Below, piece after piece: positions 1-64,000 of a DNA stretch of 64,000 bases (position 1 is its first letter; every line of letters begins with the position of its first letter). Source of the stretch: Tritrichomonas musculus (lineage: Eukaryota > Parabasalia > Tritrichomonadida > Tritrichomonadidae); assembly GCA_039105265.1 (NCBI GenBank), contig JAPFFF010000013.1, forward strand, positions 620,001-684,000, in the 5' to 3' direction. Both the position numbers and the translations under genes were made by a program. Below the pieces are notes generated by a model that was not told where the DNA came from, did no database searches, and worked only from the letters and a program-made list of their open reading frames with translations.

Positions 1-204
1 TAAGCCTGAGATATCAATATTTTGATTAGGATCGAAATTAAATGCAATATTAAATTCATCATCATCTGAAGGTGGTCCAAAAGAAAAAAGATTAAAAGGA
101 TCAGCATTAAATTTGTTAATTTCTTCTATAGTAGGCGTAATTTGCTGTTGAGGGATACTATCATACCAAGGAATTTTATATTCTGGATCAAATTCGGTAA
201 TCAT
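1..204 (-). CDS. hypothetical protein, 3' part outside window
   Basis: An open frame starts at an ATG (complement of 202-204) and runs off the left edge, giving 68 visible residues beginning MITEFDPEYKIPWYDSIPQQ. It is acidic and rich in Pro, Asp and Phe, with no recognisable domain. The start is supported by a trichomonad-type initiator TCATTTT on the minus strand (214-220), about 10 bases before the ATG. Family unknown. The frame is judged real because of the initiator and the ordinary amino-acid composition. Confidence 0.55.
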   Translation of the reverse strand, partial: MITEFDPEYKIPWYDSIPQQQITPTIEEINKFNADPFNLFSFGPPSDDDEFNIAFNFDPNQNIDISGL

Positions 205-779
205 TGAAATAAAAAAATGATTTTTGATGAAAATTTTCATATATTAAATTTTCAATCAAAAATTTATAAAATTGCGGTTTCAGTTTATGCCAAAAAGTTA
301 TTTTTTTTCACAGAAAATTTTGATTTGTTTAACATCTATTATTTTTAATAGAAAATTTGAATGGTTTAATGAAAAAGAAGTGAACTGACTACTTATGATA
401 ATTTTTATTTCTGTTAACTCGCATTACATTTGATAAAAAAAATTTTATCATTGTATATATTTTACATTACAAATTGCAATAATATTTTGAAAATCAAATC
501 ATGATAAAGGTAAAAAAAAATAAATAAATTCATATTGATTCATGTTTATATAAATTTTAACACAAAAGTAGCAAATGCTATTGGATATTATTTGGTAATT
601 ATTATATAATTATATTTCGAAATTGACATTAAGAGTAATAATTAAAATTATCTTGAATGAAAATAATCATTAGAGTAAATAATTAAAAATAACATGATTA
701 TCACCGAGTAAAACAAAAACTTCATTGATATATTCGCAAATTTTCCCTAGCATTTTGTAAAATTAATTTTGGTTTGCAA
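205..779. other. intergenic, A/T-rich
   Basis: No coding frame is supported here. The stretch holds the Inr of the left-edge gene (214-220). It also holds a short match (about 290-303, TTATGCCAAAAAGTT) to the arms of the foldback element at 37647-38508, which may be a relic of that family. Otherwise only A/T-rich sequence is seen. Confidence 0.5.
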
Positions 780-1835
780 TTAAACAAATAGTTTTGACAT
801 TGCTTGATTAATATTTTTATAAAGTTCGAATTCGTATTCAAGATCAACAATTCTTCTTATTAGCTCTTCTTTTAAAAAAGTTTCTTTGGCTAAGCTCTGT
901 TTGATTTGGGTGTAATTTTTATCAACATTTAATAATTTAAATTGACTATGGAACAAAAATAGAAATAAAAGCAAAAATAATGATATGAATAATGCGAAAA
1001 TAATTACCTTAAGACCTACAATTTCATTTTGATTATTTTTCATTTGTTCTTGAATAATCTCGATCATTTTTGAATTTTCCTTTTCTTTATTATGTTCTGT
1101 TTGCTCTTTTTGAACAAGTTCTTTGATAATTTTTGTATTAATAGAATTGAAATCAAAAGTTTTTGGATATTCTGTAAGTAATTGATTCAAATACTTTAAC
1201 TCATCATTTCCAAAATAAATAAAAGAAAATAAAATCGAAGCTTTCCTTCCATATCTTGATAAATACTTGAATAAAAACTCGATAATCTGATGATTTGAAA
1301 TTAACTTTTTTGAATGGTTTACAAAATATTTTTCCAAAATTTTATACATAAATGGAATTGGTATTAATAACATTATATCATCTTCTATAAATTCAACCAA
1401 GTTATTTGAAATTGCTTCTTCATAGTCATCTAAATTGCTATTCTGCGTATCATCTATTTTTATAAGGAATTGAATTAGAGTATCGTTTGAAAAGTTCGAA
1501 AAGTAATCTTCCAATTCTTTATTTAATGATGTAAAACCATATCGTTTTGTCAAAAAATAAAGGTTAATTGCTTCTTCTCTTGCAACGTGATAATTTTGAT
1601 GTTGACAATGACTGATGAATGTTCTAATCGAATTGTCTGATATATTCGTAAACAAAACATTACCTTGTTCATCTAAAATATTGACATTATTGATTTTTTC
1701 AGTTGTTTGTTTTTTATCAAATAATTCGGAATACGAAAAAAAATCTCTGTTCATATGATATATAGGATTATATAAGAATAAATCATCTTTAATTGGAGAA
1801 TCAACAGCTTGTTTGATTATTTTTTTGTTAGTCAT
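780..1835 (-). CDS. BTB-like protein with C-terminal membrane segment and coiled coil
   Basis: I place the start at the ATG complementary to 1833-1835 (MTNKKIIKQA...), giving about 351 residues; the frame continues upstream only through a TTG codon. The N-terminal 110 residues resemble the second half of a BTB fold (FISHC...A..LYFLTKRYGF..LN.ELEDYF). A helical BACK-like middle follows. There is a single strong hydrophobic segment near residues 275-295 (IIFALFISLFLLLFLFLF), preceded by a charged helical stretch and followed by a predicted coiled coil (TQIKQSLAKETFLKEELIRR). Related BTB-plus-TM proteins are common in Tritrichomonas. An adaptor anchored in a membrane is inference. An Inr (TCATTTT, 1854-1860) lies about 19 bases upstream. 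Confidence 0.6.
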   Translation of the reverse strand: MTNKKIIKQAVDSPIKDDLFLYNPIYHMNRDFFSYSELFDKKQTTEKINNVNILDEQGNVLFTNISDNSIRTFISHCQHQNYHVAREEAINLYFLTKRYGFTSLNKELEDYFSNFSNDTLIQFLIKIDDTQNSNLDDYEEAISNNLVEFIEDDIMLLIPIPFMYKILEKYFVNHSKKLISNHQIIEFLFKYLSRYGRKASILFSFIYFGNDELKYLNQLLTEYPKTFDFNSINTKIIKELVQKEQTEHNKEKENSKMIEIIQEQMKNNQNEIVGLKVIIFALFISLFLLLFLFLFHSQFKLLNVDKNYTQIKQSLAKETFLKEELIRRIVDLEYEFELYKNINQAMSKLFV

Positions 1836-1853
1836 TTTACAAATCATAAAAAT

Positions 1854-1860
1854 AAAATGA
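1854..1860 (-). promoter_or_regulatory. initiator (Inr) of the BTB-like gene
   Basis: TCATTTT on the minus strand matches the trichomonad Inr TCA-Py-(T/A) and lies about 19 bases before the chosen ATG. It supports the shorter start. Confidence 0.5.
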
Positions 1861-1889
1861 AAAAATCTATTTAGATAATATCCTATCAA

Positions 1890-2910
1890 AAAGTCGAAGA
1901 TAAGAAAATTGTGTAGTTTTTATTTGAAAATCTGAAGATAATTGATACAATATTTCAGTGCAATTAAGAGATACTTCAAATTGAATTGATTTTTTTCTGA
2001 ATGATTTGAGTTGCAAATTTAGTTTTTTTTTTTTTTCATTTTTCTCGATATTTTTTAGTTGATTTTATGTTAAAAAAATCAAATATTTATTTTTTAGATA
2101 TATTATGAAAATAAAAAATAATTATACATTAATTTATTATAATTGTAAAACATTTATTTTTCAAATTTTGATATATGATTATGAAAAAATTAGATATTTT
2201 TAATTTTCAGCAAAAAAATTTTTTTATTATTAAAATCATGATTTATGTAGAAATCAAAAAAAAAATCATAATTTTATATCTTTGATTATTCATGTATCAG
2301 TATTATCTCAGTTCAGTAAATTTACCTAATACTGATAAGAAACCAGAATTCTCTGTTTTTAAATAAATCAATTGAGTAAAAATCACTAAAATTGGAACAG
2401 TTTGTTTCGATGTGGATTCAGAACTAGATGATAGTTTTGTGATAACTTATCAATTCTTTCATACGAAAGATGCAATTGTTGCATTGCCAAATTGCAGAAG
2501 AGCTTTTATTGAGTATAAGTATGATACTATTGTAACGTTCATATTTTTATTATTTTTCATTCAAATTGTTGTAAAATTCGAGAAGAAAAAGAATAAAATC
2601 ATCTATATCAAGCCAAATTAAAATTCAAATTTTATAATAACGTGATTTTTTATTCAAAATTTGAAGCACTATGACCTTTTTGAAACAACATTATTTATTC
2701 CATCCGTACTGAATCCAGCATCAATATAGATGATGAGCCGAAATTGAGATTTAAATCATGCAATTAAATGAAAATAAACAAGTATTCATGTAAATAATGA
2801 AAAATCAAGTTAAAAAAAATTTTTTTTTTTGACTTTTAAAAATTCTCTCAAATTTCCCAAAATTTTATGTCAAAATATTTAATTTTCCTGATAAATCTGA
2901 TAGAGCAAGA
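1890..2910. other. intergenic, A/T-rich with homopolymers
   Basis: About 1 kb between divergently transcribed genes. It holds long A and T runs and one short open frame (2412-2621) without coding features. No repeat, RNA gene or terminator was recognised. Confidence 0.45.
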
Positions 2911-5538
2911 ATGAATATGCAAGAATACACAGCTAAAATAAACAAAATTCAAAACAATATATTGGAATTTATAGACAATGACCAAAGTTCAGATGAAAAG
3001 TTTGATTACCAAAATATTATATTAGATGTTAAAATATTTCATGAAAATCGCAACGAAGTTAAATTCATTCTTCAGTTTTTGACGGAAGTTTCTAATAACC
3101 ATCATCGCAGCAAAAATTTTTTCACCAAAATTGAACAAATATTAAATTATTTTAAAGATGAAATAAAGACAAATTTTTCACCATTGGATATCTATAGTAT
3201 ATTTAAAAGCAATAAACGCATACTTTTATATTTGATTGAAGAAAAAATTTTAGTTATTGATCAAATTATTTTGACAGAAATGTTAAATGAAAAAAATTCT
3301 ACATCAAAATATTTTACACCAGAAATTCAGCAGTTTGTAAAAGAAAAAAGTTTAGTTAATGCCTCATTAAAAAAATTAAATAAGAAAATCGCTGATAAAA
3401 TATTAAATACGCTTCCGGACAATTTTTATGCAAATCGAAAAATTGGAGAAAATGACAATTATCTCTGCACGCTGATTCAGAATGATTCAGTTGTTGATTT
3501 TATCAAATATACAAGTGAAATAAACTTGAAATTAAATATTTGCATTGAAGATTCAATATATGAAACAAATTCTTTTTTAATTGATAAAAAACCGTCACTA
3601 ATTGAATACTCTACATTTTTTGGATCAATTCAAATTTTCAAATATTTGTATATGAAGAAAGTTAAGCTAACACCATCATTGTGGATTTACGCAATTCATG
3701 GCCATAATGCTGAAATAATTCATTTTCTTGAAGATGAAAAAAATTTTCCTGAAGAAAATTTTGATTGCTTTGTTGAATCAATTAAATGCTTTCATAATGA
3801 AATATTCGATTACTTACAAAACAACTATGCACAAATAAGAATAGATACACTTAAAAAACTTAGTTTTAAATATAAAAATTTAATGAATATTCCAGGAAAT
3901 CAAATAAATAAATCATCATTTTTTGACCTATGCACATATGATATGCCTTCTTTTGTTGAAGTAATGCTGAATTCAGAAAGGATTAATGTAAATGAAATTC
4001 ATAAAGAAGTTGGCGAAAACAAAATTAATCATATAACAGCTTTGTATGTTGCTACAATTAAAGGAAATGTCGATATTGTGAAACTTTTATTACAACAAAA
4101 AGAAATCGATGTTAATACTCTAAATCAATTTCAAACAATAGACACTTCTAATGCCCAATATAATATAAATATTATAAATATTAAAGAAAAAACTGCTTTA
4201 TTCGCTGCTTCATCAAAAGGGGACATTGAAATCATGAAACTTTTATTACAAAATGAAAAAATTGATGTTAATAAAATAAATTCATATCGTGAAGAAGCTG
4301 TTTATACAACAGAGAAAGATAATCAAACAGAGAATGATAATCAAACAGAGAAAGATAATCAAACAGAGAATGATAATCAAACAGAGAATGATAATCAAAC
4401 AGAGAATGATAATCAAACAGAGAATGATAATCAAACAGAGAAAGATAATCAAATGGAGAATGATAATCAAACAGAGAATGATAATCAAACAGAGAATGAT
4501 AATCAAACAGAGAAAGATAATCGAATGGAGAATGATAATCAAAAAGAGGATGAAACTAATGAAAATTATGGAATTAATAAAGATGAAAATGATTTTTCTA
4601 AATATAATGGACATCCTTTTTATAGTAAATTTGAAACTGCTTTAAGCATTGCAATAATGCAAGGAAATCTTGGAATAATAAAACTGCTATTAAATCATGA
4701 AAAAATCGATGTAAATATTGATTATATTAGAAAATATTATCATATTAGCTTATGTTATGAAAAGGAAAACATGATGAAAACAATGTTATATATTGCTGTT
4801 GAAAAAGGAGATATTGAAATCGTGAAGCTTTTATTAAAAAATAAAAACATTGATGTTAACAAACCATACATAATAGAAACAGCTGAATATAAAGATAAAG
4901 ATATATCTGATATAATTAATTTAATCGATGATGATTGGTCTGAAAAATGGCCGCCAGGAAATCCAAGTGAGAATTACTATTTGAACACTTGTTATTGCCC
5001 AAAAAATCAAACAAAAAATGGTTCGTGCAAGTTAAAAATAATATCACCTCTTCACAAAGCTGTTGAAGATGGAAAAGTCGATATTATAAAATTTTTAATA
5101 TCAAATGAAAATTTAAATATTAATCTCAAAAATAGATTGTTTGAGATTTCAATAAATGAATCTGTTTGGACAACTGAAGGTGAAGAAAAAACAGCTCTAT
5201 ATATTGCCATTGAAAAATATAATATTGAAATTGTGAAGCTTCTATTGAAAAATCCAAAAATCAATGTTAATATTTTAAATATCACTTATCAATGGAGTGA
5301 TATTTGTCCTTTTAAAGATGAACTATCTGTTTTATATTATGCTGTTTGCAAGAATCAAACTGAAATTATTAATCTTTTATTGAAATGTAAAAATATTGAT
5401 ATTAATATTAAAAATATCATTCACTCGTATGCATTTCATAGAATAATTGAAAAAAGGACAGCTTTAGATTGTGCAACAATTCACAAAAATTATCATATAA
5501 TTGATCTCCTTAAAAAAAGATCATTTACTGATTTTTGA
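2911..5538 (+). CDS. DUF3447-type ankyrin repeat protein with DNQTEN expansion
   Basis: An 875-residue intronless protein of the trichomonad ankyrin family. The N-terminal 250 residues form the conserved leader (VSNNHHRSKNFFTKIEQIL; IFKSNKRILLYLIE; FFGSIQIFKYL; SLWIYAIHGHNAEIIHFLED), a DUF3447-like region. From about residue 370 there are at least seven ankyrin repeats (TALYVATIKGNVDIVKLLLQ and relatives) separated by long linkers. Between two of them, at about residues 470-547, lie thirteen copies of a six-residue unit DNQTEN/K. The closest relative in the window is the gene at 35761-37512, which shares the leader almost motif for motif. Ankyrin arrays usually bind proteins; the partner is unknown. 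The TAAA-type stop context is absent; the stop is TGA. Confidence 0.85.
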   Translation: MNMQEYTAKINKIQNNILEFIDNDQSSDEKFDYQNIILDVKIFHENRNEVKFILQFLTEVSNNHHRSKNFFTKIEQILNYFKDEIKTNFSPLDIYSIFKSNKRILLYLIEEKILVIDQIILTEMLNEKNSTSKYFTPEIQQFVKEKSLVNASLKKLNKKIADKILNTLPDNFYANRKIGENDNYLCTLIQNDSVVDFIKYTSEINLKLNICIEDSIYETNSFLIDKKPSLIEYSTFFGSIQIFKYLYMKKVKLTPSLWIYAIHGHNAEIIHFLEDEKNFPEENFDCFVESIKCFHNEIFDYLQNNYAQIRIDTLKKLSFKYKNLMNIPGNQINKSSFFDLCTYDMPSFVEVMLNSERINVNEIHKEVGENKINHITALYVATIKGNVDIVKLLLQQKEIDVNTLNQFQTIDTSNAQYNINIINIKEKTALFAASSKGDIEIMKLLLQNEKIDVNKINSYREEAVYTTEKDNQTENDNQTEKDNQTENDNQTENDNQTENDNQTENDNQTEKDNQMENDNQTENDNQTENDNQTEKDNRMENDNQKEDETNENYGINKDENDFSKYNGHPFYSKFETALSIAIMQGNLGIIKLLLNHEKIDVNIDYIRKYYHISLCYEKENMMKTMLYIAVEKGDIEIVKLLLKNKNIDVNKPYIIETAEYKDKDISDIINLIDDDWSEKWPPGNPSENYYLNTCYCPKNQTKNGSCKLKIISPLHKAVEDGKVDIIKFLISNENLNINLKNRLFEISINESVWTTEGEEKTALYIAIEKYNIEIVKLLLKNPKINVNILNITYQWSDICPFKDELSVLYYAVCKNQTEIINLLLKCKNIDINIKNIIHSYAFHRIIEKRTALDCATIHKNYHIIDLLKKRSFTDF
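4318..4551 (+). repeat. 18-bp coding tandem repeat (13 units)
   Basis: Thirteen in-frame copies of GATAATCAAACAGAGAAT with a few point changes encode the DNQTEN/DNQTEK tract. The near-identity of the DNA units indicates recent expansion. Frames on both strands stay open through it because the unit length is a multiple of three, producing artefactual overlapping ORFs. Confidence 0.9.
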
Positions 5539-5856
5539 TTTGTTTAAAAACCTTTAATGTTATAAATGATTTTTAATATTTTTTTTTTTTTATAACATAA
5601 AAAATGATAATTTATAAGAAAGTTTTTTGACAAATTTGATTAGAATCATCCAATCACTTTTCCTTATATTAAATCGTGCCTATTATTGGTATTTTTTTTT
5701 AAGTGAATTTTTATTTTTTCTGAAAAAAGTCAAAATGATTTTTGTTTTTGAGATAAATTTTTCAGAAAATTATTTGAAAATTATTGATTTTTGATAATGA
5801 TTTTTTTTCACAATTTTTTTTTTGAGTTGTCTTGAAATTTATGTCATCTTGAATTT

Positions 5857-5867
5857 TCACTTCATTT
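5857..5867 (+). promoter_or_regulatory. double initiator (Inr)
   Basis: TCACTT and TCATTT lie back to back, 7-17 bases before the ATG at 5874. Both match TCA-Py-(T/A). The placement directly supports the small gene that follows. Confidence 0.55.
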
Positions 5868-5873
5868 TGCCAT

Positions 5874-6116
5874 ATGAGTATCATTAAAAAACTCTTTAAA
5901 AAAGCTGAAAAAGAAGTGAAAAAAAATATTCCAAATGAAATAAGAGAATTTCTTCCTCCAGAAATTAGACACGATTTAGAAAAAAAGTTTAGAGACAAAG
6001 TAATTCCAAAAGAAATCAAACAAATTTATGAAGCTTGTGATAGGGCAACTGCTCCATTTAATGAAATTTTTTCAATTGCAAATGAATTATATAAAATACA
6101 TAAGAATTGCAAATAA
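5874..6116 (+). CDS. small Lys-rich protein, unknown
   Basis: An 80-residue frame beginning MSIIKKLFKKAEKEVKKNIP. The first 20 residues could form an amphipathic basic helix, and the whole is Lys/Glu-rich without a signal peptide or membrane segment. Two initiator motifs directly precede the ATG and the stop is TAAACA, both typical of trichomonad genes. That is the main reason to accept such a short frame. No family was recognised. The start MSIIKKLFKKA recalls amphipathic peptides of small viral or host accessory proteins, but nothing further can be said. Confidence 0.6.
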   Translation: MSIIKKLFKKAEKEVKKNIPNEIREFLPPEIRHDLEKKFRDKVIPKEIKQIYEACDRATAPFNEIFSIANELYKIHKNCK

Positions 6117-6427
6117 ACAAAACATTAATTTCTTTTGAATAAACAAGCTTTATTCACTTTATTTATCATTTTTATTCTTTTATTATGTGATTATTTAAAA
6201 TATGAAACATGCTTTTTTAGTAAGCTTTACAACTGATCAATAGAATGCATATCAAAAGACAGAAATGTTTATGAATGATGAATATCTAAATCATAATATT
6301 ATATTTTAATATATATGAATAATACTTTTTATATCAAATTCTACATTAGCATATAATAAAGAAGTGTATAGTTTTTATTAGAAGTCTTTTAATATTAACT
6401 TTTGATAAAAATAAACAATTAAAAAAA

Positions 6428-7031
6428 TCATTGTAAAAAATATAGACTTTCGTTTAAAAATTCATCTTCTACTTCTTCTTCATTTTCTTCAAAGTATTTT
6501 TCATTTCCAGTATCATATAAATAATCATTCAAATTAGGAAAATCAAAAAATATGTTTGAAATATTTTTTTTTTGATTTCTTTTGCAATTTATCTGAATGC
6601 TGAAGCACCCAACTTTTAGAATCGGGAAGATCATTAAAAGTAAATGATAAATATTTTTTTTCTCTCATCGAATATTTCGTTTTAATGCATTTGAATCCGT
6701 TTTTCTTTAGATTCTTATTGATCGAATTTGGTTTTCGTTTTATGAAGATTCCAAATATTTTCGTATTAATAATAAAATATGTTTCATTGTACCATGCAAT
6801 TCCAATTTTATTAATTAGTTCTGGATGTTCTTCAACAAAATCTAAACAGATCTTCACAACTGTTTTCAGTTTCATTTTCGGATTCGTTTTGGTGACTTGT
6901 TTCTCAAGCTCTTCAATCATTCCAAAATATTCTGAATAAAAATGATTTGAAATGGGTTTGTGAACATAATTTAAATATTTTTTTTTCTTTTGCGATTTAA
7001 ATATAATCCTTTGAAAAAGTTCTTTCATCAT
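6428..7031 (-). CDS. initiator-binding-domain (IBD-like) protein, frameshifted
   Basis: The first frame (start complementary to 7029-7031, 162 residues, stop at 6543) has the pattern of the trichomonad initiator-binding domain family: ICLDFVEEHPELINKIGIAW, then YFIINTKIFGIFIKRKPNSI and a following NGFKC segment, then W at about residue 143. In Trichomonas, IBP39 uses this winged-helix domain to bind the Inr. After a run of ten A on the minus strand (about 6562-6573) the frame ends within nine residues. The next frame, to 6428, carries an acidic tail with DYLYDTGNEKYFEENEEEVE. A one-base indel in the homopolymer would join them. It is either a recent pseudogene or a sequencing error. An Inr TCATTA lies upstream. 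The family call is moderate. Confidence 0.6.
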
Positions 7032-7040
7032 TTTCACCAA

Positions 7041-7498
7041 AAATAATGAAAATTTAATAAAAAGAAATAATAAATAAAGAATTTAGATTTGTACTTCTTC
7101 TTCATAAATACTCAAGACTCTTAAAGTCATAAGTATGCTATCAAAAAATACGCCATACAGTACCATATCACTCTTTCATGAAAAATGAAAAAAATTTCCG
7201 TTTTCAATGTTTATTGAAAAATTCAATTCATTCATTTGTAAAATCAATTTAAACATTTCCCAAATTCATTTTATTAAATATTTTTTTATTTTTGGCTTAA
7301 CACATATGAATATACCTAATTTTTTTAAACAGTACATAAAAAAGTTCAAAATTATTTTTCTAATGATAAATTATTTATTATTTCTACTTTTCCAATTTAT
7401 TAGTTATTTAAAATATTCATATTTTTATTGATTAAAAATTATAATAAATGGTAACTGGATATATAAAAATAGTGTAAGAGAAAGAAGAAGAAAAAAAT
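7041..7498. other. intergenic, nothing recognised
   Basis: A/T-rich. The short open frame 7207-7431 is hydrophobic and Phe/Ile-rich as expected of translated A/T-rich DNA, and has no initiator. A purine-rich run at 7476-7500 precedes the tRNA terminator. Confidence 0.4.
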
Positions 7499-7504
7499 AA
7501 AAAA
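7499..7504 (-). terminator. RNA polymerase III T-run after tRNA-Pro
   Basis: Six T in a row on the minus strand, five bases beyond the tRNA 3' end, with more T runs following. This is the usual Pol III stop signal. Confidence 0.7.
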
Positions 7505-7508
7505 CTTT

Positions 7509-7580
7509 GGGGCAATCCGGGAATTGAACCCGGGACCTCGCGCACCCTAAGCGCGAATCATACCACTAGACTAATTGCCC
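7509..7580 (-). tRNA. tRNA-Pro (anticodon AGG)
   Basis: Reading the minus strand, the seven-base acceptor stem GGGCAAT pairs with ATTGCCC, with C as discriminator. The D arm contains AGTGGTA. The anticodon stem CGCGC/GCGCG encloses the loop TTAGGGT, giving anticodon AGG. The T arm is CCGGG-TTCAATT-CCCGG. All stems pair and the sequence has the general form of eukaryotic tRNA-Pro. There is no intron and CCA is not encoded. Confidence 0.95.
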
Positions 7581-7681
7581 TTCGTTTCCTTTAAATTTTT
7601 AATGATAAAAAATTTATAAAAACGTTTTTTAATTAAAATTTTTGATAGCTTTGGGCAAAATAATAAGAATATTAATAGACG

Positions 7682-10219
7682 ATGCATTGTAAAAGATATG
7701 ACGATTTCATGAAAGAATTTCAATATTACAAAACTTTTCTTTATAATTATCGGAAAACAGGTAAAGTCTTTACTGACCATTATTTTCATCCAAGGAAGAA
7801 TATTCATGAAACAAAAACAAATCTGGATAGAAATCAAATAGAATGGCGAAGGATTGATGAATTTTATAAAGCACCTCTTTTTGATGAAAAACTCATCAGT
7901 ATCCAATATGTTGAACAAGGAAAACTAGGAGATTGTTATTTTATGTCAGCAATATGCCGAATTGCAAAACAACCAGAATTAGTTTCAAATCTTTTTGATA
8001 AAACTGCAAATACTGTTCTTGGAATAACAAAAAATTCAATTAATATTAAATGTGGTGCTGTAGTTATATATTTTCATGCTTTCGGAAGAAAAACTCCAGT
8101 ATTAATCGATACGCTTATACCATTTCATAAAGGAACGTCAAATCCAATTTTTAGCCGTCCCACAAATCATCATGTTTCGCCTTGGTTTTGTCTTGTTGAA
8201 AAAGCGTATGCAAAACTGAATGGATCCTATTCAAATATTTGTAGCGGACATTTTTACAATGCCATTTACTCGCTTTTTGGCTATCTACCCCAATCCAAAA
8301 AAATATCAGATTTATTTAAAGAAGAAAAAACTTCTAAAAAAACTCCATTCCAACGAATTTTGGGATATCAACGCCAAGGGGGTGTAATGGACGCTGCCAT
8401 TGACAGTGGAATTTCCAGGATTTCTCATCATGAAATTCAAAAAGTAGGATTAGTCTCGAATCACTCGTATCTCCTTGACAAGTTAGTTGAATACAAGAAG
8501 ATGCATTTCTACCGCATTAGGAACCCCTGGGGAAGGACTGACTGGTGTGGAGACTGGTCTGACAAGTCTCCACTCTGGACAAAAGAGATGAAAGAAGCAC
8601 TTCACTTTCATAAAAGTGAAGATGGCACTTTTTGGATGATAGAGAAAGACTTTTTCCGTTATTTCACCACAATTGACATTTCAAGGCCAATTCCTCAAGA
8701 TTGGCATTCGAGAACTTTTTCAATTGAAATGTGGCCGGGTAGAGGTGACGGTTACCATCCAGAAAGCTCAAAAGTGAGAATGGGAAGGCGACCAAATTAC
8801 GCTTTAAAAATCAATCAAAAAGTTCCAGATAATGAAAAAGTGCCACTTGTCTTCTTATTTGAACGGAGATCATATTTGCCTGATAAAGTTGCAACCGTTA
8901 ACTTAAAACCGTCTCCTTTTATCGTCCTTTTTGTGAACTCAAAAGGACAGAAATTGACACAAACAGTACTAAGAAAAAGTTCGCGTTTCTATCTAACCGT
9001 TTCATCGTCAATTTTTGGATACAAATATGTTTTGAATAAAGGTGAAATATTGACCATTGCCATTCAAAGAATTCAAAAAATGAATATCTACGAAGAATGC
9101 TCAATTCAAGTGTCTTGCAAATATGACTTCGATTTGTACGACATCGACTTCCCTAAAGAACTCGTCCCTGAGAACCAGAAGCAAGGCTCCCTTTTCAAGA
9201 ACTTTTTGCGCTCGCAGTATAGAAGTCCACTGAGAAGCCAAAGGCCTCATAAGAAAAAGCATCATCATCATCATCATTGGCCAAAGGCGCGAAAAGAAAG
9301 ACAAAAGAGAGGAACAAATCAGGAAGCTCCAGAAATAATGCGCATAAAAAAGAGAGGCGCAGATGATGACGATGATGACGATGATTATTATGAATACAAT
9401 TCAGCTGACTATAGTTATTCAAGTAGCGATGATGATGATGATGATGATGATAATGATGAGCTAAGTGAAGATGTTCGTAATAAATACGATGATTTACTGA
9501 GACTGAGAAATGAGATTCAGAATCAGGTGAATGACCTGATCGATCAGGAATTGTGTTTGCAAAATGATGTGAATGAACTGATGGCGGAAATTGAGACCGA
9601 AAAAAATGATCAAAAAATAGTGAGCATGACTGATGAGATTTCTTTGAAGAGGGCTCAATTGGAAAGCCTGGAGCAGCACATAAACGATACAATTAACAAA
9701 ATGGATCAACATAACATTGAAATAGAAAAAATTAAAAGCAAAATAAAGAAATACGCAAACAAAAAAGCAGACAATGAAGAGAGAAATATTTTATCTACCC
9801 AAACAACAAATGAAGATAGAAATATTCCATCAAAACAGACAACAAATAAAGATAGAAATATTCCATCAAGACAGACAACAAATGAAGATAGAAATATTCC
9901 ATCAAGACAGACAACAAATGAAGATAGAAATATTCCGTCAAGACAGACAACAAATAAAGATAGAAATATTCCGTCAAGACAGAAATCATATGAAGATAAT
10001 AGGATTCCATCTAGACAGACAAATGAAGATAGAAGGACTCAATCTATACAAACAACAAATGAAGATAGAAAGACAAACCATAAAATAGAGCAATATGATG
10101 ATAAGAGTGTGCAAGCAGCAAATGGGAATAATTATAAAATTCTAAAAACGAAAACACAGAAAAATAAAAGAGCAAAATCCACACTGAGAAGCTTTAAACC
10201 TAAAATTACTCCTTCTTAA
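7682..10219 (+). CDS. calpain-like cysteine protease with repeat-rich C-terminus
   Basis: An 845-residue protein. Residues 60-325 form a calpain (CysPc, family C2) catalytic domain: QGKLGDCYFMSA with Cys85, SNHSYLL with His261 and RIRNPWGRTDWCGDWSD with Asn281. The catalytic triad is therefore complete. About residues 340-510 look like calpain C2-like beta domains. The C-terminal 320 residues are unusual: a run of six His near 526, two Asp runs (eight residues each), a coiled coil at about 600-700, and about eight 12-residue repeats of the form NIPSRQTTNEDR. Calpains are calcium-regulated intracellular proteases; the acidic runs might bind cations, which is inference. An in-frame TAG two codons upstream fixes the frame start near 7682; no clear Inr was seen. 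Confidence 0.88.
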   Translation: MHCKRYDDFMKEFQYYKTFLYNYRKTGKVFTDHYFHPRKNIHETKTNLDRNQIEWRRIDEFYKAPLFDEKLISIQYVEQGKLGDCYFMSAICRIAKQPELVSNLFDKTANTVLGITKNSINIKCGAVVIYFHAFGRKTPVLIDTLIPFHKGTSNPIFSRPTNHHVSPWFCLVEKAYAKLNGSYSNICSGHFYNAIYSLFGYLPQSKKISDLFKEEKTSKKTPFQRILGYQRQGGVMDAAIDSGISRISHHEIQKVGLVSNHSYLLDKLVEYKKMHFYRIRNPWGRTDWCGDWSDKSPLWTKEMKEALHFHKSEDGTFWMIEKDFFRYFTTIDISRPIPQDWHSRTFSIEMWPGRGDGYHPESSKVRMGRRPNYALKINQKVPDNEKVPLVFLFERRSYLPDKVATVNLKPSPFIVLFVNSKGQKLTQTVLRKSSRFYLTVSSSIFGYKYVLNKGEILTIAIQRIQKMNIYEECSIQVSCKYDFDLYDIDFPKELVPENQKQGSLFKNFLRSQYRSPLRSQRPHKKKHHHHHHWPKARKERQKRGTNQEAPEIMRIKKRGADDDDDDDDYYEYNSADYSYSSSDDDDDDDDNDELSEDVRNKYDDLLRLRNEIQNQVNDLIDQELCLQNDVNELMAEIETEKNDQKIVSMTDEISLKRAQLESLEQHINDTINKMDQHNIEIEKIKSKIKKYANKKADNEERNILSTQTTNEDRNIPSKQTTNKDRNIPSRQTTNEDRNIPSRQTTNEDRNIPSRQTTNKDRNIPSRQKSYEDNRIPSRQTNEDRRTQSIQTTNEDRKTNHKIEQYDDKSVQAANGNNYKILKTKTQKNKRAKSTLRSFKPKITPS
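9785..10074 (+). repeat. 36-bp coding tandem repeat in calpain tail
   Basis: About eight units of 36 bp, encoding NIPSRQTTNEDR with substitutions; the last units are shortened or diverged. The DNA is nearly identical in the central copies, so the expansion is recent. It keeps other frames open as well, which should not be read as genes. Confidence 0.8.
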
Positions 10220-10346
10220 AAATAAACTTTATATATTTTGAGAGAGATCATCTATACCTTTCCATTTTTATAAAATAAAATTGGATATTTATATCAAATG
10301 TTTATTTATATCAAATCTTTTAGATTAAGATCAGAAATAAATAATT

Positions 10347-13094
10347 TTATAATACCATATTTTTCAAATCTTGAATTGGACATTCATTAATTATATTTTT
10401 ATATTCGTCTTCTGTCTTTAAAATAGGAAAGATGACTTTGTCTAATTTTTCATACACTTGCCATATTCCAAGGAAGCATCTAATTGACAATAAAACGTCA
10501 ATAATATTTGCTTCCTTTTTACGCTGATCTTTAGTATGAGATAAATAATAATACGGGTCTTTTTTAAACCTCAAATTAATAATTTCTTCATTCGTCGTAT
10601 ATCTGAGCAAAAACAAAAAAGTTCGATAATCATATGATGGATTTTGAACATTTTCAAGATTAATTTTAATTGGCAATAGATTTCCTTCATCAGCTAATCT
10701 ATCTTTCATACATTTATGTAAGTAAGTAGGTTTATATTTCTTAGCCTTTTTAAAAAGACAACCATTTCTTTCTAATTCAATGAAAACACGAAGATGTTTT
10801 TCATTAATCATTTGGTCATATTCAAATTCACAGCTATTGAAATCAACTCCATATTGTTTAAAGAGACGAAGAAAATCAATCATACCATTTGATGCAGCAT
10901 ACTGAATTGCTGACATGTCATTTGGATTCAAATGATAATCACGAAGTAAAATTTCTGTTATTTGATAAACTTCTTTACGGCAATAATTCAAATTGTAGAA
11001 AGAAAATATTTTCTTGAAATATAAAGAAGGATCTGGAATCATCGGATGATAATTTAATAACAGAAGCAATATATTCAAATCATTATTATCAAGCGCTTTT
11101 TCAAGAAGGTTGAATTTGCCTATTAATTGAATGTCAAAAGCAGCACCATAAGAAATTAATTGATGAAACATATTTGTTTCTCCTTGTAAAAGAGATTCAA
11201 CAATCAATAAATTATTACTAGTACTACTATATAAAGTATTAAAATCAACATTTTTCGTCTTAAAAAATAAAAGAACTTCAGAATAATTTCCAGCTTTGAA
11301 ATCATAAAAATTAATATTACAAAAATTGAATACTGCTCCATGTTTTGAAAGCAATCCAATAAGATCCATGAAGCATTTCGAAACAACTTCATTGATAATA
11401 TCTCTATTTGTTGGAATTACTTTATAAACTTTTAAAAGTGTCTCAGCAATTTTATAACATTCATTGGCTCGCTTTGAATTATTTTTTGACTTGAAACTCA
11501 GAAGTATTTTCATGATATTATCAAAACACAACGTTGGATTGGTTAAATTAGGATTATACTTCATGAGAAAGCTAAATAAATCGTATTTTGCTCGATTACA
11601 AGCAACGTTAACAAGGTCATTTTCTTCAATCATTTCTTTCGTTAATACAATTCCTTCAGAAATCATCTTTTTGAGAGATTCAAAACTGCCAGATTTGATT
11701 GTTTTTATAATGGCAGGAACTCCACTTTTTGAACATAAGTGTGTCATGTCCAATCCTTTCTCCTTGAGAAACGTCATGAACGGCGTCCATTTAGTTCTGA
11801 AGTTGAAATCATTAATACTGACGCTTTCCAACGAACATTTTTTACTAAGCAAAAAATTAACAAGTTCTTCGTTTTCAATTTTGCATGCCGGTCTCATAAA
11901 AAGGTTGCCCATTTTTTCATATGGAATGTCCAAGATGCTGTCGAGATAATTGATGATTTTCATGTTGAACGTTCCGCAAGCAGCGAAGAACAAATCACCA
12001 ATTTCTTGCTCAGATTTATTTTTCAAAGCACCGTTTTCGACAAAAATTTCAAAAACTTCCAGACGACCGTTTATTATTGCAGCTTCGAGTTGGTTAGTTG
12101 ACAGTAAATTTATATCAATCTCTTTCTGTTGAAGAAGATATTTAACAATGTCAGAAAAACCGCCTGCAGCGGCTTTAACAAGAGCTGAATATTTATTGGC
12201 TGAATCGATTTCTAAGACACCAAATTTGACAAGTGATTTGACACATTGTAAACAACCGTTTTTGCAGGCAACTAAAAGTGGTGTTAAATTTTCATGGTCA
12301 AATAATTTCACCTGTTCAAGGCCAATTCCTTTTTTGGATAAAATATAGTCAACGACATTTGAATGACCTCCATCACATGCTAAGTGGAGAGGAGTAATAT
12401 TGTCTGTAAATCGATAATGAATGTAATCTCTCAATATTTGATCGTTTTGGCCAATTTTTTCACATAAAAATATTATTATGTCGAGATTTCCATACAAACA
12501 GGCTATATGAAAGGGTGTCATGATGTTGTTGCTGGAACATTTGAGAACATTGGCGCCTTTTGAATAGAGATATTTAATTACATCGGTTGTCCCAGCCATT
12601 GCTGAATAATAACTTGGTTGATTGCCAGCATCATCTTCTTTATTTAAGTCGTATCCTGCATTATAAAGTTCCCTGATTATATTTAGATTACCACCAGCAC
12701 AAGCAAAATGAATTGGTGATCGATTTTCATCATCTGGCTTTTTAAATTCTTCCGACGAAATTCCACCTGGGCATATCATTGAAAGTGCAGAAAAACATTT
12801 TTCAGCGCCAAAAAATGCACATAATGAGGCATATGTTGGACGTGAACTTAAAATTTTGGGGAAATTGTATTTGTTAACTCTAAATAGTTGATTTGGATTT
12901 GTATCATCATTTGAAACTGGAGTAACAAGTTCTATAAATTTTGAATCATCATCATCTATTATTGAATCTAAAACATTAAGGTTGAAAGTATTCTCGTTTT
13001 CATCAATTTTTTCATTCCTTTTAATAAAAAACCAAGTGTTAAGTATTTTTTCAATATTAAAATTTCTACAGAATTGATATCCGCCAAAATACAT
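10347..13094 (-). CDS. large ankyrin repeat protein
   Basis: A 915-residue protein starting MYFGGYQFCRNFNIEKIL. Clear ankyrin repeats run from about residue 120 to 360 (SPIHFACAGGNLNIIRELY; TPFHIACLYGNLDIIIFL; TPLHLACDGGHSNVVDYIL; TPLLVACKNGCLQCVKSLV). Weaker repeats continue to about residue 800 (VACNRAKYDLFSFLMKY; IQYAASNGMIDFLRLF). It lacks the N-terminal leader shared by the genes at 2911 and 35761, so it belongs to another ankyrin subfamily. The middle part (11460-12350) has noticeably more G+C than its flanks. No signal peptide, membrane segment or catalytic motif is visible. It probably acts as an intracellular binding protein of unknown partner. Confidence 0.85.
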   Translation of the reverse strand: MYFGGYQFCRNFNIEKILNTWFFIKRNEKIDENENTFNLNVLDSIIDDDDSKFIELVTPVSNDDTNPNQLFRVNKYNFPKILSSRPTYASLCAFFGAEKCFSALSMICPGGISSEEFKKPDDENRSPIHFACAGGNLNIIRELYNAGYDLNKEDDAGNQPSYYSAMAGTTDVIKYLYSKGANVLKCSSNNIMTPFHIACLYGNLDIIIFLCEKIGQNDQILRDYIHYRFTDNITPLHLACDGGHSNVVDYILSKKGIGLEQVKLFDHENLTPLLVACKNGCLQCVKSLVKFGVLEIDSANKYSALVKAAAGGFSDIVKYLLQQKEIDINLLSTNQLEAAIINGRLEVFEIFVENGALKNKSEQEIGDLFFAACGTFNMKIINYLDSILDIPYEKMGNLFMRPACKIENEELVNFLLSKKCSLESVSINDFNFRTKWTPFMTFLKEKGLDMTHLCSKSGVPAIIKTIKSGSFESLKKMISEGIVLTKEMIEENDLVNVACNRAKYDLFSFLMKYNPNLTNPTLCFDNIMKILLSFKSKNNSKRANECYKIAETLLKVYKVIPTNRDIINEVVSKCFMDLIGLLSKHGAVFNFCNINFYDFKAGNYSEVLLFFKTKNVDFNTLYSSTSNNLLIVESLLQGETNMFHQLISYGAAFDIQLIGKFNLLEKALDNNDLNILLLLLNYHPMIPDPSLYFKKIFSFYNLNYCRKEVYQITEILLRDYHLNPNDMSAIQYAASNGMIDFLRLFKQYGVDFNSCEFEYDQMINEKHLRVFIELERNGCLFKKAKKYKPTYLHKCMKDRLADEGNLLPIKINLENVQNPSYDYRTFLFLLRYTTNEEIINLRFKKDPYYYLSHTKDQRKKEANIIDVLLSIRCFLGIWQVYEKLDKVIFPILKTEDEYKNIINECPIQDLKNMVL

Positions 13095-14099
13095 TTCAAT
13101 TTAATAAAAAACTTTTTGATTATTATAAACTTTTTCTTTAGTTTATAAAAAAATAATTATCACAATTAATAATGAAACAAAATGTATTTTTTTTTCTTCA
13201 AATAAAGAGTAATGACAAAAGATTATTGCTTTTTTAAAAAACGAGAATGACAAATATAAAAAAAACAAATTCACTTTTTTTAGGTTTTATCATTGATATT
13301 ATTAATAAGGGGATAAGAAATCTGGAATAATTAAAAGTTTCCTAATTTGAATGACAAATATAATTGTGCATATCTTTTGGTCATTTTTTCTAGCAATAAT
13401 TTGGTATTTTTGTTTAAATGAAATATTAAATAATATGATGTTTTTTTAGTTTTAATTATTTTAACCAAGAATTTAAAAACAAAAAAATCAATTTAACTTA
13501 CTAATATCGATTTTATATTTTTTATTAATTGAATTATAAATAAAGAAATTTCAGAGTTTGCCAATTCACTCCAAAAATTCAATTTTATTAAACTGTTCAA
13601 TTGAAAATGATTAATTCCATCTTTAAATACAGCGTTTTCAAGTTCAGTTTGCAGTATAGAAAATTGTGGGACTTTCGTTATTTTTCACTCAAAAAATTGA
13701 ATAAATTTATAAACTTTTTATGAATAAATTTATGAAATTTATAAACTTTTTTATGTACTTTCAAATTTGAATGGTAATTGAAATAATTGGTACATATGAT
13801 TTGAAATTAAAACAATGAAAATTATGAGGGCATAAAAAAAATATGATATCCACATTATTTCTCTAGAATGTTGAATTTTAATGATTTAGATATATTAAAT
13901 TCATTTTTTTAAGATAATTCTTTCTTATCTTGAAGATAAATCTTTGCTTAAAAATAAAAGAAGAAGTATTTTTTCTTTCTTTTAATAATAATTGTTTATT
14001 TACACAATTTTGCCATATTATTCCTATCACTGAATTATCAAAAATAATAAAAAATTCATATAACAAAAAAGAAGAATTGTTTGTTTATATATGATATCA
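13095..14099. other. intergenic, A/T-rich, nothing recognised
   Basis: About 1 kb between the ankyrin gene and the kinase tail. Contains only short open frames without initiator or domain. A short direct repeat of AAATTTATAAACTTTTTATG-like sequence occurs at about 13705-13755. Confidence 0.45.
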
Positions 14100-14800
14100 T
14101 TATTTTTTCTTACCTGGTTTCTGTTTAGTATTTGATGTTGTTTGTGAAGAATTTTCACTTTCCATACTATCAATTGCAAGAAATAATGGTGTTTTGTTAA
14201 ATCAAATATCAATTCCATTGAAATATAAAATGGAAATGTCATTGAAAAGATTGGTTTTGAATGTTATTTAATTATAAAATGATTGCAATATCATGTAATT
14301 CTATATCAATACCTGGAACTTTAAGTAAATGATTTAAAGCTTCAGGATTTCCAATTTTTGCTGCAAGATGAATAGGAGCATAATAAAATTCAATTAAATT
14401 CCTTGGATTTATTCTATTTATAATTTTGTTTAAGTATTGATTATAACATCATTAATTCTATTTAATTCAAATTTTATTAAAATTTTGATGATTGCAAATT
14501 GATTGAATGTTAATTTTTAAATTTGGCTTTGTTAATAAAAACTCGACAATATCATTATTATAATTCATCACTGCAAAATGCAATGCAGTATAATAAAACT
14601 GATTATTATAATTCCATTAATAAATATTTGGAACATCATTAACATGATAATGATTTTAATTGGATAAATTAAAAGTCATTGATAAACAGTTACTGAATTA
14701 ATATCAAAGAAATTGAGTGATAAAATATATTCGACAAAGTCCAAATTTCCTAATTTGCATGCATAATGTAAAATATTTTGATGAATATACTAAATTAATT
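14100..14800 (-). pseudogene. decayed ankyrin tail of the kinase gene
   Basis: Downstream of the kinase coiled coil the minus strand still encodes ankyrin units, but in shifting frames. The visible units are HQNILHYACKLGNLDFVEYI at about 14790-14715, YTALHFAVMNYNNDIVEFLL at about 14595-14535 and APIHLAAKIGNPEALNHLLK at about 14380-14315. A terminal KTPLFLAIDS unit follows, with a Lys-rich tail stopping at 14100-14102. Stops and frameshifts lie in the A/T-rich sequence between units while each unit itself is intact. No GT-AG pair restores the frame by eye. The simplest reading is that the kinase gene once ended in an ankyrin domain and has lost it. Confidence 0.6.
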
Positions 14801-16755
14801 CCTGATATATTAAACTTTTTTATATCACCACGTTTCACTATAAGTTCTTTAATAATTTCATATGAGTATTCACTTTTTAGTTTATTTTTAATCATATATG
14901 TCGTAATCTCATTATTTTGTTTACCAATTTTATCTTCAAATTGCTTTTCTTTCTTTTGAAATGTTGTTTTCAATTGATTAATTTCATTATCTTTTTTGAC
15001 GAGCTCTTCATTTTGTTGTGTATTATTAATTTGTTGATTTTTATCTTTCAATGACGTAATTTCTTCATTCATTTTTGCTATTCTCTCTTGTGATTGCTTT
15101 TTGAGTTCTTTTATTTTGGTATTTAATTCATTTATTTCTACTTTTTTCTGAGTTAATATTTGCTCATTTGCTAATTTTAATGCATTAATTTCTTTATTCA
15201 GTTTAGTTAGTTTATCTCTATTTTGATCACTAAACTGCTGCTTTGCTATTTTCAATTCTTTGATTTCATTTTCTTTTTTAATTATTTCATCATTATTTTG
15301 GACTTTAAGTTGATCAATCATTTGGTTCAATTCATCAATTTTTCCATCTTTTTTTGTAATTTCATCTTTTATCTGTTTTTCAAGTTGTTGGTTCAACGTT
15401 TTCAATCTTTTTATTTCTTTATCTTTATTTGCAAGTTCTGCTTTATTTTTTCTTTGACTTTCGTCAATAGTTGCCTTTAAAATGCTTATTTCTTTCTTCA
15501 TTTTTACTATTTTATCATTGTTTTGTTTTTCAACACGATTTTTTGCTGTTTTTAATTCACTTATTTCATTATCTTTTTTGACAATCTCTTCTTTCTTTTG
15601 TGTTTCAATTAGTTTGTTAATATTTTGCAATTCTTTTATTTCATTATCTTTTTTATTTAAATCATTTTTTAATTGTTGAAGATAATCATTTAAATTATTA
15701 ATTTCTTTTTCTTTTGTCTTAAGTTTGCTATGACTTAATTTGTCTAGTCTTCTCATCAATTTTTTGCTCGATTTGTTCATTTCAGATTCAAATATTTTTT
15801 CATCATTTAGATAATCAAGGTAATTATTGACTTCTTCTTCATCAATATCTTCATCAAAATATGAAAAATTTGTTGACAATTCTTTGAAAATTTCATCAAA
15901 TGAAGGACGTTCATTAACAAATTTACTCCAACATCGTGTTAAAAGATTCCTCATTGGTTTTGTTATTCCATCAACCAATTTTGGTCTTTCGCCTGATAAA
16001 ATTTTTGTTTGTAATTTTGCAAAGGATATTTGTTTACCATTTTCAATAAAAGGTTCTTGGCCTGATACAATTTCATACATAATCATTGCAAATGCATAGA
16101 CATCAATACCTATGGTGAAATGGCTTTCATCTGAATCCATTAATTCTGGTGCCATATACAAAGGTGTTCCAACTGCTCCTGACATTGAAAATTGCATTGA
16201 TCGAGATAAAACATCTGCAAAACAACGTGAAAGACCAAAATCACAAATTCTTGGATAATAATTTTCATCAAATAAAATATTTTCTGGTTTCAAATCACGG
16301 TGTAGAATACTTTCTCCATGTAAATATAGCATTGCATCTGCTATACCAATCAAACAAATACATTTTTTCGTTGCATTCCATCCATGGCCTGCGAGACCAT
16401 TTTGTTCTTTGTTAAGAATATCTTTTAAAGATCCGTTTTTGAGATATTCTGTGAGAATTGTTGGCTCTAATTTTATAGGCTGAAAGTCAGATAATTCGGT
16501 AAATGAATGAAAATTAATTCCGTAAAATTTGACAATTGCTGGATGTTTAAGATTGTGTAAAATACTTGATTCACGAATCAATCGCTGTTGTTCTTCACCT
16601 GTAAACATTTTACCAATATTAATAATTTTGGCTGCATATAGACTTTCATCTGAATTTTTTTTAACAATAAAAACTTCACCAAATGCTCCTTTTCCTAATC
16701 TTGTATTAGTTTTTTTGTAATCAGATATATCAAAGAATGCACCTTCTAATTCCAT
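14704..16755 (-). CDS. TKL-like protein kinase with long coiled coil
   Basis: A 683-residue protein. A complete kinase domain spans about residues 14-295: glycine loop LGKGAFGEV (20-28), Lys43, HRDLKPEN (152-159), DFG (172-174), GTPLYMAPE (196-204), and a final CWSKFVNERPSFDEI. The combination looks TKL/STK-like, and all catalytic residues are present. Residues 325-630 are a continuous Lys/Glu/Asn-rich coiled coil. The last 40 residues are out of frame with the ankyrin units still encoded just downstream, so the present C-terminus is a frameshift product. Kinase-ankyrin proteins are frequent in trichomonads. Substrate unknown. Confidence 0.8.
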   Translation of the reverse strand: MELEGAFFDISDYKKTNTRLGKGAFGEVFIVKKNSDESLYAAKIINIGKMFTGEEQQRLIRESSILHNLKHPAIVKFYGINFHSFTELSDFQPIKLEPTILTEYLKNGSLKDILNKEQNGLAGHGWNATKKCICLIGIADAMLYLHGESILHRDLKPENILFDENYYPRICDFGLSRCFADVLSRSMQFSMSGAVGTPLYMAPELMDSDESHFTIGIDVYAFAMIMYEIVSGQEPFIENGKQISFAKLQTKILSGERPKLVDGITKPMRNLLTRCWSKFVNERPSFDEIFKELSTNFSYFDEDIDEEEVNNYLDYLNDEKIFESEMNKSSKKLMRRLDKLSHSKLKTKEKEINNLNDYLQQLKNDLNKKDNEIKELQNINKLIETQKKEEIVKKDNEISELKTAKNRVEKQNNDKIVKMKKEISILKATIDESQRKNKAELANKDKEIKRLKTLNQQLEKQIKDEITKKDGKIDELNQMIDQLKVQNNDEIIKKENEIKELKIAKQQFSDQNRDKLTKLNKEINALKLANEQILTQKKVEINELNTKIKELKKQSQERIAKMNEEITSLKDKNQQINNTQQNEELVKKDNEINQLKTTFQKKEKQFEDKIGKQNNEITTYMIKNKLKSEYSYEIIKELIVKRGDIKKFNISGINLVYSSKYFTLCMQIRKFGLCRIYFITQFL

Positions 16756-17259
16756 TTTAATTGTTGGAGCAATACAAATATTTCGTCTCAGAAAAATTGA
16801 ATGTGCTAAATTTCGTTATTCTTTCAAAACTCTTCAAATTCAATAACAATTAAAATGTTAACGAATTAATTTATTTTTGATAGAAAATTTGATGAATATT
16901 CTGGGTTTGAATACTTATATAATTTAAAATGATTATAAATATAAGTTACTTATCAAATAAATCAAACATGCTTTCTATAAAAATATGAGGTTTAGAACAT
17001 TTTTGAGTGATTATACAAAGAAATCTTTCAAAATGATGATTATCAAAAAAATATGTATCACTTTTCTCATTAATAACTCAAATATATTGATTTTAATAAA
17101 TGTTTTACCAATACCATTGATGAAATTCGATAAATTTTATTTTTCTGACCACTTAAAAAATGATACAATGAATGACATTTTCCAGATTTTCTTATATTTT
17201 TGTGCCATATATATGCCGATTGGTGCAATATGAGATATATTAGAAAAAGAGCCAAATAA
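16756..17259. other. intergenic, short spurious frames only
   Basis: A/T-rich sequence between the kinase start and a kinase relic. Open frames on both strands at 16985-17318 have no recognisable content. Some of it may be older kinase relic that I cannot align by eye. Confidence 0.35.
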
Positions 17260-17266
17260 TATTGAT

Positions 17267-17605
17267 AAATGATAATGTTGGCACCATGAATACTGAAAAT
17301 CATAACACTTGAGAACAACCAATAATATTGATGTTTACCCTTTTTCTATTTTTGCTAAAGAATTAGTTACTGAAAATACACCTTATAATGAAGTTACTTC
17401 CTTTTCTCTTCTCCTTACTGACATATTGAAAGGCGTGAGATCAACATTTTCTGATGATAAAACTCAACCAATAAAGGATCTGACTTCAAGAAGCAGGAAT
17501 GAAGATCATGACCAAATGCCCTCATTTAATGAGATTTACTGTTTGCTTGCAAATTATTACAAGTCATTTTATAATTATGATCTTGATGAAGATGAAATTC
17601 AATAA
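17267..17605 (+). pseudogene. relic of a protein kinase C-lobe
   Basis: The frame 17309-17605 reads NIDVYPFSIFAKELVTENTP, then ILKGVRSTFSDDKTQPIKDL and later NEDHDQMPSFNEI. These match the last helices of the same kinase type as the neighbour (IDVYAFAMIMYEIVSGQEP; NERPSFDEI). Just upstream a VGT motif, the start of the activation-segment GTP..MAPE, is visible at about 17278 but broken by a stop and a frameshift. The N-lobe, HRD and DFG motifs are missing. The Cys-Trp of the final motif is changed. It is a dead 3' fragment, opposite in orientation to the intact kinase. Confidence 0.65.
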
Positions 17606-17734
17606 TATATTGATATTCCGAATCAACAACGGCAATTAAAATAATAAATTCTAATCTTCTTATATGTTATTTAAACTAAAAAAAACAATAAATAAACTGA
17701 AACAAAACTTATCAAATGTGATAAGCATATAGAT

Positions 17735-18126
17735 GCCTGAAAAAGTTGCCGACGACAGGAAAAAGTTGCCAACGGTGGCCTTAAAAGCATTTTTTCAGCA
17801 TTTAAACAATACGATATAAAAAAGAAATCATTGTTTCATTATTTGTTGCATTTTAAATTATAAAAAAATGTTTATGTTTCATTTTTTTAAACAAATTTTG
17901 TTAAATTTTTTAAAAATTTTTATGTTAACTTTTTCTTAGCATTTCAATTGAGAATTGAATATAAGATATATATATATCTTCATATTTTTTTAATTATTAC
18001 TTTTTATTACATATTAATAATATTTAATATAATTTAAATATAATTAATTATAACTTTCATTTAAATATATCCTTAAAAAGGTCATCGTTGGCAACTATTT
18101 CCCGCCGTTGGCAACTTTTTCCCGCC
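17735..18126. mobile_element. MITE-like element with duplicated-motif inverted ends
   Basis: The left end (17735-17783) and the inverse of the right end (18071-18126) share an imperfect inverted repeat of about 50 bp. Each end carries two copies of an AAAAAGTTGCCAACGG-type motif (AAAAAGTTGCC at 17740 and 17761; GTTGGCAACT inverted at 18088 and 18108). The interior is A/T-rich and non-coding. The ends are much more G+C-rich than their surroundings. No target duplication was certain. Likely a short non-autonomous DNA transposon. Confidence 0.5.
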
Positions 18127-18620
18127 ACTTTATTCAAAATTCAAAAGAAATTTCAACAATTAAATTTTATTGCTCTAGCGTGTCTCACACCCAAACATAT
18201 CATTCTGCATTGGTGATAATGAAAAATGAACTAACTCTCCTTATATATATATAATAGAAAAATCATCATTCGTTGCTCTAATCGTTGGTCTGACACGAAA
18301 TAATGCCAGATATTATTTATATTTGAGGTGTAAATGATGCTTTTCAAAAACCGGTTTTCTCAAAATTTTAACTCCATTGAGGAACTTTTAATTGAAATTT
18401 CTTATAGTCAAATCATTTTTTCCTCCATCAGATAAATGATCACAGTTCATAAAAACTGAAAGAAAATAAAGTTTTTGATAGAATAGAAAAAATTAGCATT
18501 ACTATTATAAAATATTTAAATCAAACATATTAGATTAATGAAATTTCATATTTGTCATATCTTTTTGATAATATGACCATTTAAGAATTCAAAACTTTGA
18601 TTTAATTTTTTTTTTACAAA
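18127..18620. other. intergenic upstream of the F5/8C gene
   Basis: A/T-rich. Two loosely related copies of a TTGCTCTAxCGT...TCTxACAC sequence at about 18169-18192 and 18274-18298 are visible. Nothing else recognised. Confidence 0.3.
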
Positions 18621-20120
18621 ATGAGTAAGAAAGCATTCACCATTTCAGCATCCGGCTTGAAAAACATTGTTTTCCCTTCCAGTGATAATACACCGATTTC
18701 AATTTTGAATTCAAATAATCTAGATGAAATTAAGTTAAACGACGACGAATTTTTATTTCTTGTAGGACAATGTGGTATAAAAATGCATCGATTTTTGGCC
18801 GAATTTATTTCACCTCGTGTTTCATCCCTTCATTATTCAGATCCAACGAGCAGCATACTTCGAATTGACGAAGTTGACAAAGAAAGAATAAATTTAAACA
18901 TAGAAATCGACAGCGGAATCCTTGAAAAACTTCGATCAATAACTCTTGGTGAAAGTGTTGACATTAATTTCGATGATAGTCAAAAACTTCGAATATTATC
19001 ACTTTTCCTTGGGAATCAAGAAATCGTTGACAAAGTTAACGAACTTTTTCCCATTTTATCAGAAGAAACGAACATTGATGACTGCATTCAGCATCTTCAA
19101 TACATGCAACATTTCCAAAATTTTAATATCTCAGAGTCAGTTCCATTCGGCTTTTCATATGACAACGATCAGCTAGTTAAATTCATTTCGAGCCACTTTT
19201 ACTCGATTGATCCAGAAAAACTTTATCGTCTTCCTCTTCCAATTCTGCACGCAATTCTAAGCGACGATAGCCTGAAATTGAGAAGTGAAGATTCACTTTT
19301 TGAATTTATTGAAAAAGTATTTGAACATAAAGAAAAATATGACATATCAGAAAAAGTTTTGTTTTATGAACTTGTTGACTTTTGCTCGCTGAGTGAGGTG
19401 AAGTTCAACGAGGCGATAGAAAAGATTGAAGCACCAGAGATGACGAGTGAACTGTGGAGGATCCTGAAAAAGTGCTTCTTCACGCGCAGAGACGTTGTTG
19501 CAAAAACGAAGACCGAGGAAGAGCGAAAGTCGCAGAAACAGAACAGATATGCAGTCACTGACAGGCACAAGTGCACGACCGTTGAATACGACAGCAATGC
19601 GAACAACCGATTCAATGGAATAATCGCCAAACTTGGCAACGGAAACCCAGCAAGCGTCCTTGACAGCGGAATCATCAACATCACATCATCACAAGCTTAT
19701 AATAGTGATTCTTATCGTCAGTCCAAGAATGTTGTTAATTTCAGTGACACGCATGGATGCTTTCAATCCAGCAACACAGCCAACTCGTGGCTGACTGTTG
19801 ATTTCAAGGACAGAAAAGTGAAGCCTTCTTTCTATTCAATTAGATCCAACAGCTGGGGTGGGGCTGGCAACTGCCATCCACAGAGCTGGCGCCTTGATGG
19901 CTCAAATGACGGAGAAAGCTGGACGCGACTTGATGCGCGAACAAACGACAAAAGCCTCGATGGAAGAGGATACTCGAATACATTTGAAGTTCGCGAAGGC
20001 GAATCAGAGAATGAATACTTCCAGTACCTTCGAATCCAGCAAACAGGCACTAACACAGCTGGAAACAATTCTTTCATTTTTTCAGCTCTTGAATTCTTTG
20101 GGACAATCCGCGAGCAATAA
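18621..20120 (+). CDS. BTB-BACK protein with C-terminal F5/8 type C (discoidin-like) domain
   Basis: A 499-residue protein. Residues 25-140 fit a BTB fold (DDEFLFLVGQCGIKMHRFLAEFISPRVS) and residues 180-290 a BACK helical region. Residues 335-499 form an F5/8 type C, discoidin-like beta-sandwich (LDSGIINITSSQ; WLTVDFKDRKVKPSFYSIRS; HPQSWRLDGSNDGESWTRLD; FQYLRIQQTGTN; ALEFFGTI). BTB-BACK-F5/8C proteins are a known large family in trichomonads. F5/8C domains bind carbohydrate or lipid, and BTB domains recruit cullin-3 ligases in other eukaryotes. The last third (19380-20110) is markedly richer in G/C at third positions than most of the window, suggesting codon selection in an expressed gene. 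Confidence 0.82.
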   Translation: MSKKAFTISASGLKNIVFPSSDNTPISILNSNNLDEIKLNDDEFLFLVGQCGIKMHRFLAEFISPRVSSLHYSDPTSSILRIDEVDKERINLNIEIDSGILEKLRSITLGESVDINFDDSQKLRILSLFLGNQEIVDKVNELFPILSEETNIDDCIQHLQYMQHFQNFNISESVPFGFSYDNDQLVKFISSHFYSIDPEKLYRLPLPILHAILSDDSLKLRSEDSLFEFIEKVFEHKEKYDISEKVLFYELVDFCSLSEVKFNEAIEKIEAPEMTSELWRILKKCFFTRRDVVAKTKTEEERKSQKQNRYAVTDRHKCTTVEYDSNANNRFNGIIAKLGNGNPASVLDSGIINITSSQAYNSDSYRQSKNVVNFSDTHGCFQSSNTANSWLTVDFKDRKVKPSFYSIRSNSWGGAGNCHPQSWRLDGSNDGESWTRLDARTNDKSLDGRGYSNTFEVREGESENEYFQYLRIQQTGTNTAGNNSFIFSALEFFGTIREQ

Positions 20121-20269
20121 CTTTTTACTTCATCTCTAAATAAACATTGACTTTTATTTCATTTATTTTTGAAGGGAAAATTGTAACTATAATTAATATA
20201 TTTCTGAAGTTTTTTTTTTTTTTTTTTTCAGAAAAAGTTTTGTCAAAATTTTCAATTGAAAATTTGATA

Positions 20270-21983
20270 ATGGAGCGTAAAGCGATTAAAATACCTATTG
20301 AAAAATATGAGAAAGACCTGGAGACAGAGTTTTCCAAAGATAAAAAAAACGAAATTTTAGATCTTTTAACAAATGCAAATCAACTTTTTTATATAGATGA
20401 TTTTGAAGAAATTGAATACAAATTGCATGAAGCATGTAAAAATGGGGACATTGAATTAATTAAAATTTATCTCAGTCCATATATTCAAAATGAAACAAAA
20501 GATATGAGATTCAAAATCGACAAAACAAGCAAGACAGCGTCATTATTAGAAGTTGATGACAGCATCAGACAACTTGTAATTCCGCGATCAGTTCAATATG
20601 AATCAACTGAATACTTAATCACCAGCGTCATTGGCACTAATTGTTCAATAAAAACTGTCAATTTTGCAAAAGATTCAGCGGTTAAGACGATTTGGCGCAT
20701 TTCAATATTCAAAAATTGAAGAAATTTATATTCCACCTAGTTTAAAAGAATTGAAAGGAGGATGGTGTTATGAAACAGCTTATTTGAACAAAATTATAAT
20801 TTCACATTCGAATGGTCAATTTATATTTAAAGATGACAAATATTTATTATGTAAAACAGATCCAAACAGTGATGAATTTGACAATTTTCTTTTTGCAGTT
20901 CCTTACATCAATGAAATTTCTATTCCATCAAATATCAAAATCATCTCACCTCACGCATTTTACAATTGTCGACATTTGACAAAAGTTGAAATCTCACCAG
21001 ATTCCAATTTACAAACAATTGGTATAAAAGCATTTCAAAATACGAATATCAAAGAAATTTTTATTCCATCAAAAGTAACAAAAATATGTGAAAAAGCATT
21101 TTCAAATTGCTTTGAATTGACAAAAGTTGAAATTCCACCAGATTCTAATTTACAAACAATTGAAAATTATGCATTTGAAAGTATAAAAATTAAAGAATTT
21201 TATTTTCCACCTTGCTTGAAAGAATTAAAAGAAGGATTGTGTTATGAAACAGATAGTTTGGAAAAAATTATAATTTCACCTTTGAATGGTCAATTTATAT
21301 TCAAAGATGACAAATATTTATTAGGTAAAACAGATCCAAACAGTGATGAATTTGACAATCTTATTTTTGCAGTTCGTAAAATAAAAAATTTTTCTATTCC
21401 ATCAAATTTCAAAATCATCTCACCTCACGCATTTTACAATTGTCGACATTTGACAAAAGTTGAAATCTCGCCAGATTCCAATTTACAAACAATTGGTATA
21501 AGAGCATTTCAAAATACGAATATCGAAGAAATTTTTATTCCATCAAAAGTAACAAAAATATGTGAATTTGCATTTGGAAAATGTGATAATCTGATCAAAG
21601 TAGAAATTCCAACAAATTCTAATCTACAAACAATTAAAGAATATGCATTTTATAGATCAAATATTGAAAGAATTTATATTCCATCAAATGTTAAGATCAT
21701 CTCATCACATGCATTTTATAGTTGCAAAAAAATTCAGAAAATTGAAATTCCACCAAATTCGCAATTACAAACAATTAATTCCGATGCATTTTCTTATTCT
21801 CAAATCAAAGAATTTTTTATACCATCAAAGGTTTCAACGATAAATAATAATGCATTTTACTCTTGCGAAAATCTTCAAATTGTTGAAATTTCAGAAAAAT
21901 CAGAATTGGAATCATTTCCATTGGCAGCTTTTGAATATTGTACAAATGTAATATTTATGATTCCATCATCATTAGGAAATTGA
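20270..21983 (+). CDS. BspA-like LRR_5 protein, frameshifted
   Basis: Starts at ATG 20270 (MERKAIKIPIEKYEKDLE). The N-terminal part includes one ankyrin-like unit (KLHEACKNGDIELIKIYLS) and the usual lead into LRR_5 repeats. At about 20685-20700 the frame breaks: the first frame stops at 20719, while the second, open from 20664 to 21983, carries AFQYSKIEEIYIPPSLKEL and about ten LRR_5 units (FIPSKVTKICEKAFSNC..L). A one-base change near 20690 would join them. BspA-like LRR proteins in trichomonads are mostly surface or secreted, but no signal peptide or membrane segment is visible here. It is probably a young pseudogene or a sequence error. Confidence 0.78.
20820..21768 (+). repeat. 474-bp tandem duplication inside the LRR gene
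   Basis: The block containing FIFKDDKYLL, DPNSDEFDN and the following LRR units recurs exactly 474 bp (158 codons) later; for example TCATCTCACCTCACGC occurs at 20941 and 21415. The copies are nearly identical over most of their length, so this is a recent in-frame duplication. Confidence 0.8.
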
Positions 21984-22079
21984 TTCATATAATTAAACCA
22001 ATTTGAATTATTAAAAACAAATTCAATTAATTAATAAAAATTACTAATTATTCTTATTCTTTTATTTGTTTATTTAATA

Positions 22080-24012
22080 CCCGTATTTTACACAATCTCA
22101 ATGAGTTTGCGATAATTCAATACTTCATTTCATTTACAAAAATGCTTTCAATATTTGAGAACTTTATTTATATATTTTTATTATTGTCCTAATCAATATA
22201 AAACTGATCAGAATTCGACCAAATCGCTTTTCTGAGTAATTAAGATGCTCTTACAAACAAATTCTTCTAATTCCGCAACAGATGAATCGCCTTTTTACAA
22301 AATAATTTCTACATATTCTTAAAATCTTTTAATCAACGCATTTCTACCTTCACATGTTCAGTTCAGCCAGCACACACGAAAATTATTTTTATACACTTAC
22401 ATTCGGCCCGCTTAACCGATTTGAGGAGAGGTTTTATCACGTTTTTACATTCTCATGTTATTTAGCAAAATTTTCACTACCTACGACAAAATTTGTTCTA
22501 CAACTAAGACTTCCATTATAAGCCGCAATTTATTTTTGTTATTTTCAAGAATAAATAGCCAAATATAATTTTCTTTTTTTTTTTTTTTATCTATTTATTT
22601 ACTTATTGTTTTATTTATTTTATTTCTTACTGTTTTTGACATTGAAAAAAACTATTATATAACACTTACTATTTTCTCAGGTGATTTTTCAAAATATTTT
22701 TGGAAAATAACTATTATGTAGTTTCAGATTTTTGAACAAGCATAATTTCTTTATAATATATTTACATATATGCACAAGAAAAATAAATTCCTAAACAAAA
22801 CTTTTCGATTAAAGATTATTTTTTTTTTCTAAGTTTTTTAAACATTTTTTTTTAAATTAGCTTTTCAAACTCGACATAAGCAATTGTTGAAATAGACTTT
22901 AATCAAAAAAAAAAAAAAAAACAAAATTTGGCGCTAAATTTCAAGGAAATTAGTTAAAATAGCGCCACATTTTCAATTCAAAAAAAAAAACTATCATACC
23001 AATTTTGAGAGCTGAGATTTTAAATTTGAATGATTATACATACGTTTGCTTTCTATTTTTCTATGTATCATAAAATTAAAATATTTCATCATTGAATAAT
23101 AATTAATGAATAATTTTGATATTATTGAAATCAAAAGAGATTGTTATATAATTATATAAATGCAATATTCCAATTACTTTCAAAAAAATTAAATTTAAAT
23201 AATTTACATTAAATATCGTTCCAATTTAAATAAATTTCTTAAATTATATCATTAAAGCATATAAATTTTATGATTATTGCATATCTTGAGCAGAAACACA
23301 AAAAATGACGAAGTTTTTATTTTCACAAAAAAAAATTAATGATGATCTTTTTCATTCATTGTTTCTTATTCATTGTGATCTAATTAAGAAATTTTACTAG
23401 TTAAATTTTGCAATTGCAAAATTATATCAGTGATAATTTAGAAAATAAAAAAAATCAATGTTTTTTGAATGTGATATCTGATAGAAAAAATGGCATACTG
23501 TTGTCAGCAATATGGTATATAAAAAAAGTGTGCTCTAAAAATAAGATTTCTTTGCTCCTACTAAGAAAAAAAAAGAATTCAAATTTTTGAGAAAAAAATG
23601 TATCTTTAATACTAGATGAAACTTTCATCAACAAATCAAGTATATACTCATTAAGATATATTCAAGAGGGAAATCCGTAATTACTAATACAAGAGAAGAT
23701 TTCCAAAAATATTAGTTTTTCGAATTATTTCCAATTTGTTATTTTTCTATAAAAAAGCTTAAAGATTAAAGTTTATTTGAATTGTATTCTAATTGCGCAG
23801 CTTAAAATATCTAAATATAATTTTATTTGTCATTTTGAAACCTGTAAAGTTTTCACTAAACTTTTTTCAAAAATAAACGAACGTAAACGTACATAAAAAA
23901 ATAGTCGCTTAACTTTTTGAATTAAAAAAAAATGTAAAAAAAAAAAACTATTCAATTTTTTTTATAAAGTATTGAATTATCGCAAACTCATTGAGATTGT
24001 GTAAAATACGGG
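22080..24012. mobile_element. TA-flanked 1.93-kb element with 46-bp TIRs, no transposase seen
   Basis: The left end begins CCCGTATTTTACACAATCTC (22080 onward) and is matched in inverse by the right end (about 23967-24012). The match is about 46-48 bp and looks exact. TA flanks both sides (22078-22079 and 24013-24014), as in Tc1/mariner-type insertions. The interior is A/T-rich with long homopolymers and no frame longer than about 60 codons. It includes a short hairpin TGGCGCTA/TAGCGCCA (22929-22936 with 22960-22967). A short G/C-richer piece at 22355-22445 has no identified role. Probably non-autonomous. Confidence 0.65.
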
Positions 24013-24539
24013 TAATCATATTCATCTGGTTTCTTTGAATTTTTTTTTTAAAACTTCTTCAAAAAATATGACTTGAATGAAAATACTAAAATGGTTTTCA
24101 TTTTTACAATACAATAATAATCTATTTCGAAATTGAGTTAATTATTTTCATTTTTTAAAAAATTTTTTTTTAGTCATTTTGAAATAAATGCAAAAAATAT
24201 AAAGTAAATGTTGGTATTAATTGATTATTGTTTATTCAGAATGCTTGGACTTCTTTCTCTTTTTAGCATCATTTAACTTACTAAATGAAGAAATGATCAA
24301 TTTATTCGTAGTTAATTCAATTGGTTTTCTTCATGAATATTCAAATTTGTATCATTAATTTAATAGAAAATTTGATTAAAATAAAAAGTGAAAATATCAT
24401 CAACCATGTTAATATCAACATTTCCTTTTGCTAATAATAATTGAACAATTGGAATGCTTTCATTTTGAACAGCAATATGCAAAGCACCTTTTTGAAATCA
24501 AATGACTGAATTTTGTTAATAAAATGTTTTTTAAAATAT

Positions 24540-25080
24540 AATTAAAATAAGTTTTTTCAAATGTTATATAATTATTTACTATGAAATTAATTAAGTATCA
24601 ATAATTGCAAATTTCGAAAATATTTCAAATATAAAACGTAATTTAAAAAAGTGATTGTTTAATGTTATTATTTTTTTTTTATTTTTAAATTTCATTGAAA
24701 CAAAAGAATTTGAATTTGATTTAAAAATATAAGATTTAGATTGCATCAATAAAATAAATTTTTAAATTTTATAATTTTTAAATTTTATAATTTTATTAAA
24801 AAATTAGATTATGAATATAATTTAATTCTATAATTGAAAATGTTATTAAAAAAAATACAATATAAAATATCATTTTAAATAAATATGAAAAATATGATAA
24901 ATTTAATACTGCTAAATGCCATGAAAATATATTATGAAATGTAATAAAAATTATATTGTGAAAATTACATTCAATTATAAAATTAATTTCATTAATTTTC
25001 TTATAAAATGAAACGTGAAAAAATTATTTTTTATTAAACGTAATTTAAATTATTCAATTTTGAATGTTATGAAATTTTTT
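24540..25080. other. A/T-rich spacer between ankyrin units
   Basis: Non-coding. It shares with the spacers at 31985-32640, 33900-34080 and 34215-34670 a loose vocabulary of motifs such as TTTGAAATG(T)CATTAAAA and AATGTAATTAAAAT in many degenerate copies, as if the spacers expanded from a common sequence. Confidence 0.4.
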
Positions 25081-25274
25081 TTTTTTAAATTAATGGAATA
25101 TTTACATCAATTTTTTCACCAAAACTTAATAGAAGATCAACAATTGTGGCATTATTTTTCTCTACTGCAATTATAATGGCTGTTTTTTGAAACAAATTGA
25201 ATTCAAATTTCATTAAATAAATAATTCAAAAAATTTCATTAAATATAAATGGTCCAAATTTCATGGAAAATGTT

Positions 25275-27430
25275 CACTTTTTTTTATTTTTCACATCACA
25301 TTTATCATATTTTTTTCTCTATCGTTTTTTACTACGATTTTTTTTCTCTATCGGCTTTTACTACGCTTTCCCTCTCAAAATTGAAAGAGCCAAAAATCCA
25401 AAAAATTCGAACACATAACATTTCGGCTCCAGAGCCCTCTAGGGATGCACGAAAAATCTGGAAAAAATATATTTTGATCTTTGATTCCTTAAGGTTACTA
25501 CAAAAATTCCGCGCCAGCCGAACGACATTTCCTTGTCACAGATATTTATTTAATTATTCTCAAAACGCATAAATAAATTTTTTTAGTGGTTGATTATTAT
25601 AGAGCAATGTATTTTAAACAAGCATTTTCAATCCCGAAGTCAAACTCCGATTTTTTAAGAATGATGTACATAATTCAATAATTCGAATTATCAAAACAAA
25701 GAATCAAATTCGGGTTTTAATAAGCTGGGATATTAAAATATATCGTTTTTTAAAGATGTATATTGTTTTAAATTGTATTATAAGCCTTTTAAAATATTGA
25801 GGATTTCGAAGAATATACACAAAAAAAAAGTTATAAGCATAGATAAAAATATATTCGTTATACTCCAAATTCGATGTAGGTTAATAATTAAAGAATTTTT
25901 TAATGCTATTTTGGTTACTCATCGTAAAAAAAAGAGTTTTATAATTGATTATAACGAATAAAAAGACGTTTAAAGTAAGGAGCCGTTTAAAATATAAAGC
26001 CGTTTACTAATATTTTTAATACTGATTTCCTTTTGAATAATTAAAAATGTATAAATAGCATTTTTTTGTATATGTTTTCATAATTAAGCTAATGATGTCA
26101 ATAATATCCAATTCATAGATTTTGAATTTAATCGTTTGCTCGTTTATAATTATATGGAAACGATAAAAATATATTCAATTTTTTTTTTTTTTAAATTAAA
26201 ATCAATTCAATTTTTAACATATTAACGATGGGAGATAATATTGTGAAAAAGGCAAATTATCATTTAATATAGCTTGTATATTAATATTTGCGTGTCATTT
26301 TCGCGATAGCATTGATACTTCAAATATTGATTGATTTTCTAAAAATAAAAGAAAATTACTTATTTGAAATTATTTAACGTTAATTAACAAATCAGTCATC
26401 ACCATTTTTAATTTAATAATGTTTTCGATAAGATAATTATATATTAAATGTGAGAAATTATTTTCTCAGAAAAAAAAACAAAATAACTAAAATTGATAAT
26501 AAAATATTGAATGGCAATAGAAAAATTATTGAATTAATTATTATTATATTTCATATTTATTTATTTTAATATATTCATGTGCTATAAGGATATATAAACT
26601 TTATTCTGCTTATATAATATTATAAAACATATATTTAATGGTTATTATATATAATATAAATGTTATATTTCATAGAATTCATATTTTATATTTTGAAAAT
26701 AAAGTATAATTTTGAATAAAAATAATTATATATTGAATGCATTGAAATATTTATTTTAATAAACGGCTCTTTTATCTTTTATCGATTTATTTTACAATAG
26801 AAAAGATTTTTGATATTAATAATATGATATAATTGTTTAGTATATTGTTTATTATTTTGGAGTTCCTGATATTTTCCTTTATGTGGTGAGAATTGAACAA
26901 TTTGATGAAAATATTATATTCTCTCTTCATCCAGTCACATAAACTAGCAATAAGGATACAAATTGTTTTATTATATATTATAATCGTTCATTCTTATTCT
27001 TTCATTTACTTTCATAGAATCTTATATCAAAATATTATATCTTCTCTTCATCCAGTTAAATAAACTAGCAATAAACGATATAAATTTATTTAATAGTTAT
27101 AATAGTTGTTCATTTTTATTCTTTCATTTACTTTCTGAAAATCTTATTAAGAAATTTAATATTTTTTTTCTCTCCCCCCCCCCGCTATTTCATTTAGTAT
27201 ATATTAGTATATAATAAATTGTAGTGTTATCTGATATTATGATAACACAAATCCTTTATTTATTTTATGCTTATTTCATGCAAATCATCATATTTTGATT
27301 TTTGAATATGCTCATTGAATTATTTCAATGGAAAAGATATAAAGAAATGATTTTTGAATTTCTAACTAACAACAGATTTTTCGTTTTAAGTAATCAAAAC
27401 ATTACAATCACAAAGTTCTTTTACGTTATT
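25275..27430 (+). repeat. palindrome left arm
   Basis: Starts CACTTTTTTTTATTTTTCAC and ends near ACGTTATTATTCA. About 2.16 kb. By eye it is almost identical to the inverse of the right arm until about 27410, after which mismatches appear. Confidence 0.75.
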
Positions 27431-28734
27431 ATTCATTTAAATTTTCATTTTTAACTTCATTTTTTTAAATCAACTTAAATTTTTATTTTTAAATAATCGA
27501 CCTCTTTTTTTCAATCATTTTTTCCAACATAAACAATCATTATTATCACTCATCCTATCTTTATTACTAGGCATACTGTAATCTTCTAAAATGGATCCGG
27601 AGAAAGAATTTTTATCCTCGAATAAGGTTATCATTATTATCTTTCGTTCAATCATTATTCTAGTATACTCATCATAATTTTTAAATATATATTATAATTA
27701 TCACTCATTTTATCATTATTCTTTTCATTCTATCATAATATTTACTTGTTTATTATAATTGTCATTCATTTAATCATTATTATCAATCATTTTATAATTA
27801 TTATCTCTAGTTCAATCATTATTCCAGTTTATTCATCATAATTTTTGCTTATATATTTTAATTATCACTCATTTTAACATTATTATCACTCATTTTAACA
27901 TTATTATCACTCATTTTAACATTATTATCATTCATATTATCATAATTCTTATTTTTTTAATTCATTCATCACTCATTTAATCATTACTATTATTCATTTC
28001 ATTTTTATTTTCATTTAATACATCATAATCCTTATTAAAAATACTGACAGAATTTAAAGGCTACACTTTACGGAACACTTACTATACGTATTGACAAACA
28101 CAGCTAATATATGACTCTCAAAAAAATGTGAGGGCATGTATTAGTCGTGGCTATGTTATCGTGGAAGTATTAATTGAAAGGAACAAATGTAGTGGCTTTA
28201 GATATGTTGAATTTAGATGTGTGGCTTTCTTTTCACGGTCAAAAATTGGTATTACTTTTTCTCATAAAGTAACTTCTTCTGCGGTTTGAATTAAAATACG
28301 CCTTTGTCAACCAATGAACATATACATTCACAAGAATTTCTCATTGATTTGTATATTAATAATAAAATCTTTATAGCAAATCTTGTTCAAACATAATTCT
28401 CACTGTTTATTTGGGAGAATTATGACATATATTCTAGAGTGATGTTAAAATAATTAGTAATTGTAATAAATAAATCAGTATTATGACGAATCAAATGATT
28501 ATAATTTTGGAAAGTGGATATTTATGATATATAAAAGATGATTTATATAGAACAAATGATAATAATGATGGGTTGAGTGTGATTAATGATTAAATATAAG
28601 CATATATTACATAATACATGTGTAGTCATTTATGTTGGGATCAATTTTATCAATCTTTTAAATTGAATGAAAAAAATTTTGAGTTCAAAATTTGAAAAGT
28701 ATTTAATTTCAATATGATTGTTATAATATGTAAT
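27431..28734. other. palindrome spacer with ATTATCACTC repeats
   Basis: Unique 1.3-kb centre of the palindrome. Much of 27530-28020 consists of irregular repeats of (A)TTATCACTCATTTTA-type sequence, with three exact tandem 21-bp units at 27861-27923. The part 28030-28330 is more G/C-rich and non-coding. No gene was recognised. Confidence 0.5.
27861..27923 (+). repeat. 21-bp tandem repeat, three units
   Basis: Three exact copies of a 21-bp unit beginning ATTATCACTCATTTTAACAT, followed by a degenerate fourth copy. They sit in the centre of the palindrome. Confidence 0.75.
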
Positions 28735-31700
28735 ATTAACGTAAAAAACTCTGTGATTGTAATGTTTTGATTACTTAAAACGAAAAATCTGTTGTTAGTT
28801 AGAAATTCAAAAATCATTTCTTTATATCTTTTCCATTGAAATAATTCAATGAGCATATTCAAAAATCAAAATATGATGATTTGCATGAAATAAGCATAAA
28901 ATAAATAAAGGATTTGTGTTATCATAATATCAGATAACACTACAATTTATTATATACTAATATATACTAAATGAAATAGCGGGGGGGGAGAGAAAAAAAA
29001 TATTAAATTTCTTAATAAGATTTTCAGAAAGTAAATGAAAGAATAAAAATGAACAACTATTATAACTATTAAATAAATTTATATCGTTTATTGCTAGTTT
29101 ATTTAACTGGATGAAGAGAAGATATAATATTTTGATATAAGATTCTATGAAAGTAAATGAAAGAATAAGAATGAACGATTATAATATATAATAAAACAAT
29201 TTGTATCCTTATTGCTAGTTTATGTGACTGGATGAAGAGAGAATATAATATTTTCATCAAATTGTTCAATTCTCACCACATAAAGGAAAATATCAGGAAC
29301 TCCAAAATAATAAACAATATACTAAACAATTATATCATATTATTAATATCAAAAATCTTTTCTATTGTAAAATAAATCGATAAAAGATAAAAGAGCCGTT
29401 TATTAAAATAAATATTTCAATGCATTCAATATATAATTATTTTTATTCAAAATTATACTTTATTTTCAAAATATAAAATATGAATTCTATGAAATATAAC
29501 ATTTATATTATATATAATAACCATTAAATATATGTTTTATAATATTATATAAGCAGAATAAAGTTTATATATCCTTATAGCACATGAATATATTAAAATA
29601 AATAAATATGAAATATAATAATAATTAATTCAATAATTTTTCTATTGCCATTCAATATTTTATTATCAATTTTAGTTACAGTCATCCGATCAGTGTTATA
29701 GTCTCACAAAAACTAAACAGTGGAATTGAATGATACTCTCAATTTTAGATTTTAGCTAAAAATAATTATTTTTTTTGTTGATAAATTTACATTTTTAATT
29801 ATAATTTTTCATTTTATAAAGAAAGGATTTGATTATTTTTTTATTTATAATATTTTGAATGAACTTTTCACAAAAAGTTATACATTTTCTCACATTATAA
29901 AGCAAGCAATCCATCATATAAAAACTCCTTAAAAATGGATTTTTTGCAACATTTTCAAACAAGTTCAATCATACATACCAAAATAACATTACTTCTGATG
30001 ATCATCAAATCTAGAAATTATTTATGTCAAATTTATAGATCTTACTCATTGTTTGACTATTTATTTATTCAATATTCAAATACAAGTTCTTTTCCTCAAG
30101 TCTCATGTGTTTATTTTACCTGTTATTTCAATTTAATATGAATTTCAGATAAATCTTCAAAGTTACTATTTTTTAGAGGTTTTTATAGGTTTTATACGTT
30201 TTTTAATTCAAATAATACAGATATTTTTAATTGATTTCGCGATTTCAAAAAAAACGTATCTTTCGTCTGGCATTTGCTGATGTCCATGCTCTAAAAAAAA
30301 ATAATTTTTGTAACATTTCTTCAGAATTTGTCCACTGGCCTGATATAATTTCATCTTCTGGATTGACTTTAAGTTCAGCCGGAATCTCTGGCATTGATCC
30401 AACCATTTGACCTTTTTTCAAAAATTTCCCATTGAGACTCACTGAGTATTCCATTTTCAGCAGCCCATGATAGCTCTTTCATTAATTCTTCCATTAAAAA
30501 AGTAAAGAGAACTTAGAGTTTTTTATTTTCAATGCATATTTGTTTCATTTTTCAATGAAAATTTGGCATGATCATTGAAATTTTCTTCAGAAAATACCCC
30601 CAGTATTAGTTTTCAAATATTCAATTAACAAACTTTTTCTATCAATTTTATTTAAATTAATATAAAATATTTATAATTTCTTTCAATTTTTCTGTAAACT
30701 CTCAATCCACTGTAACCATATTGAATTCACTGTAACGCTGATCGGATGACTGTATTTTGTTTTTTTTTCTGAGAAAATAATTTCTCACATTTAATATATA
30801 ATTATCTTATCGAAAACATTATTAAATTAAAAATGGTGATGACTGATTTGTTAATTAACGTTAAATAATTTCAAATAAGTAATTTTCTTTTATTTTTAGA
30901 AAATCAATCAATATTTGAAGTATCAATGCTATCGCGAAAATGACACGCAAATATTAATATACAAGCTATATTAAATGATAATTTGCCTTTTTCACAATAT
31001 TATCTCCCATCGTTAATATGTTAAAAATTGAATTGATTTTAATTTAAAAAAAAAAAAAATTGAATATATTTTTATCGTTTCCATATAATTATAAACGAGC
31101 AAACGATTAAATTCAAAATCTATGAATTGGATATTATTGACATCATTAGCTTAATTATGAAAACATATACAAAAAAATGCTATTTATACATTTTTAATTA
31201 TTCAAAAGGAAATCAGTATTAAAAATATTAGTAAACGGCTTTATATTTTAAACGGCTCCTTACTTTAAACGTCTTTTTATTCGTTATAATCAATTATAAA
31301 ACTCTTTTTTTTACGATGAGTAACCAAAATAGCATTAAAAAATTCTTTAATTATTAACCTACATCGAATTTGGAGTATAACGAATATATTTTTATCTATG
31401 CTTATAACTTTTTTTTTGTGTATATTCTTCGAAATCCTCAATATTTTAAAAGGCTTATAATACAATTTAAAACAATATACATCTTTAAAAAACGATATAT
31501 TTTAATATCCCAGCTTATTAAAACCCGAATTTGATTCTTTGTTTTGATAATTCGAATTATTGAATTATGTACATCATTCTTAAAAAATCGGAGTTTGACT
31601 TCGGGATTGAAAATGCTTGTTTAAAATACATTGCTCTATAATAATCAACCACTAAAAAAATTTATTTATGCGTTTTGAGAATAATTAAATAAATATCTGT

Positions 31701-31963
31701 GACAAGGAAATGTCGTTCGGCTGGCGCGGAATTTTTGTAGTAACCTTAAGGAATCAAAGATCAAAATATATTTTTTCCAGATTTTTCGTGCATCCCTAGA
31801 GGGCTCTGGAGCCGAAATGTTATGTGTTCGAATTTTTTGGATTTTTGGCTCTTTCAATTTTGAGAGGGAAAGCGTAGTAAAAGCCGATAGAGAAAAAAAA
31901 TCGTAGTAAAAAACGATAGAGAAAAAAATATGATAAATGTGATGTGAAAAATAAAAAAAAGTG
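28735..31963 (-). repeat. palindrome right arm, with insertion
   Basis: Inverse copy of 25275-27430. The match runs 28735-29678 and resumes at 30753-31963. The gap is the TA-flanked insertion at 29679-30752. Subtracting it, the two arms have nearly the same length. Confidence 0.75.
29679..30752. mobile_element. TA-flanked 1.07-kb Tc1/mariner/pogo-type insertion
   Basis: Ends CAGTCATCCGATCAG and, inverse, CAGTCATCCGATCAGCGTTA form the TIR (about 16 bp exact, with weaker extension). TA flanks each side (29677-29678 and 30753-30754). Comparison with the other palindrome arm shows the empty site with a single TA, so insertion and duplication are directly proven within the window. Coding relics on the minus strand at 30210-30480 (WAAENGILSESQWEIFEK; EDEIISGQWTNSEEMLQKL) are broken by frameshifts. 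Their family was not identified. The CAGT ends and TA target fit the Tc1/mariner/pogo group. Confidence 0.75.
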
Positions 31964-31984
31964 TAATTGTCTCCAAATTTCATT

Positions 31985-32640
31985 AATATGTATTATTTTG
32001 AATTTTATTAAAAAAATTTAATGAAAATATGATTAAAATATTTAATTTGAAATGAGATAAAAAAAATTAATTTTTTGCTAACATTATTAAAAAAATTATT
32101 ATTTTTGAATGTCATCAAAAACAAAAATTAAAAATGTGATTAAAATTTTAATATTTATGAAATGGAATTAATTTATAGATATTAAAATATCATTAAAATT
32201 ATTGATTGTTTAATTACATTAAAAGATATGATTAAAATTATATTAAAGATATTATTTTTAAATTCCATTGAAATTCTGTTTAAATTATATTTAAATGGAT
32301 TTATTTAATTGGATTAAAATATATTATCATAAATAAAATTAATATATTTGTATTTAAATGGGATGAATAATTAATATTTTTAAGAATGTCATAAAACCAA
32401 AATTGCTTCCAAAATGTAATTAAAATAACTGATATAGAAATTATTTTAAAATATTTAATAATGAAACCATATTAAAAATTTCAAATTTATTAATATCATT
32501 AAACTAATTTTTTTAATAGAATTAAAAAAATATTTATAAATTCTATTGAAATATTTGATTTTAAATTGAATTTATTTATACATTTTTAAAAATTGAATTA
32601 AAAAAATGATTTGAAATTTTATTTAATTAATAAAATTCAA
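31985..32640. other. A/T-rich spacer with degenerate repeats
   Basis: Non-coding spacer between ankyrin units, with repeated ATTAAAATxxTATT and GAATGTCATxAAAA motifs at irregular spacing of about 60-90 bp. See the split ankyrin locus. Confidence 0.4.
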
Positions 32641-32759
32641 AATATAAATTGCGTTAACATCAGTAGACTTATGGTGTAATAATGATTTAATAATTTCTTC
32701 ATTTTCCATTTTAACTGCAATATGCAATGCGGTTTCATTAAATATTATTTGCTACCAGA

Positions 32760-33785
32760 TAAATGAAAATAGTTGGAACTGTATTAATAAAAAATATTTG
32801 GAATTTTATGAAAATTACAAGCATAAAACATCATTAAATTATTTTGAAATTCCATTTAAAAAAATTTTGTTTTTAAATAAGACCCTATTAAGGTATTCAT
32901 TCAATTTTGTAGTATTCAAAAAGTGACAACAAAAATACAAATTTTGCGAAAAATATCATAATAAATTTTAATTTTTTATATTAAATATTCATAAAAAAAT
33001 AATATCATTATATAATATATTTAAATTATTCTATATCTTGCTAAAAGTAGAGATAATTTCATAAATAATCACTCAGCTAATCTTTTCAACCTGAGTTAAA
33101 ATTTGAAAAATTGGACATATTTTTTGATTTTGAAAAGAATTATTTTAAAAAATCAAAAATTCCGACGCTGGGGACTTTATTTTGGATAGATTTTTACTTT
33201 GAATACTTTACATATTTTTACTTTTCAGAAATCTTTATTTTCTCACAATTATTCAATTGTTTATATCTTACAATCTCACAATTATTTCTTATAAAAATGC
33301 ACAATATTCTGAAGTATATAATTTCATAGAATTGATCTCAATTTTCTGATGATTCAAATATTTCATAAAAATTTAATTCAATTTAATAAATTAACTAAAA
33401 AATATATCTTATATTTAAAATTGCATTTTCCTCATATTTGCTATGATATTTATACAAAACATCATTTTTTTTTCTAAACTTATCAAATTGTAAAATTTTC
33501 ATTCAAAAAGCAAAATTAATTTATTTTTATATTTTACGTTAATTTTACCATTATATTTAGTAATTAAATTGATGTCATCATATATTTTATTATATTACAA
33601 TATGATATCATATACTGCTTTTGTTCAACCTTAATATGGTCTTTTAAATATTATAAAAAATTAATTTGAGAATACAACAAAATTGTAAAGTATATAATTT
33701 CATAAAAATATAAAGCATTGAATTTTATTTAAATATTTCTTTTTAGAATAGTGATATAAGAAATATAAATTATTATGAACTTGTG
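32760..33785. other. A/T-rich spacer between ankyrin units, nothing else recognised
   Basis: About 1 kb. A short frame at 33111-33329 has no supported function. No inverted ends or RNA gene were seen. Confidence 0.35.
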
Positions 33786-35127
33786 GAATATTAACATCGA
33801 TATTTGGGTGATTTAATAAAAGTTTAACAATTCCAATATCATTATTCTTAACAGCTTCATGTAATGGAGTGTGATAAGTAATTATGATTTTTTTATTTCG
33901 TTAATAAAAATAATGTTATAATTACATTAAATAATTCATTTTGAAATGTAATTAATAAAAAGTTTATTTGAAATAAAATCAAAATAATACATATTACAAT
34001 TCTATTCAATATATATATATTTGAAATTGTATGAAAACAATTGACTAAAAATTGAATTAATTAATATAATAAAAAAATTTCATTAAACTATTGATTATTT
34101 AAAATCAATTGAATATTAACATCAATTTTTGGATGTTCTAATAAAAGTTCAACAATTTTATAATTTTGTTTTTCAACTGCAACATGTAAAGCTGTTGTTT
34201 GAATTAAATTGATCTGTAACTTTATTCAAATATTTATAAAAAAATTATATTAATAAAATGTTTTTTAAAATATTATTAAAGCTTATAATTAGAATGTAAT
34301 AAAAATATTTATTTTTTTTAAAATGTAATTAATAAAATAAATATTGAAATGCTATTAAAAAGTATTAATATTTATAATTGTATTAAATCTAGTCTTTTAA
34401 ATTACGTTAAAACATTTATATGCAAATGCCAAAAATAAATCGATCTTAAAACAGGATGAAAAAAAGTGATAAATTTCAAAAGGGGAAAAAAATTAAATGT
34501 AATTGAAAAATATGTTTTTAAATGTAATTAAAAACAATATCTTCTAATTTCATTTAATTATATATTTTAAAATGATATTAAACATTTTTAAAATTTTATT
34601 AAAAATATATTATCTTGTAATTTCATTAAAATCATAAATATTCAATTTTATGAATTAAACAATAAAAAACATATATAATGTTAACATCGATCTTTGGATG
34701 TTTTAATAAGATAGTAACAATATCTATATTTTCTTTTTCAATTGCAATTAACAATGCTGTTTTTTGAAATATACAATTTCTTATTCCATGAGTAATATGT
34801 TTTAAATGTTATAAATAAATTTGATAAAATTACCTGAGAATTAATATCAAGAGATTGATCAGATATAATATTTTCAACAAATTTCGAGTTTCCTGTCTCG
34901 CATGCATAACATAAAATTTCATTTACATTTTTTGTTTTTGGAAATTGTTGTTTTAAGCAATCAAAAAACTTATCCATTAAAGTCTAAAAATAATGAATGT
35001 TACAATATACTTTTTGAGTTTTTCTCTCTCAAAAATTGTGAATTAAAGAAAAAAAAAAAATTAACCTCATTCAAAAAATGCAGTAATGTATCAATTTTTC
35101 AAAGACATTGAAAAAAGTATATTTTTC

Positions 35128-35519
35128 AAAATTGCCCTTCGGACGTAATTGGAATTTTATAAAATTCAATGAAAAGACGTATTAAAATGTAAAAATTACC
35201 GAAATGAAACGTAATTACATAATTTATATAAAAATAAAAAAAAGCAAAGCAGTTTAGTTTCGAACTCAATACATTTGCTTCAAATTAATTTAACCTCTGA
35301 GCAAAAGCTCTCAAATTTGAAAGGATAAAATAGTTATATTTAAAGATAATATCTTTATTTTTCAAAGGTTTCTTTTTATTAACTTTTTCTAAAAAAGTCG
35401 TATTCTAATCATTTTCACGTAGACGTAATCGTCAAACGTAATTGATTTTTTTTCTTGGTCTATCTTATTGAAAAAGTTTAAACAGAACGTAATTTTTCCA
35501 ACCTCCGAAGGGCAATTTT
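35128..35519. mobile_element. MITE-like element with TTGCCCTTCGGA ends
   Basis: The sequence AAAATTGCCCTTCGGA (35128-35143) is repeated in inverse at 35504-35519. Between them ACGTAATT or ACGTAATC recurs at about 35144, 35202, 35418, 35430 and 35488. The interior is non-coding. A short TGTATCAA match outside both ends may extend the inverted repeat. A non-autonomous transposon is likely; no clear target duplication. Confidence 0.45.
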
Positions 35520-35545
35520 AAAATAAACATTTTTCGATATTTTTA

Positions 35546-35578
<33 letters not shown>

Positions 35579-35760
35579 ATAATATTTGTTTCCCTAAAAA
35601 TAGTTGATACATTGATATAAAAATCTTTTTTTTTTTTGTTCATTTCAACAGATAGGTCTGAAAAATTATAGTTGAAGAAAGGACAATCGTTTTTTTCTAC
35701 ACCACTTTTTGAATGGTAGAATGAAAATCTAAAAAAACCTGCCCATTTTTTTATTAAACA

Positions 35761-37512
35761 ATGTCAATGATCAATCAAGAGATTGAAAGGCTCATGGAAA
35801 TACAGCAAGCTATTCTTAATTTTCTAGACAAAGATGATAGAGATGTTAATGAATCTAATAATTTAATTCAATTTTTGGATGAAAAAGAAATCTCAGAAAA
35901 TCCCTATTTTTTGAAGGATTTTATTCGTTTAATTTCCAAAATTTCGAATAATCATCATAAAACCCAATTCTTCTGGGAAAAAATTGATTGTATTTTAACT
36001 CATTTTCAAAAACATATCAAAGAAAATTTTTCAGATTCAACAATTTTCAAAATTTTCAAAAATAATAAAAGAATACTATATTTTCTATTCAATAACAATG
36101 TCTTAATAATGAATAATAATTTATTCAATTTATTAAAAAATGAATACAAAGATAATCAATCAAATTTAGTGTATTTCATGAAAGAAATAAGTCCTTTCAT
36201 AGACAAATATTCTTTTTCATGTTTGAAAGATCGATATCCAGCAATAAGTGATTTTAATTCAGAATCATTTGATCAAAAAAGAAAAATTGGAGAGAATGAA
36301 GATTACATTTGCCATTTAATAAGAAATGATTCAATTGTTGAATTTATAACATATATAAATCAAATAAACATATCTTTGAACGATCAAAAAATCAAATTTT
36401 CAATTTTTGAAACTAATTGTTTTTTGACCAAATTCGATGAATTCAGTTTAATTGAATATGCTGCTTTTTTTGGCTCCATTCAAATATTTAAATATCTCCA
36501 TATAAATGGCGTTGAATTAAGCTCTTCTTTATGGATTTTTGCAATTCATGGAAGAAATTCTGAAATTATTCATTTCCTCGAAGAAAATCACATTCAACCA
36601 GAAGATACAACTTATAAAAGATGTATGGAAGAATCAATCAAGTGTCATCATAATGAAATAATAAATTATATAAAAGAAAATTTCTATAAACCAGAAAATT
36701 ACATAAATGTTTATTTGAAAAATTTGCACAATTTCAACTTTATTTATCTTTCAGAAAACAAAACAAATGATCTGGATGATTCTCAGATTCTAAGTCATTT
36801 TTGCAGAAGTGGCTGTTTATCAATTATAAATCATTTTATTGATGATTTAAAAGTTAATTTTAATTCTCAAATAATCATCGAAAAAGAAAAAATAATAAAG
36901 TATAAATATGAAATAGAGACAACAATTAAAAAATACATTGCATCACCTATTCATTTTGCTGTTCAGAAAAAAAACATTGAATTAGTAACTCTTTTATTAA
37001 AAAGAAATGATTTAGATATCAATTTGAAAGGTAGATTTATCACTAGTGTAAGCACAGAAGCTGCAGAACCAGAATCAGAAGAAATAGATGAAGAAGAAAC
37101 AGCATTATCAATTGCAATTAAAAAAAGTGATATGAAAATCATCGAATTACTATTAAAAAGAAAAGATATTGATATTAATCAAAAATTAAACTATATAGAA
37201 AAAAGAGAATCCGAAGAAGATTGTTGCTGTTATGTTGGATCTGAGTGGGTTAAATCAGAAGAAGTTATAAAAGTACAACAATCAGTGATACATATTGCAA
37301 TATGTAACAAAGAATATGATATCATTAAGTTATTATTAACTAATCAAAATATTGATTTACAATCCAAATATATATATGAAAAACGTTATTGGGATGATAT
37401 GAGTGATGGAGATATATCAAGGAATGAAAATACACCACTAGAGTTAGCAAATAAATATAGATTTAGTGGAATCATTGCACTTTTAAAAGAATATAATAAA
37501 AACACAAAATAG
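35761..37512 (+). CDS. DUF3447-type ankyrin repeat protein
   Basis: A 583-residue protein whose first 300 residues match the leader of the 2911-5538 gene motif by motif (ISNNHHKTQFFWEKIDCIL; IFKNNKRILYFLF; KIGENEDYICHLI; FFGSIQIFKYL; SLWIFAIHGRNSEIIHFLEE). Ankyrin units follow at about residues 400-580 (SPIHFAVQKKNIELVTLLLK; TALSIAIKKSDMKIIELLLK; SVIHIAICNKEYDIIKLLL; TPLELANKYRFSGIIALLK). It has fewer repeats and no hexapeptide expansion. Stop TAG; the start follows a CATTTTTTTA sequence. It lies directly beyond the split ankyrin locus, in opposite orientation. An intracellular protein-binding role is inferred. Confidence 0.85.
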   Translation: MSMINQEIERLMEIQQAILNFLDKDDRDVNESNNLIQFLDEKEISENPYFLKDFIRLISKISNNHHKTQFFWEKIDCILTHFQKHIKENFSDSTIFKIFKNNKRILYFLFNNNVLIMNNNLFNLLKNEYKDNQSNLVYFMKEISPFIDKYSFSCLKDRYPAISDFNSESFDQKRKIGENEDYICHLIRNDSIVEFITYINQINISLNDQKIKFSIFETNCFLTKFDEFSLIEYAAFFGSIQIFKYLHINGVELSSSLWIFAIHGRNSEIIHFLEENHIQPEDTTYKRCMEESIKCHHNEIINYIKENFYKPENYINVYLKNLHNFNFIYLSENKTNDLDDSQILSHFCRSGCLSIINHFIDDLKVNFNSQIIIEKEKIIKYKYEIETTIKKYIASPIHFAVQKKNIELVTLLLKRNDLDINLKGRFITSVSTEAAEPESEEIDEEETALSIAIKKSDMKIIELLLKRKDIDINQKLNYIEKRESEEDCCCYVGSEWVKSEEVIKVQQSVIHIAICNKEYDIIKLLLTNQNIDLQSKYIYEKRYWDDMSDGDISRNENTPLELANKYRFSGIIALLKEYNKNTK

Positions 37513-37646
37513 GAAAAAATTTGTTTCAAATGTTTATTTTTATTGAAATATATAATAAAAAGACATAATTATAAACATATTTTTTATGATTATTTTTTAT
37601 TTTATTTTAAATCGTAGCATCTCAAGAACAAAAAGAAATAATTTAA

Positions 37647-38508
37647 GGGTGTAGTTTATTTTTCAACAACTCAGGATCTACTTTATGCCAAAAAGTTTTG
37701 TTCATTTATTTATGATCAGTATCACTAATATAATATTTTTTTGTTTTGGAAAAATTAGTTTTTTTGAAAATGTTAATATCACAATATCTCATTACTTCTT
37801 TTTTTTAAAAATTCTAATATGAGTAAAAAATTAAAATATTTCGATCATAATTTTATAAATACTCTTATTTTTCCAGTTGATTCTATATCAGGTTCGACGA
37901 TCTATTCAATTTTAAATTTGAATGAAAAGATATTCAATTGTAAAAAAACTCGAATAATAGAGATATTGCTTATTCCATCAGTAACTTTTTATTTTATAGC
38001 ATAGATATTATATGTCATACTTTTAATTGGAAAATATTTCGAATTGAATGACTACATACATTTTGAAATTTCTATACATTTTCGAGTGATTTCAAAATGT
38101 ATTTAGTCATTCAATTTGAAACAAATTAATACTTTCTAACTTGGATATGATGTAATAAATATATACTTAAAAAGTTACCGATGGAATAAGAAATATCTCT
38201 ATTATTCGAGATTTTTTGCTATTGAACAAAATTGTTTAGAAAAAAATGAAATAGATCTCCTGAGTATTTTAGGAAAAAATGGGAAAAAACATGTTTATAC
38301 ATAAAATTATGATCTAAATATTTTAATTTTTTACTTATATTCGAATTTTAAAAAAAGAAGTAAATAGATAATGTGATATCAACATATCCCAAACAACGAA
38401 TTTTAACACAATAAAAAAATAATGTATAAGTGATACTGATTATAAATTTATGAACAAAACTTTTTGGCATAAAGTAGATGTTGAGATATTGAAAATAAAC
38501 TACACCCT
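37647..38508. mobile_element. 860-bp foldback element (near-complete palindrome)
   Basis: GGGTGTAGTTTATTTT at the left end is mirrored by AAAATAAACTACACCC at the right. The match continues with small gaps to the centre near 38075, so the whole element can fold into one hairpin with arms of about 430 bp. TTAA stands at 37643-37646 and 38509-38512, compatible with a TTAA target duplication. The short open frame 37819-38004 lies in one arm and is not considered a gene. Confidence 0.65.
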
Positions 38509-38512
38509 TTAA

Positions 38513-38908
38513 AATAATTATCAATCAGCATACTTTATGAGTGCATAACTATGAATATATTATTGATTAATATTATTCGCAACAACTTTATTGTATATAG
38601 AGTAATAACCAAAAACTCCTATCCGTTAAGAATGAGATTTTATATATTAAGATAAAAATAAAAAAACTCGTTACTAACAATATTGGCCAAAATTCAATAT
38701 TTTTAACCAAAAATTGGTTATTTGTCTTATTATGATGTTAAAAACACGATTAAGCAAAAAAATTACATTAATATATTTATATATATGATTTTATGCTAGC
38801 AGATGGTTTTAATAGTTGGACACCCTGTTCTCAGAGCTATTCACCTTGAGAAAGTACATGCTATTATTTTATTTGAATATAATACTAGATATTTTAATTA
38901 TATATATA
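38513..38908. other. intergenic between foldback and mariner-type element
   Basis: A/T-rich, ends in a TATATATATA run that contains the TA target of the mariner-type element. Nothing else recognised. Confidence 0.4.
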
Positions 38909-39150
38909 TCGGGTGGTGAAAAAGTTCGTGCGTTTTAAATAACTCTTTCAATTATAGACCATTTTTATAATTCATAGGTAATTAAAATACTAATTTATGT
39001 GCTTCAATTTTTTATTTGAAAATATTGGTTCTTTATCAAGCACACACAGAAATATTTTGAATTTAAAAAACATAGGCCAAATTAATTTTTCCAAAAATGA
39101 AAGTTTGTAAAATAATAAGATAACTTCGCATATAGATAATTTTCTCATAT

Positions 39151-39155
39151 GATTA
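39151..39155 (+). repeat. Polinton target-site duplication, left copy
   Basis: GATTA directly before the left TIR; the same bases follow the right TIR at 58265-58269. If the ambiguous next A is included the duplication is six bases, GATTAA. Five to six bases is what is known for Mavericks/Polintons. Confidence 0.8.
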
Positions 39156-39389
39156 AGTAGATTATAAAAATCATGATTTTTGACCTGCGGTCAAAACTCA
39201 TGATTTTGAACGTCAGAAGTGAAAAACATAAATTCTTAATAAATGATATCATAAGTGCTAACCTCTATTTCTTCACGTATTTCATCAACCGACAAAAACG
39301 ACTTTTGTTAATTTTTCATAAATTTTCACAACTTTTTGCCACTTTTCATCAACCGACAAAAATGACTTTTGCTAATTTTTCATAAATTT
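39156..39389 (+). repeat. Polinton left terminal inverted repeat
   Basis: 234 bp, no mismatch seen against the inverse of 58031-58264. A 19-base inverted motif TTTTGACC-TGC-GGTCAAAA sits at 39178-39196, near the tip. A 44-bp unit starting CATCAACCGACAAAAA occurs twice in tandem fashion, about 70 bp apart (about 39278 and 39348). These are candidate binding sites for integrase or terminal protein. Confidence 0.92.
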
Positions 39390-39427
39390 ATAACGTAAAT
39401 GATTAAATTTATTTTAATATAAAGAAT

Positions 39428-40861
39428 ATGTCAAAATTAAATAGAAATAATTTTAAAGGTTTGAAACTTGATAAACTTAATAAATATATTGAATTAATTA
39501 ATGAAAAACTTAACGTTACTCTTCATAAGTCGCCTTCATGGCAAGGTTCAGTTGCAAATTTAATGAAATTTTTAAATGAAAATAATTATATACAACATGA
39601 AGGTTTGAGAATAAATGATAAATCAATTTCAAATTTTATTTCTAGATTAAATAATTTTCAAAACAAAAACGATAATTTAAATTTTTTACCAATTAATAAA
39701 ATGAATAAATCGAAAATTCCGCAATTAATAAATAATGTTTCTCAATTAAACCAAATGCGTGATCAATCATACGCTAGCTTGGCAGAAAATAACATTAATA
39801 AGAAAGACTTAACTAAAGCATTAAATGATATGGCGTTTTACCGTGAAAGAATGGCTGCAATTCAACCAACGAAAAAGGCAAAACAAAATAAATACGGTAA
39901 TGTTGGTATGGATGACTTAATTAATGTTGTGGCTAAATTAAATCAAGATGTTAAACAAATTCGAGACGCTCAAAGTGTTGTAAGTGCGAATGAATGGATT
40001 AATAGACATGGATATAATGATTTATATGAAGCCACCGGTAAAGATTTAGATGGTGACGGAATACCTGAAGTCGTCGTACAAACAAAAGAAGGTAAAAAGC
40101 CTGTAATAGTTAATGGATTTACAACCGTTCCGTCATTATTCCCAAATCGCAATGCTTATTATAAAACTTACCCAACTGTGGACCAACGTAAAGAAGCTCA
40201 TAAACAAGGTATAAACTTAAGAGGATTTATTAATAATATATATCATCCTGAATTTGATGAAACAGGGCGTACAGTCACTAATTATGCGGGTGAAAGTTGG
40301 CAAGACTTTGAAACAAAATTAAAAGCTGCTGGTATCGATGAAAAGCACTTAATCAAACCAAAGAAACGTTCAACTTATCAGGCATTTGTTGGTAAGTGTA
40401 TCTCTCCAATTTATCAAGGTATCAAATACCTCAACGGTGTAAAATTACCATTCACACTTACACAAATGGCAACAGTTATATGGAATCAATTTGCTTTACT
40501 TCCTGCAATGGTTTATGTTTATGGTGAAAGTGTTATGAATGTTAATGAGGATCAATGGAAGAATTTAAGAGGAAAGAAAGCAGTTAAAGAAGCTATTGAG
40601 TTTATAGTTCACGATTATTTAATAAATCCTGTAAAAATTGCTGATTTTGTCCCTACTGCATGTGAAATGTGTAATAAATCCGGACTACCAGTTAACCCGG
40701 AACATATTCCATTAGTTGCTAAAGCAACAATTGCTATTATTCTTAAAGGAATAAATGCATTACCACCAAATCCAAGTGAATTTAATCAATGGTTTGATGC
40801 TAACGTTCAATCACAAGTTCAAGCATTACAAACATCGGCAATCGTAGAAGAACCTGAATAA
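39428..40861 (+). CDS. Polinton protein with DxDGDG motif, possible virion component
   Basis: A 477-residue protein with an N-terminal helical Asn/Lys-rich part (1-110), a middle segment (180-320) and a helical C-terminal half. The middle segment carries DLDGDGIPEVVVQTKEGKKP and then a VNGF motif, resembling an EF-hand/FG-GAP-like calcium loop followed by a beta turn. The C-terminal half contains FTLTQMATVIWNQFALLPAM. No enzymatic motif is seen. Its place next to the packaging ATPase and capsid gene suggests a structural or assembly role. The family was not recognised with confidence. The start is the first ATG after the TIR, 38 bases inside. Confidence 0.65.
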   Translation: MSKLNRNNFKGLKLDKLNKYIELINEKLNVTLHKSPSWQGSVANLMKFLNENNYIQHEGLRINDKSISNFISRLNNFQNKNDNLNFLPINKMNKSKIPQLINNVSQLNQMRDQSYASLAENNINKKDLTKALNDMAFYRERMAAIQPTKKAKQNKYGNVGMDDLINVVAKLNQDVKQIRDAQSVVSANEWINRHGYNDLYEATGKDLDGDGIPEVVVQTKEGKKPVIVNGFTTVPSLFPNRNAYYKTYPTVDQRKEAHKQGINLRGFINNIYHPEFDETGRTVTNYAGESWQDFETKLKAAGIDEKHLIKPKKRSTYQAFVGKCISPIYQGIKYLNGVKLPFTLTQMATVIWNQFALLPAMVYVYGESVMNVNEDQWKNLRGKKAVKEAIEFIVHDYLINPVKIADFVPTACEMCNKSGLPVNPEHIPLVAKATIAIILKGINALPPNPSEFNQWFDANVQSQVQALQTSAIVEEPE

Positions 40862-40923
40862 TAAATTTTAAGAAATGTGTTAATATCTAATTTCAGTTAA
40901 TGATTCATAAACTTAAAAATATA

Positions 40924-40931
40924 TTTTTATC
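40924..40931 (+). promoter_or_regulatory. TTTTTATC motif upstream of the packaging ATPase
   Basis: One of five exact copies of TTTTTATC found just before Polinton start codons (also 45015, 45448, and on the minus strand 50973-50980 and 56340-56347). Here it is 38 bases before the ATG. Confidence 0.4.
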
Positions 40932-40968
40932 AATAATTAAAATAAACTTTTACATTAATACATAGAAA

Positions 40969-41802
40969 ATGAACACATCATTAGAGAATATGATTAAAAC
41001 ACACGTTATGCATACGTTAAAAACCTATGCTATGGATAAAAATGAAAGCCTAATTTCTGAAATACACCCTGAAGTATCTATTAGACTAAATAGTGTTAAC
41101 GTCATTGTTGGTAAGCAATCATCCGGAAAAACTGTTATAGCATTAAAGGAAATCATCAAATTAGGTGTATTAAACACTCATCACTTATTTATCTACGTTA
41201 CAAAAGACGGTCAGGAATCAGATAAAACATTTTTAGCATTAAAGCCACTTCTTATGATTCCATATATTATAATTAGTGAACAAGAAGCTGTAGAATTCAT
41301 GAAAGATTTAATCTCGGCAAAGAATTTATATAATCTTATCAAACGTGAAAACCTCCATGACAAAATAGATGATCAACAAAAAGAGGATATGTTTAAAATG
41401 CTTGCAGTTTCTGATTTCAACAGAGAAGTATTGCATACAATCGTTTTATTCGATGATATCTCAAATAGTAAACTCTTTTCTTCAGAAGAATCTTATTTTA
41501 GCCAATTAATACGTAGATGTAGACATATAAATTTTTCATTCCTCCTTTTAATTCAAGGTTGGAAAGGATTAAAACCTCATGTTAAAAATGAAATATCAAC
41601 ATTATTTATATTTCCATGTTTCAATAAACAACAATTACGTTATATTTATTCACAATCAGCGTCTAATTTATCATTCGATGAATTTTATCAAATGTATTCA
41701 AAAATATTGAAACGAAAAACTGAAGATTGTGAAAGTCACCCTTATATGATCATTCAAGTTGTCGATGGAGGTAATACATCAATAGAACTTGACGATTCCT
41801 GA
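40969..41802 (+). CDS. A32-like genome-packaging ATPase (FtsK/HerA superfamily)
   Basis: A 277-residue protein. The Walker A motif is GKQSSGKT (48-55). The Walker B strand is TIVLFDDIS, with Asp162-Asp163. A following RRCRHINFSFLLLIQGW contains the expected arginine-rich segment and a sensor-type Gln. Length and motif spacing fit the packaging ATPases of Polintons, virophages and poxvirus A32. It would pump element DNA into capsids. The 3' end overlaps the opposing gene at 41754-42110 by 49 bp, which fits the tight gene packing of the element. Confidence 0.88.
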   Translation: MNTSLENMIKTHVMHTLKTYAMDKNESLISEIHPEVSIRLNSVNVIVGKQSSGKTVIALKEIIKLGVLNTHHLFIYVTKDGQESDKTFLALKPLLMIPYIIISEQEAVEFMKDLISAKNLYNLIKRENLHDKIDDQQKEDMFKMLAVSDFNREVLHTIVLFDDISNSKLFSSEESYFSQLIRRCRHINFSFLLLIQGWKGLKPHVKNEISTLFIFPCFNKQQLRYIYSQSASNLSFDEFYQMYSKILKRKTEDCESHPYMIIQVVDGGNTSIELDDS

Positions 41803-42110
41803 AGAAATGATATAATTTTATTTACTGTATTTCTGATTTCATTTATTTCATTCCTTAATTCTTCAATGGCATCCGTCCTGGGTGAAGCCTTACCTATCTC
41901 TTTTTCGTCTTTTTCAACCCATTTCTTTAACATCAACACACCCTTTATTTTTGTAATTCTATAACCATCGATTTTATACATTTTGTTTAATTTATGAGTC
42001 GTTAACTTATCTACTTCTTCCTTATTCTTTGAATACCATAAATTAAATTCATCGACTGTTTTAAATTCTTTTAAATAGTTTTTAATTGGTTCAATAACTT
42101 TTAAATCCAT
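41754..42110 (-). CDS. small Polinton protein, unknown, with coiled coil
   Basis: 118 residues, beginning MDLKVIEPIKNYLKEFKTVD. The first 70 residues look like a small alpha-helical, Lys-rich fold (EFNLWYSKNKEEVDKLTTHK). The C-terminal 45 residues include a coiled coil (IEELRNEINEIRNTVNKIIS). It overlaps the packaging ATPase tail to tail by 49 bp. DNA binding is possible from the basic charge but not shown. Family not recognised. Confidence 0.6.
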   Translation of the reverse strand: MDLKVIEPIKNYLKEFKTVDEFNLWYSKNKEEVDKLTTHKLNKMYKIDGYRITKIKGVLMLKKWVEKDEKEIGKASPRTDAIEELRNEINEIRNTVNKIISFLQESSSSIDVLPPSTT

Positions 42111-42180
42111 GAATTATGAAATAATTCTGATCAAAGATCTTTAATTAAAAACAAAAATAAAAATTTTTAATTAATAATAA

Positions 42181-42324
42181 ATGAGTTTATCAGAAATTTT
42201 TCTTGGTTGTTTAACAATTATTGAACTCGCTAATTTACTCATTCGCATTGTGAAACTTTCCCCAACATTAAACGATAAACCACCTGAATTAACTGATGAA
42301 ATGAGGAAACGACTTTACTCATGA
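42181..42324 (+). CDS. 47-residue single-pass membrane protein
   Basis: Open frame MSLSEIFLGCLTIIELANLL... with a hydrophobic N-terminal segment of about 20 residues and a charged C-terminal half (PPELTDEMRKRLYS). The ATG is preceded by TTTTTAATTAATAATAA, the A/T-rich form shared by other Polinton starts. It fills the gap between two minus-strand genes exactly, which supports it. Small membrane proteins are common in virophages and Polintons; function unknown. Confidence 0.5.
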   Translation: MSLSEIFLGCLTIIELANLLIRIVKLSPTLNDKPPELTDEMRKRLYS

Positions 42325-42331
42325 TTTATTT

Positions 42332-42652
42332 TTATTCCTTCAATAACGGAATATCAAACCTTCTAATACCTGCTCCGTTCGCTCCAACAATTCTTCTAGC
42401 TCCTGCACCATTCGCACCTAACGCGTTAACGTTTCCTCCTTTATAATTAATTCTGTCATTTAATTTACTCACACCATTTCCGATTGTATTTATTACCTCA
42501 CCAGCACTTCCACCTATTAAATCACCAGCTTGTCCTATCAATGGTGCAAATCTACCAACTGTTTCAACTGCTTTCTTTACTTTTGGAACTATTTTGCCAA
42601 TTATGTTTTTAGCTCCGTTCACAATATTTTTAAACCAACTTCCAAACGCCAT
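42332..42652 (-). CDS. pVI/pX-like small capsid protein candidate A
   Basis: 106 residues starting MAFGSWFKNIVNGAKNIIGK. The N-terminus can form a basic amphipathic helix followed by a Gly/Ala-rich segment. The eight-residue opening MAFGSWFK is shared with the 75-residue protein at 50521, so the two are paralogous at least in the leader. The composition resembles membrane-lytic minor capsid proteins of adenovirus type. A segment DLIGGS fits the adenoviral protease cleavage form (M/I/L)XGG-X, yet no such protease was found in the element. Role inferred. Confidence 0.6.
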   Translation of the reverse strand: MAFGSWFKNIVNGAKNIIGKIVPKVKKAVETVGRFAPLIGQAGDLIGGSAGEVINTIGNGVSKLNDRINYKGGNVNALGANGAGARRIVGANGAGIRRFDIPLLKE

Positions 42653-42763
42653 ATTTTCATTAATGTAAAAAATTTATTTTTCATTTCTTAATTCATTTAT
42701 TTTTTCAAACTATAAATTCTTTTCTTTATTAACTTATTATTTAATTTTTTTTCAATATTTAAA

Positions 42764-44437
42764 ATGACATACTTAAACGCTCAGACGAAAAATTTAGGAA
42801 ATGATGAAGGAGATATTCTCTCATTCTTTCAAAATAAACTTAGACATTTAATTCAACGAAATGGTGGTGATAATTCATTTTCATGGATTATGGAAGAATT
42901 CAAAGATAAAGATGCTCCCCTTCCAGTAGGTACCAAAACACGTATAAAACTCACTCATTCAGGACACACTATTTCACAAATTGAAAAATCATTTTCAACA
43001 ATACTTTTAGATTTTCAATTAAAACTTTCTGATAAAATTGATGTTTCAGCAGATACTAACGGATTAATGAAAATATTTGTTGGTTTCAAAAATGCTGTTG
43101 AATTTTATGAAGATTGTAGATTTTGGGTTAATGGAAAACTTTTAGATACATACAGACAAGATGAACTTCAACGTGAATCATTCGCTTATAACTCAATTAA
43201 ACCACGAGATGCAAAAGCTACATCAAAATTCAGTCATTCAACATGGGAAAATGTTAGTCAATATTCACCATCTATATGTGGATGTTATATTGATTTAAAG
43301 GATATAGCAGATGGTCAACCACACACATTCACAATTGAATTAACGATACCATTTATTGATCAACTCGCACTTCAGGCATGGCAACTTTATCCAAACGCAA
43401 TTTGTGGTGAAATTGAAGAAGAAGTTAAGACATCATTACGTGCTATGGTTTGGTGTCAAGTTAATCCAAACGTTGTTAAAGAAACTTTACAATTCCTTGA
43501 AGATAAACCAATAGATGAAGAAATGCCAGCTGTCGTTCCAATTACTCGTAAATTCACACAAGTAGGTAATCCATCAAACATAGTCATCGAATATAAAGCT
43601 GGTGCAAATTCAGAACCTGCTGATGGATCATTAAAAGTTACTGTTGGTTCAGATGTAAACGGAATTGATATGAAAGTTGGTAAAATAACATTACAAGTTT
43701 TAGGTGGTACCATTCAACTTGGTCGATCAAATCTCGCTGGTTTTGGTCTCAAACCTGGAGTATATCAAGGACTCGTTCATGAATTACAAACACCATTATT
43801 AGTTCCATCACAAGAATTAACGCGTGAAATATTCGAAGGAAGCGCCAAAGTTAATGGTTTAGAAATTTCAAAATCAATTCCTCTCAGAAATGCTACAAAT
43901 ATTACAATGATGTTTCCACGTACTCCAGGAGATATTACATGTTTTGAAAATATCATGTATCAAAATGTTCAATTAGTCGTTAATAAAAGAACTTATCCAG
44001 ACACTGAATTCAGAAGTACATGTAGCGCCCGATTTTATCAACATCAATTAATCGCTAATGAATTAGATGGTTCACTTGAAGCTACTCAAGAATTTGAAGA
44101 TTCATTTACTCAATCTCTTAATGATCCAGTAACTGGTAAACGTTACACAAACTGCAGAAGTGATGGAACAAGTTTTGGTATTAACTTCCAACTTGAACGT
44201 TCAAACGCTGGTTATGTATTTGATGGAATCGATACTGGTTCAAATTCTGTTACTGTCACTTTCCGTGGTCAACCATTATACAGAGGTGATGATGACACAT
44301 ATTTCATTCCTGATTTAGAACATAAAGAACAACATCCACCAGCACCAGAAGCTTGGGTATGTAGCGATACATACTTTACTTGGTCTGTTAATGGTGTTGA
44401 ATATTTCCCTAAAGGTGTTCCATTCGGTTATGAATAA
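42764..44437 (+). CDS. major capsid protein (double jelly-roll) candidate
   Basis: A 557-residue, beta-rich protein in the position of the Polinton major capsid gene. Notable segments are SFSTILLDFQLKL, FVGFKNAVEFYEDCRFWVNG, SHSTWENVSQYSPSICGCYI and IPFIDQLALQAWQLYPNAIC, followed by a second beta-rich half (GGTIQLGRSNLAGFGLKPGV; TFRGQPLYRGDDDTYFIPDL). No signal peptide or membrane segment. The length, neighbourhood and general character agree with Polinton MCPs. The assignment rests on context and pattern memory rather than a search. A structure prediction should show two upright jelly rolls. Confidence 0.72.
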   Translation: MTYLNAQTKNLGNDEGDILSFFQNKLRHLIQRNGGDNSFSWIMEEFKDKDAPLPVGTKTRIKLTHSGHTISQIEKSFSTILLDFQLKLSDKIDVSADTNGLMKIFVGFKNAVEFYEDCRFWVNGKLLDTYRQDELQRESFAYNSIKPRDAKATSKFSHSTWENVSQYSPSICGCYIDLKDIADGQPHTFTIELTIPFIDQLALQAWQLYPNAICGEIEEEVKTSLRAMVWCQVNPNVVKETLQFLEDKPIDEEMPAVVPITRKFTQVGNPSNIVIEYKAGANSEPADGSLKVTVGSDVNGIDMKVGKITLQVLGGTIQLGRSNLAGFGLKPGVYQGLVHELQTPLLVPSQELTREIFEGSAKVNGLEISKSIPLRNATNITMMFPRTPGDITCFENIMYQNVQLVVNKRTYPDTEFRSTCSARFYQHQLIANELDGSLEATQEFEDSFTQSLNDPVTGKRYTNCRSDGTSFGINFQLERSNAGYVFDGIDTGSNSVTVTFRGQPLYRGDDDTYFIPDLEHKEQHPPAPEAWVCSDTYFTWSVNGVEYFPKGVPFGYE

Positions 44438-44534
44438 ATCTAATAATTAATTTATTTATTTTTCATTTCAAACGTTTTCAAAAAATTTTAAATCTATTTA
44501 AAATTAATTTTTCAAATTTTTTATTTCTATACAA

Positions 44535-45005
44535 ATGAGTGAATACATCAACATTAATAAGTTATTTGAAAAACTTCCTGAATCAGAACTTAAAGCTGTT
44601 CAAGTATATTTTGATGACTTCATAACTGATAAATTCTATAAATACAAAATGAACGTAAAGATATTATTTCTTTCATTAGTTTATAAAAATAATACCCAAA
44701 ATGTCATGACATATAAAGAATTTAGAGAGTTATTCCCTGAGTGTGAATGGTTAACTATTCCTAAACGTGCCTTCGGTGCCTTAACGTCAGGATCACAAAT
44801 ACGATTAATGAAAGCTTATATTAAAGCTGATAGAATAAATTATAAAACGACATTTTATCATGAATGTGTAGTAAAAGAATGTGAAAACCAAAATAAACTT
44901 AATGAATTCATTAAAAATAGGTCTGAGGCTAAAGTTCAAATTGTAAATGAATTATCCGAAAAATGTAACATTAATGATGAAGAAATAGACCCAGACTTGT
45001 TTTAA
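44535..45005 (+). CDS. Polinton protein of 156 residues, unknown
   Basis: Begins MSEYININKLFEKLPESELK. Predominantly alpha-helical, with a conserved-looking core (TYKEFRELFPECEWLTIPKR; AFGALTSGSQIRLMKAYIKA) and an acidic tail ending NDEEIDPDLF. It lies in the same orientation between the capsid and fibre-like genes, 97 bp after the capsid stop. The ATG is preceded by TTTTTTATTTCTATACAA. No family recognised; a virion-associated or late role is inferred from position. Confidence 0.6.
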   Translation: MSEYININKLFEKLPESELKAVQVYFDDFITDKFYKYKMNVKILFLSLVYKNNTQNVMTYKEFRELFPECEWLTIPKRAFGALTSGSQIRLMKAYIKADRINYKTTFYHECVVKECENQNKLNEFIKNRSEAKVQIVNELSEKCNINDEEIDPDLF

Positions 45006-45014
45006 ATTTATAAA

Positions 45015-45022
45015 TTTTTATC
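45015..45022 (+). promoter_or_regulatory. TTTTTATC motif
   Basis: Lies 10-17 bases before the ATG at 45032, in the context TTTTTATCCTAATATAA. The same arrangement occurs before the polymerase (TTTTTTATCTAATATAA, minus strand). Confidence 0.45.
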
Positions 45023-45031
45023 CTAATATAA

Positions 45032-45382
45032 ATGAAGATTAATGATACAATCATTGATTTATGTCTTAATGTGTCAATAAATAATGTCATTAGCGAAAAT
45101 GCTATTTACGATCATATTTTCGACATCGTTTTCGATTTATATGATGAAATAACTAATGATAAAGAAATAAATCAAGAATGTTGCCAAAAATTAATTGCCA
45201 TATGCGAGGAAACATTTGAAGTTAAAGTTAATGAATATGTTGATTTAATAAATGAAGGATTAACAGAAGATATCAAGAAAAATGATTTCAAGCTTGATTT
45301 ATTCATGTCCCAAAAAGCATATTCATTAATACCAATAATTAAAAACTATTTAATCGAAAATTATGAAATTTTCTCGAAATAG
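45032..45382 (+). CDS. Polinton protein of 116 residues, unknown
   Basis: Begins MKINDTIIDLCLNVSINNVI. Acidic and probably all-helical, with two closely spaced Cys (QECCQKLIAICEE). Starts 27 bp after the preceding gene and shows a TTTTTATC motif just upstream, so it is likely expressed with the other element genes. No membrane segment, signal or domain recognised. Confidence 0.55.
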   Translation: MKINDTIIDLCLNVSINNVISENAIYDHIFDIVFDLYDEITNDKEINQECCQKLIAICEETFEVKVNEYVDLINEGLTEDIKKNDFKLDLFMSQKAYSLIPIIKNYLIENYEIFSK

Positions 45383-45447
45383 ACCCAGACGAATTCTAAA
45401 AGAATTCTGCAGCCAAAAGCTACATGTTTTAAATTTATATATTTTTA

Positions 45448-45455
45448 TTTTTATC
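45448..45455 (+). promoter_or_regulatory. TTTTTATC motif
   Basis: Lies 10-17 bases before the ATG at 45465. Confidence 0.4.
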
Positions 45456-45464
45456 AAATCATAA

Positions 45465-45806
45465 ATGACCAAATCAACCAAAACTTACTTTATCACTCGT
45501 GACTATATTAATAAATTTCCTCCTGAGTTCGTTAATTCTCGTAATGATAAATATATTTCATTTCAATATTGTCGTGCTACATGTAATGATTACCTTGATG
45601 GTGAAACTGAAGTGCACGCATCATTTGTTCCTCGCGATGAATATTGTGATTCTCTCGTTTGGTATGCAAATTTAACACCACCTGATGACAACAGAAAATA
45701 TAAATATACATTAAACCATGATCGTTTTAAAGTATGGTTCACTGATGCAAAAGGTAATGAAATAATACCTGATAATTTCACATTATTCCTTAAATTTGAA
45801 TACTAG
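45465..45806 (+). CDS. beta-rich small Polinton protein, possible minor capsid or tail part
   Basis: 113 residues, MTKSTKTYFITRDYINKFPP at the start and FTLFLKFEY at the end. Aromatic-rich with alternating hydrophobic residues that suggest a beta-sandwich (YISFQYCRATCNDYLDGETE; HASFVPRDEYCDSLVWYANL). It directly precedes the large fibre-like gene. It is shorter than the usual Polinton penton protein, so that identity is not claimed. A small structural protein is the likeliest reading. Confidence 0.55.
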   Translation: MTKSTKTYFITRDYINKFPPEFVNSRNDKYISFQYCRATCNDYLDGETEVHASFVPRDEYCDSLVWYANLTPPDDNRKYKYTLNHDRFKVWFTDAKGNEIIPDNFTLFLKFEY

Positions 45807-45893
45807 CGTAACTTTTACGAAGTATTGATTTTTATAAAATCTCTAAACTTCGTATATTAAAAATATTTATTTTTATAATTAATAAATTAATAA

Positions 45894-48800
45894 ATGACTG
45901 CAATAATTACAAAACAAAATGCAAAAGATGGTGCCTTTACTGGAGGCTCTGGCGATGGTGGAGGTGGTAGTCCAGATAAAGACTCGGAATTTAAAAATAT
46001 TCATGTTCACGGTGATGCAACAGTTGACGGTGATATAATAATGACTTCAACAGATCCTCAAAGTTTAACATTAAGACTTGCTGATATTGACGCTTCAGTT
46101 TCATCATACAATACACAAACAATGAAATTTAATGATGAATTAAACAATCATGAATCAAGAATTAAAACATTAGAAGATAAACAAGATGGTGATGATGGTG
46201 ACTTTTCATTTGAAGATGGTATATATGATTTCATCATTACTTCAGATAAATTAACGGAAAATTTAGATCAACCAGATTTAAATTCGTTATCAATCAAAAC
46301 TGAATTTGGTGAATATATCGGTGATGTATTCGAAATAGAATTACCTGCATATATGAAATTACCAAAAGCGATTATTTCAAAAACTTCAAAAGAAAACATG
46401 TTTAAAAATCCTATCATTAACATCTCAAGCAATAATTATGAGTTAGTTTATCAAGAAGATGATGTTGGAGCAAAAATATATATGTCTAACAAAAAAGGTG
46501 ATACACCATTAAATTTATATACATCTGGATTTATGAAAATAAATTATATCGCAAATCAAAAAACAAATGTTAGTTGTGACAAAGCTAATGATTCAAATAA
46601 ATTAATAAATCTTAGGTGTAATACAATAGATGCGGATAATTGCTTTAAATTATATCGTTCACCATTGCCCGACTTCTATGAAATGAAAGCTTACGGTGTA
46701 ATAGATGATAAAACAAATCCTTTATATTATGCTGATTGGGGATATATTCCAGGTAGTCCTGAATTTGAAGCATTAATTGAAGGTCAAACTTTTGAATTTC
46801 ATGATGAAGCATTCGGTACTGATTACAAAATGACTAAACAAGGTAATGAATGGGTAGGTACTAATTACAGTTTCAATATACCCCTGAAATTAACACGTAA
46901 AAATCCTGGTTCTCATGAAGTAGCCTTTATATGCATTGCTAAAAATGAAGCCAATAAAAAAGTATTACACACTTTCGCAGGTTATGATAATCAAGGAAAC
47001 CCATTTGAGTTATTAGTTAATAAAGGAATGTTAACACCAAAAGATAACTGTAAAATTCAAACGTATAAAGAAGATAATGACGCATGGAGGGTTTACATTT
47101 ACCCCGTCAAAGATTTTGCTAATTGTACATATTCAGCAACTTTAAACATAAACAATAAAACTTATGACTTCATTGTTGACTTCGAATATAAATCTTCAGG
47201 ATTAAATAATTATAAACTTCAATCCGACAATTATTTTGAATTACTTGAATACCATTATACTTCACCTTTGCAAGTCGGTAATCCTCCATATGGTTTAATA
47301 TTATATATGCCAAAAGATGATGAATTAATTTATACTATTGCTGATGTAAGTTATGAAAAAGGAATGAATACATTTGAGTTCTTAGCTAATACTGGATATT
47401 ATACTGTCTCACCACGACCTGAAGCATGCACAACATTATATACAAACTTTAACATTCAAACATCAGGAGTTGTTATTGGTGAAAATATTGAATCCCACGT
47501 TTTCGTTTTAAATTCATTAGGTAACACAGTTGATATTGCGGTTAATCAAATATCAGCACTTCAAAATTATTGTGCAAAGTTAGAGAAAGAAATTAACGAT
47601 ATGAAAAATAAAACAAATTGGTTTGATGTAGTTATGGATGTCGTACAAATTAGTAACTTTTGTTTTAACTTTGGTGGATTAATGAAAGTTGGTGCTGAAG
47701 GTATATTTGGTGCATTAAAATTAGCGTTTAGTAAAAATGCTGGATCAACTGTTAAAGAAGTTGCATATGTTGATGAAATAATTGACGATGGAATTGTTTT
47801 ATCACCTCATGAAGTCATTGAAGAAAAACCTTATGTTGAAACAGAAACTATCATACCTAATGATAAATTATGTTTTAAATATTACTTTGAACATATTGAA
47901 ACTAATTATAAAGTTGATGTTTCATTTATGGTTGATGATGATGGAGAAGTATATAAAAATTATGAATATGAATATAAAGATGATAAAACGTTTGAATGCT
48001 TAAATCAAGAAGTTGCTGATTCATCAGCTTATCCTTGTGAACCCGTTTATGAATTTCCATATCTTTTAATTTATGGAACAATTCAACCATCATTTGTTAA
48101 ACTCAAATACACCCCAGCAGCTAAAAACGATAATGAATTATTATTAGGCGAAACATTAACTAATAACCAATTATTAACAGCATCAGCAACTAAAAAATTG
48201 ATTGAAAACCATAAAGAGCATATGTTAACATCATTAAACACATCAATGGATAATTACGCATTAAAAACTCAATTGATGAATTATGAATTAACAAAAGAGA
48301 TCCCTGATAATATTAACGTTAAAATTTATTTCAAATTCAAGTTAACGAAACCTTCACCAAACTTTACAGCAACGATAACATTTAAATGGGTAAATGCTGA
48401 AGGTGTGGATGATTCATACACTGGTGTATTCATCGTTGAGAATAATAAAATTGTTAAACGAACTGGTCCAAATAAGAAAATCACATTTTTAGGAGTTACT
48501 GGTTCTATTGGTGGACGTCAAACACAATATGGTTATTATAATTATGAAGAGGGAATATTTCAATGGACTCCAACAGTTGCTGAAGGAGGACGTGAAGTTT
48601 TTAATGTTGATCCTGAAAGAACATATTTTATTGAAAATGTTATTTATGGAAGTAATTTAAATTCCTATGCTTTAAAAACTGATATGCCAACGATACCAGA
48701 TGATTTAGTCAATAATGAAACATTAACGACAACATTAAATGATTATAGAAGGAAAGATGATTTAAGTTATGGAAACACTGATGAGATATTAACAAGAGAG

Positions 48801-49832
48801 AATGATATTTTAAATTATGAATTCGTTGACGTTCCATTTACATTTACTAAATATTCAACAAAAATATTATGTATTAGTGAATGGTATAAAATATTTAATA
48901 GAAATGAGTTTTATATTGATGCAACATTAACGAAAAATAGTAATGTAATAACTGGAACATATAAATATGAATTAACACATAGCAACGGCGTTAAAAAGAA
49001 ATATACATGTTCTGAAATTAATTATTCATTATATGTTACAACTTCCGGCACAATATCCGATATAAATGACATGTATATTTATGAAGGTGAGATTGTAATA
49101 AATAAATTAGGTTATAATTCAAAACCTTCTGAATTCCCTGATAATAAATTACTTTCAGCTAAATATGTTAATAATGAGTTTAATAATTTTGTCAATAATG
49201 AAACATTAACGACAACATTAAATGAATATATTCATAATGACAATTTAATTAAAGATATAATAATTGATGATGAAGGAAATATTGATGCAATGGATAAAAT
49301 AGTAATGCAAACTTTAAATAATTGTACATCTACTAATATATCTTTAAAACTATTTCAAACTTTAGATACAAAGATAACGAATTTAAAGGAGCAACCAAAC
49401 ACAACTATTACTCATTACTGTCCAATTGAAGAATCAATGAATTCAATAAATGATTTCATAGTTGGTGCACCAGTATATATGACAGGTAAGGTTTACAAAT
49501 ATGTCGATAGTTTATGGGTTCAAAGCACTGAAAATGACACTACAGATTGTATTTGTTCAGTAAAGACTAATGGAAAATGGAATGAGTATGTTGGAATTTG
49601 TGTTAAGATTGATAAAGTTAATAAATGTGTAACATTTGCGACACATGGAGATTATTTAGTTAAAGTTACAGATACATCATGTTATGGAGTTGGTGATGAA
49701 GTATTCATTGATGAAGGAGAATTGAAAACATTAACTGGTCAAACAGCTATTACATCAAAAATACACAGAACAACGGTGGGTGTGATTACAAGTATCATTA
49801 ACAAAAATATGATTTCAGTATTTAAGTCTTAA
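45894..49832 (+). CDS. giant fibre-like Polinton protein
   Basis: 1312 residues. The N-terminus is Gly-rich (TGGSGDGGGGS) and runs into a fibre-like strand (IHVHGDATVDGDIIMTS) and a coiled coil (residues 65-100). Many beta-rich segments follow. A hydrophobic stretch near residues 580-600 (VVMDVVQISNFCFNFGGLMK) is probably buried. YALKT..M and NNETLTTTLN repeats at about residues 800-1110 resemble trimeric phage fibre shafts. The C-terminal 140 residues (VGAPVYMTGKVYKYV; ICVKIDKVNKCVTFATHGDY) have the look of a compact beta head. By size and position it is the best candidate for a host-attachment fibre. The family is inferred; it ends tail to tail with the opposing gene. Confidence 0.65.
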   Translation: MTAIITKQNAKDGAFTGGSGDGGGGSPDKDSEFKNIHVHGDATVDGDIIMTSTDPQSLTLRLADIDASVSSYNTQTMKFNDELNNHESRIKTLEDKQDGDDGDFSFEDGIYDFIITSDKLTENLDQPDLNSLSIKTEFGEYIGDVFEIELPAYMKLPKAIISKTSKENMFKNPIINISSNNYELVYQEDDVGAKIYMSNKKGDTPLNLYTSGFMKINYIANQKTNVSCDKANDSNKLINLRCNTIDADNCFKLYRSPLPDFYEMKAYGVIDDKTNPLYYADWGYIPGSPEFEALIEGQTFEFHDEAFGTDYKMTKQGNEWVGTNYSFNIPLKLTRKNPGSHEVAFICIAKNEANKKVLHTFAGYDNQGNPFELLVNKGMLTPKDNCKIQTYKEDNDAWRVYIYPVKDFANCTYSATLNINNKTYDFIVDFEYKSSGLNNYKLQSDNYFELLEYHYTSPLQVGNPPYGLILYMPKDDELIYTIADVSYEKGMNTFEFLANTGYYTVSPRPEACTTLYTNFNIQTSGVVIGENIESHVFVLNSLGNTVDIAVNQISALQNYCAKLEKEINDMKNKTNWFDVVMDVVQISNFCFNFGGLMKVGAEGIFGALKLAFSKNAGSTVKEVAYVDEIIDDGIVLSPHEVIEEKPYVETETIIPNDKLCFKYYFEHIETNYKVDVSFMVDDDGEVYKNYEYEYKDDKTFECLNQEVADSSAYPCEPVYEFPYLLIYGTIQPSFVKLKYTPAAKNDNELLLGETLTNNQLLTASATKKLIENHKEHMLTSLNTSMDNYALKTQLMNYELTKEIPDNINVKIYFKFKLTKPSPNFTATITFKWVNAEGVDDSYTGVFIVENNKIVKRTGPNKKITFLGVTGSIGGRQTQYGYYNYEEGIFQWTPTVAEGGREVFNVDPERTYFIENVIYGSNLNSYALKTDMPTIPDDLVNNETLTTTLNDYRRKDDLSYGNTDEILTRENDILNYEFVDVPFTFTKYSTKILCISEWYKIFNRNEFYIDATLTKNSNVITGTYKYELTHSNGVKKKYTCSEINYSLYVTTSGTISDINDMYIYEGEIVINKLGYNSKPSEFPDNKLLSAKYVNNEFNNFVNNETLTTTLNEYIHNDNLIKDIIIDDEGNIDAMDKIVMQTLNNCTSTNISLKLFQTLDTKITNLKEQPNTTITHYCPIEESMNSINDFIVGAPVYMTGKVYKYVDSLWVQSTENDTTDCICSVKTNGKWNEYVGICVKIDKVNKCVTFATHGDYLVKVTDTSCYGVGDEVFIDEGELKTLTGQTAITSKIHRTTVGVITSIINKNMISVFKS

Positions 49833-50469
49833 TAGGTCATTTTCAAACTAATTCCATATTTAACAAATTCACTATAAATGTTATTGTAATCATATTTTAA
49901 CTCACTAGTTTTACCATCTTTAGTAATCAATATTTTTGAAACATAAATGATTTTGTTTGATTTTGAGTGCATCCAGAACATCCAATATCCTCATTAAGTA
50001 CTAAATCAACTTTCTCACAATCAGTTAATAACTTTATCATGTTCATTAATAACTTACTTTCACAAACAACGTAAGCATTTATTTTTAACGGGTTTGATTC
50101 ATACATTTCAACTAACATTTGTAGAAATTGGTTTTTCTTTTCTAAATCCTCAATTTCATTTCCTAAATCTGCAATACCTCTGTCTCGAGTTAATGGGAAA
50201 TTGCTGTTTGTTGGAGGTTGAGATTGATAGTTCAAATCCTCCGTCGTCGGAATATATAAAGTTTGACCAGCCAGTGGAATATCCGGAGGTTGGTTCGCTT
50301 GAGTAAAATTTACGTTTGGATTTATTGGTGGAACATTTGGATATAACGGAACTGTTTGAGGACGAGGTTTAGGTGATGGTTTAATGTTAATGTTAACATT
50401 TGTGTTTTGTTCTTGCTTAATAGTGTTATCGGTTTCACTACTTAATATTCTTGCTTGCTTTAATGTCAT
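49829..50469 (-). CDS. Pro-rich Polinton protein, frameshifted near its C-terminus
   Basis: 180 residues are open from the ATG at 50469 to a stop at 49927. The N-terminal 80 residues are Pro/Asn/Gln-rich and disordered (NINIKPSPKPRPQTVPLYPN). Then come a coiled coil and an alpha/beta segment (INAYVVCESKLLMNMIKLLT). After about 49985 the minus-one frame, not this one, continues with sensible protein sequence (NKIIYVSKILITKDGKTSEL) and stops at 49829-49831, exactly overlapping the stop of the fibre-like gene. The match of ends suggests a frameshift, real or artefactual. No standard slippery heptamer was evident at the junction. Confidence 0.6.
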
Positions 50470-50520
50470 ATTTAGTTTTAAATAAAAATATTAAATCATA
50501 ATTTTTAATTAAATTTAAAT

Positions 50521-50748
50521 ATGGCTTTTGGTAGTTGGTTTAAAAAGTTAGCGGGGAAAGTTAAAGAAGCAGCTAAAGATTTTGCTGATGGATTTAAATT
50601 TGGATGGAATAAAACAAAATCAATAATGGAAAAATTACCTGTTGTTGGTAATGTTGCAAAAATATTACCTAAATTTGATAATTCAAATAATCCAGCGTTG
50701 GAGTATTTCGGTAGTGATGGGTTCTATGTTAAAGATAAAGGTTCTTAA
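50521..50748 (+). CDS. pVI/pX-like small capsid protein candidate B
   Basis: 75 residues, starting MAFGSWFKKLAGKVKEAAKD, with the same opening octapeptide as the protein at 42652. The first 45 residues form a likely amphipathic basic helix pair; the rest is short and polar. It is divergently placed 51 bp from the Pro-rich gene, sharing an upstream TTTTTAATTAAATTTAAAT palindrome-like region. A membrane-active or DNA-associated virion protein is inferred from composition. Confidence 0.6.
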   Translation: MAFGSWFKKLAGKVKEAAKDFADGFKFGWNKTKSIMEKLPVVGNVAKILPKFDNSNNPALEYFGSDGFYVKDKGS

Positions 50749-50959
50749 CAGCTCTGTTTAATAATTGTCTTACTTTCATACACTGATCATATTTATTTTG
50801 AATTCTTGCACGACTAAGTTTTCCTTTCTCCGTTGTTGGTTCAGGTTGACTTAATACTTTTCTATAATATTGAAGACGTGAATTTATGAGTTTCAACGTT
50901 GGAGTAGCAAATGTTTTACGTTCATGTCGTTGTTTAAGGGGTGGTAAGGCTTGAGACAT
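50729..50959 (-). CDS. small basic Polinton protein
   Basis: 76 residues, MSQALPPLKQRHERKTFATP to the end VRQLLNRAVKNLYL; strongly basic and helical. It overlaps the preceding plus-strand gene by 20 bp at the 3' ends, in keeping with the compact layout. The ATG has a TTTTTATC motif 14-21 bases upstream on its strand (50973-50980). It could bind nucleic acid; no family recognised. Confidence 0.55.
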   Translation of the reverse strand: MSQALPPLKQRHERKTFATPTLKLINSRLQYYRKVLSQPEPTTEKGKLSRARIQNKYDQCMKVRQLLNRAVKNLYL

Positions 50960-50972
50960 ATTTTTATTATGT

Positions 50973-50980
50973 GATAAAAA
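50973..50980 (-). promoter_or_regulatory. TTTTTATC motif (minus strand)
   Basis: GATAAAAA on the plus strand, 14-21 bases upstream of the ATG at 50959. Confidence 0.4.
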
Positions 50981-51063
50981 ATTAAAAAATTAAAAATAAA
51001 CTAAATAATTATTTTTGCATTCATGAAATCATCAAATATCTTTAATTTAATTTAATTTAAATC

Positions 51064-52671
51064 ATGACGGAAACATTATTTAATAACACAGATGGGATAA
51101 TTTCATATGTGACAAGTAAGATAGAAAAGTATGAACCGAATAAATTTGAGGAACAAGTGAAATATTATATAAATCATTATTGTGAAAAATATTTGAAAGT
51201 GAAAATTCCAGCTCAACATATAAATAATTTCTATATAATTCATTACTTAACCATTCGTGATATAGTTAAAGATAATGAACGTAAACGACAAATGGAAATT
51301 GAACGTGAACGAATGCAAGATTATGAAGCTGCTGTGAGAATAGCAAGGAGGGATTTAATGAATAAAGTTTATAAAAACAAAAATAAATTATCATTTGTAC
51401 AAGTTAAACGTTTAAAATATTTTCAGCCATTATTGAATGAAGATATAAGAAACATTTATGATGAATATGAAAGAGAATATGAAAATGAGCACAAGAGTGA
51501 ACCAAAAGTAAGAAAAAAAACGTTTGGTGATAAATTAGATAAATTTGTTGTTGAACATATGAATGATAATTTATTAACATATGATGATTTTGTAAGAGTT
51601 ACTAGTGGATGGAATAGAGGTAGACGTTCAATTAATAATTGGTATGAAGATTATAAAAAGAAATATTTTAAACAACCGGGAACAACGATAAATTATGATG
51701 AAAATGAATTAACGGGGTTGATTGGTTATAAAAGTAAAGATAAAGTTAATGCCTTAAAATTAATTAATCCAGAAATGAAAGTAAGTGATGGAAAAATAAA
51801 GTCATCATTTGATTTGAAAAGAAATATTAAAAATTATCAACTTCATAAATGCACAGCAAGGAATACATGGATTATTGATTTAATGTTCGTTGGAAAACTG
51901 GCTTATTTAGTTGCAATAAATGCAAACACTAAATATTTATATGTGGAGTTATTAAATGATATGATTGATGATAAAACATTTACAAAACAGAATTTAAAAA
52001 GTAGTGTTTCATATTTGAGAGCATTAAATAGAATGATTGAAAAAGGAATGAATGTAAAACATTTAACGGGTGATGGTGAAAAAAGTTTTAATTCAAAATT
52101 AGCGTGGGAGTCATTTTATAATTCACGAGGAATTGATTTTAAACCAGTTGAAAGACAAGTAATGGGAAATTATCCCGATTTCATGAATAAAGAACAGAAA
52201 GCAGTTAAAAGTGATCCATTACATGGAAGTTTGGGCGTTATTGATAGAGTAATTAGGAGTATTAGAGATATGGCATATGTGATGAAAGTTGGCGTAATTA
52301 CACCAAATGTTATGGATGAAATAGTTAATCAATATAATAATGCACCACATAAAGGTTTAAGTAAATGGGCAGGCTTTGAAGTAACACCGAAAATGGTAAA
52401 TGATGATTCTGAATTAGAGGAGTATATAGTAAGGCGAATATGTCAGGAGAATTGGAAAGTAATGAATAGTCCCGGATTTAGAATAAATGAAGGTGTAAGT
52501 GTTAAAGTTTATAACGAAAAAGACACAATGGGTAAAAGACGGTCAATAATTCAACCCGGTGAATTTAAAGTTATTGGTTTCAAGAATGGATTATATGAAG
52601 TTAAAGGTAATGTTAACGGTAAAAATGGAAAAATACAAATGATACCAAGATATAAATTAGATTACGTTTAA
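51064..52671 (+). CDS. Polinton retroviral-type integrase
   Basis: 535 residues. A helical N-terminal 200 residues is followed by an RNase H-fold core: TWIIDLMFVG with Asp272, HLTGDGEKSF with Asp337, and HGSLGVIDRVIRSIRDM. In the last the helix usually carrying the catalytic Glu shows Asp394. A C-terminal SH3-like beta domain follows (SVKVYNEKDTMGKRRS; GEFKVIGFKNGLYEVKG). It would insert the element and create the 5-6-bp duplication seen at its ends. The 3' end overlaps the polymerase gene by 4 bp. Asp in the third position may be a family trait in trichomonad elements. Confidence 0.85.
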   Translation: MTETLFNNTDGIISYVTSKIEKYEPNKFEEQVKYYINHYCEKYLKVKIPAQHINNFYIIHYLTIRDIVKDNERKRQMEIERERMQDYEAAVRIARRDLMNKVYKNKNKLSFVQVKRLKYFQPLLNEDIRNIYDEYEREYENEHKSEPKVRKKTFGDKLDKFVVEHMNDNLLTYDDFVRVTSGWNRGRRSINNWYEDYKKKYFKQPGTTINYDENELTGLIGYKSKDKVNALKLINPEMKVSDGKIKSSFDLKRNIKNYQLHKCTARNTWIIDLMFVGKLAYLVAINANTKYLYVELLNDMIDDKTFTKQNLKSSVSYLRALNRMIEKGMNVKHLTGDGEKSFNSKLAWESFYNSRGIDFKPVERQVMGNYPDFMNKEQKAVKSDPLHGSLGVIDRVIRSIRDMAYVMKVGVITPNVMDEIVNQYNNAPHKGLSKWAGFEVTPKMVNDDSELEEYIVRRICQENWKVMNSPGFRINEGVSVKVYNEKDTMGKRRSIIQPGEFKVIGFKNGLYEVKGNVNGKNGKIQMIPRYKLDYV

Positions 52672-55600
52672 TTAAAATAATCATCACGTTTGCCTTCATC
52701 ATAAGTTGTTTTAATTGAACGAGAAAATGATTTAACAGTTGATACAGTCATATTTTTATTCATTGAGAAACACGGTTGACCTTGAGTTAAATCAAATGTT
52801 TGTGAATTACCGTTATAAATTGATTCATATAATTTCATGGGATCATTATTGAAGGATTTATAAGCATATTTAATTGAATTTTGTGTTAAACCTTTACCTC
52901 TAATCATATAATCAATATCACCGGTTGAATCTTTTAATTTATCGATATACATTTTCTTCATTAGAAAGAATGACTCGATAGCTTTTGGCATTTCATCGTG
53001 ACCATTAATGGTTGGAAAATCTGAGTGAAATTGTCCTAAATCAGAACCTATTAATTCACGATCATATTTTTCATTAAATGCTTTAACAAGACGTGGTAAA
53101 TCATCAACTTCAATGTGCATTGAGTCAGTATCTTGATAATAAATGTGACATCCTAAATCATAAGCTAAACACATAACTTCATTCATTATTCTTTTAGACA
53201 TTGATAAAACCTGAATACCAAGGAGTGAAAAATTAAAATGTTTATCAATTGGTCTTAATGTTTTAACTGCGGTTATTTCATCACTAATGTTAACAGCTTC
53301 AATGATTTTATAATAATTTTTACACCAATAATTAGTTAATTTATTAACATTGTCAAAATATTTATAATCTTTTTCAACTGGACGTTCAATTGTTTTTCCA
53401 TAACATGAATTCATAATTAATTTATATAATTGTTGAAGTGGGTTATGTTGTTTCTTATATTCCAATCGTTTATTAAATATCTTTCGTATTTCTTTTTGAA
53501 TAGTATAATCACGTTTACCTGACCAATAATAACCACGGATAAATTCAAACTCTATTTTTTGAAATTCAATGAGGTCTTCTAATGTGATGTTATCAACAAC
53601 CATATTAACGGTTTCACCAGGGAGTAAATTATCATCGTTAAGATTGAGACCGTTAACTTTACGAACAATTAAAGGAAATGGATAATGTTTATTAACTTTA
53701 GTAATTTTGATTTCAACAATATATGCACCTTGATATGAAAGGAATTTAAGATTTAATTGATGAGGTTTAATAACTTTAGGTCGACCTTCAACAGTGTAAA
53801 GTCTAGCCATAGCTGAAGGATATAATGAGACAGCGTCGAAATCACTTAATGATTTAGTAGTGTGCCATTTCTTATTATAAGCAGTCATGCAACGACCGCC
53901 ATAAACAGCATGTGAACAGAATTTACGAACATGACCACCAATTTTATAAAGGTTTTTATTTGGATAATAAACACGTTGGTTAAATACTTCATTAGCGAGT
54001 GATGAAATGGAAATATATTTAAATGGATCAATGTTGAAATCTTTAATAAAACCATTTCTGAACTGATTAAATCCAAGTCGAAGAATGTTTACATCTTGTT
54101 GACAGTAAAATGAGGCATAAGCCCACATATCAAAATGGTTTTCATCAATGCGACAGTTAGGGATTTTATCAATATTTGAATTAAATAATTTATAATCATC
54201 ACTGGACCATATTTTGTCTTCATTTAATCCTGCTTCATTAATGACTCCATAATTTGTAGCTAATCTTTCAAGAGTGTAATATTTATATGGGAAAATTTCT
54301 TTTTGGATATTTGGTATATCAAACATTTGAGGAAGTTGTGAAAGCTTACATGAAAGAATGGGTAAAGAATCTTTAAAATGTAATGTTTTCTTTTTATATG
54401 TAATATCTGCTTTCATTGTTTTTGTTCCTTTAATGATTGATTTATTTATACCATATTGTGCTAACATTCTTATATCATAAGCGAGATTATGAAAATAAAT
54501 TACTGATTCATCAGGTAAAAACTCAAGTAATTTAATATTACAATCTTCACCTCTAAATTCTTTATTAACTTTTCCATTTTGTGATTGAAGAACACACATA
54601 AAAGGTTTATGAATTTTACCCGAAACGTCAGCTTCAAAGTCAGCATACCAATATGTAGGATCAACTTTATTTTTATATTTGGCGCTTATGGGAGCAATCA
54701 ATTGTGTGCATTCGTCAGCGTTATATTCTAATTGAATATTTGAAATATCCGCGTTAATTTCGTTATAATAAGTAGTGTTAAGAATTGAATATTGACCAAA
54801 TGTGATAGGTTTAAAATATTTTTGACGGAATAATTCACGAACAAGATTTGATGATGAAATGAATGATCGGGATTTTCTCCAATGATCAACGTTATATTCT
54901 TGATTAAATTTATCTGGTTCATCAATGAGTTCATTTAAGTGTTTAATGTAATATGTACTAAATGGTGTTTCTTCTTCAATGAAATAATGATTTTCGAAAA
55001 TGTTAAATGTATGAGTTCTATTAGGCTCTGCATCTTTGACACCCATAAATGATTTATATGATTTGTTTTTACATGAACGCACAGTTTGTTTTTTACATTT
55101 AGCGTCTTCATTAATGTATGTTAACTTTAAATGAATATGGAACTCTTCACATAAATGATTTATTGATGATTGTGATAAATAACGATTATTAACTCTTAAT
55201 CTCATGAGATTTAATAAATCATTTTTATAAAATCCAGTTTGTTTTAATGCATAAATAAAACAACAATCATTTAATTCTTCACGTTGTTCATTTTCGTCAT
55301 TAATTAATGTATCAAATATTTGAAGTCGTTTAAGATATTTAACTACTTTAGGAGGGACTTTATCAGTTGTGAGGTATTGAAAGAATGAACCGCCTATATC
55401 ATTTTTACCGTCATATTTTTCATATAAACTAAAACTAAGTGCTGAAAACAATGACCATTCAGGTAATTCATCACTACCTTGTTCATAAAAGTATTCAGGA
55501 GGTTTATTATCTATGTCAAATATAAAATGTTCTTCAGTGAAATTTTGCATTAATCTATTAAATACTTCTGGAGTTAATGGTTTATTATACCATTGACCAT

Positions 55601-56327
55601 TTACTTTAAAAGATATTTTATATTTTTGAATGATAGGAAGTGTTGCGATTTCTTCGGCAAAGAATTTTTTAAGTAATGAGAATAATAAATGTTTTCCTTT
55701 ATTATTTAATAATTCAAAATCTATTTCCCAATTAGTGGGAGTAGTATTTAATTTTTCCATGATATCATTAACTATTCGTTCTTGATCTTTATTTAATTCT
55801 TTCCATTCTCTAAAGGATTTAATATTATATAAATTTAAATCTTTTGGTGACTCATCTGGGAAAAATTGAGCATCATTTAATGCATCAGTATTTAAAGGTT
55901 TATTATTCCAAAATTCACGAATATCTTTTGAATGTTTCATTAATTCATCAAGAAATGAAGAATCTTTTTTATGTAAATCACGGTTGAATTTTTCATGTAA
56001 ACGTTGACGGTTGAAATCATCAAGTGAATCTTGAATTTTGTATTTATTTAAATTTTTGAATAAATAATCATCAGAATCTATGTAACGTTTAAGTGGTTTC
56101 GGTGATGGAATATTTAAACCTTTCACGAACCAATACATGGAATTATAATTATTTTCTCCATCATATCCTTTATTTAAAATATCTGAAACTAACATTTCAA
56201 TTAAATTTTCTCGTAAATCATTTTCATTATCAAATTCATTTTTCCAATCATTAATTGTTAAATTTTCATTATATAATAAATTTGATAACTCAATTAATTT
56301 ATTTGTTGGCGTATTGTCTAATGACAT
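52668..56327 (-). CDS. protein-primed DNA polymerase B with OTU-like domain
   Basis: 1219 residues. The N-terminal 345 are helical and may include the terminal-protein region. Residues 350-465 look like an OTU-type cysteine protease module (ELNDCCFIYALKQTG with Cys355/356; FNIFENHYFIEEETPF with His447). The exonuclease motifs are YADFEAD (Asp563, Glu565), YFHNLAYD (Asp618) and YCQQD (Asp745). The polymerase motifs are DFDAVSLYPS (829-838), KLIMNSCYG (969-977) and YQDTDS (1064-1069). All catalytic residues are present. This is the Polinton replicative enzyme, replicating from the terminal repeats. The gene's promoter side faces an iteron array. Confidence 0.93.
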   Translation of the reverse strand: MSLDNTPTNKLIELSNLLYNENLTINDWKNEFDNENDLRENLIEMLVSDILNKGYDGENNYNSMYWFVKGLNIPSPKPLKRYIDSDDYLFKNLNKYKIQDSLDDFNRQRLHEKFNRDLHKKDSSFLDELMKHSKDIREFWNNKPLNTDALNDAQFFPDESPKDLNLYNIKSFREWKELNKDQERIVNDIMEKLNTTPTNWEIDFELLNNKGKHLLFSLLKKFFAEEIATLPIIQKYKISFKVNGQWYNKPLTPEVFNRLMQNFTEEHFIFDIDNKPPEYFYEQGSDELPEWSLFSALSFSLYEKYDGKNDIGGSFFQYLTTDKVPPKVVKYLKRLQIFDTLINDENEQREELNDCCFIYALKQTGFYKNDLLNLMRLRVNNRYLSQSSINHLCEEFHIHLKLTYINEDAKCKKQTVRSCKNKSYKSFMGVKDAEPNRTHTFNIFENHYFIEEETPFSTYYIKHLNELIDEPDKFNQEYNVDHWRKSRSFISSSNLVRELFRQKYFKPITFGQYSILNTTYYNEINADISNIQLEYNADECTQLIAPISAKYKNKVDPTYWYADFEADVSGKIHKPFMCVLQSQNGKVNKEFRGEDCNIKLLEFLPDESVIYFHNLAYDIRMLAQYGINKSIIKGTKTMKADITYKKKTLHFKDSLPILSCKLSQLPQMFDIPNIQKEIFPYKYYTLERLATNYGVINEAGLNEDKIWSSDDYKLFNSNIDKIPNCRIDENHFDMWAYASFYCQQDVNILRLGFNQFRNGFIKDFNIDPFKYISISSLANEVFNQRVYYPNKNLYKIGGHVRKFCSHAVYGGRCMTAYNKKWHTTKSLSDFDAVSLYPSAMARLYTVEGRPKVIKPHQLNLKFLSYQGAYIVEIKITKVNKHYPFPLIVRKVNGLNLNDDNLLPGETVNMVVDNITLEDLIEFQKIEFEFIRGYYWSGKRDYTIQKEIRKIFNKRLEYKKQHNPLQQLYKLIMNSCYGKTIERPVEKDYKYFDNVNKLTNYWCKNYYKIIEAVNISDEITAVKTLRPIDKHFNFSLLGIQVLSMSKRIMNEVMCLAYDLGCHIYYQDTDSMHIEVDDLPRLVKAFNEKYDRELIGSDLGQFHSDFPTINGHDEMPKAIESFFLMKKMYIDKLKDSTGDIDYMIRGKGLTQNSIKYAYKSFNNDPMKLYESIYNGNSQTFDLTQGQPCFSMNKNMTVSTVKSFSRSIKTTYDEGKRDDYFN

Positions 56328-56339
56328 ATTTTTATATTA

Positions 56340-56347
56340 GATAAAAA
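56340..56347 (-). promoter_or_regulatory. TTTTTATC motif of the polymerase gene
   Basis: GATAAAAA on the plus strand, 13-20 bases upstream of the polymerase ATG, in the context TTTTTTATCTAATATAAAAAT on the coding strand. Confidence 0.45.
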
Positions 56348-56433
56348 ATTAAAAAAATAAAAATTAATTAGATTTATTTTTTTGAGACATGTGATATAAA
56401 AATAAATTATTAATTAATTTTATAAAATTATTT

Positions 56434-56805
56434 GGAATCTGCGGACGGTTATTTAAAAATATCCGGAGAACGTTTATTTATAAAAAATATTTGGAATCTG
56501 CGGACGGTTATTTAAAAATATCCGGAGAACGTTTATTTATAAAAAATATTTGGAATCTGCGGACGGTTATTTAAAAATTTCTTGACTTTAATTTTCTGAG
56601 CTTATTGAATTATAAAATTTTATAAAAATCTGCGGACGGTTAGGAATAATTCAATGATCCGCAGCGGTTAGCAGAGTATTTTTCATGAAAATATACGTTA
56701 TTTTTAAATAAATGTGGAATCTGCGGACGGTTATTAATTTATTCGTTATTTGGAATCTGCGGACGGTTATTAATTTATTCGTTATTTGGAATCTGCGGAC
56801 GGTTA
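56434..56805 (+). repeat. GC-rich iteron array (GGAATCTGCGGACGGTTA)
   Basis: Exact 18-bp copies start at 56434, 56493, 56552, 56716, 56752 and 56788. A seventh copy at about 56626 lacks the first bases. Spacings are 59, 59, then 36, 36 in the last trio. In the first trio a second motif ATCCGGAGAACGTTTATTTA alternates with it. A related GATCCGCAGCGGTTAGCAGA is at about 56656. The array stands out against an A/T-rich background and lies 107 bp upstream of the polymerase ATG. Candidate protein-binding or regulatory array. Confidence 0.85.
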
Positions 56806-57361
56806 ATAAAAAATAAAAAGTAAATTTAATACGAGTTGTTTAAAAAAATAAAAAAAAAAGGGTGTATTTTTTTAGCACAGTGCTGTAGCACAGAGAACTT
56901 TTTGTATGCATATATGGTCTAAATAAACTTTTTGAGAAATTAAAATTAATTATTTTTAAACCAAATAGCATGACCTATTCATGCTTTTTTTATTCTTTTT
57001 AAATATTTTAAAAGTATTTGTTTTCTTATTTAATACTGATTTTAACCATTAAATCCTAAATTATATCAATGTAGGAAGCCCATCAAGCCATTTGATTATC
57101 TAAATCAACCATTTTTAAGATTAAATATTAATCAAATAATAATCTCATTTTTGAAAATTTTCGATTATTTCGCGTTTAACATATTCTCTAAATGGCATAA
57201 ATTAAGAAATCAATAAAAAATACAAGGAACTTTTAATCTTTTCTATGTAAAATAAAGCTCGAAAAAATGGACGATTATTTTCTTCTGAAAAAGTTGCGTG
57301 TGCTATAAAGAATTCCTCAAAAAAAAAACAAGGAAAAAAACATGCAAGCAAAAAAAAAGAA
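56806..57361. other. non-coding stretch between iterons and the last Polinton gene
   Basis: A/T-rich. It contains an inverted motif AGCAC-A-GTGCT at about 56875-56885, followed by a second TAGCACAG. No open frame of note. Confidence 0.4.
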
Positions 57362-57877
57362 TTAAGCTATTTTGAGACTTTTGGCACGAAAAATTAAATC
57401 TTGAATATCAGAATCTTCTTCTTCATCATATTCCAAATATGTCGGATCACGTGTTTCACTACTTTCATCTTCTTCGTTGGAAATGATCGGTTTCTTTTGA
57501 GCAAATGACATAAAACATCCTACATGTTGTTTCGTTCGATCATAATTAATAAATTCTGTATGATGAATTATGATTTTTCGTCTTTGTCTAAGATATTCTT
57601 CCGCCAATTTGAACCAAATGAAAATGTAATTAGCATCTTGAAACTGAGGATGTGTGTCTAAATACATTATAAGCATACGACGACGTTGGTCAACAGTACG
57701 ATCTCTTTTATCGAATTGAACTATGTTTAAAAAAAGATCAATTTGAGATTTATTTAAATTGTATATCAAACTTCTTTGATAATGTTGATACAAGGCTCTA
57801 GGTGGCGTGAAAAGTTTAAGATCTTCTTGAGTCATTCCTAATCTATTAATAATTGTTTGAATGTAACTTGCTTGCAT
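57362..57877 (-). CDS. 171-residue protein with acidic tail, possible cargo gene
   Basis: MQASYIQTIINRLGMTQEDL at the start, a helical core rich in Arg/Gln/Tyr (PPRALYQHYQRSLIYNLNKS; QRRRMLIMYLDTHPQFQDAN; FKLAEEYLRQRRKIIIHHTE) and an acidic, Asp/Glu/Ser-rich tail from about residue 132. It is the only Polinton gene with a host-type initiator (TCACTT, 12 bases upstream) and it lies between the iterons and the right TIR. No family recognised. It may be an element gene expressed early from the host machinery or an acquired cargo gene. Confidence 0.6.
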   Translation of the reverse strand: MQASYIQTIINRLGMTQEDLKLFTPPRALYQHYQRSLIYNLNKSQIDLFLNIVQFDKRDRTVDQRRRMLIMYLDTHPQFQDANYIFIWFKLAEEYLRQRRKIIIHHTEFINYDRTKQHVGCFMSFAQKKPIISNEEDESSETRDPTYLEYDEEEDSDIQDLIFRAKSLKIA

Positions 57878-57888
57878 AATATTTTTTG

Positions 57889-57894
57889 AAGTGA
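57889..57894 (-). promoter_or_regulatory. host-type Inr of the 57877 gene
   Basis: TCACTT on the minus strand, matching TCA-Py-(T/A), 12-17 bases before the ATG. Confidence 0.5.
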
Positions 57895-58030
57895 AAATTT
57901 TTTATATCACAATTCTTAAATTTTGCAACGTATACTTATATAAATCATTTAAAAAATTAACGGATAGGTTAAGTGAATATTTAAATTTTGAAGTATTCAA
58001 ATTAATATTAAATTTTCACATTTATGTATA

Positions 58031-58264
58031 AAATTTATGAAAAATTAGCAAAAGTCATTTTTGTCGGTTGATGAAAAGTGGCAAAAAGTTGTGAAAATTT
58101 ATGAAAAATTAACAAAAGTCGTTTTTGTCGGTTGATGAAATACGTGAAGAAATAGAGGTTAGCACTTATGATATCATTTATTAAGAATTTATGTTTTTCA
58201 CTTCTGACGTTCAAAATCATGAGTTTTGACCGCAGGTCAAAAATCATGATTTTTATAATCTACT
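58031..58264 (-). repeat. Polinton right terminal inverted repeat
   Basis: Inverse copy of 39156-39389 with no mismatch seen. Ends ...ATAATCTACT, directly followed by the GATTA target copy, which is at the same time the start of the MULE's own target duplication. Confidence 0.92.
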
Positions 58265-58273
58265 GATTAATAT
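58265..58273 (+). repeat. MULE 9-bp target duplication, left copy (shared with Polinton GATTA)
   Basis: GATTAATAT; identical to 62343-62351. Its first five bases are also the right copy of the Polinton target duplication. Confidence 0.85.
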
Positions 58274-58646
58274 GGATTAGGAAAAAAATTCCAACTTGGA
58301 ATTTCCAAGTTTTTTTTATTTCACATGTCAAGAAAACTTGGAAATTCCAAGTTTTTTTTTCCCTGAGCTTTTCTTCAACAATAGCAAGAACAAAATGATA
58401 AAAAACGCGTTAATACTTTAATATAATAAGTTATCAATATCATTTGGCAATTTTTTTCGTGCATTTCATCCAAATCTTAAAATGCTGATACTGATATCAT
58501 TACGCCATGCTTCTCAAAATACAAAAACAAATGCAAATTTACCGCTATCAACACTTTAATAACAATATACGATTCATTTACCATGCAAATTTCGAAATTT
58601 TCATTTTGACTCTCATAATTAATATTTTCAGTAATTATACTAGCAT
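58274..58646 (+). repeat. MULE left TIR
   Basis: About 373 bp, nearly identical to the inverse of the right TIR at 61971-62342. The tip holds two copies of a palindromic ACTTGGAAxTTCCAAGT. Confidence 0.85.
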
Positions 58647-58843
58647 AATCAATATACATAATTACATTAATATGGAAAATTATTTTATGCTAGTATAATT
58701 AATATGAAGTATGAACTAATTTTTTATCCTACCGAATGTTTTTTTAAAAAATTTTCAAAAAGTTCTAACAATTCATTCAAAAAGTTGTGATAAACCATTC
58801 AAATATTATACAAATTCGTTTAGTTTTTCCATTTCTAATCTTG

Positions 58844-60799
58844 ATGGAAACATCGAAAATAGAACTCGTCAATTTTTTTGAAAATAGGGACGAAATGATT
58901 CAATATTGCATAAATTTAGCACGTACAAAATCAATAAAGTTTAATATTCTAAATTCTGGAAATTATTATAAAATTCAATGCAAAGATTCCAAAAAATGCA
59001 AAAAAGGTTATTATCTAGTTCTCAAAGGTACCAATCTCAATCATAAAATTAATTGTTCTCATTCAATCCAAAATATTCGTGATTCCCTTGATCCTCACGC
59101 TCTAGCCGAACGTATATCTGATTCATTTAAAGAATCAATGCCATCAATTAATCAAGTAAAAAATATACTTAAAATAATTTCAGGTAAAGACTTTACAAAA
59201 AATGAATCAAAATACATACGCCATCTTGCTAAAGGAATATTTTTCAATCATACAAAGGGATCATTAGGCCAATTGATAGACCTAGCCGAAAAATTTAAGA
59301 ATGAACACAACTGGGAATTGAATTACGACTTTTTTGAAGGAACTTTAACAGCTATTATACTGTTTCCACCATGGGCAAGAAAAGTTCTTAAGTCATACCC
59401 AAATCCTCTTATAGTTGACGCAACTTTTTCAAAAGAAGATATTCGATTCACAACATGCGCCGTTATTGATGGTGAATTACATACACAAATAGTTGGTATT
59501 GTTCTAAGAGGGACAGAGGATTCAAAAGGATATCGATATATCTTTGATATGATTGAGAATGAACTGCCCGATGTCCATTTCACAGTAATTTCTGATATGG
59601 CTCCATGTATAGAAAAAGCTTGTCGTGATAGTTTTGGGAAAAAATATAATTTAATATATTGCTTATTTCATTTAAAAGAAAACTTTTTAAAAAAGTTTCA
59701 ATTCAAGCCAAGTGTAAATTTATGGAAATGCTTAAAACATTTAATGCAAGGAAAAATATCTGATGACACTTTTCAAGCACTTTGGATCAAAGAAGAATCG
59801 CAAGTTGATTCAGAACTCAAAGGTCTTTATTATTTAAGCAATATTGCTCATCACTTTTTATCAAATCCAAAGATTCACAAACGAAACATTGTATCGTCAC
59901 AACGTTTAGAAATGTTTAATAATATTATTAAATTGAAATCAAACAACGCATATTATATGCTTCAAGAATGTTTCACCATTTCAACTGAATGGTTTGAGGC
60001 ATCTGCTTCTAGAATTCACAAGGAAAATCAATTATTAACTGATTCAGCAAATCAATTAATTGACAAAATGATACTTAAAGATGCTCGCAACGAATTTTAC
60101 GATGATGAGTATCATTTAGTCGGCCAAAAAGGTAAATGCGTTTGTTATATCGACACAGACTTAGGAATTCCTTGTCCAAAACAGATACGCTTCTTAAGAG
60201 AAAACAATATTGATTTATATAAAGCTGTTTCAAAAGATTGGCTTTGTTCCACATTTCATGAGGCGTTTGGTACAATTACTTGTAATGTTAGCCTTAATAA
60301 TCATTCTTATGAAAAAGTTGTTCAAACTGATCAATTAAAAGTGCAAGATGCAGATTTAATTGCTTCAAAAATCAGATATCTATATCAGAATTCTCCAGAA
60401 TATAGGGAAAAAATAAATGATCTTATTCATCAAGCCCAAATTGACATACAATTACCACTTTTTTCATTATTGAACAAGCCCAAAAAAAAGCAAAAAAAAC
60501 GATATATTAGTTCTATAGAAGAAAATAACTTGGACAAAGATAAATCTCTTATATTCAAAATAATTCAACGTCATGTCGAAGGGAGGAAAGTCACAATTTC
60601 TGCTCTTGTATCACTTGCAAATCAATTATGCGATACAAATCCAGCCATACCAAGATTAAAATACACAGTTAAAACTAAAAAGGCCATAATTGATTGGTAT
60701 TTTAAAAATTGGACAATGATCAGCAAAGCTTTTGCAGATATTCCTAACCAGGCTCCAAATGGCGTTATTGTTTCTGATGATGAAAATGAAATATTTTAA
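58844..60799 (+). CDS. MULE transposase
   Basis: I start at ATG 58844 (METSKIELVNFFENRDEMIQ), since the frame upstream opens only with GTG; 651 residues. An N-terminal zinc-ribbon or FAR1/FLYWCH-like region (KIQCKDSKKCKKGYYLVLKG; CSHS) is followed by the MULE DDE core. That core has LIVDATFS (Asp192), TVISDMAP (Asp251), the typical C-x2-H (CLFH, 273-276) and SSQRLEMFNN (Glu356). Near residues 495-525 a SWIM-like CVCYIDTDLGIPCPKQI follows, then a basic stretch with KPKKKQKKR that may be a nuclear signal. All catalytic residues are present, so the element may be active. Confidence 0.88.
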   Translation: METSKIELVNFFENRDEMIQYCINLARTKSIKFNILNSGNYYKIQCKDSKKCKKGYYLVLKGTNLNHKINCSHSIQNIRDSLDPHALAERISDSFKESMPSINQVKNILKIISGKDFTKNESKYIRHLAKGIFFNHTKGSLGQLIDLAEKFKNEHNWELNYDFFEGTLTAIILFPPWARKVLKSYPNPLIVDATFSKEDIRFTTCAVIDGELHTQIVGIVLRGTEDSKGYRYIFDMIENELPDVHFTVISDMAPCIEKACRDSFGKKYNLIYCLFHLKENFLKKFQFKPSVNLWKCLKHLMQGKISDDTFQALWIKEESQVDSELKGLYYLSNIAHHFLSNPKIHKRNIVSSQRLEMFNNIIKLKSNNAYYMLQECFTISTEWFEASASRIHKENQLLTDSANQLIDKMILKDARNEFYDDEYHLVGQKGKCVCYIDTDLGIPCPKQIRFLRENNIDLYKAVSKDWLCSTFHEAFGTITCNVSLNNHSYEKVVQTDQLKVQDADLIASKIRYLYQNSPEYREKINDLIHQAQIDIQLPLFSLLNKPKKKQKKRYISSIEENNLDKDKSLIFKIIQRHVEGRKVTISALVSLANQLCDTNPAIPRLKYTVKTKKAIIDWYFKNWTMISKAFADIPNQAPNGVIVSDDENEIF

Positions 60800-61970
60800 A
60801 TTTAATAAATATTTTTTTTTTTTTAACATGATCTATTTTAATAAATTTTTTTTTTACTTTTTTCTTTTTAACATGATCAATTATTATATCTGAATGGTTT
60901 ATAAGAAGCTTTAATGAATCAAAAAACATTCGGTAGGAATAAAAAAAGCACCGAACTTTTTTTTTTTGAATGGTTTATTAAAACTTTTTGAATTAATTGT
61001 GATACATTCTTAGATTATCTAAATATTAAGCTAATATTATACCTTTTTCCTGAGTTTAAAAGCATATTATAAAAATAAATAAATAAAAAAAATATCGTGA
61101 GAGAAAGTTATAAACTGGAATCGAAAAGTCGATATCGCCAAATAAGCATTGAATTTTTTATTTTAAAACAGAATTATTATTTTTGAGCAAAAAAAATAAG
61201 TGATTAGCGCCAAGCCAGCAAACCACTAAACTTTATCAATGAAAATACTCCACAAGTTCAATCATTTCAATTTTCTGCTATAACCCAACTTCAATATTCA
61301 ATTTTGAAATAACATTAATTTCTCGAGTGATGCTCCAAAATAATCCAAAATTAGTCGATAAAGCAATAGAAAGCCTACTAATTATGATGATTCCACGCAT
61401 TTCTAGTCTTTTTATGTAGTTTTTACTCTCTTTATTTTCAATCAATTAACATAATAGGAATTAAATGAAAAAAAATTAAGCTTTTCTACTATTTTTAATA
61501 AAGAAAACTCAATTAAACTATACAATAAGCATTCGAAAGGCTTTCAATTGATACAATTACATAATTAATTTCAATCATTCTACCACAACTACTTCATTTT
61601 TCTTCAATACAATGCAAAAATCGATGCATGTCTCATTAAAAGAAGTTATACTCACCAAAATAAGTGATGAAGAAAGAAGAAGTTGGTGTTTATTATTACT
61701 GGCTACATCTTAAATCGAAACTTTTTGAATAAAAATTATATAATTTTCAAACTTTTTGAGATCATCAAAATCTCGATATCATTATTTTCACTTTTTGATA
61801 AGCATTTTTCAGAGAGTTCTTAATTTTTGTTTGATTGAAAAAAATAATTGCCTCAAAATCGATATCCTGTTTTTGATTCCAGTTTATATGGATTTTTTTT
61901 TTTTTTAATTTAGGAAAGATATCTTTTTTTTTATTTCCTATTTGAATTTTTCGGATAGATACATTTATTT
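60800..61970. other. MULE internal non-coding part
   Basis: A/T-rich, with inverted copies of sequences found upstream of the transposase: ACATTCGGTAGGA at about 60927 and GAATGGTTTAT at about 60893 and 60968. No open frame of note. Confidence 0.5.
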
Positions 61971-62342
61971 AATGCTAGTATAATTATTGAATATTAATTA
62001 TGAGAGTCAAAATGAAAATTTCGAAATTTGCATGGTAAATGAATCGTATATTGTTATTAAAGTGTTGATAGCGGTAAATTTGCATTTGTTTTTGTATTTT
62101 GAGAAGCATGGCGTAATGATATCAGTATCAGCATTTTAAGATTTGGATGAAATGCACGAAAAAAATTGCCAAATGATATTGATAACTTATTATATTAAAG
62201 TATTAACGCGTTTTTTATCATTTTGTTCTTGCTATTGTTGAAGAAAAGCTCAGGGAAAAAAAAACTTGGAATTTCCAAGTTTTCTTGACATGTGAAATAA
62301 AAAAAACTTGGAAATTCCAAGTTGGAATTTTTTTCCTAATCC
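61971..62342 (-). repeat. MULE right TIR
   Basis: Inverse of 58274-58646, ending CCTAATCC before the second GATTAATAT (62343-62351). Confidence 0.85.
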
Positions 62343-62351
62343 GATTAATAT

Positions 62352-63295
62352 ACTATGGCATATGCTACTTATAACTATATATCAAATGTTTCGATTATAT
62401 AATTTTATATATATTAAATTTTATTTTTTAAAAAACGAAACAATTGTGAAGTGAAAAAAATTGGCAAAAAAATCTAAATTAAATTGGTGAAATAAATTAG
62501 ATTTAAAATAATTATTTTTATGTTATTATATATATATATTATTTATTTATTATTTTGGAGGATTTATTATTTGTGCATTGATTTATGGTTGCTATTAAAT
62601 AGCATATATAATAAAAACTATATGAACCATCATTTTAAACGCAGGTAAAAATGGAATCAATATTTAATATAATATTGCACAACTATATTTAAATAATTAT
62701 CAAAATAATTTCATATGAATATCATTCTACTCAAAAAAATTGTATTAGTTTTATTTTATCAAAAATTAATTTTCTCACAATTTTTTATATTGAATTTAAA
62801 TATATTTTTTTGTTTCTTCTTTTGGTTATTTATGCAAATGATAAAATTATAATTGCTTTATAAACATAAATAAATATTATGATATAAAAACAAATCGAAT
62901 ATTCCTTTTAAATATCTAGTTATATTAATTATTTTTCTTGAACATTCCTTATTTACCTATATCATTAAAAGATTATTTTATTTACCATCACCAAGGTAGC
63001 TCGAATATAACTTATATCAACATAAATTTAGCAAATAATATTATAGATATTTATGATAAAATAATGAAAAAATATTTTGAATTCATTGAATTATTACATC
63101 AAAAATTGATAATAAAATCAGTTTTGAAAGATATTTTGTAAAAAAATTAAGGGCATTTATTTTGAAACAATAATATGGTAAGGTTCTAATTGATACTGAG
63201 TTTTTAAAATTTACTAACATATTATATACTTCATATAGTTTATTTATATATAATAAATTAATAATTTCATTTGATATTCAGTGAGTTTTACAAAT
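62352..63295. other. residual interior of the mariner-type element
   Basis: About 0.94 kb between the MULE duplication and the right mariner TIR. Only short frames (for example 62938-63141, 67 residues) are open, and I could not recognise a mariner DD34D motif. Consistent with a decayed transposase gene. Confidence 0.45.
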
Positions 63296-63423
63296 CGCAC
63301 GAACTTTTTCACCACCCGATAATTAAAAAAATAATAAAGATATTATTGAATTTTTTTAGAAATAAAAGGTGACCTGCTAAAATTTTTATCATGAATCTTT
63401 GCACTCTTTACAATGAGATAAAT

Positions 63424-64000
63424 TTACAAATAGTTTCTATGATAAATGTTAAAAAGGGTCTTTTTGGCTGGAAGCATGATAATTTCATGGTTACTAAATA
63501 TGTTTATCTCAAATGATTCATATAATGTGTTTTCTTCAATTTCAACAATCTGAAGCTGTGGGCAATATGAAAATGCATATTTACAAATTTGTGTGACGTG
63601 AGATGGAATCACGATGCTTGAAAGCTTTGAATCTGAGAATGCATAATCTTCGATTGTTTGAAGTTCAGAATTTGGTTCAAATTCAACTCGAGAAAGTTGT
63701 TCGCAGTCTGAAAAAGCAAATTCACAAATTTGTGTGACGTGAGATGGAATCACAATGCTTGAAAGCTTCGAACGTGAGAATGCATTTTCCCCAATTGCTA
63801 TAAGTTCAGAATTTGGTTCAAATTCAACTCGAGAAAGTTGTCCGCAATATGCAAAAGCAAATCCACAAATTTGTGTGACGTGAGCTGGAATCACGATGCT
63901 TGAAAGCTTTAAATTGTTGAATGCATATTCTCCGATTGTTCGGAGTTCAGAATTTGGTTCAAATTCAACTCGGGAAAGTTGTTCGCAGTCTGAAAAAGCA
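63424..64000 (-). CDS. BspA-like LRR_5 protein, 5' part outside window
   Basis: The frame is open from the right edge to a stop at 63424 (about 191 residues visible). It consists of LRR_5 units alternating QLSRVEFEPNSEL..I...AF and SKLSSIVIPSHVTQICEFAF, with a period of 46 residues (138 bp) and nearly identical DNA copies. The C-terminal end (LQIVEIEENTLYESFEINIF, then a short basic tail) is the usual end of the family; no membrane anchor is visible. It is distinct from the LRR gene at 20270. Trichomonad BspA-like proteins are often surface proteins, but location here cannot be judged without the N-terminus. Confidence 0.85.
   Translation of the reverse strand, partial: AFSDCEQLSRVEFEPNSELRTIGEYAFNNLKLSSIVIPAHVTQICGFAFAYCGQLSRVEFEPNSELIAIGENAFSRSKLSSIVIPSHVTQICEFAFSDCEQLSRVEFEPNSELQTIEDYAFSDSKLSSIVIPSHVTQICKYAFSYCPQLQIVEIEENTLYESFEINIFSNHEIIMLPAKKTLFNIYHRNYL

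Follow-up and report, generated by a model that had tools for sequence, protein, structure and literature searches.

Inside a mariner-type element of Tritrichomonas musculus, a Polinton and a MULE lie side by side with no spacer between them. Were these insertions stacked by chance, or did one element draw, or carry, the other to its place? The window analyzed is a stretch of 64,000 nucleotides, and the features of the nest within it are collected in Table 1. The element ends, target duplications, and spacerless abutment described in an earlier note on this DNA were all confirmed to the base, and its element types (mariner-type, Polinton, MULE) were upheld, with "mariner-type" drawn from the TA duplication and terminal inverted repeats (TIRs) only.

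Table 1. Features of the nested insertions, in positions of the window.
Feature	Position	Strand	Details
Left TA target duplication, mariner-type element	38907-38908		right copy 63320-63321
Mariner-type element	38909-63319		TA-flanked; 1,219 bp of own sequence, insertions removed
Mariner-type element, left part	38909-39150	+	TIR TCGGGTGGTGAAAAAGTTCGTGCG
Polinton left target duplication	39151-39155		GATTA; right copy 58265-58269
Polinton/Maverick	39156-58264		19,109 bp
Polinton left TIR	39156-39389	+	234 bp
ORF	39428-40861	+	477 a.a; no match above cut-off
Packaging ATPase	40969-41802	+	277 a.a; Pox_A32, E 1.4e-7
Predicted double-jelly-roll major capsid protein	42764-44437	+	557 a.a
DUF4108 protein	44535-45005	+	156 a.a; E 2.1e-9
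ORF	45894-49832	+	1,312 a.a; no match above cut-off; weak Pox_A32
Integrase	51064-52671	+	535 a.a; named homologue and motif
DNA polymerase B	52668-56327	-	1,219 a.a; PF03175 DNA_pol_B_2, E 5e-41
Polinton right TIR	58031-58264	-	
MULE left duplication	58265-58273		GATTAATAT; first 5 bases double as Polinton right duplication
MULE	58274-62342		4,069 bp
MULE TIRs	58274-58626 and 61990-62342		353 bp each
MULE transposase	58844-60799	+	651 a.a
Fourth element	61113-61884		772 bp, TA-flanked, TIRs AACTGGAATC...GATTCCAGTT; within MULE
MULE right duplication	62343-62351		GATTAATAT; mariner-type element resumes here
Mariner-type element, right part	62352-63319	+	
Right TA target duplication, mariner-type element	63320-63321		

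The outer element and its empty copies

The outermost 24 bases (TCGGGTGGTGAAAAAGTTCGTGCG) are identical between both ends of the mariner-type element. An empty copy had been predicted, and we identified two in the same genome, L002 (C12) and L003 (C69), both containing the intact predicted site TCTCATATGATTAATATACT letter for letter with a TCGGGTGG end on either side; the left part of the element shares 98.8% identity with both. Because L002 and L003 carry TCTCATATGATTAATATACT between both TCGGGTGG ends, the outer ends belong to one single element, which rules out their derivation from unrelated elements, and excision of the Polinton and the MULE restores a mariner-sized element of 1,219 bp whose site matches that of the empty copies.

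Tvmar1 displays a TA duplication and a length near 1.2–1.3 kb, like the mariner-type element here. The TA duplication and TIRs place the outer element with Tc1/mariner elements, but no DDE/D transposase was found: in the empty copies L002, L003, and L005, the five longest frames listed per copy included no in-element frame above 70 a.a. The 1.63-kb relatives on C6 and C12 contained no listed PF01359 or PF13358 match among the candidates scored (150 of 189 and 150 of 720, respectively). As no transposase frame was detected, the outer element is, judged by its sequence, "mariner-type, non-autonomous" and not mariner proper. TIRs are a feature shared with Tc1/mariner elements such as Tvmar1, as described in the accessible part of the literature (PMC4021607), while the element here has no transposase frame and acts like a non-autonomous (MITE-like) relative; the likeness to Tvmar1 is one of layout.

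The Polinton, its ends, and its genes

Long TIRs together with a 5–6-bp target duplication are typical of Polinton/Maverick elements. Here, the TIR pair is identical at 234 of 234 bases and flanked by GATTA. The duplication had originally been given as GATTA(A), and this copy fits both a 5-bp reading, with element ends AGTAG...CTACT, and a 6-bp reading, with element ends GTAG...CTACT. Two other places in the genome accept 5 bp and not 6. One is a 6.2-kb relative on C4, flanked by AATTT; the other consists of two ends on C53 that face inward from 42 kb apart (AAAAT), which we read as a single element. On C12, a pair of more distant relationship (TTTCT) is compatible with 5 bp and with a shifted 6-bp reading, and a pair on C21 showed no matching duplication at its ends. 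Based on the C4 and C53 places, we rejected the 6-bp duplication; the duplication itself stands, and its sixth base is dropped.

The Polinton is genuine, encoding a type B DNA polymerase, an ATPase, an integrase, and a capsid protein. The polymerase was recognized via PF03175 (protein priming is predicted only), and the packaging ATPase is A32-like (PF04665, 31.7 bits against a cut-off of 22.8). Given that the integrase produced no Pfam rve match up to an E-value of 5, its assignment rests on the UniRef name of a homologue in Tritrichomonas musculus ("Integrase catalytic domain-c...", 57% identity) and on residues D272, D337, and D394, which are invariant when the query is aligned with 49 relatives. 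That homologue and a gene bearing the IBD domain (PF10416), which is associated with trichomonads, point to a trichomonad, probably Tritrichomonas. For the 557-a.a protein, Pfam returned nothing above cut-off (AbiGi, 17.3 bits against 22.4), and zero matches were found in the viral contig collection. Its AlphaFold2 model (pLDDT 88.3) matched PBCV-1 (best E 6.2e-13), Sputnik (6.3e-11), and mavirus (4.7e-10) in the PDB, with TM scores of 0.4–0.5. Its matches in BFVD were a virophage capsid protein and a protein from an adintovirus that bears the name penton capsid protein; from these matches, the predicted fold is that of a double-jelly-roll major capsid protein. No adenovirus-type cysteine protease was matched among the ORFs scanned, using profiles that a remote homologue could escape. 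Of 518 candidate polymerase matches, 40 were scored, and apart from this copy none exceeded 83% identity; the Polinton appears to be a member of a low-copy family.

The Polintons of Trichomonas vaginalis share the polymerase, integrase, A32-type ATPase, and double-jelly-roll capsid, as well as long TIRs, a short duplication, and a length of ~19 kb. Their capsid gene has already been published and, in the available text of that report, is named DUF4106 (PMC10120064). The capsid here differs in having no Pfam match above cut-off. With the T. vaginalis gene in print, we do not regard the capsid gene as a discovery.

The MULE and the element within it

The MULE TIRs are identical at 353 of 353 bases and are accompanied by a 9-bp duplication (GATTAATAT). 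The transposase matched PF10551 with an E-value of 3e-5 (24.8 bits, under the curated cut-off of 27.6), and three of the five homologues found carry PF10551; the match and the homologues together identify a MULE transposase domain. The genome contains 77 MULE ends (43 GGATTAGG, 33 GGATGCGG, and one matching the pattern with other mismatches), and 35 two-ended copies were obtained by pairing coordinates by hand. Only two of these carry GGATTAGG at both ends, this MULE and C21:1562233-1565565, the latter with TATATTTTG at both ends. The ends may have been homogenized, making TIR identity a poor clock. Flanks were read for 30 of the 77 ends, all of the GGATTAGG type; their duplications are AT-rich and diverse, and GATTAATAT is consistent with them.

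In the accessible part of the report on the TvMULEs of T. vaginalis (PMC2725143), a MULE transposase and TIRs likewise occur in a parabasalid, and copies nested in another repeat are already recorded. The TIRs described there are imperfect (30 and 38 bp in two examples), in contrast to the perfect 353 bp seen here, and the duplications span 10–14 bp rather than 9 bp (PMC2725143).

The locus had been called a three-level nest, but, as described, it comprised three elements on two levels; the third level is supplied by an overlooked fourth element of 772 bp within the MULE. This element is missing from 26 sibling MULE ends spanning its site, one sibling matches the empty site to the letter, and ~20 full-length copies are near-identical to it. 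Counting it, the nest is truly three levels deep.

Chance stacking and its alternatives

The MULE duplication begins at the first base past the Polinton (58265), leaving a spacer of zero. As the earlier note argued, Polinton-first and MULE-first insertion regenerate the identical sequence, letter for letter. Dating by TIR divergence is ruled out by the identity of both TIR pairs, and the Polinton lacks a close sibling against which to be dated. Since aligned pieces of MULE copies show 98.6–100% identity to this MULE, against at best 97–98.8% (in some cases ≤90%) for further mariner-family copies, we lean towards the MULE having inserted last, as a leaning and not a result.

Independent insertions very probably became stacked here by chance. 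A short non-autonomous Tc1/mariner-type element would first have landed at a TA, and the Polinton would then have integrated into it, we infer through the integrase it encodes, with GATTA as the duplicated target. A MULE that has been amplifying recently would have used its own transposase to insert at the Polinton edge, duplicating GATTAATAT; alternatively, the MULE would have come earlier and the Polinton later, into the left duplication of the MULE. The MULE in turn contains a young TA-targeting 772-bp element. The abutment would be an untargeted coincidence within an AT-rich, transposon-rich genome. We count in favor of chance nesting that a mariner-family copy on C65 is interrupted by a different TA-flanked insertion of 25 kb.

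The earlier note held that a recurrent Polinton-MULE junction would mean targeted insertion or joint mobilization, and a single one chance. An exact search, confined to mismatch-free ends (the end of this Polinton on one side and a GGATTAGG-type MULE end on the other, 0–14 bases apart), yielded one match in 193 Mb, this locus; the junction is not recurrent within the tested types, which by that reasoning indicates chance. A MULE transposase drawn to the fresh Polinton edge or duplication, or a Polinton integrase drawn to the MULE edge, e.g., because the first insertion had changed the chromatin or the DNA shape there, would account for the zero-base spacing. It would also account for the low naive expectation for this MULE family, with ~0.002 to 0.014 MULE boundaries expected ≤4 bp from a Polinton end (42 copies) and the same abutment expected at ~0.7% given both elements inside the 1,219-bp element. 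These values count against chance stacking, tempered by the post hoc nature of the comparison, as many family pairs or junction types could have drawn notice. Against such targeting, the single exact junction genome-wide covers one of two MULE end types, at none of the 29 other MULE ends examined does a Polinton end precede the duplication within the 70 bases displayed, and the other displayed ends of this Polinton type have no MULE end in the 40 adjacent bases. Polinton proteins, from several different genes, lie within the next 1.5 kb at 9 of the 30 ends read (this one included), and the MULE end at this junction is the only one of the 30 with a Polinton end (CTACT) directly before its 9-bp duplication. 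It is thus unlikely that Polinton and MULE insertions are attracted to each other's fresh edges, with this abutment as one instance.

Arrival of the Polinton and MULE as one composite unit, mobilized via its outer ends, would explain the missing spacer but is extremely improbable, given that each element owns a complete TIR pair and its own duplication (5 vs. 9 bp) and a second exact junction copy is absent. Misplacement of the MULE or Polinton by the assembler, both being repeats with a junction supported by a single assembly, is very improbable; the duplications are typical of real insertions, the empty copies match exactly, and a misjoin is unlikely to restore GATTA and GATTAATAT. Both Polinton junctions gave zero exact matches in IMG/VR, which may or may not include this genome.

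Finding the junction repeatedly would have been of consequence, but it was sought without success within the tested end types; the locus leaves knowledge of how these elements work unchanged. To us, it has the appearance of everyday nesting by chance, in a genome rich in transposons. It offers a clean, base-resolved case of stacked insertions in which the target duplications of four elements are legible, and it adds new families for a trichomonad-like genome, namely a Polinton of low copy number, a MULE whose TIRs span 353 bp, and two TA elements.

Anatomy of the nest and its empty sites

We searched the genome (193.4 Mb in 746 contigs, with the window at C13:620001-684000) with each element of the nest, compared the copies, read the five junctions and measured the terminal inverted repeats (TIRs). 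The outer, mariner-type element has TA on both sides and 24 identical terminal bases (TCGGGTGGTGAAAAAGTTCGTGCG). Inside it lies a 19,109-bp Polinton (start AGTAGATT, end AATCTACT) with identical TIRs of 234 bp, followed, directly after nine further bases, by a 4,069-bp MULE with identical TIRs of 353 bp. These nine bases, GATTAATAT, recur after the MULE, and the first five, GATTA, also stand before the Polinton. The earlier note had described this nest and held that the order of insertion was unreadable from the sequence, which is borne out: rebuilt by script from its parts, the stretch equals the window exactly whether the Polinton or the MULE enters first. The nest is confirmed and extended, and the note's interpretation is supported.

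The MULE holds a fourth element of 772 bp, with a TA duplication and with TIRs that are imperfect, matching at 16 of their 20 outermost positions. Its site is spanned without the extra stretch by 26 of 30 compared MULE ends, the remaining four being both ends of the window copy, a truncated copy and the far one of the two C21 ends; in a sibling MULE (L011), read to the letter, AAAGTTATATATGGA takes the place of the window's AAAGTTATA, 772-bp stretch and TATATGGA. A genome search with this element gave 41 matches, the best 24 of which (window copy included) aligned with no fewer than 746 of the 776 query bases at a rounded identity of 100%, with 20 of the 23 others in this set covering positions 1 to 774 or beyond. 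It is the youngest-looking piece of the nest, which is thereby three levels deep (mariner-type, MULE and 772-bp element), the Polinton lying beside the MULE.

The nest elements are flanked by duplications and, judging from knowledge of their families, each was most likely inserted by an enzyme of its own kind. The outer and 772-bp elements would have entered by TA-directed transposition with putative enzymes, the Polinton through an integrase with a 5-bp stagger, and the MULE through a MULE transposase with a 9-bp stagger.

The empty site predicted earlier was found in two mariner-family copies (L002 on C12 and L003 on C69), both with both outer ends and reading ...TTTTCTCATATGATTAATATACTATGGC...; the window element is 98.8% identical to them in its left part and 97.3-97.7% in its right. 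Pairing 53 ends by hand gave 16 copies with two facing ends, comprising seven of 1,215-1,220 bp, six of 810-1,628 bp and three enlarged by insertions (the window copy, one on C65 and one on C8). No transposase frame was found in the outer element. In two family copies, L064 and L069, different sequences break the element at one shared point, immediately behind AAAATAATA and ~35 bp away from the Polinton/MULE site; this point is possibly a favoured TA.

Positions of features in the window and of related loci
Feature	Position	Description
Outer element	38909-63319	mariner-type
Polinton	39156-58264
Polinton integrase	51064-52671
Small Polinton proteins	42335-42673 (-); 50509-50748 (+)
MULE	58274-62342
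Fourth element	61113-61884	inside MULE
Long inverted repeats	25275-27421 with 28743-29678 and 30753-31963	probably another recent element or palindrome, own insertion included
Short inverted repeat	22078-24014	probably another TA-type element
Host-type genes	2911-20120; 35761-37512	ankyrin-repeat proteins, protein kinase, calpain-type protease, IBD transcription-initiator protein
L064	C8:4477177	broken mariner-family copy
L069	C65:436022	broken mariner-family copy
L069 and L070	C65:435811-462526	split mariner-family copy
Second MULE with like ends	C21:1562233-1565565

Elsewhere in the window, very long, near-perfect inverted repeats (pieces of 1,211, 698 and 261 nt; 98-100%) surround a 1.3-kb centre, the right arm being split by ~1.1 kb. 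A 51-nt inverted repeat (98%; start TACCCGTATTTTACACAATC) has its copies ~1.9 kb apart.

The Polinton-MULE abutment

A recurrent Polinton-MULE junction, the check proposed in the earlier note, failed to appear, as the exact pattern, searched with the window Polinton end and the GGATTAGG MULE end only, occurs once in the genome. MULE flanks were read at 30 of 77 ends (all GGATTAGG, from 28 copies); among these, a Polinton end precedes the MULE duplication in the window copy only, and Polinton proteins lie within 1.5 kb of nine (window copy included). The latter count would be in line with a Polinton-rich genome, as in T. vaginalis, where Polintons make up about one third of the genome (PMC10120064). 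Assuming 518 to 3,500 Polintons, the 42 copies of the window MULE family would on a naive expectation give 0.002-0.014 boundaries lying no more than 4 bp from a Polinton end, and a thousand MULE-like insertions, a number likewise assumed, would give 0.05-0.33; the abutment is thus unlikely for the named family pair and unremarkable for some pair somewhere. A MULE nested in another repeat has already been published for T. vaginalis (PMC2725143), and, among the eight papers listed by a literature search, titles and abstract openings revealed no junction of this kind.

Contents of the MULE and the Polinton

The 651-aa MULE protein matches PF10551 below the curated cut-off, and three of five homologues carry this domain. 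When the 77 ends were paired by hand, 33 of 35 two-ended MULE copies had one GGATTAGG and one GGATGCGG end; only the window (C13) copy and one on C21 have GGATTAGG at both, which suggests end homogenisation.

The Polinton, whose large frames are open and whose ends are shared with a 6.2-kb relative on C4, encodes PolB, an A32-type ATPase and a 535-aa integrase. For a further 557-aa protein, the AlphaFold2 model (pLDDT 88.3) has structural matches to capsid proteins of the double-jelly-roll type from PBCV-1, Sputnik and mavirus, and also to an adintovirus entry labelled penton capsid protein; capsid genes in T. vaginalis Polintons have already been published (PMC10120064). Among 40 of 518 candidates scored, no PolB gene sibling exceeded 83% identity. 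The integrase and 49 aligned relatives have Asp (IDR) at the position of the third catalytic Glu of rve integrases, giving a possible D-D-D triad with a predicted catalytic role. Two small proteins have alike N-termini (MAFGSWFKNIVNG and MAFGSWFKKLAGK) and a DNA match of 75%; they appear to represent a duplicated small gene, the product being perhaps a virion peptide.

A probable second nest on C65

A mariner-family copy on C65 is split by a TA-flanked 25.5-kb insertion whose termini (TAGGTGGGCTCGAACTTG) match exactly over 333 bases. With 40 of 168 candidates scored and paired by hand, its 338-bp ends form ten facing pairs elsewhere at 1.55-1.60 kb and three more at 3.2, 5.8 and 10.5 kb. Given that such ends mostly lie ~1.59 kb apart elsewhere, whereas the C65 insertion spans 25.5 kb, this locus is probably a second nest. 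The nest in the window is ordinary in kind, and, from these spacings, deep nesting seems to recur without a Polinton-MULE junction.
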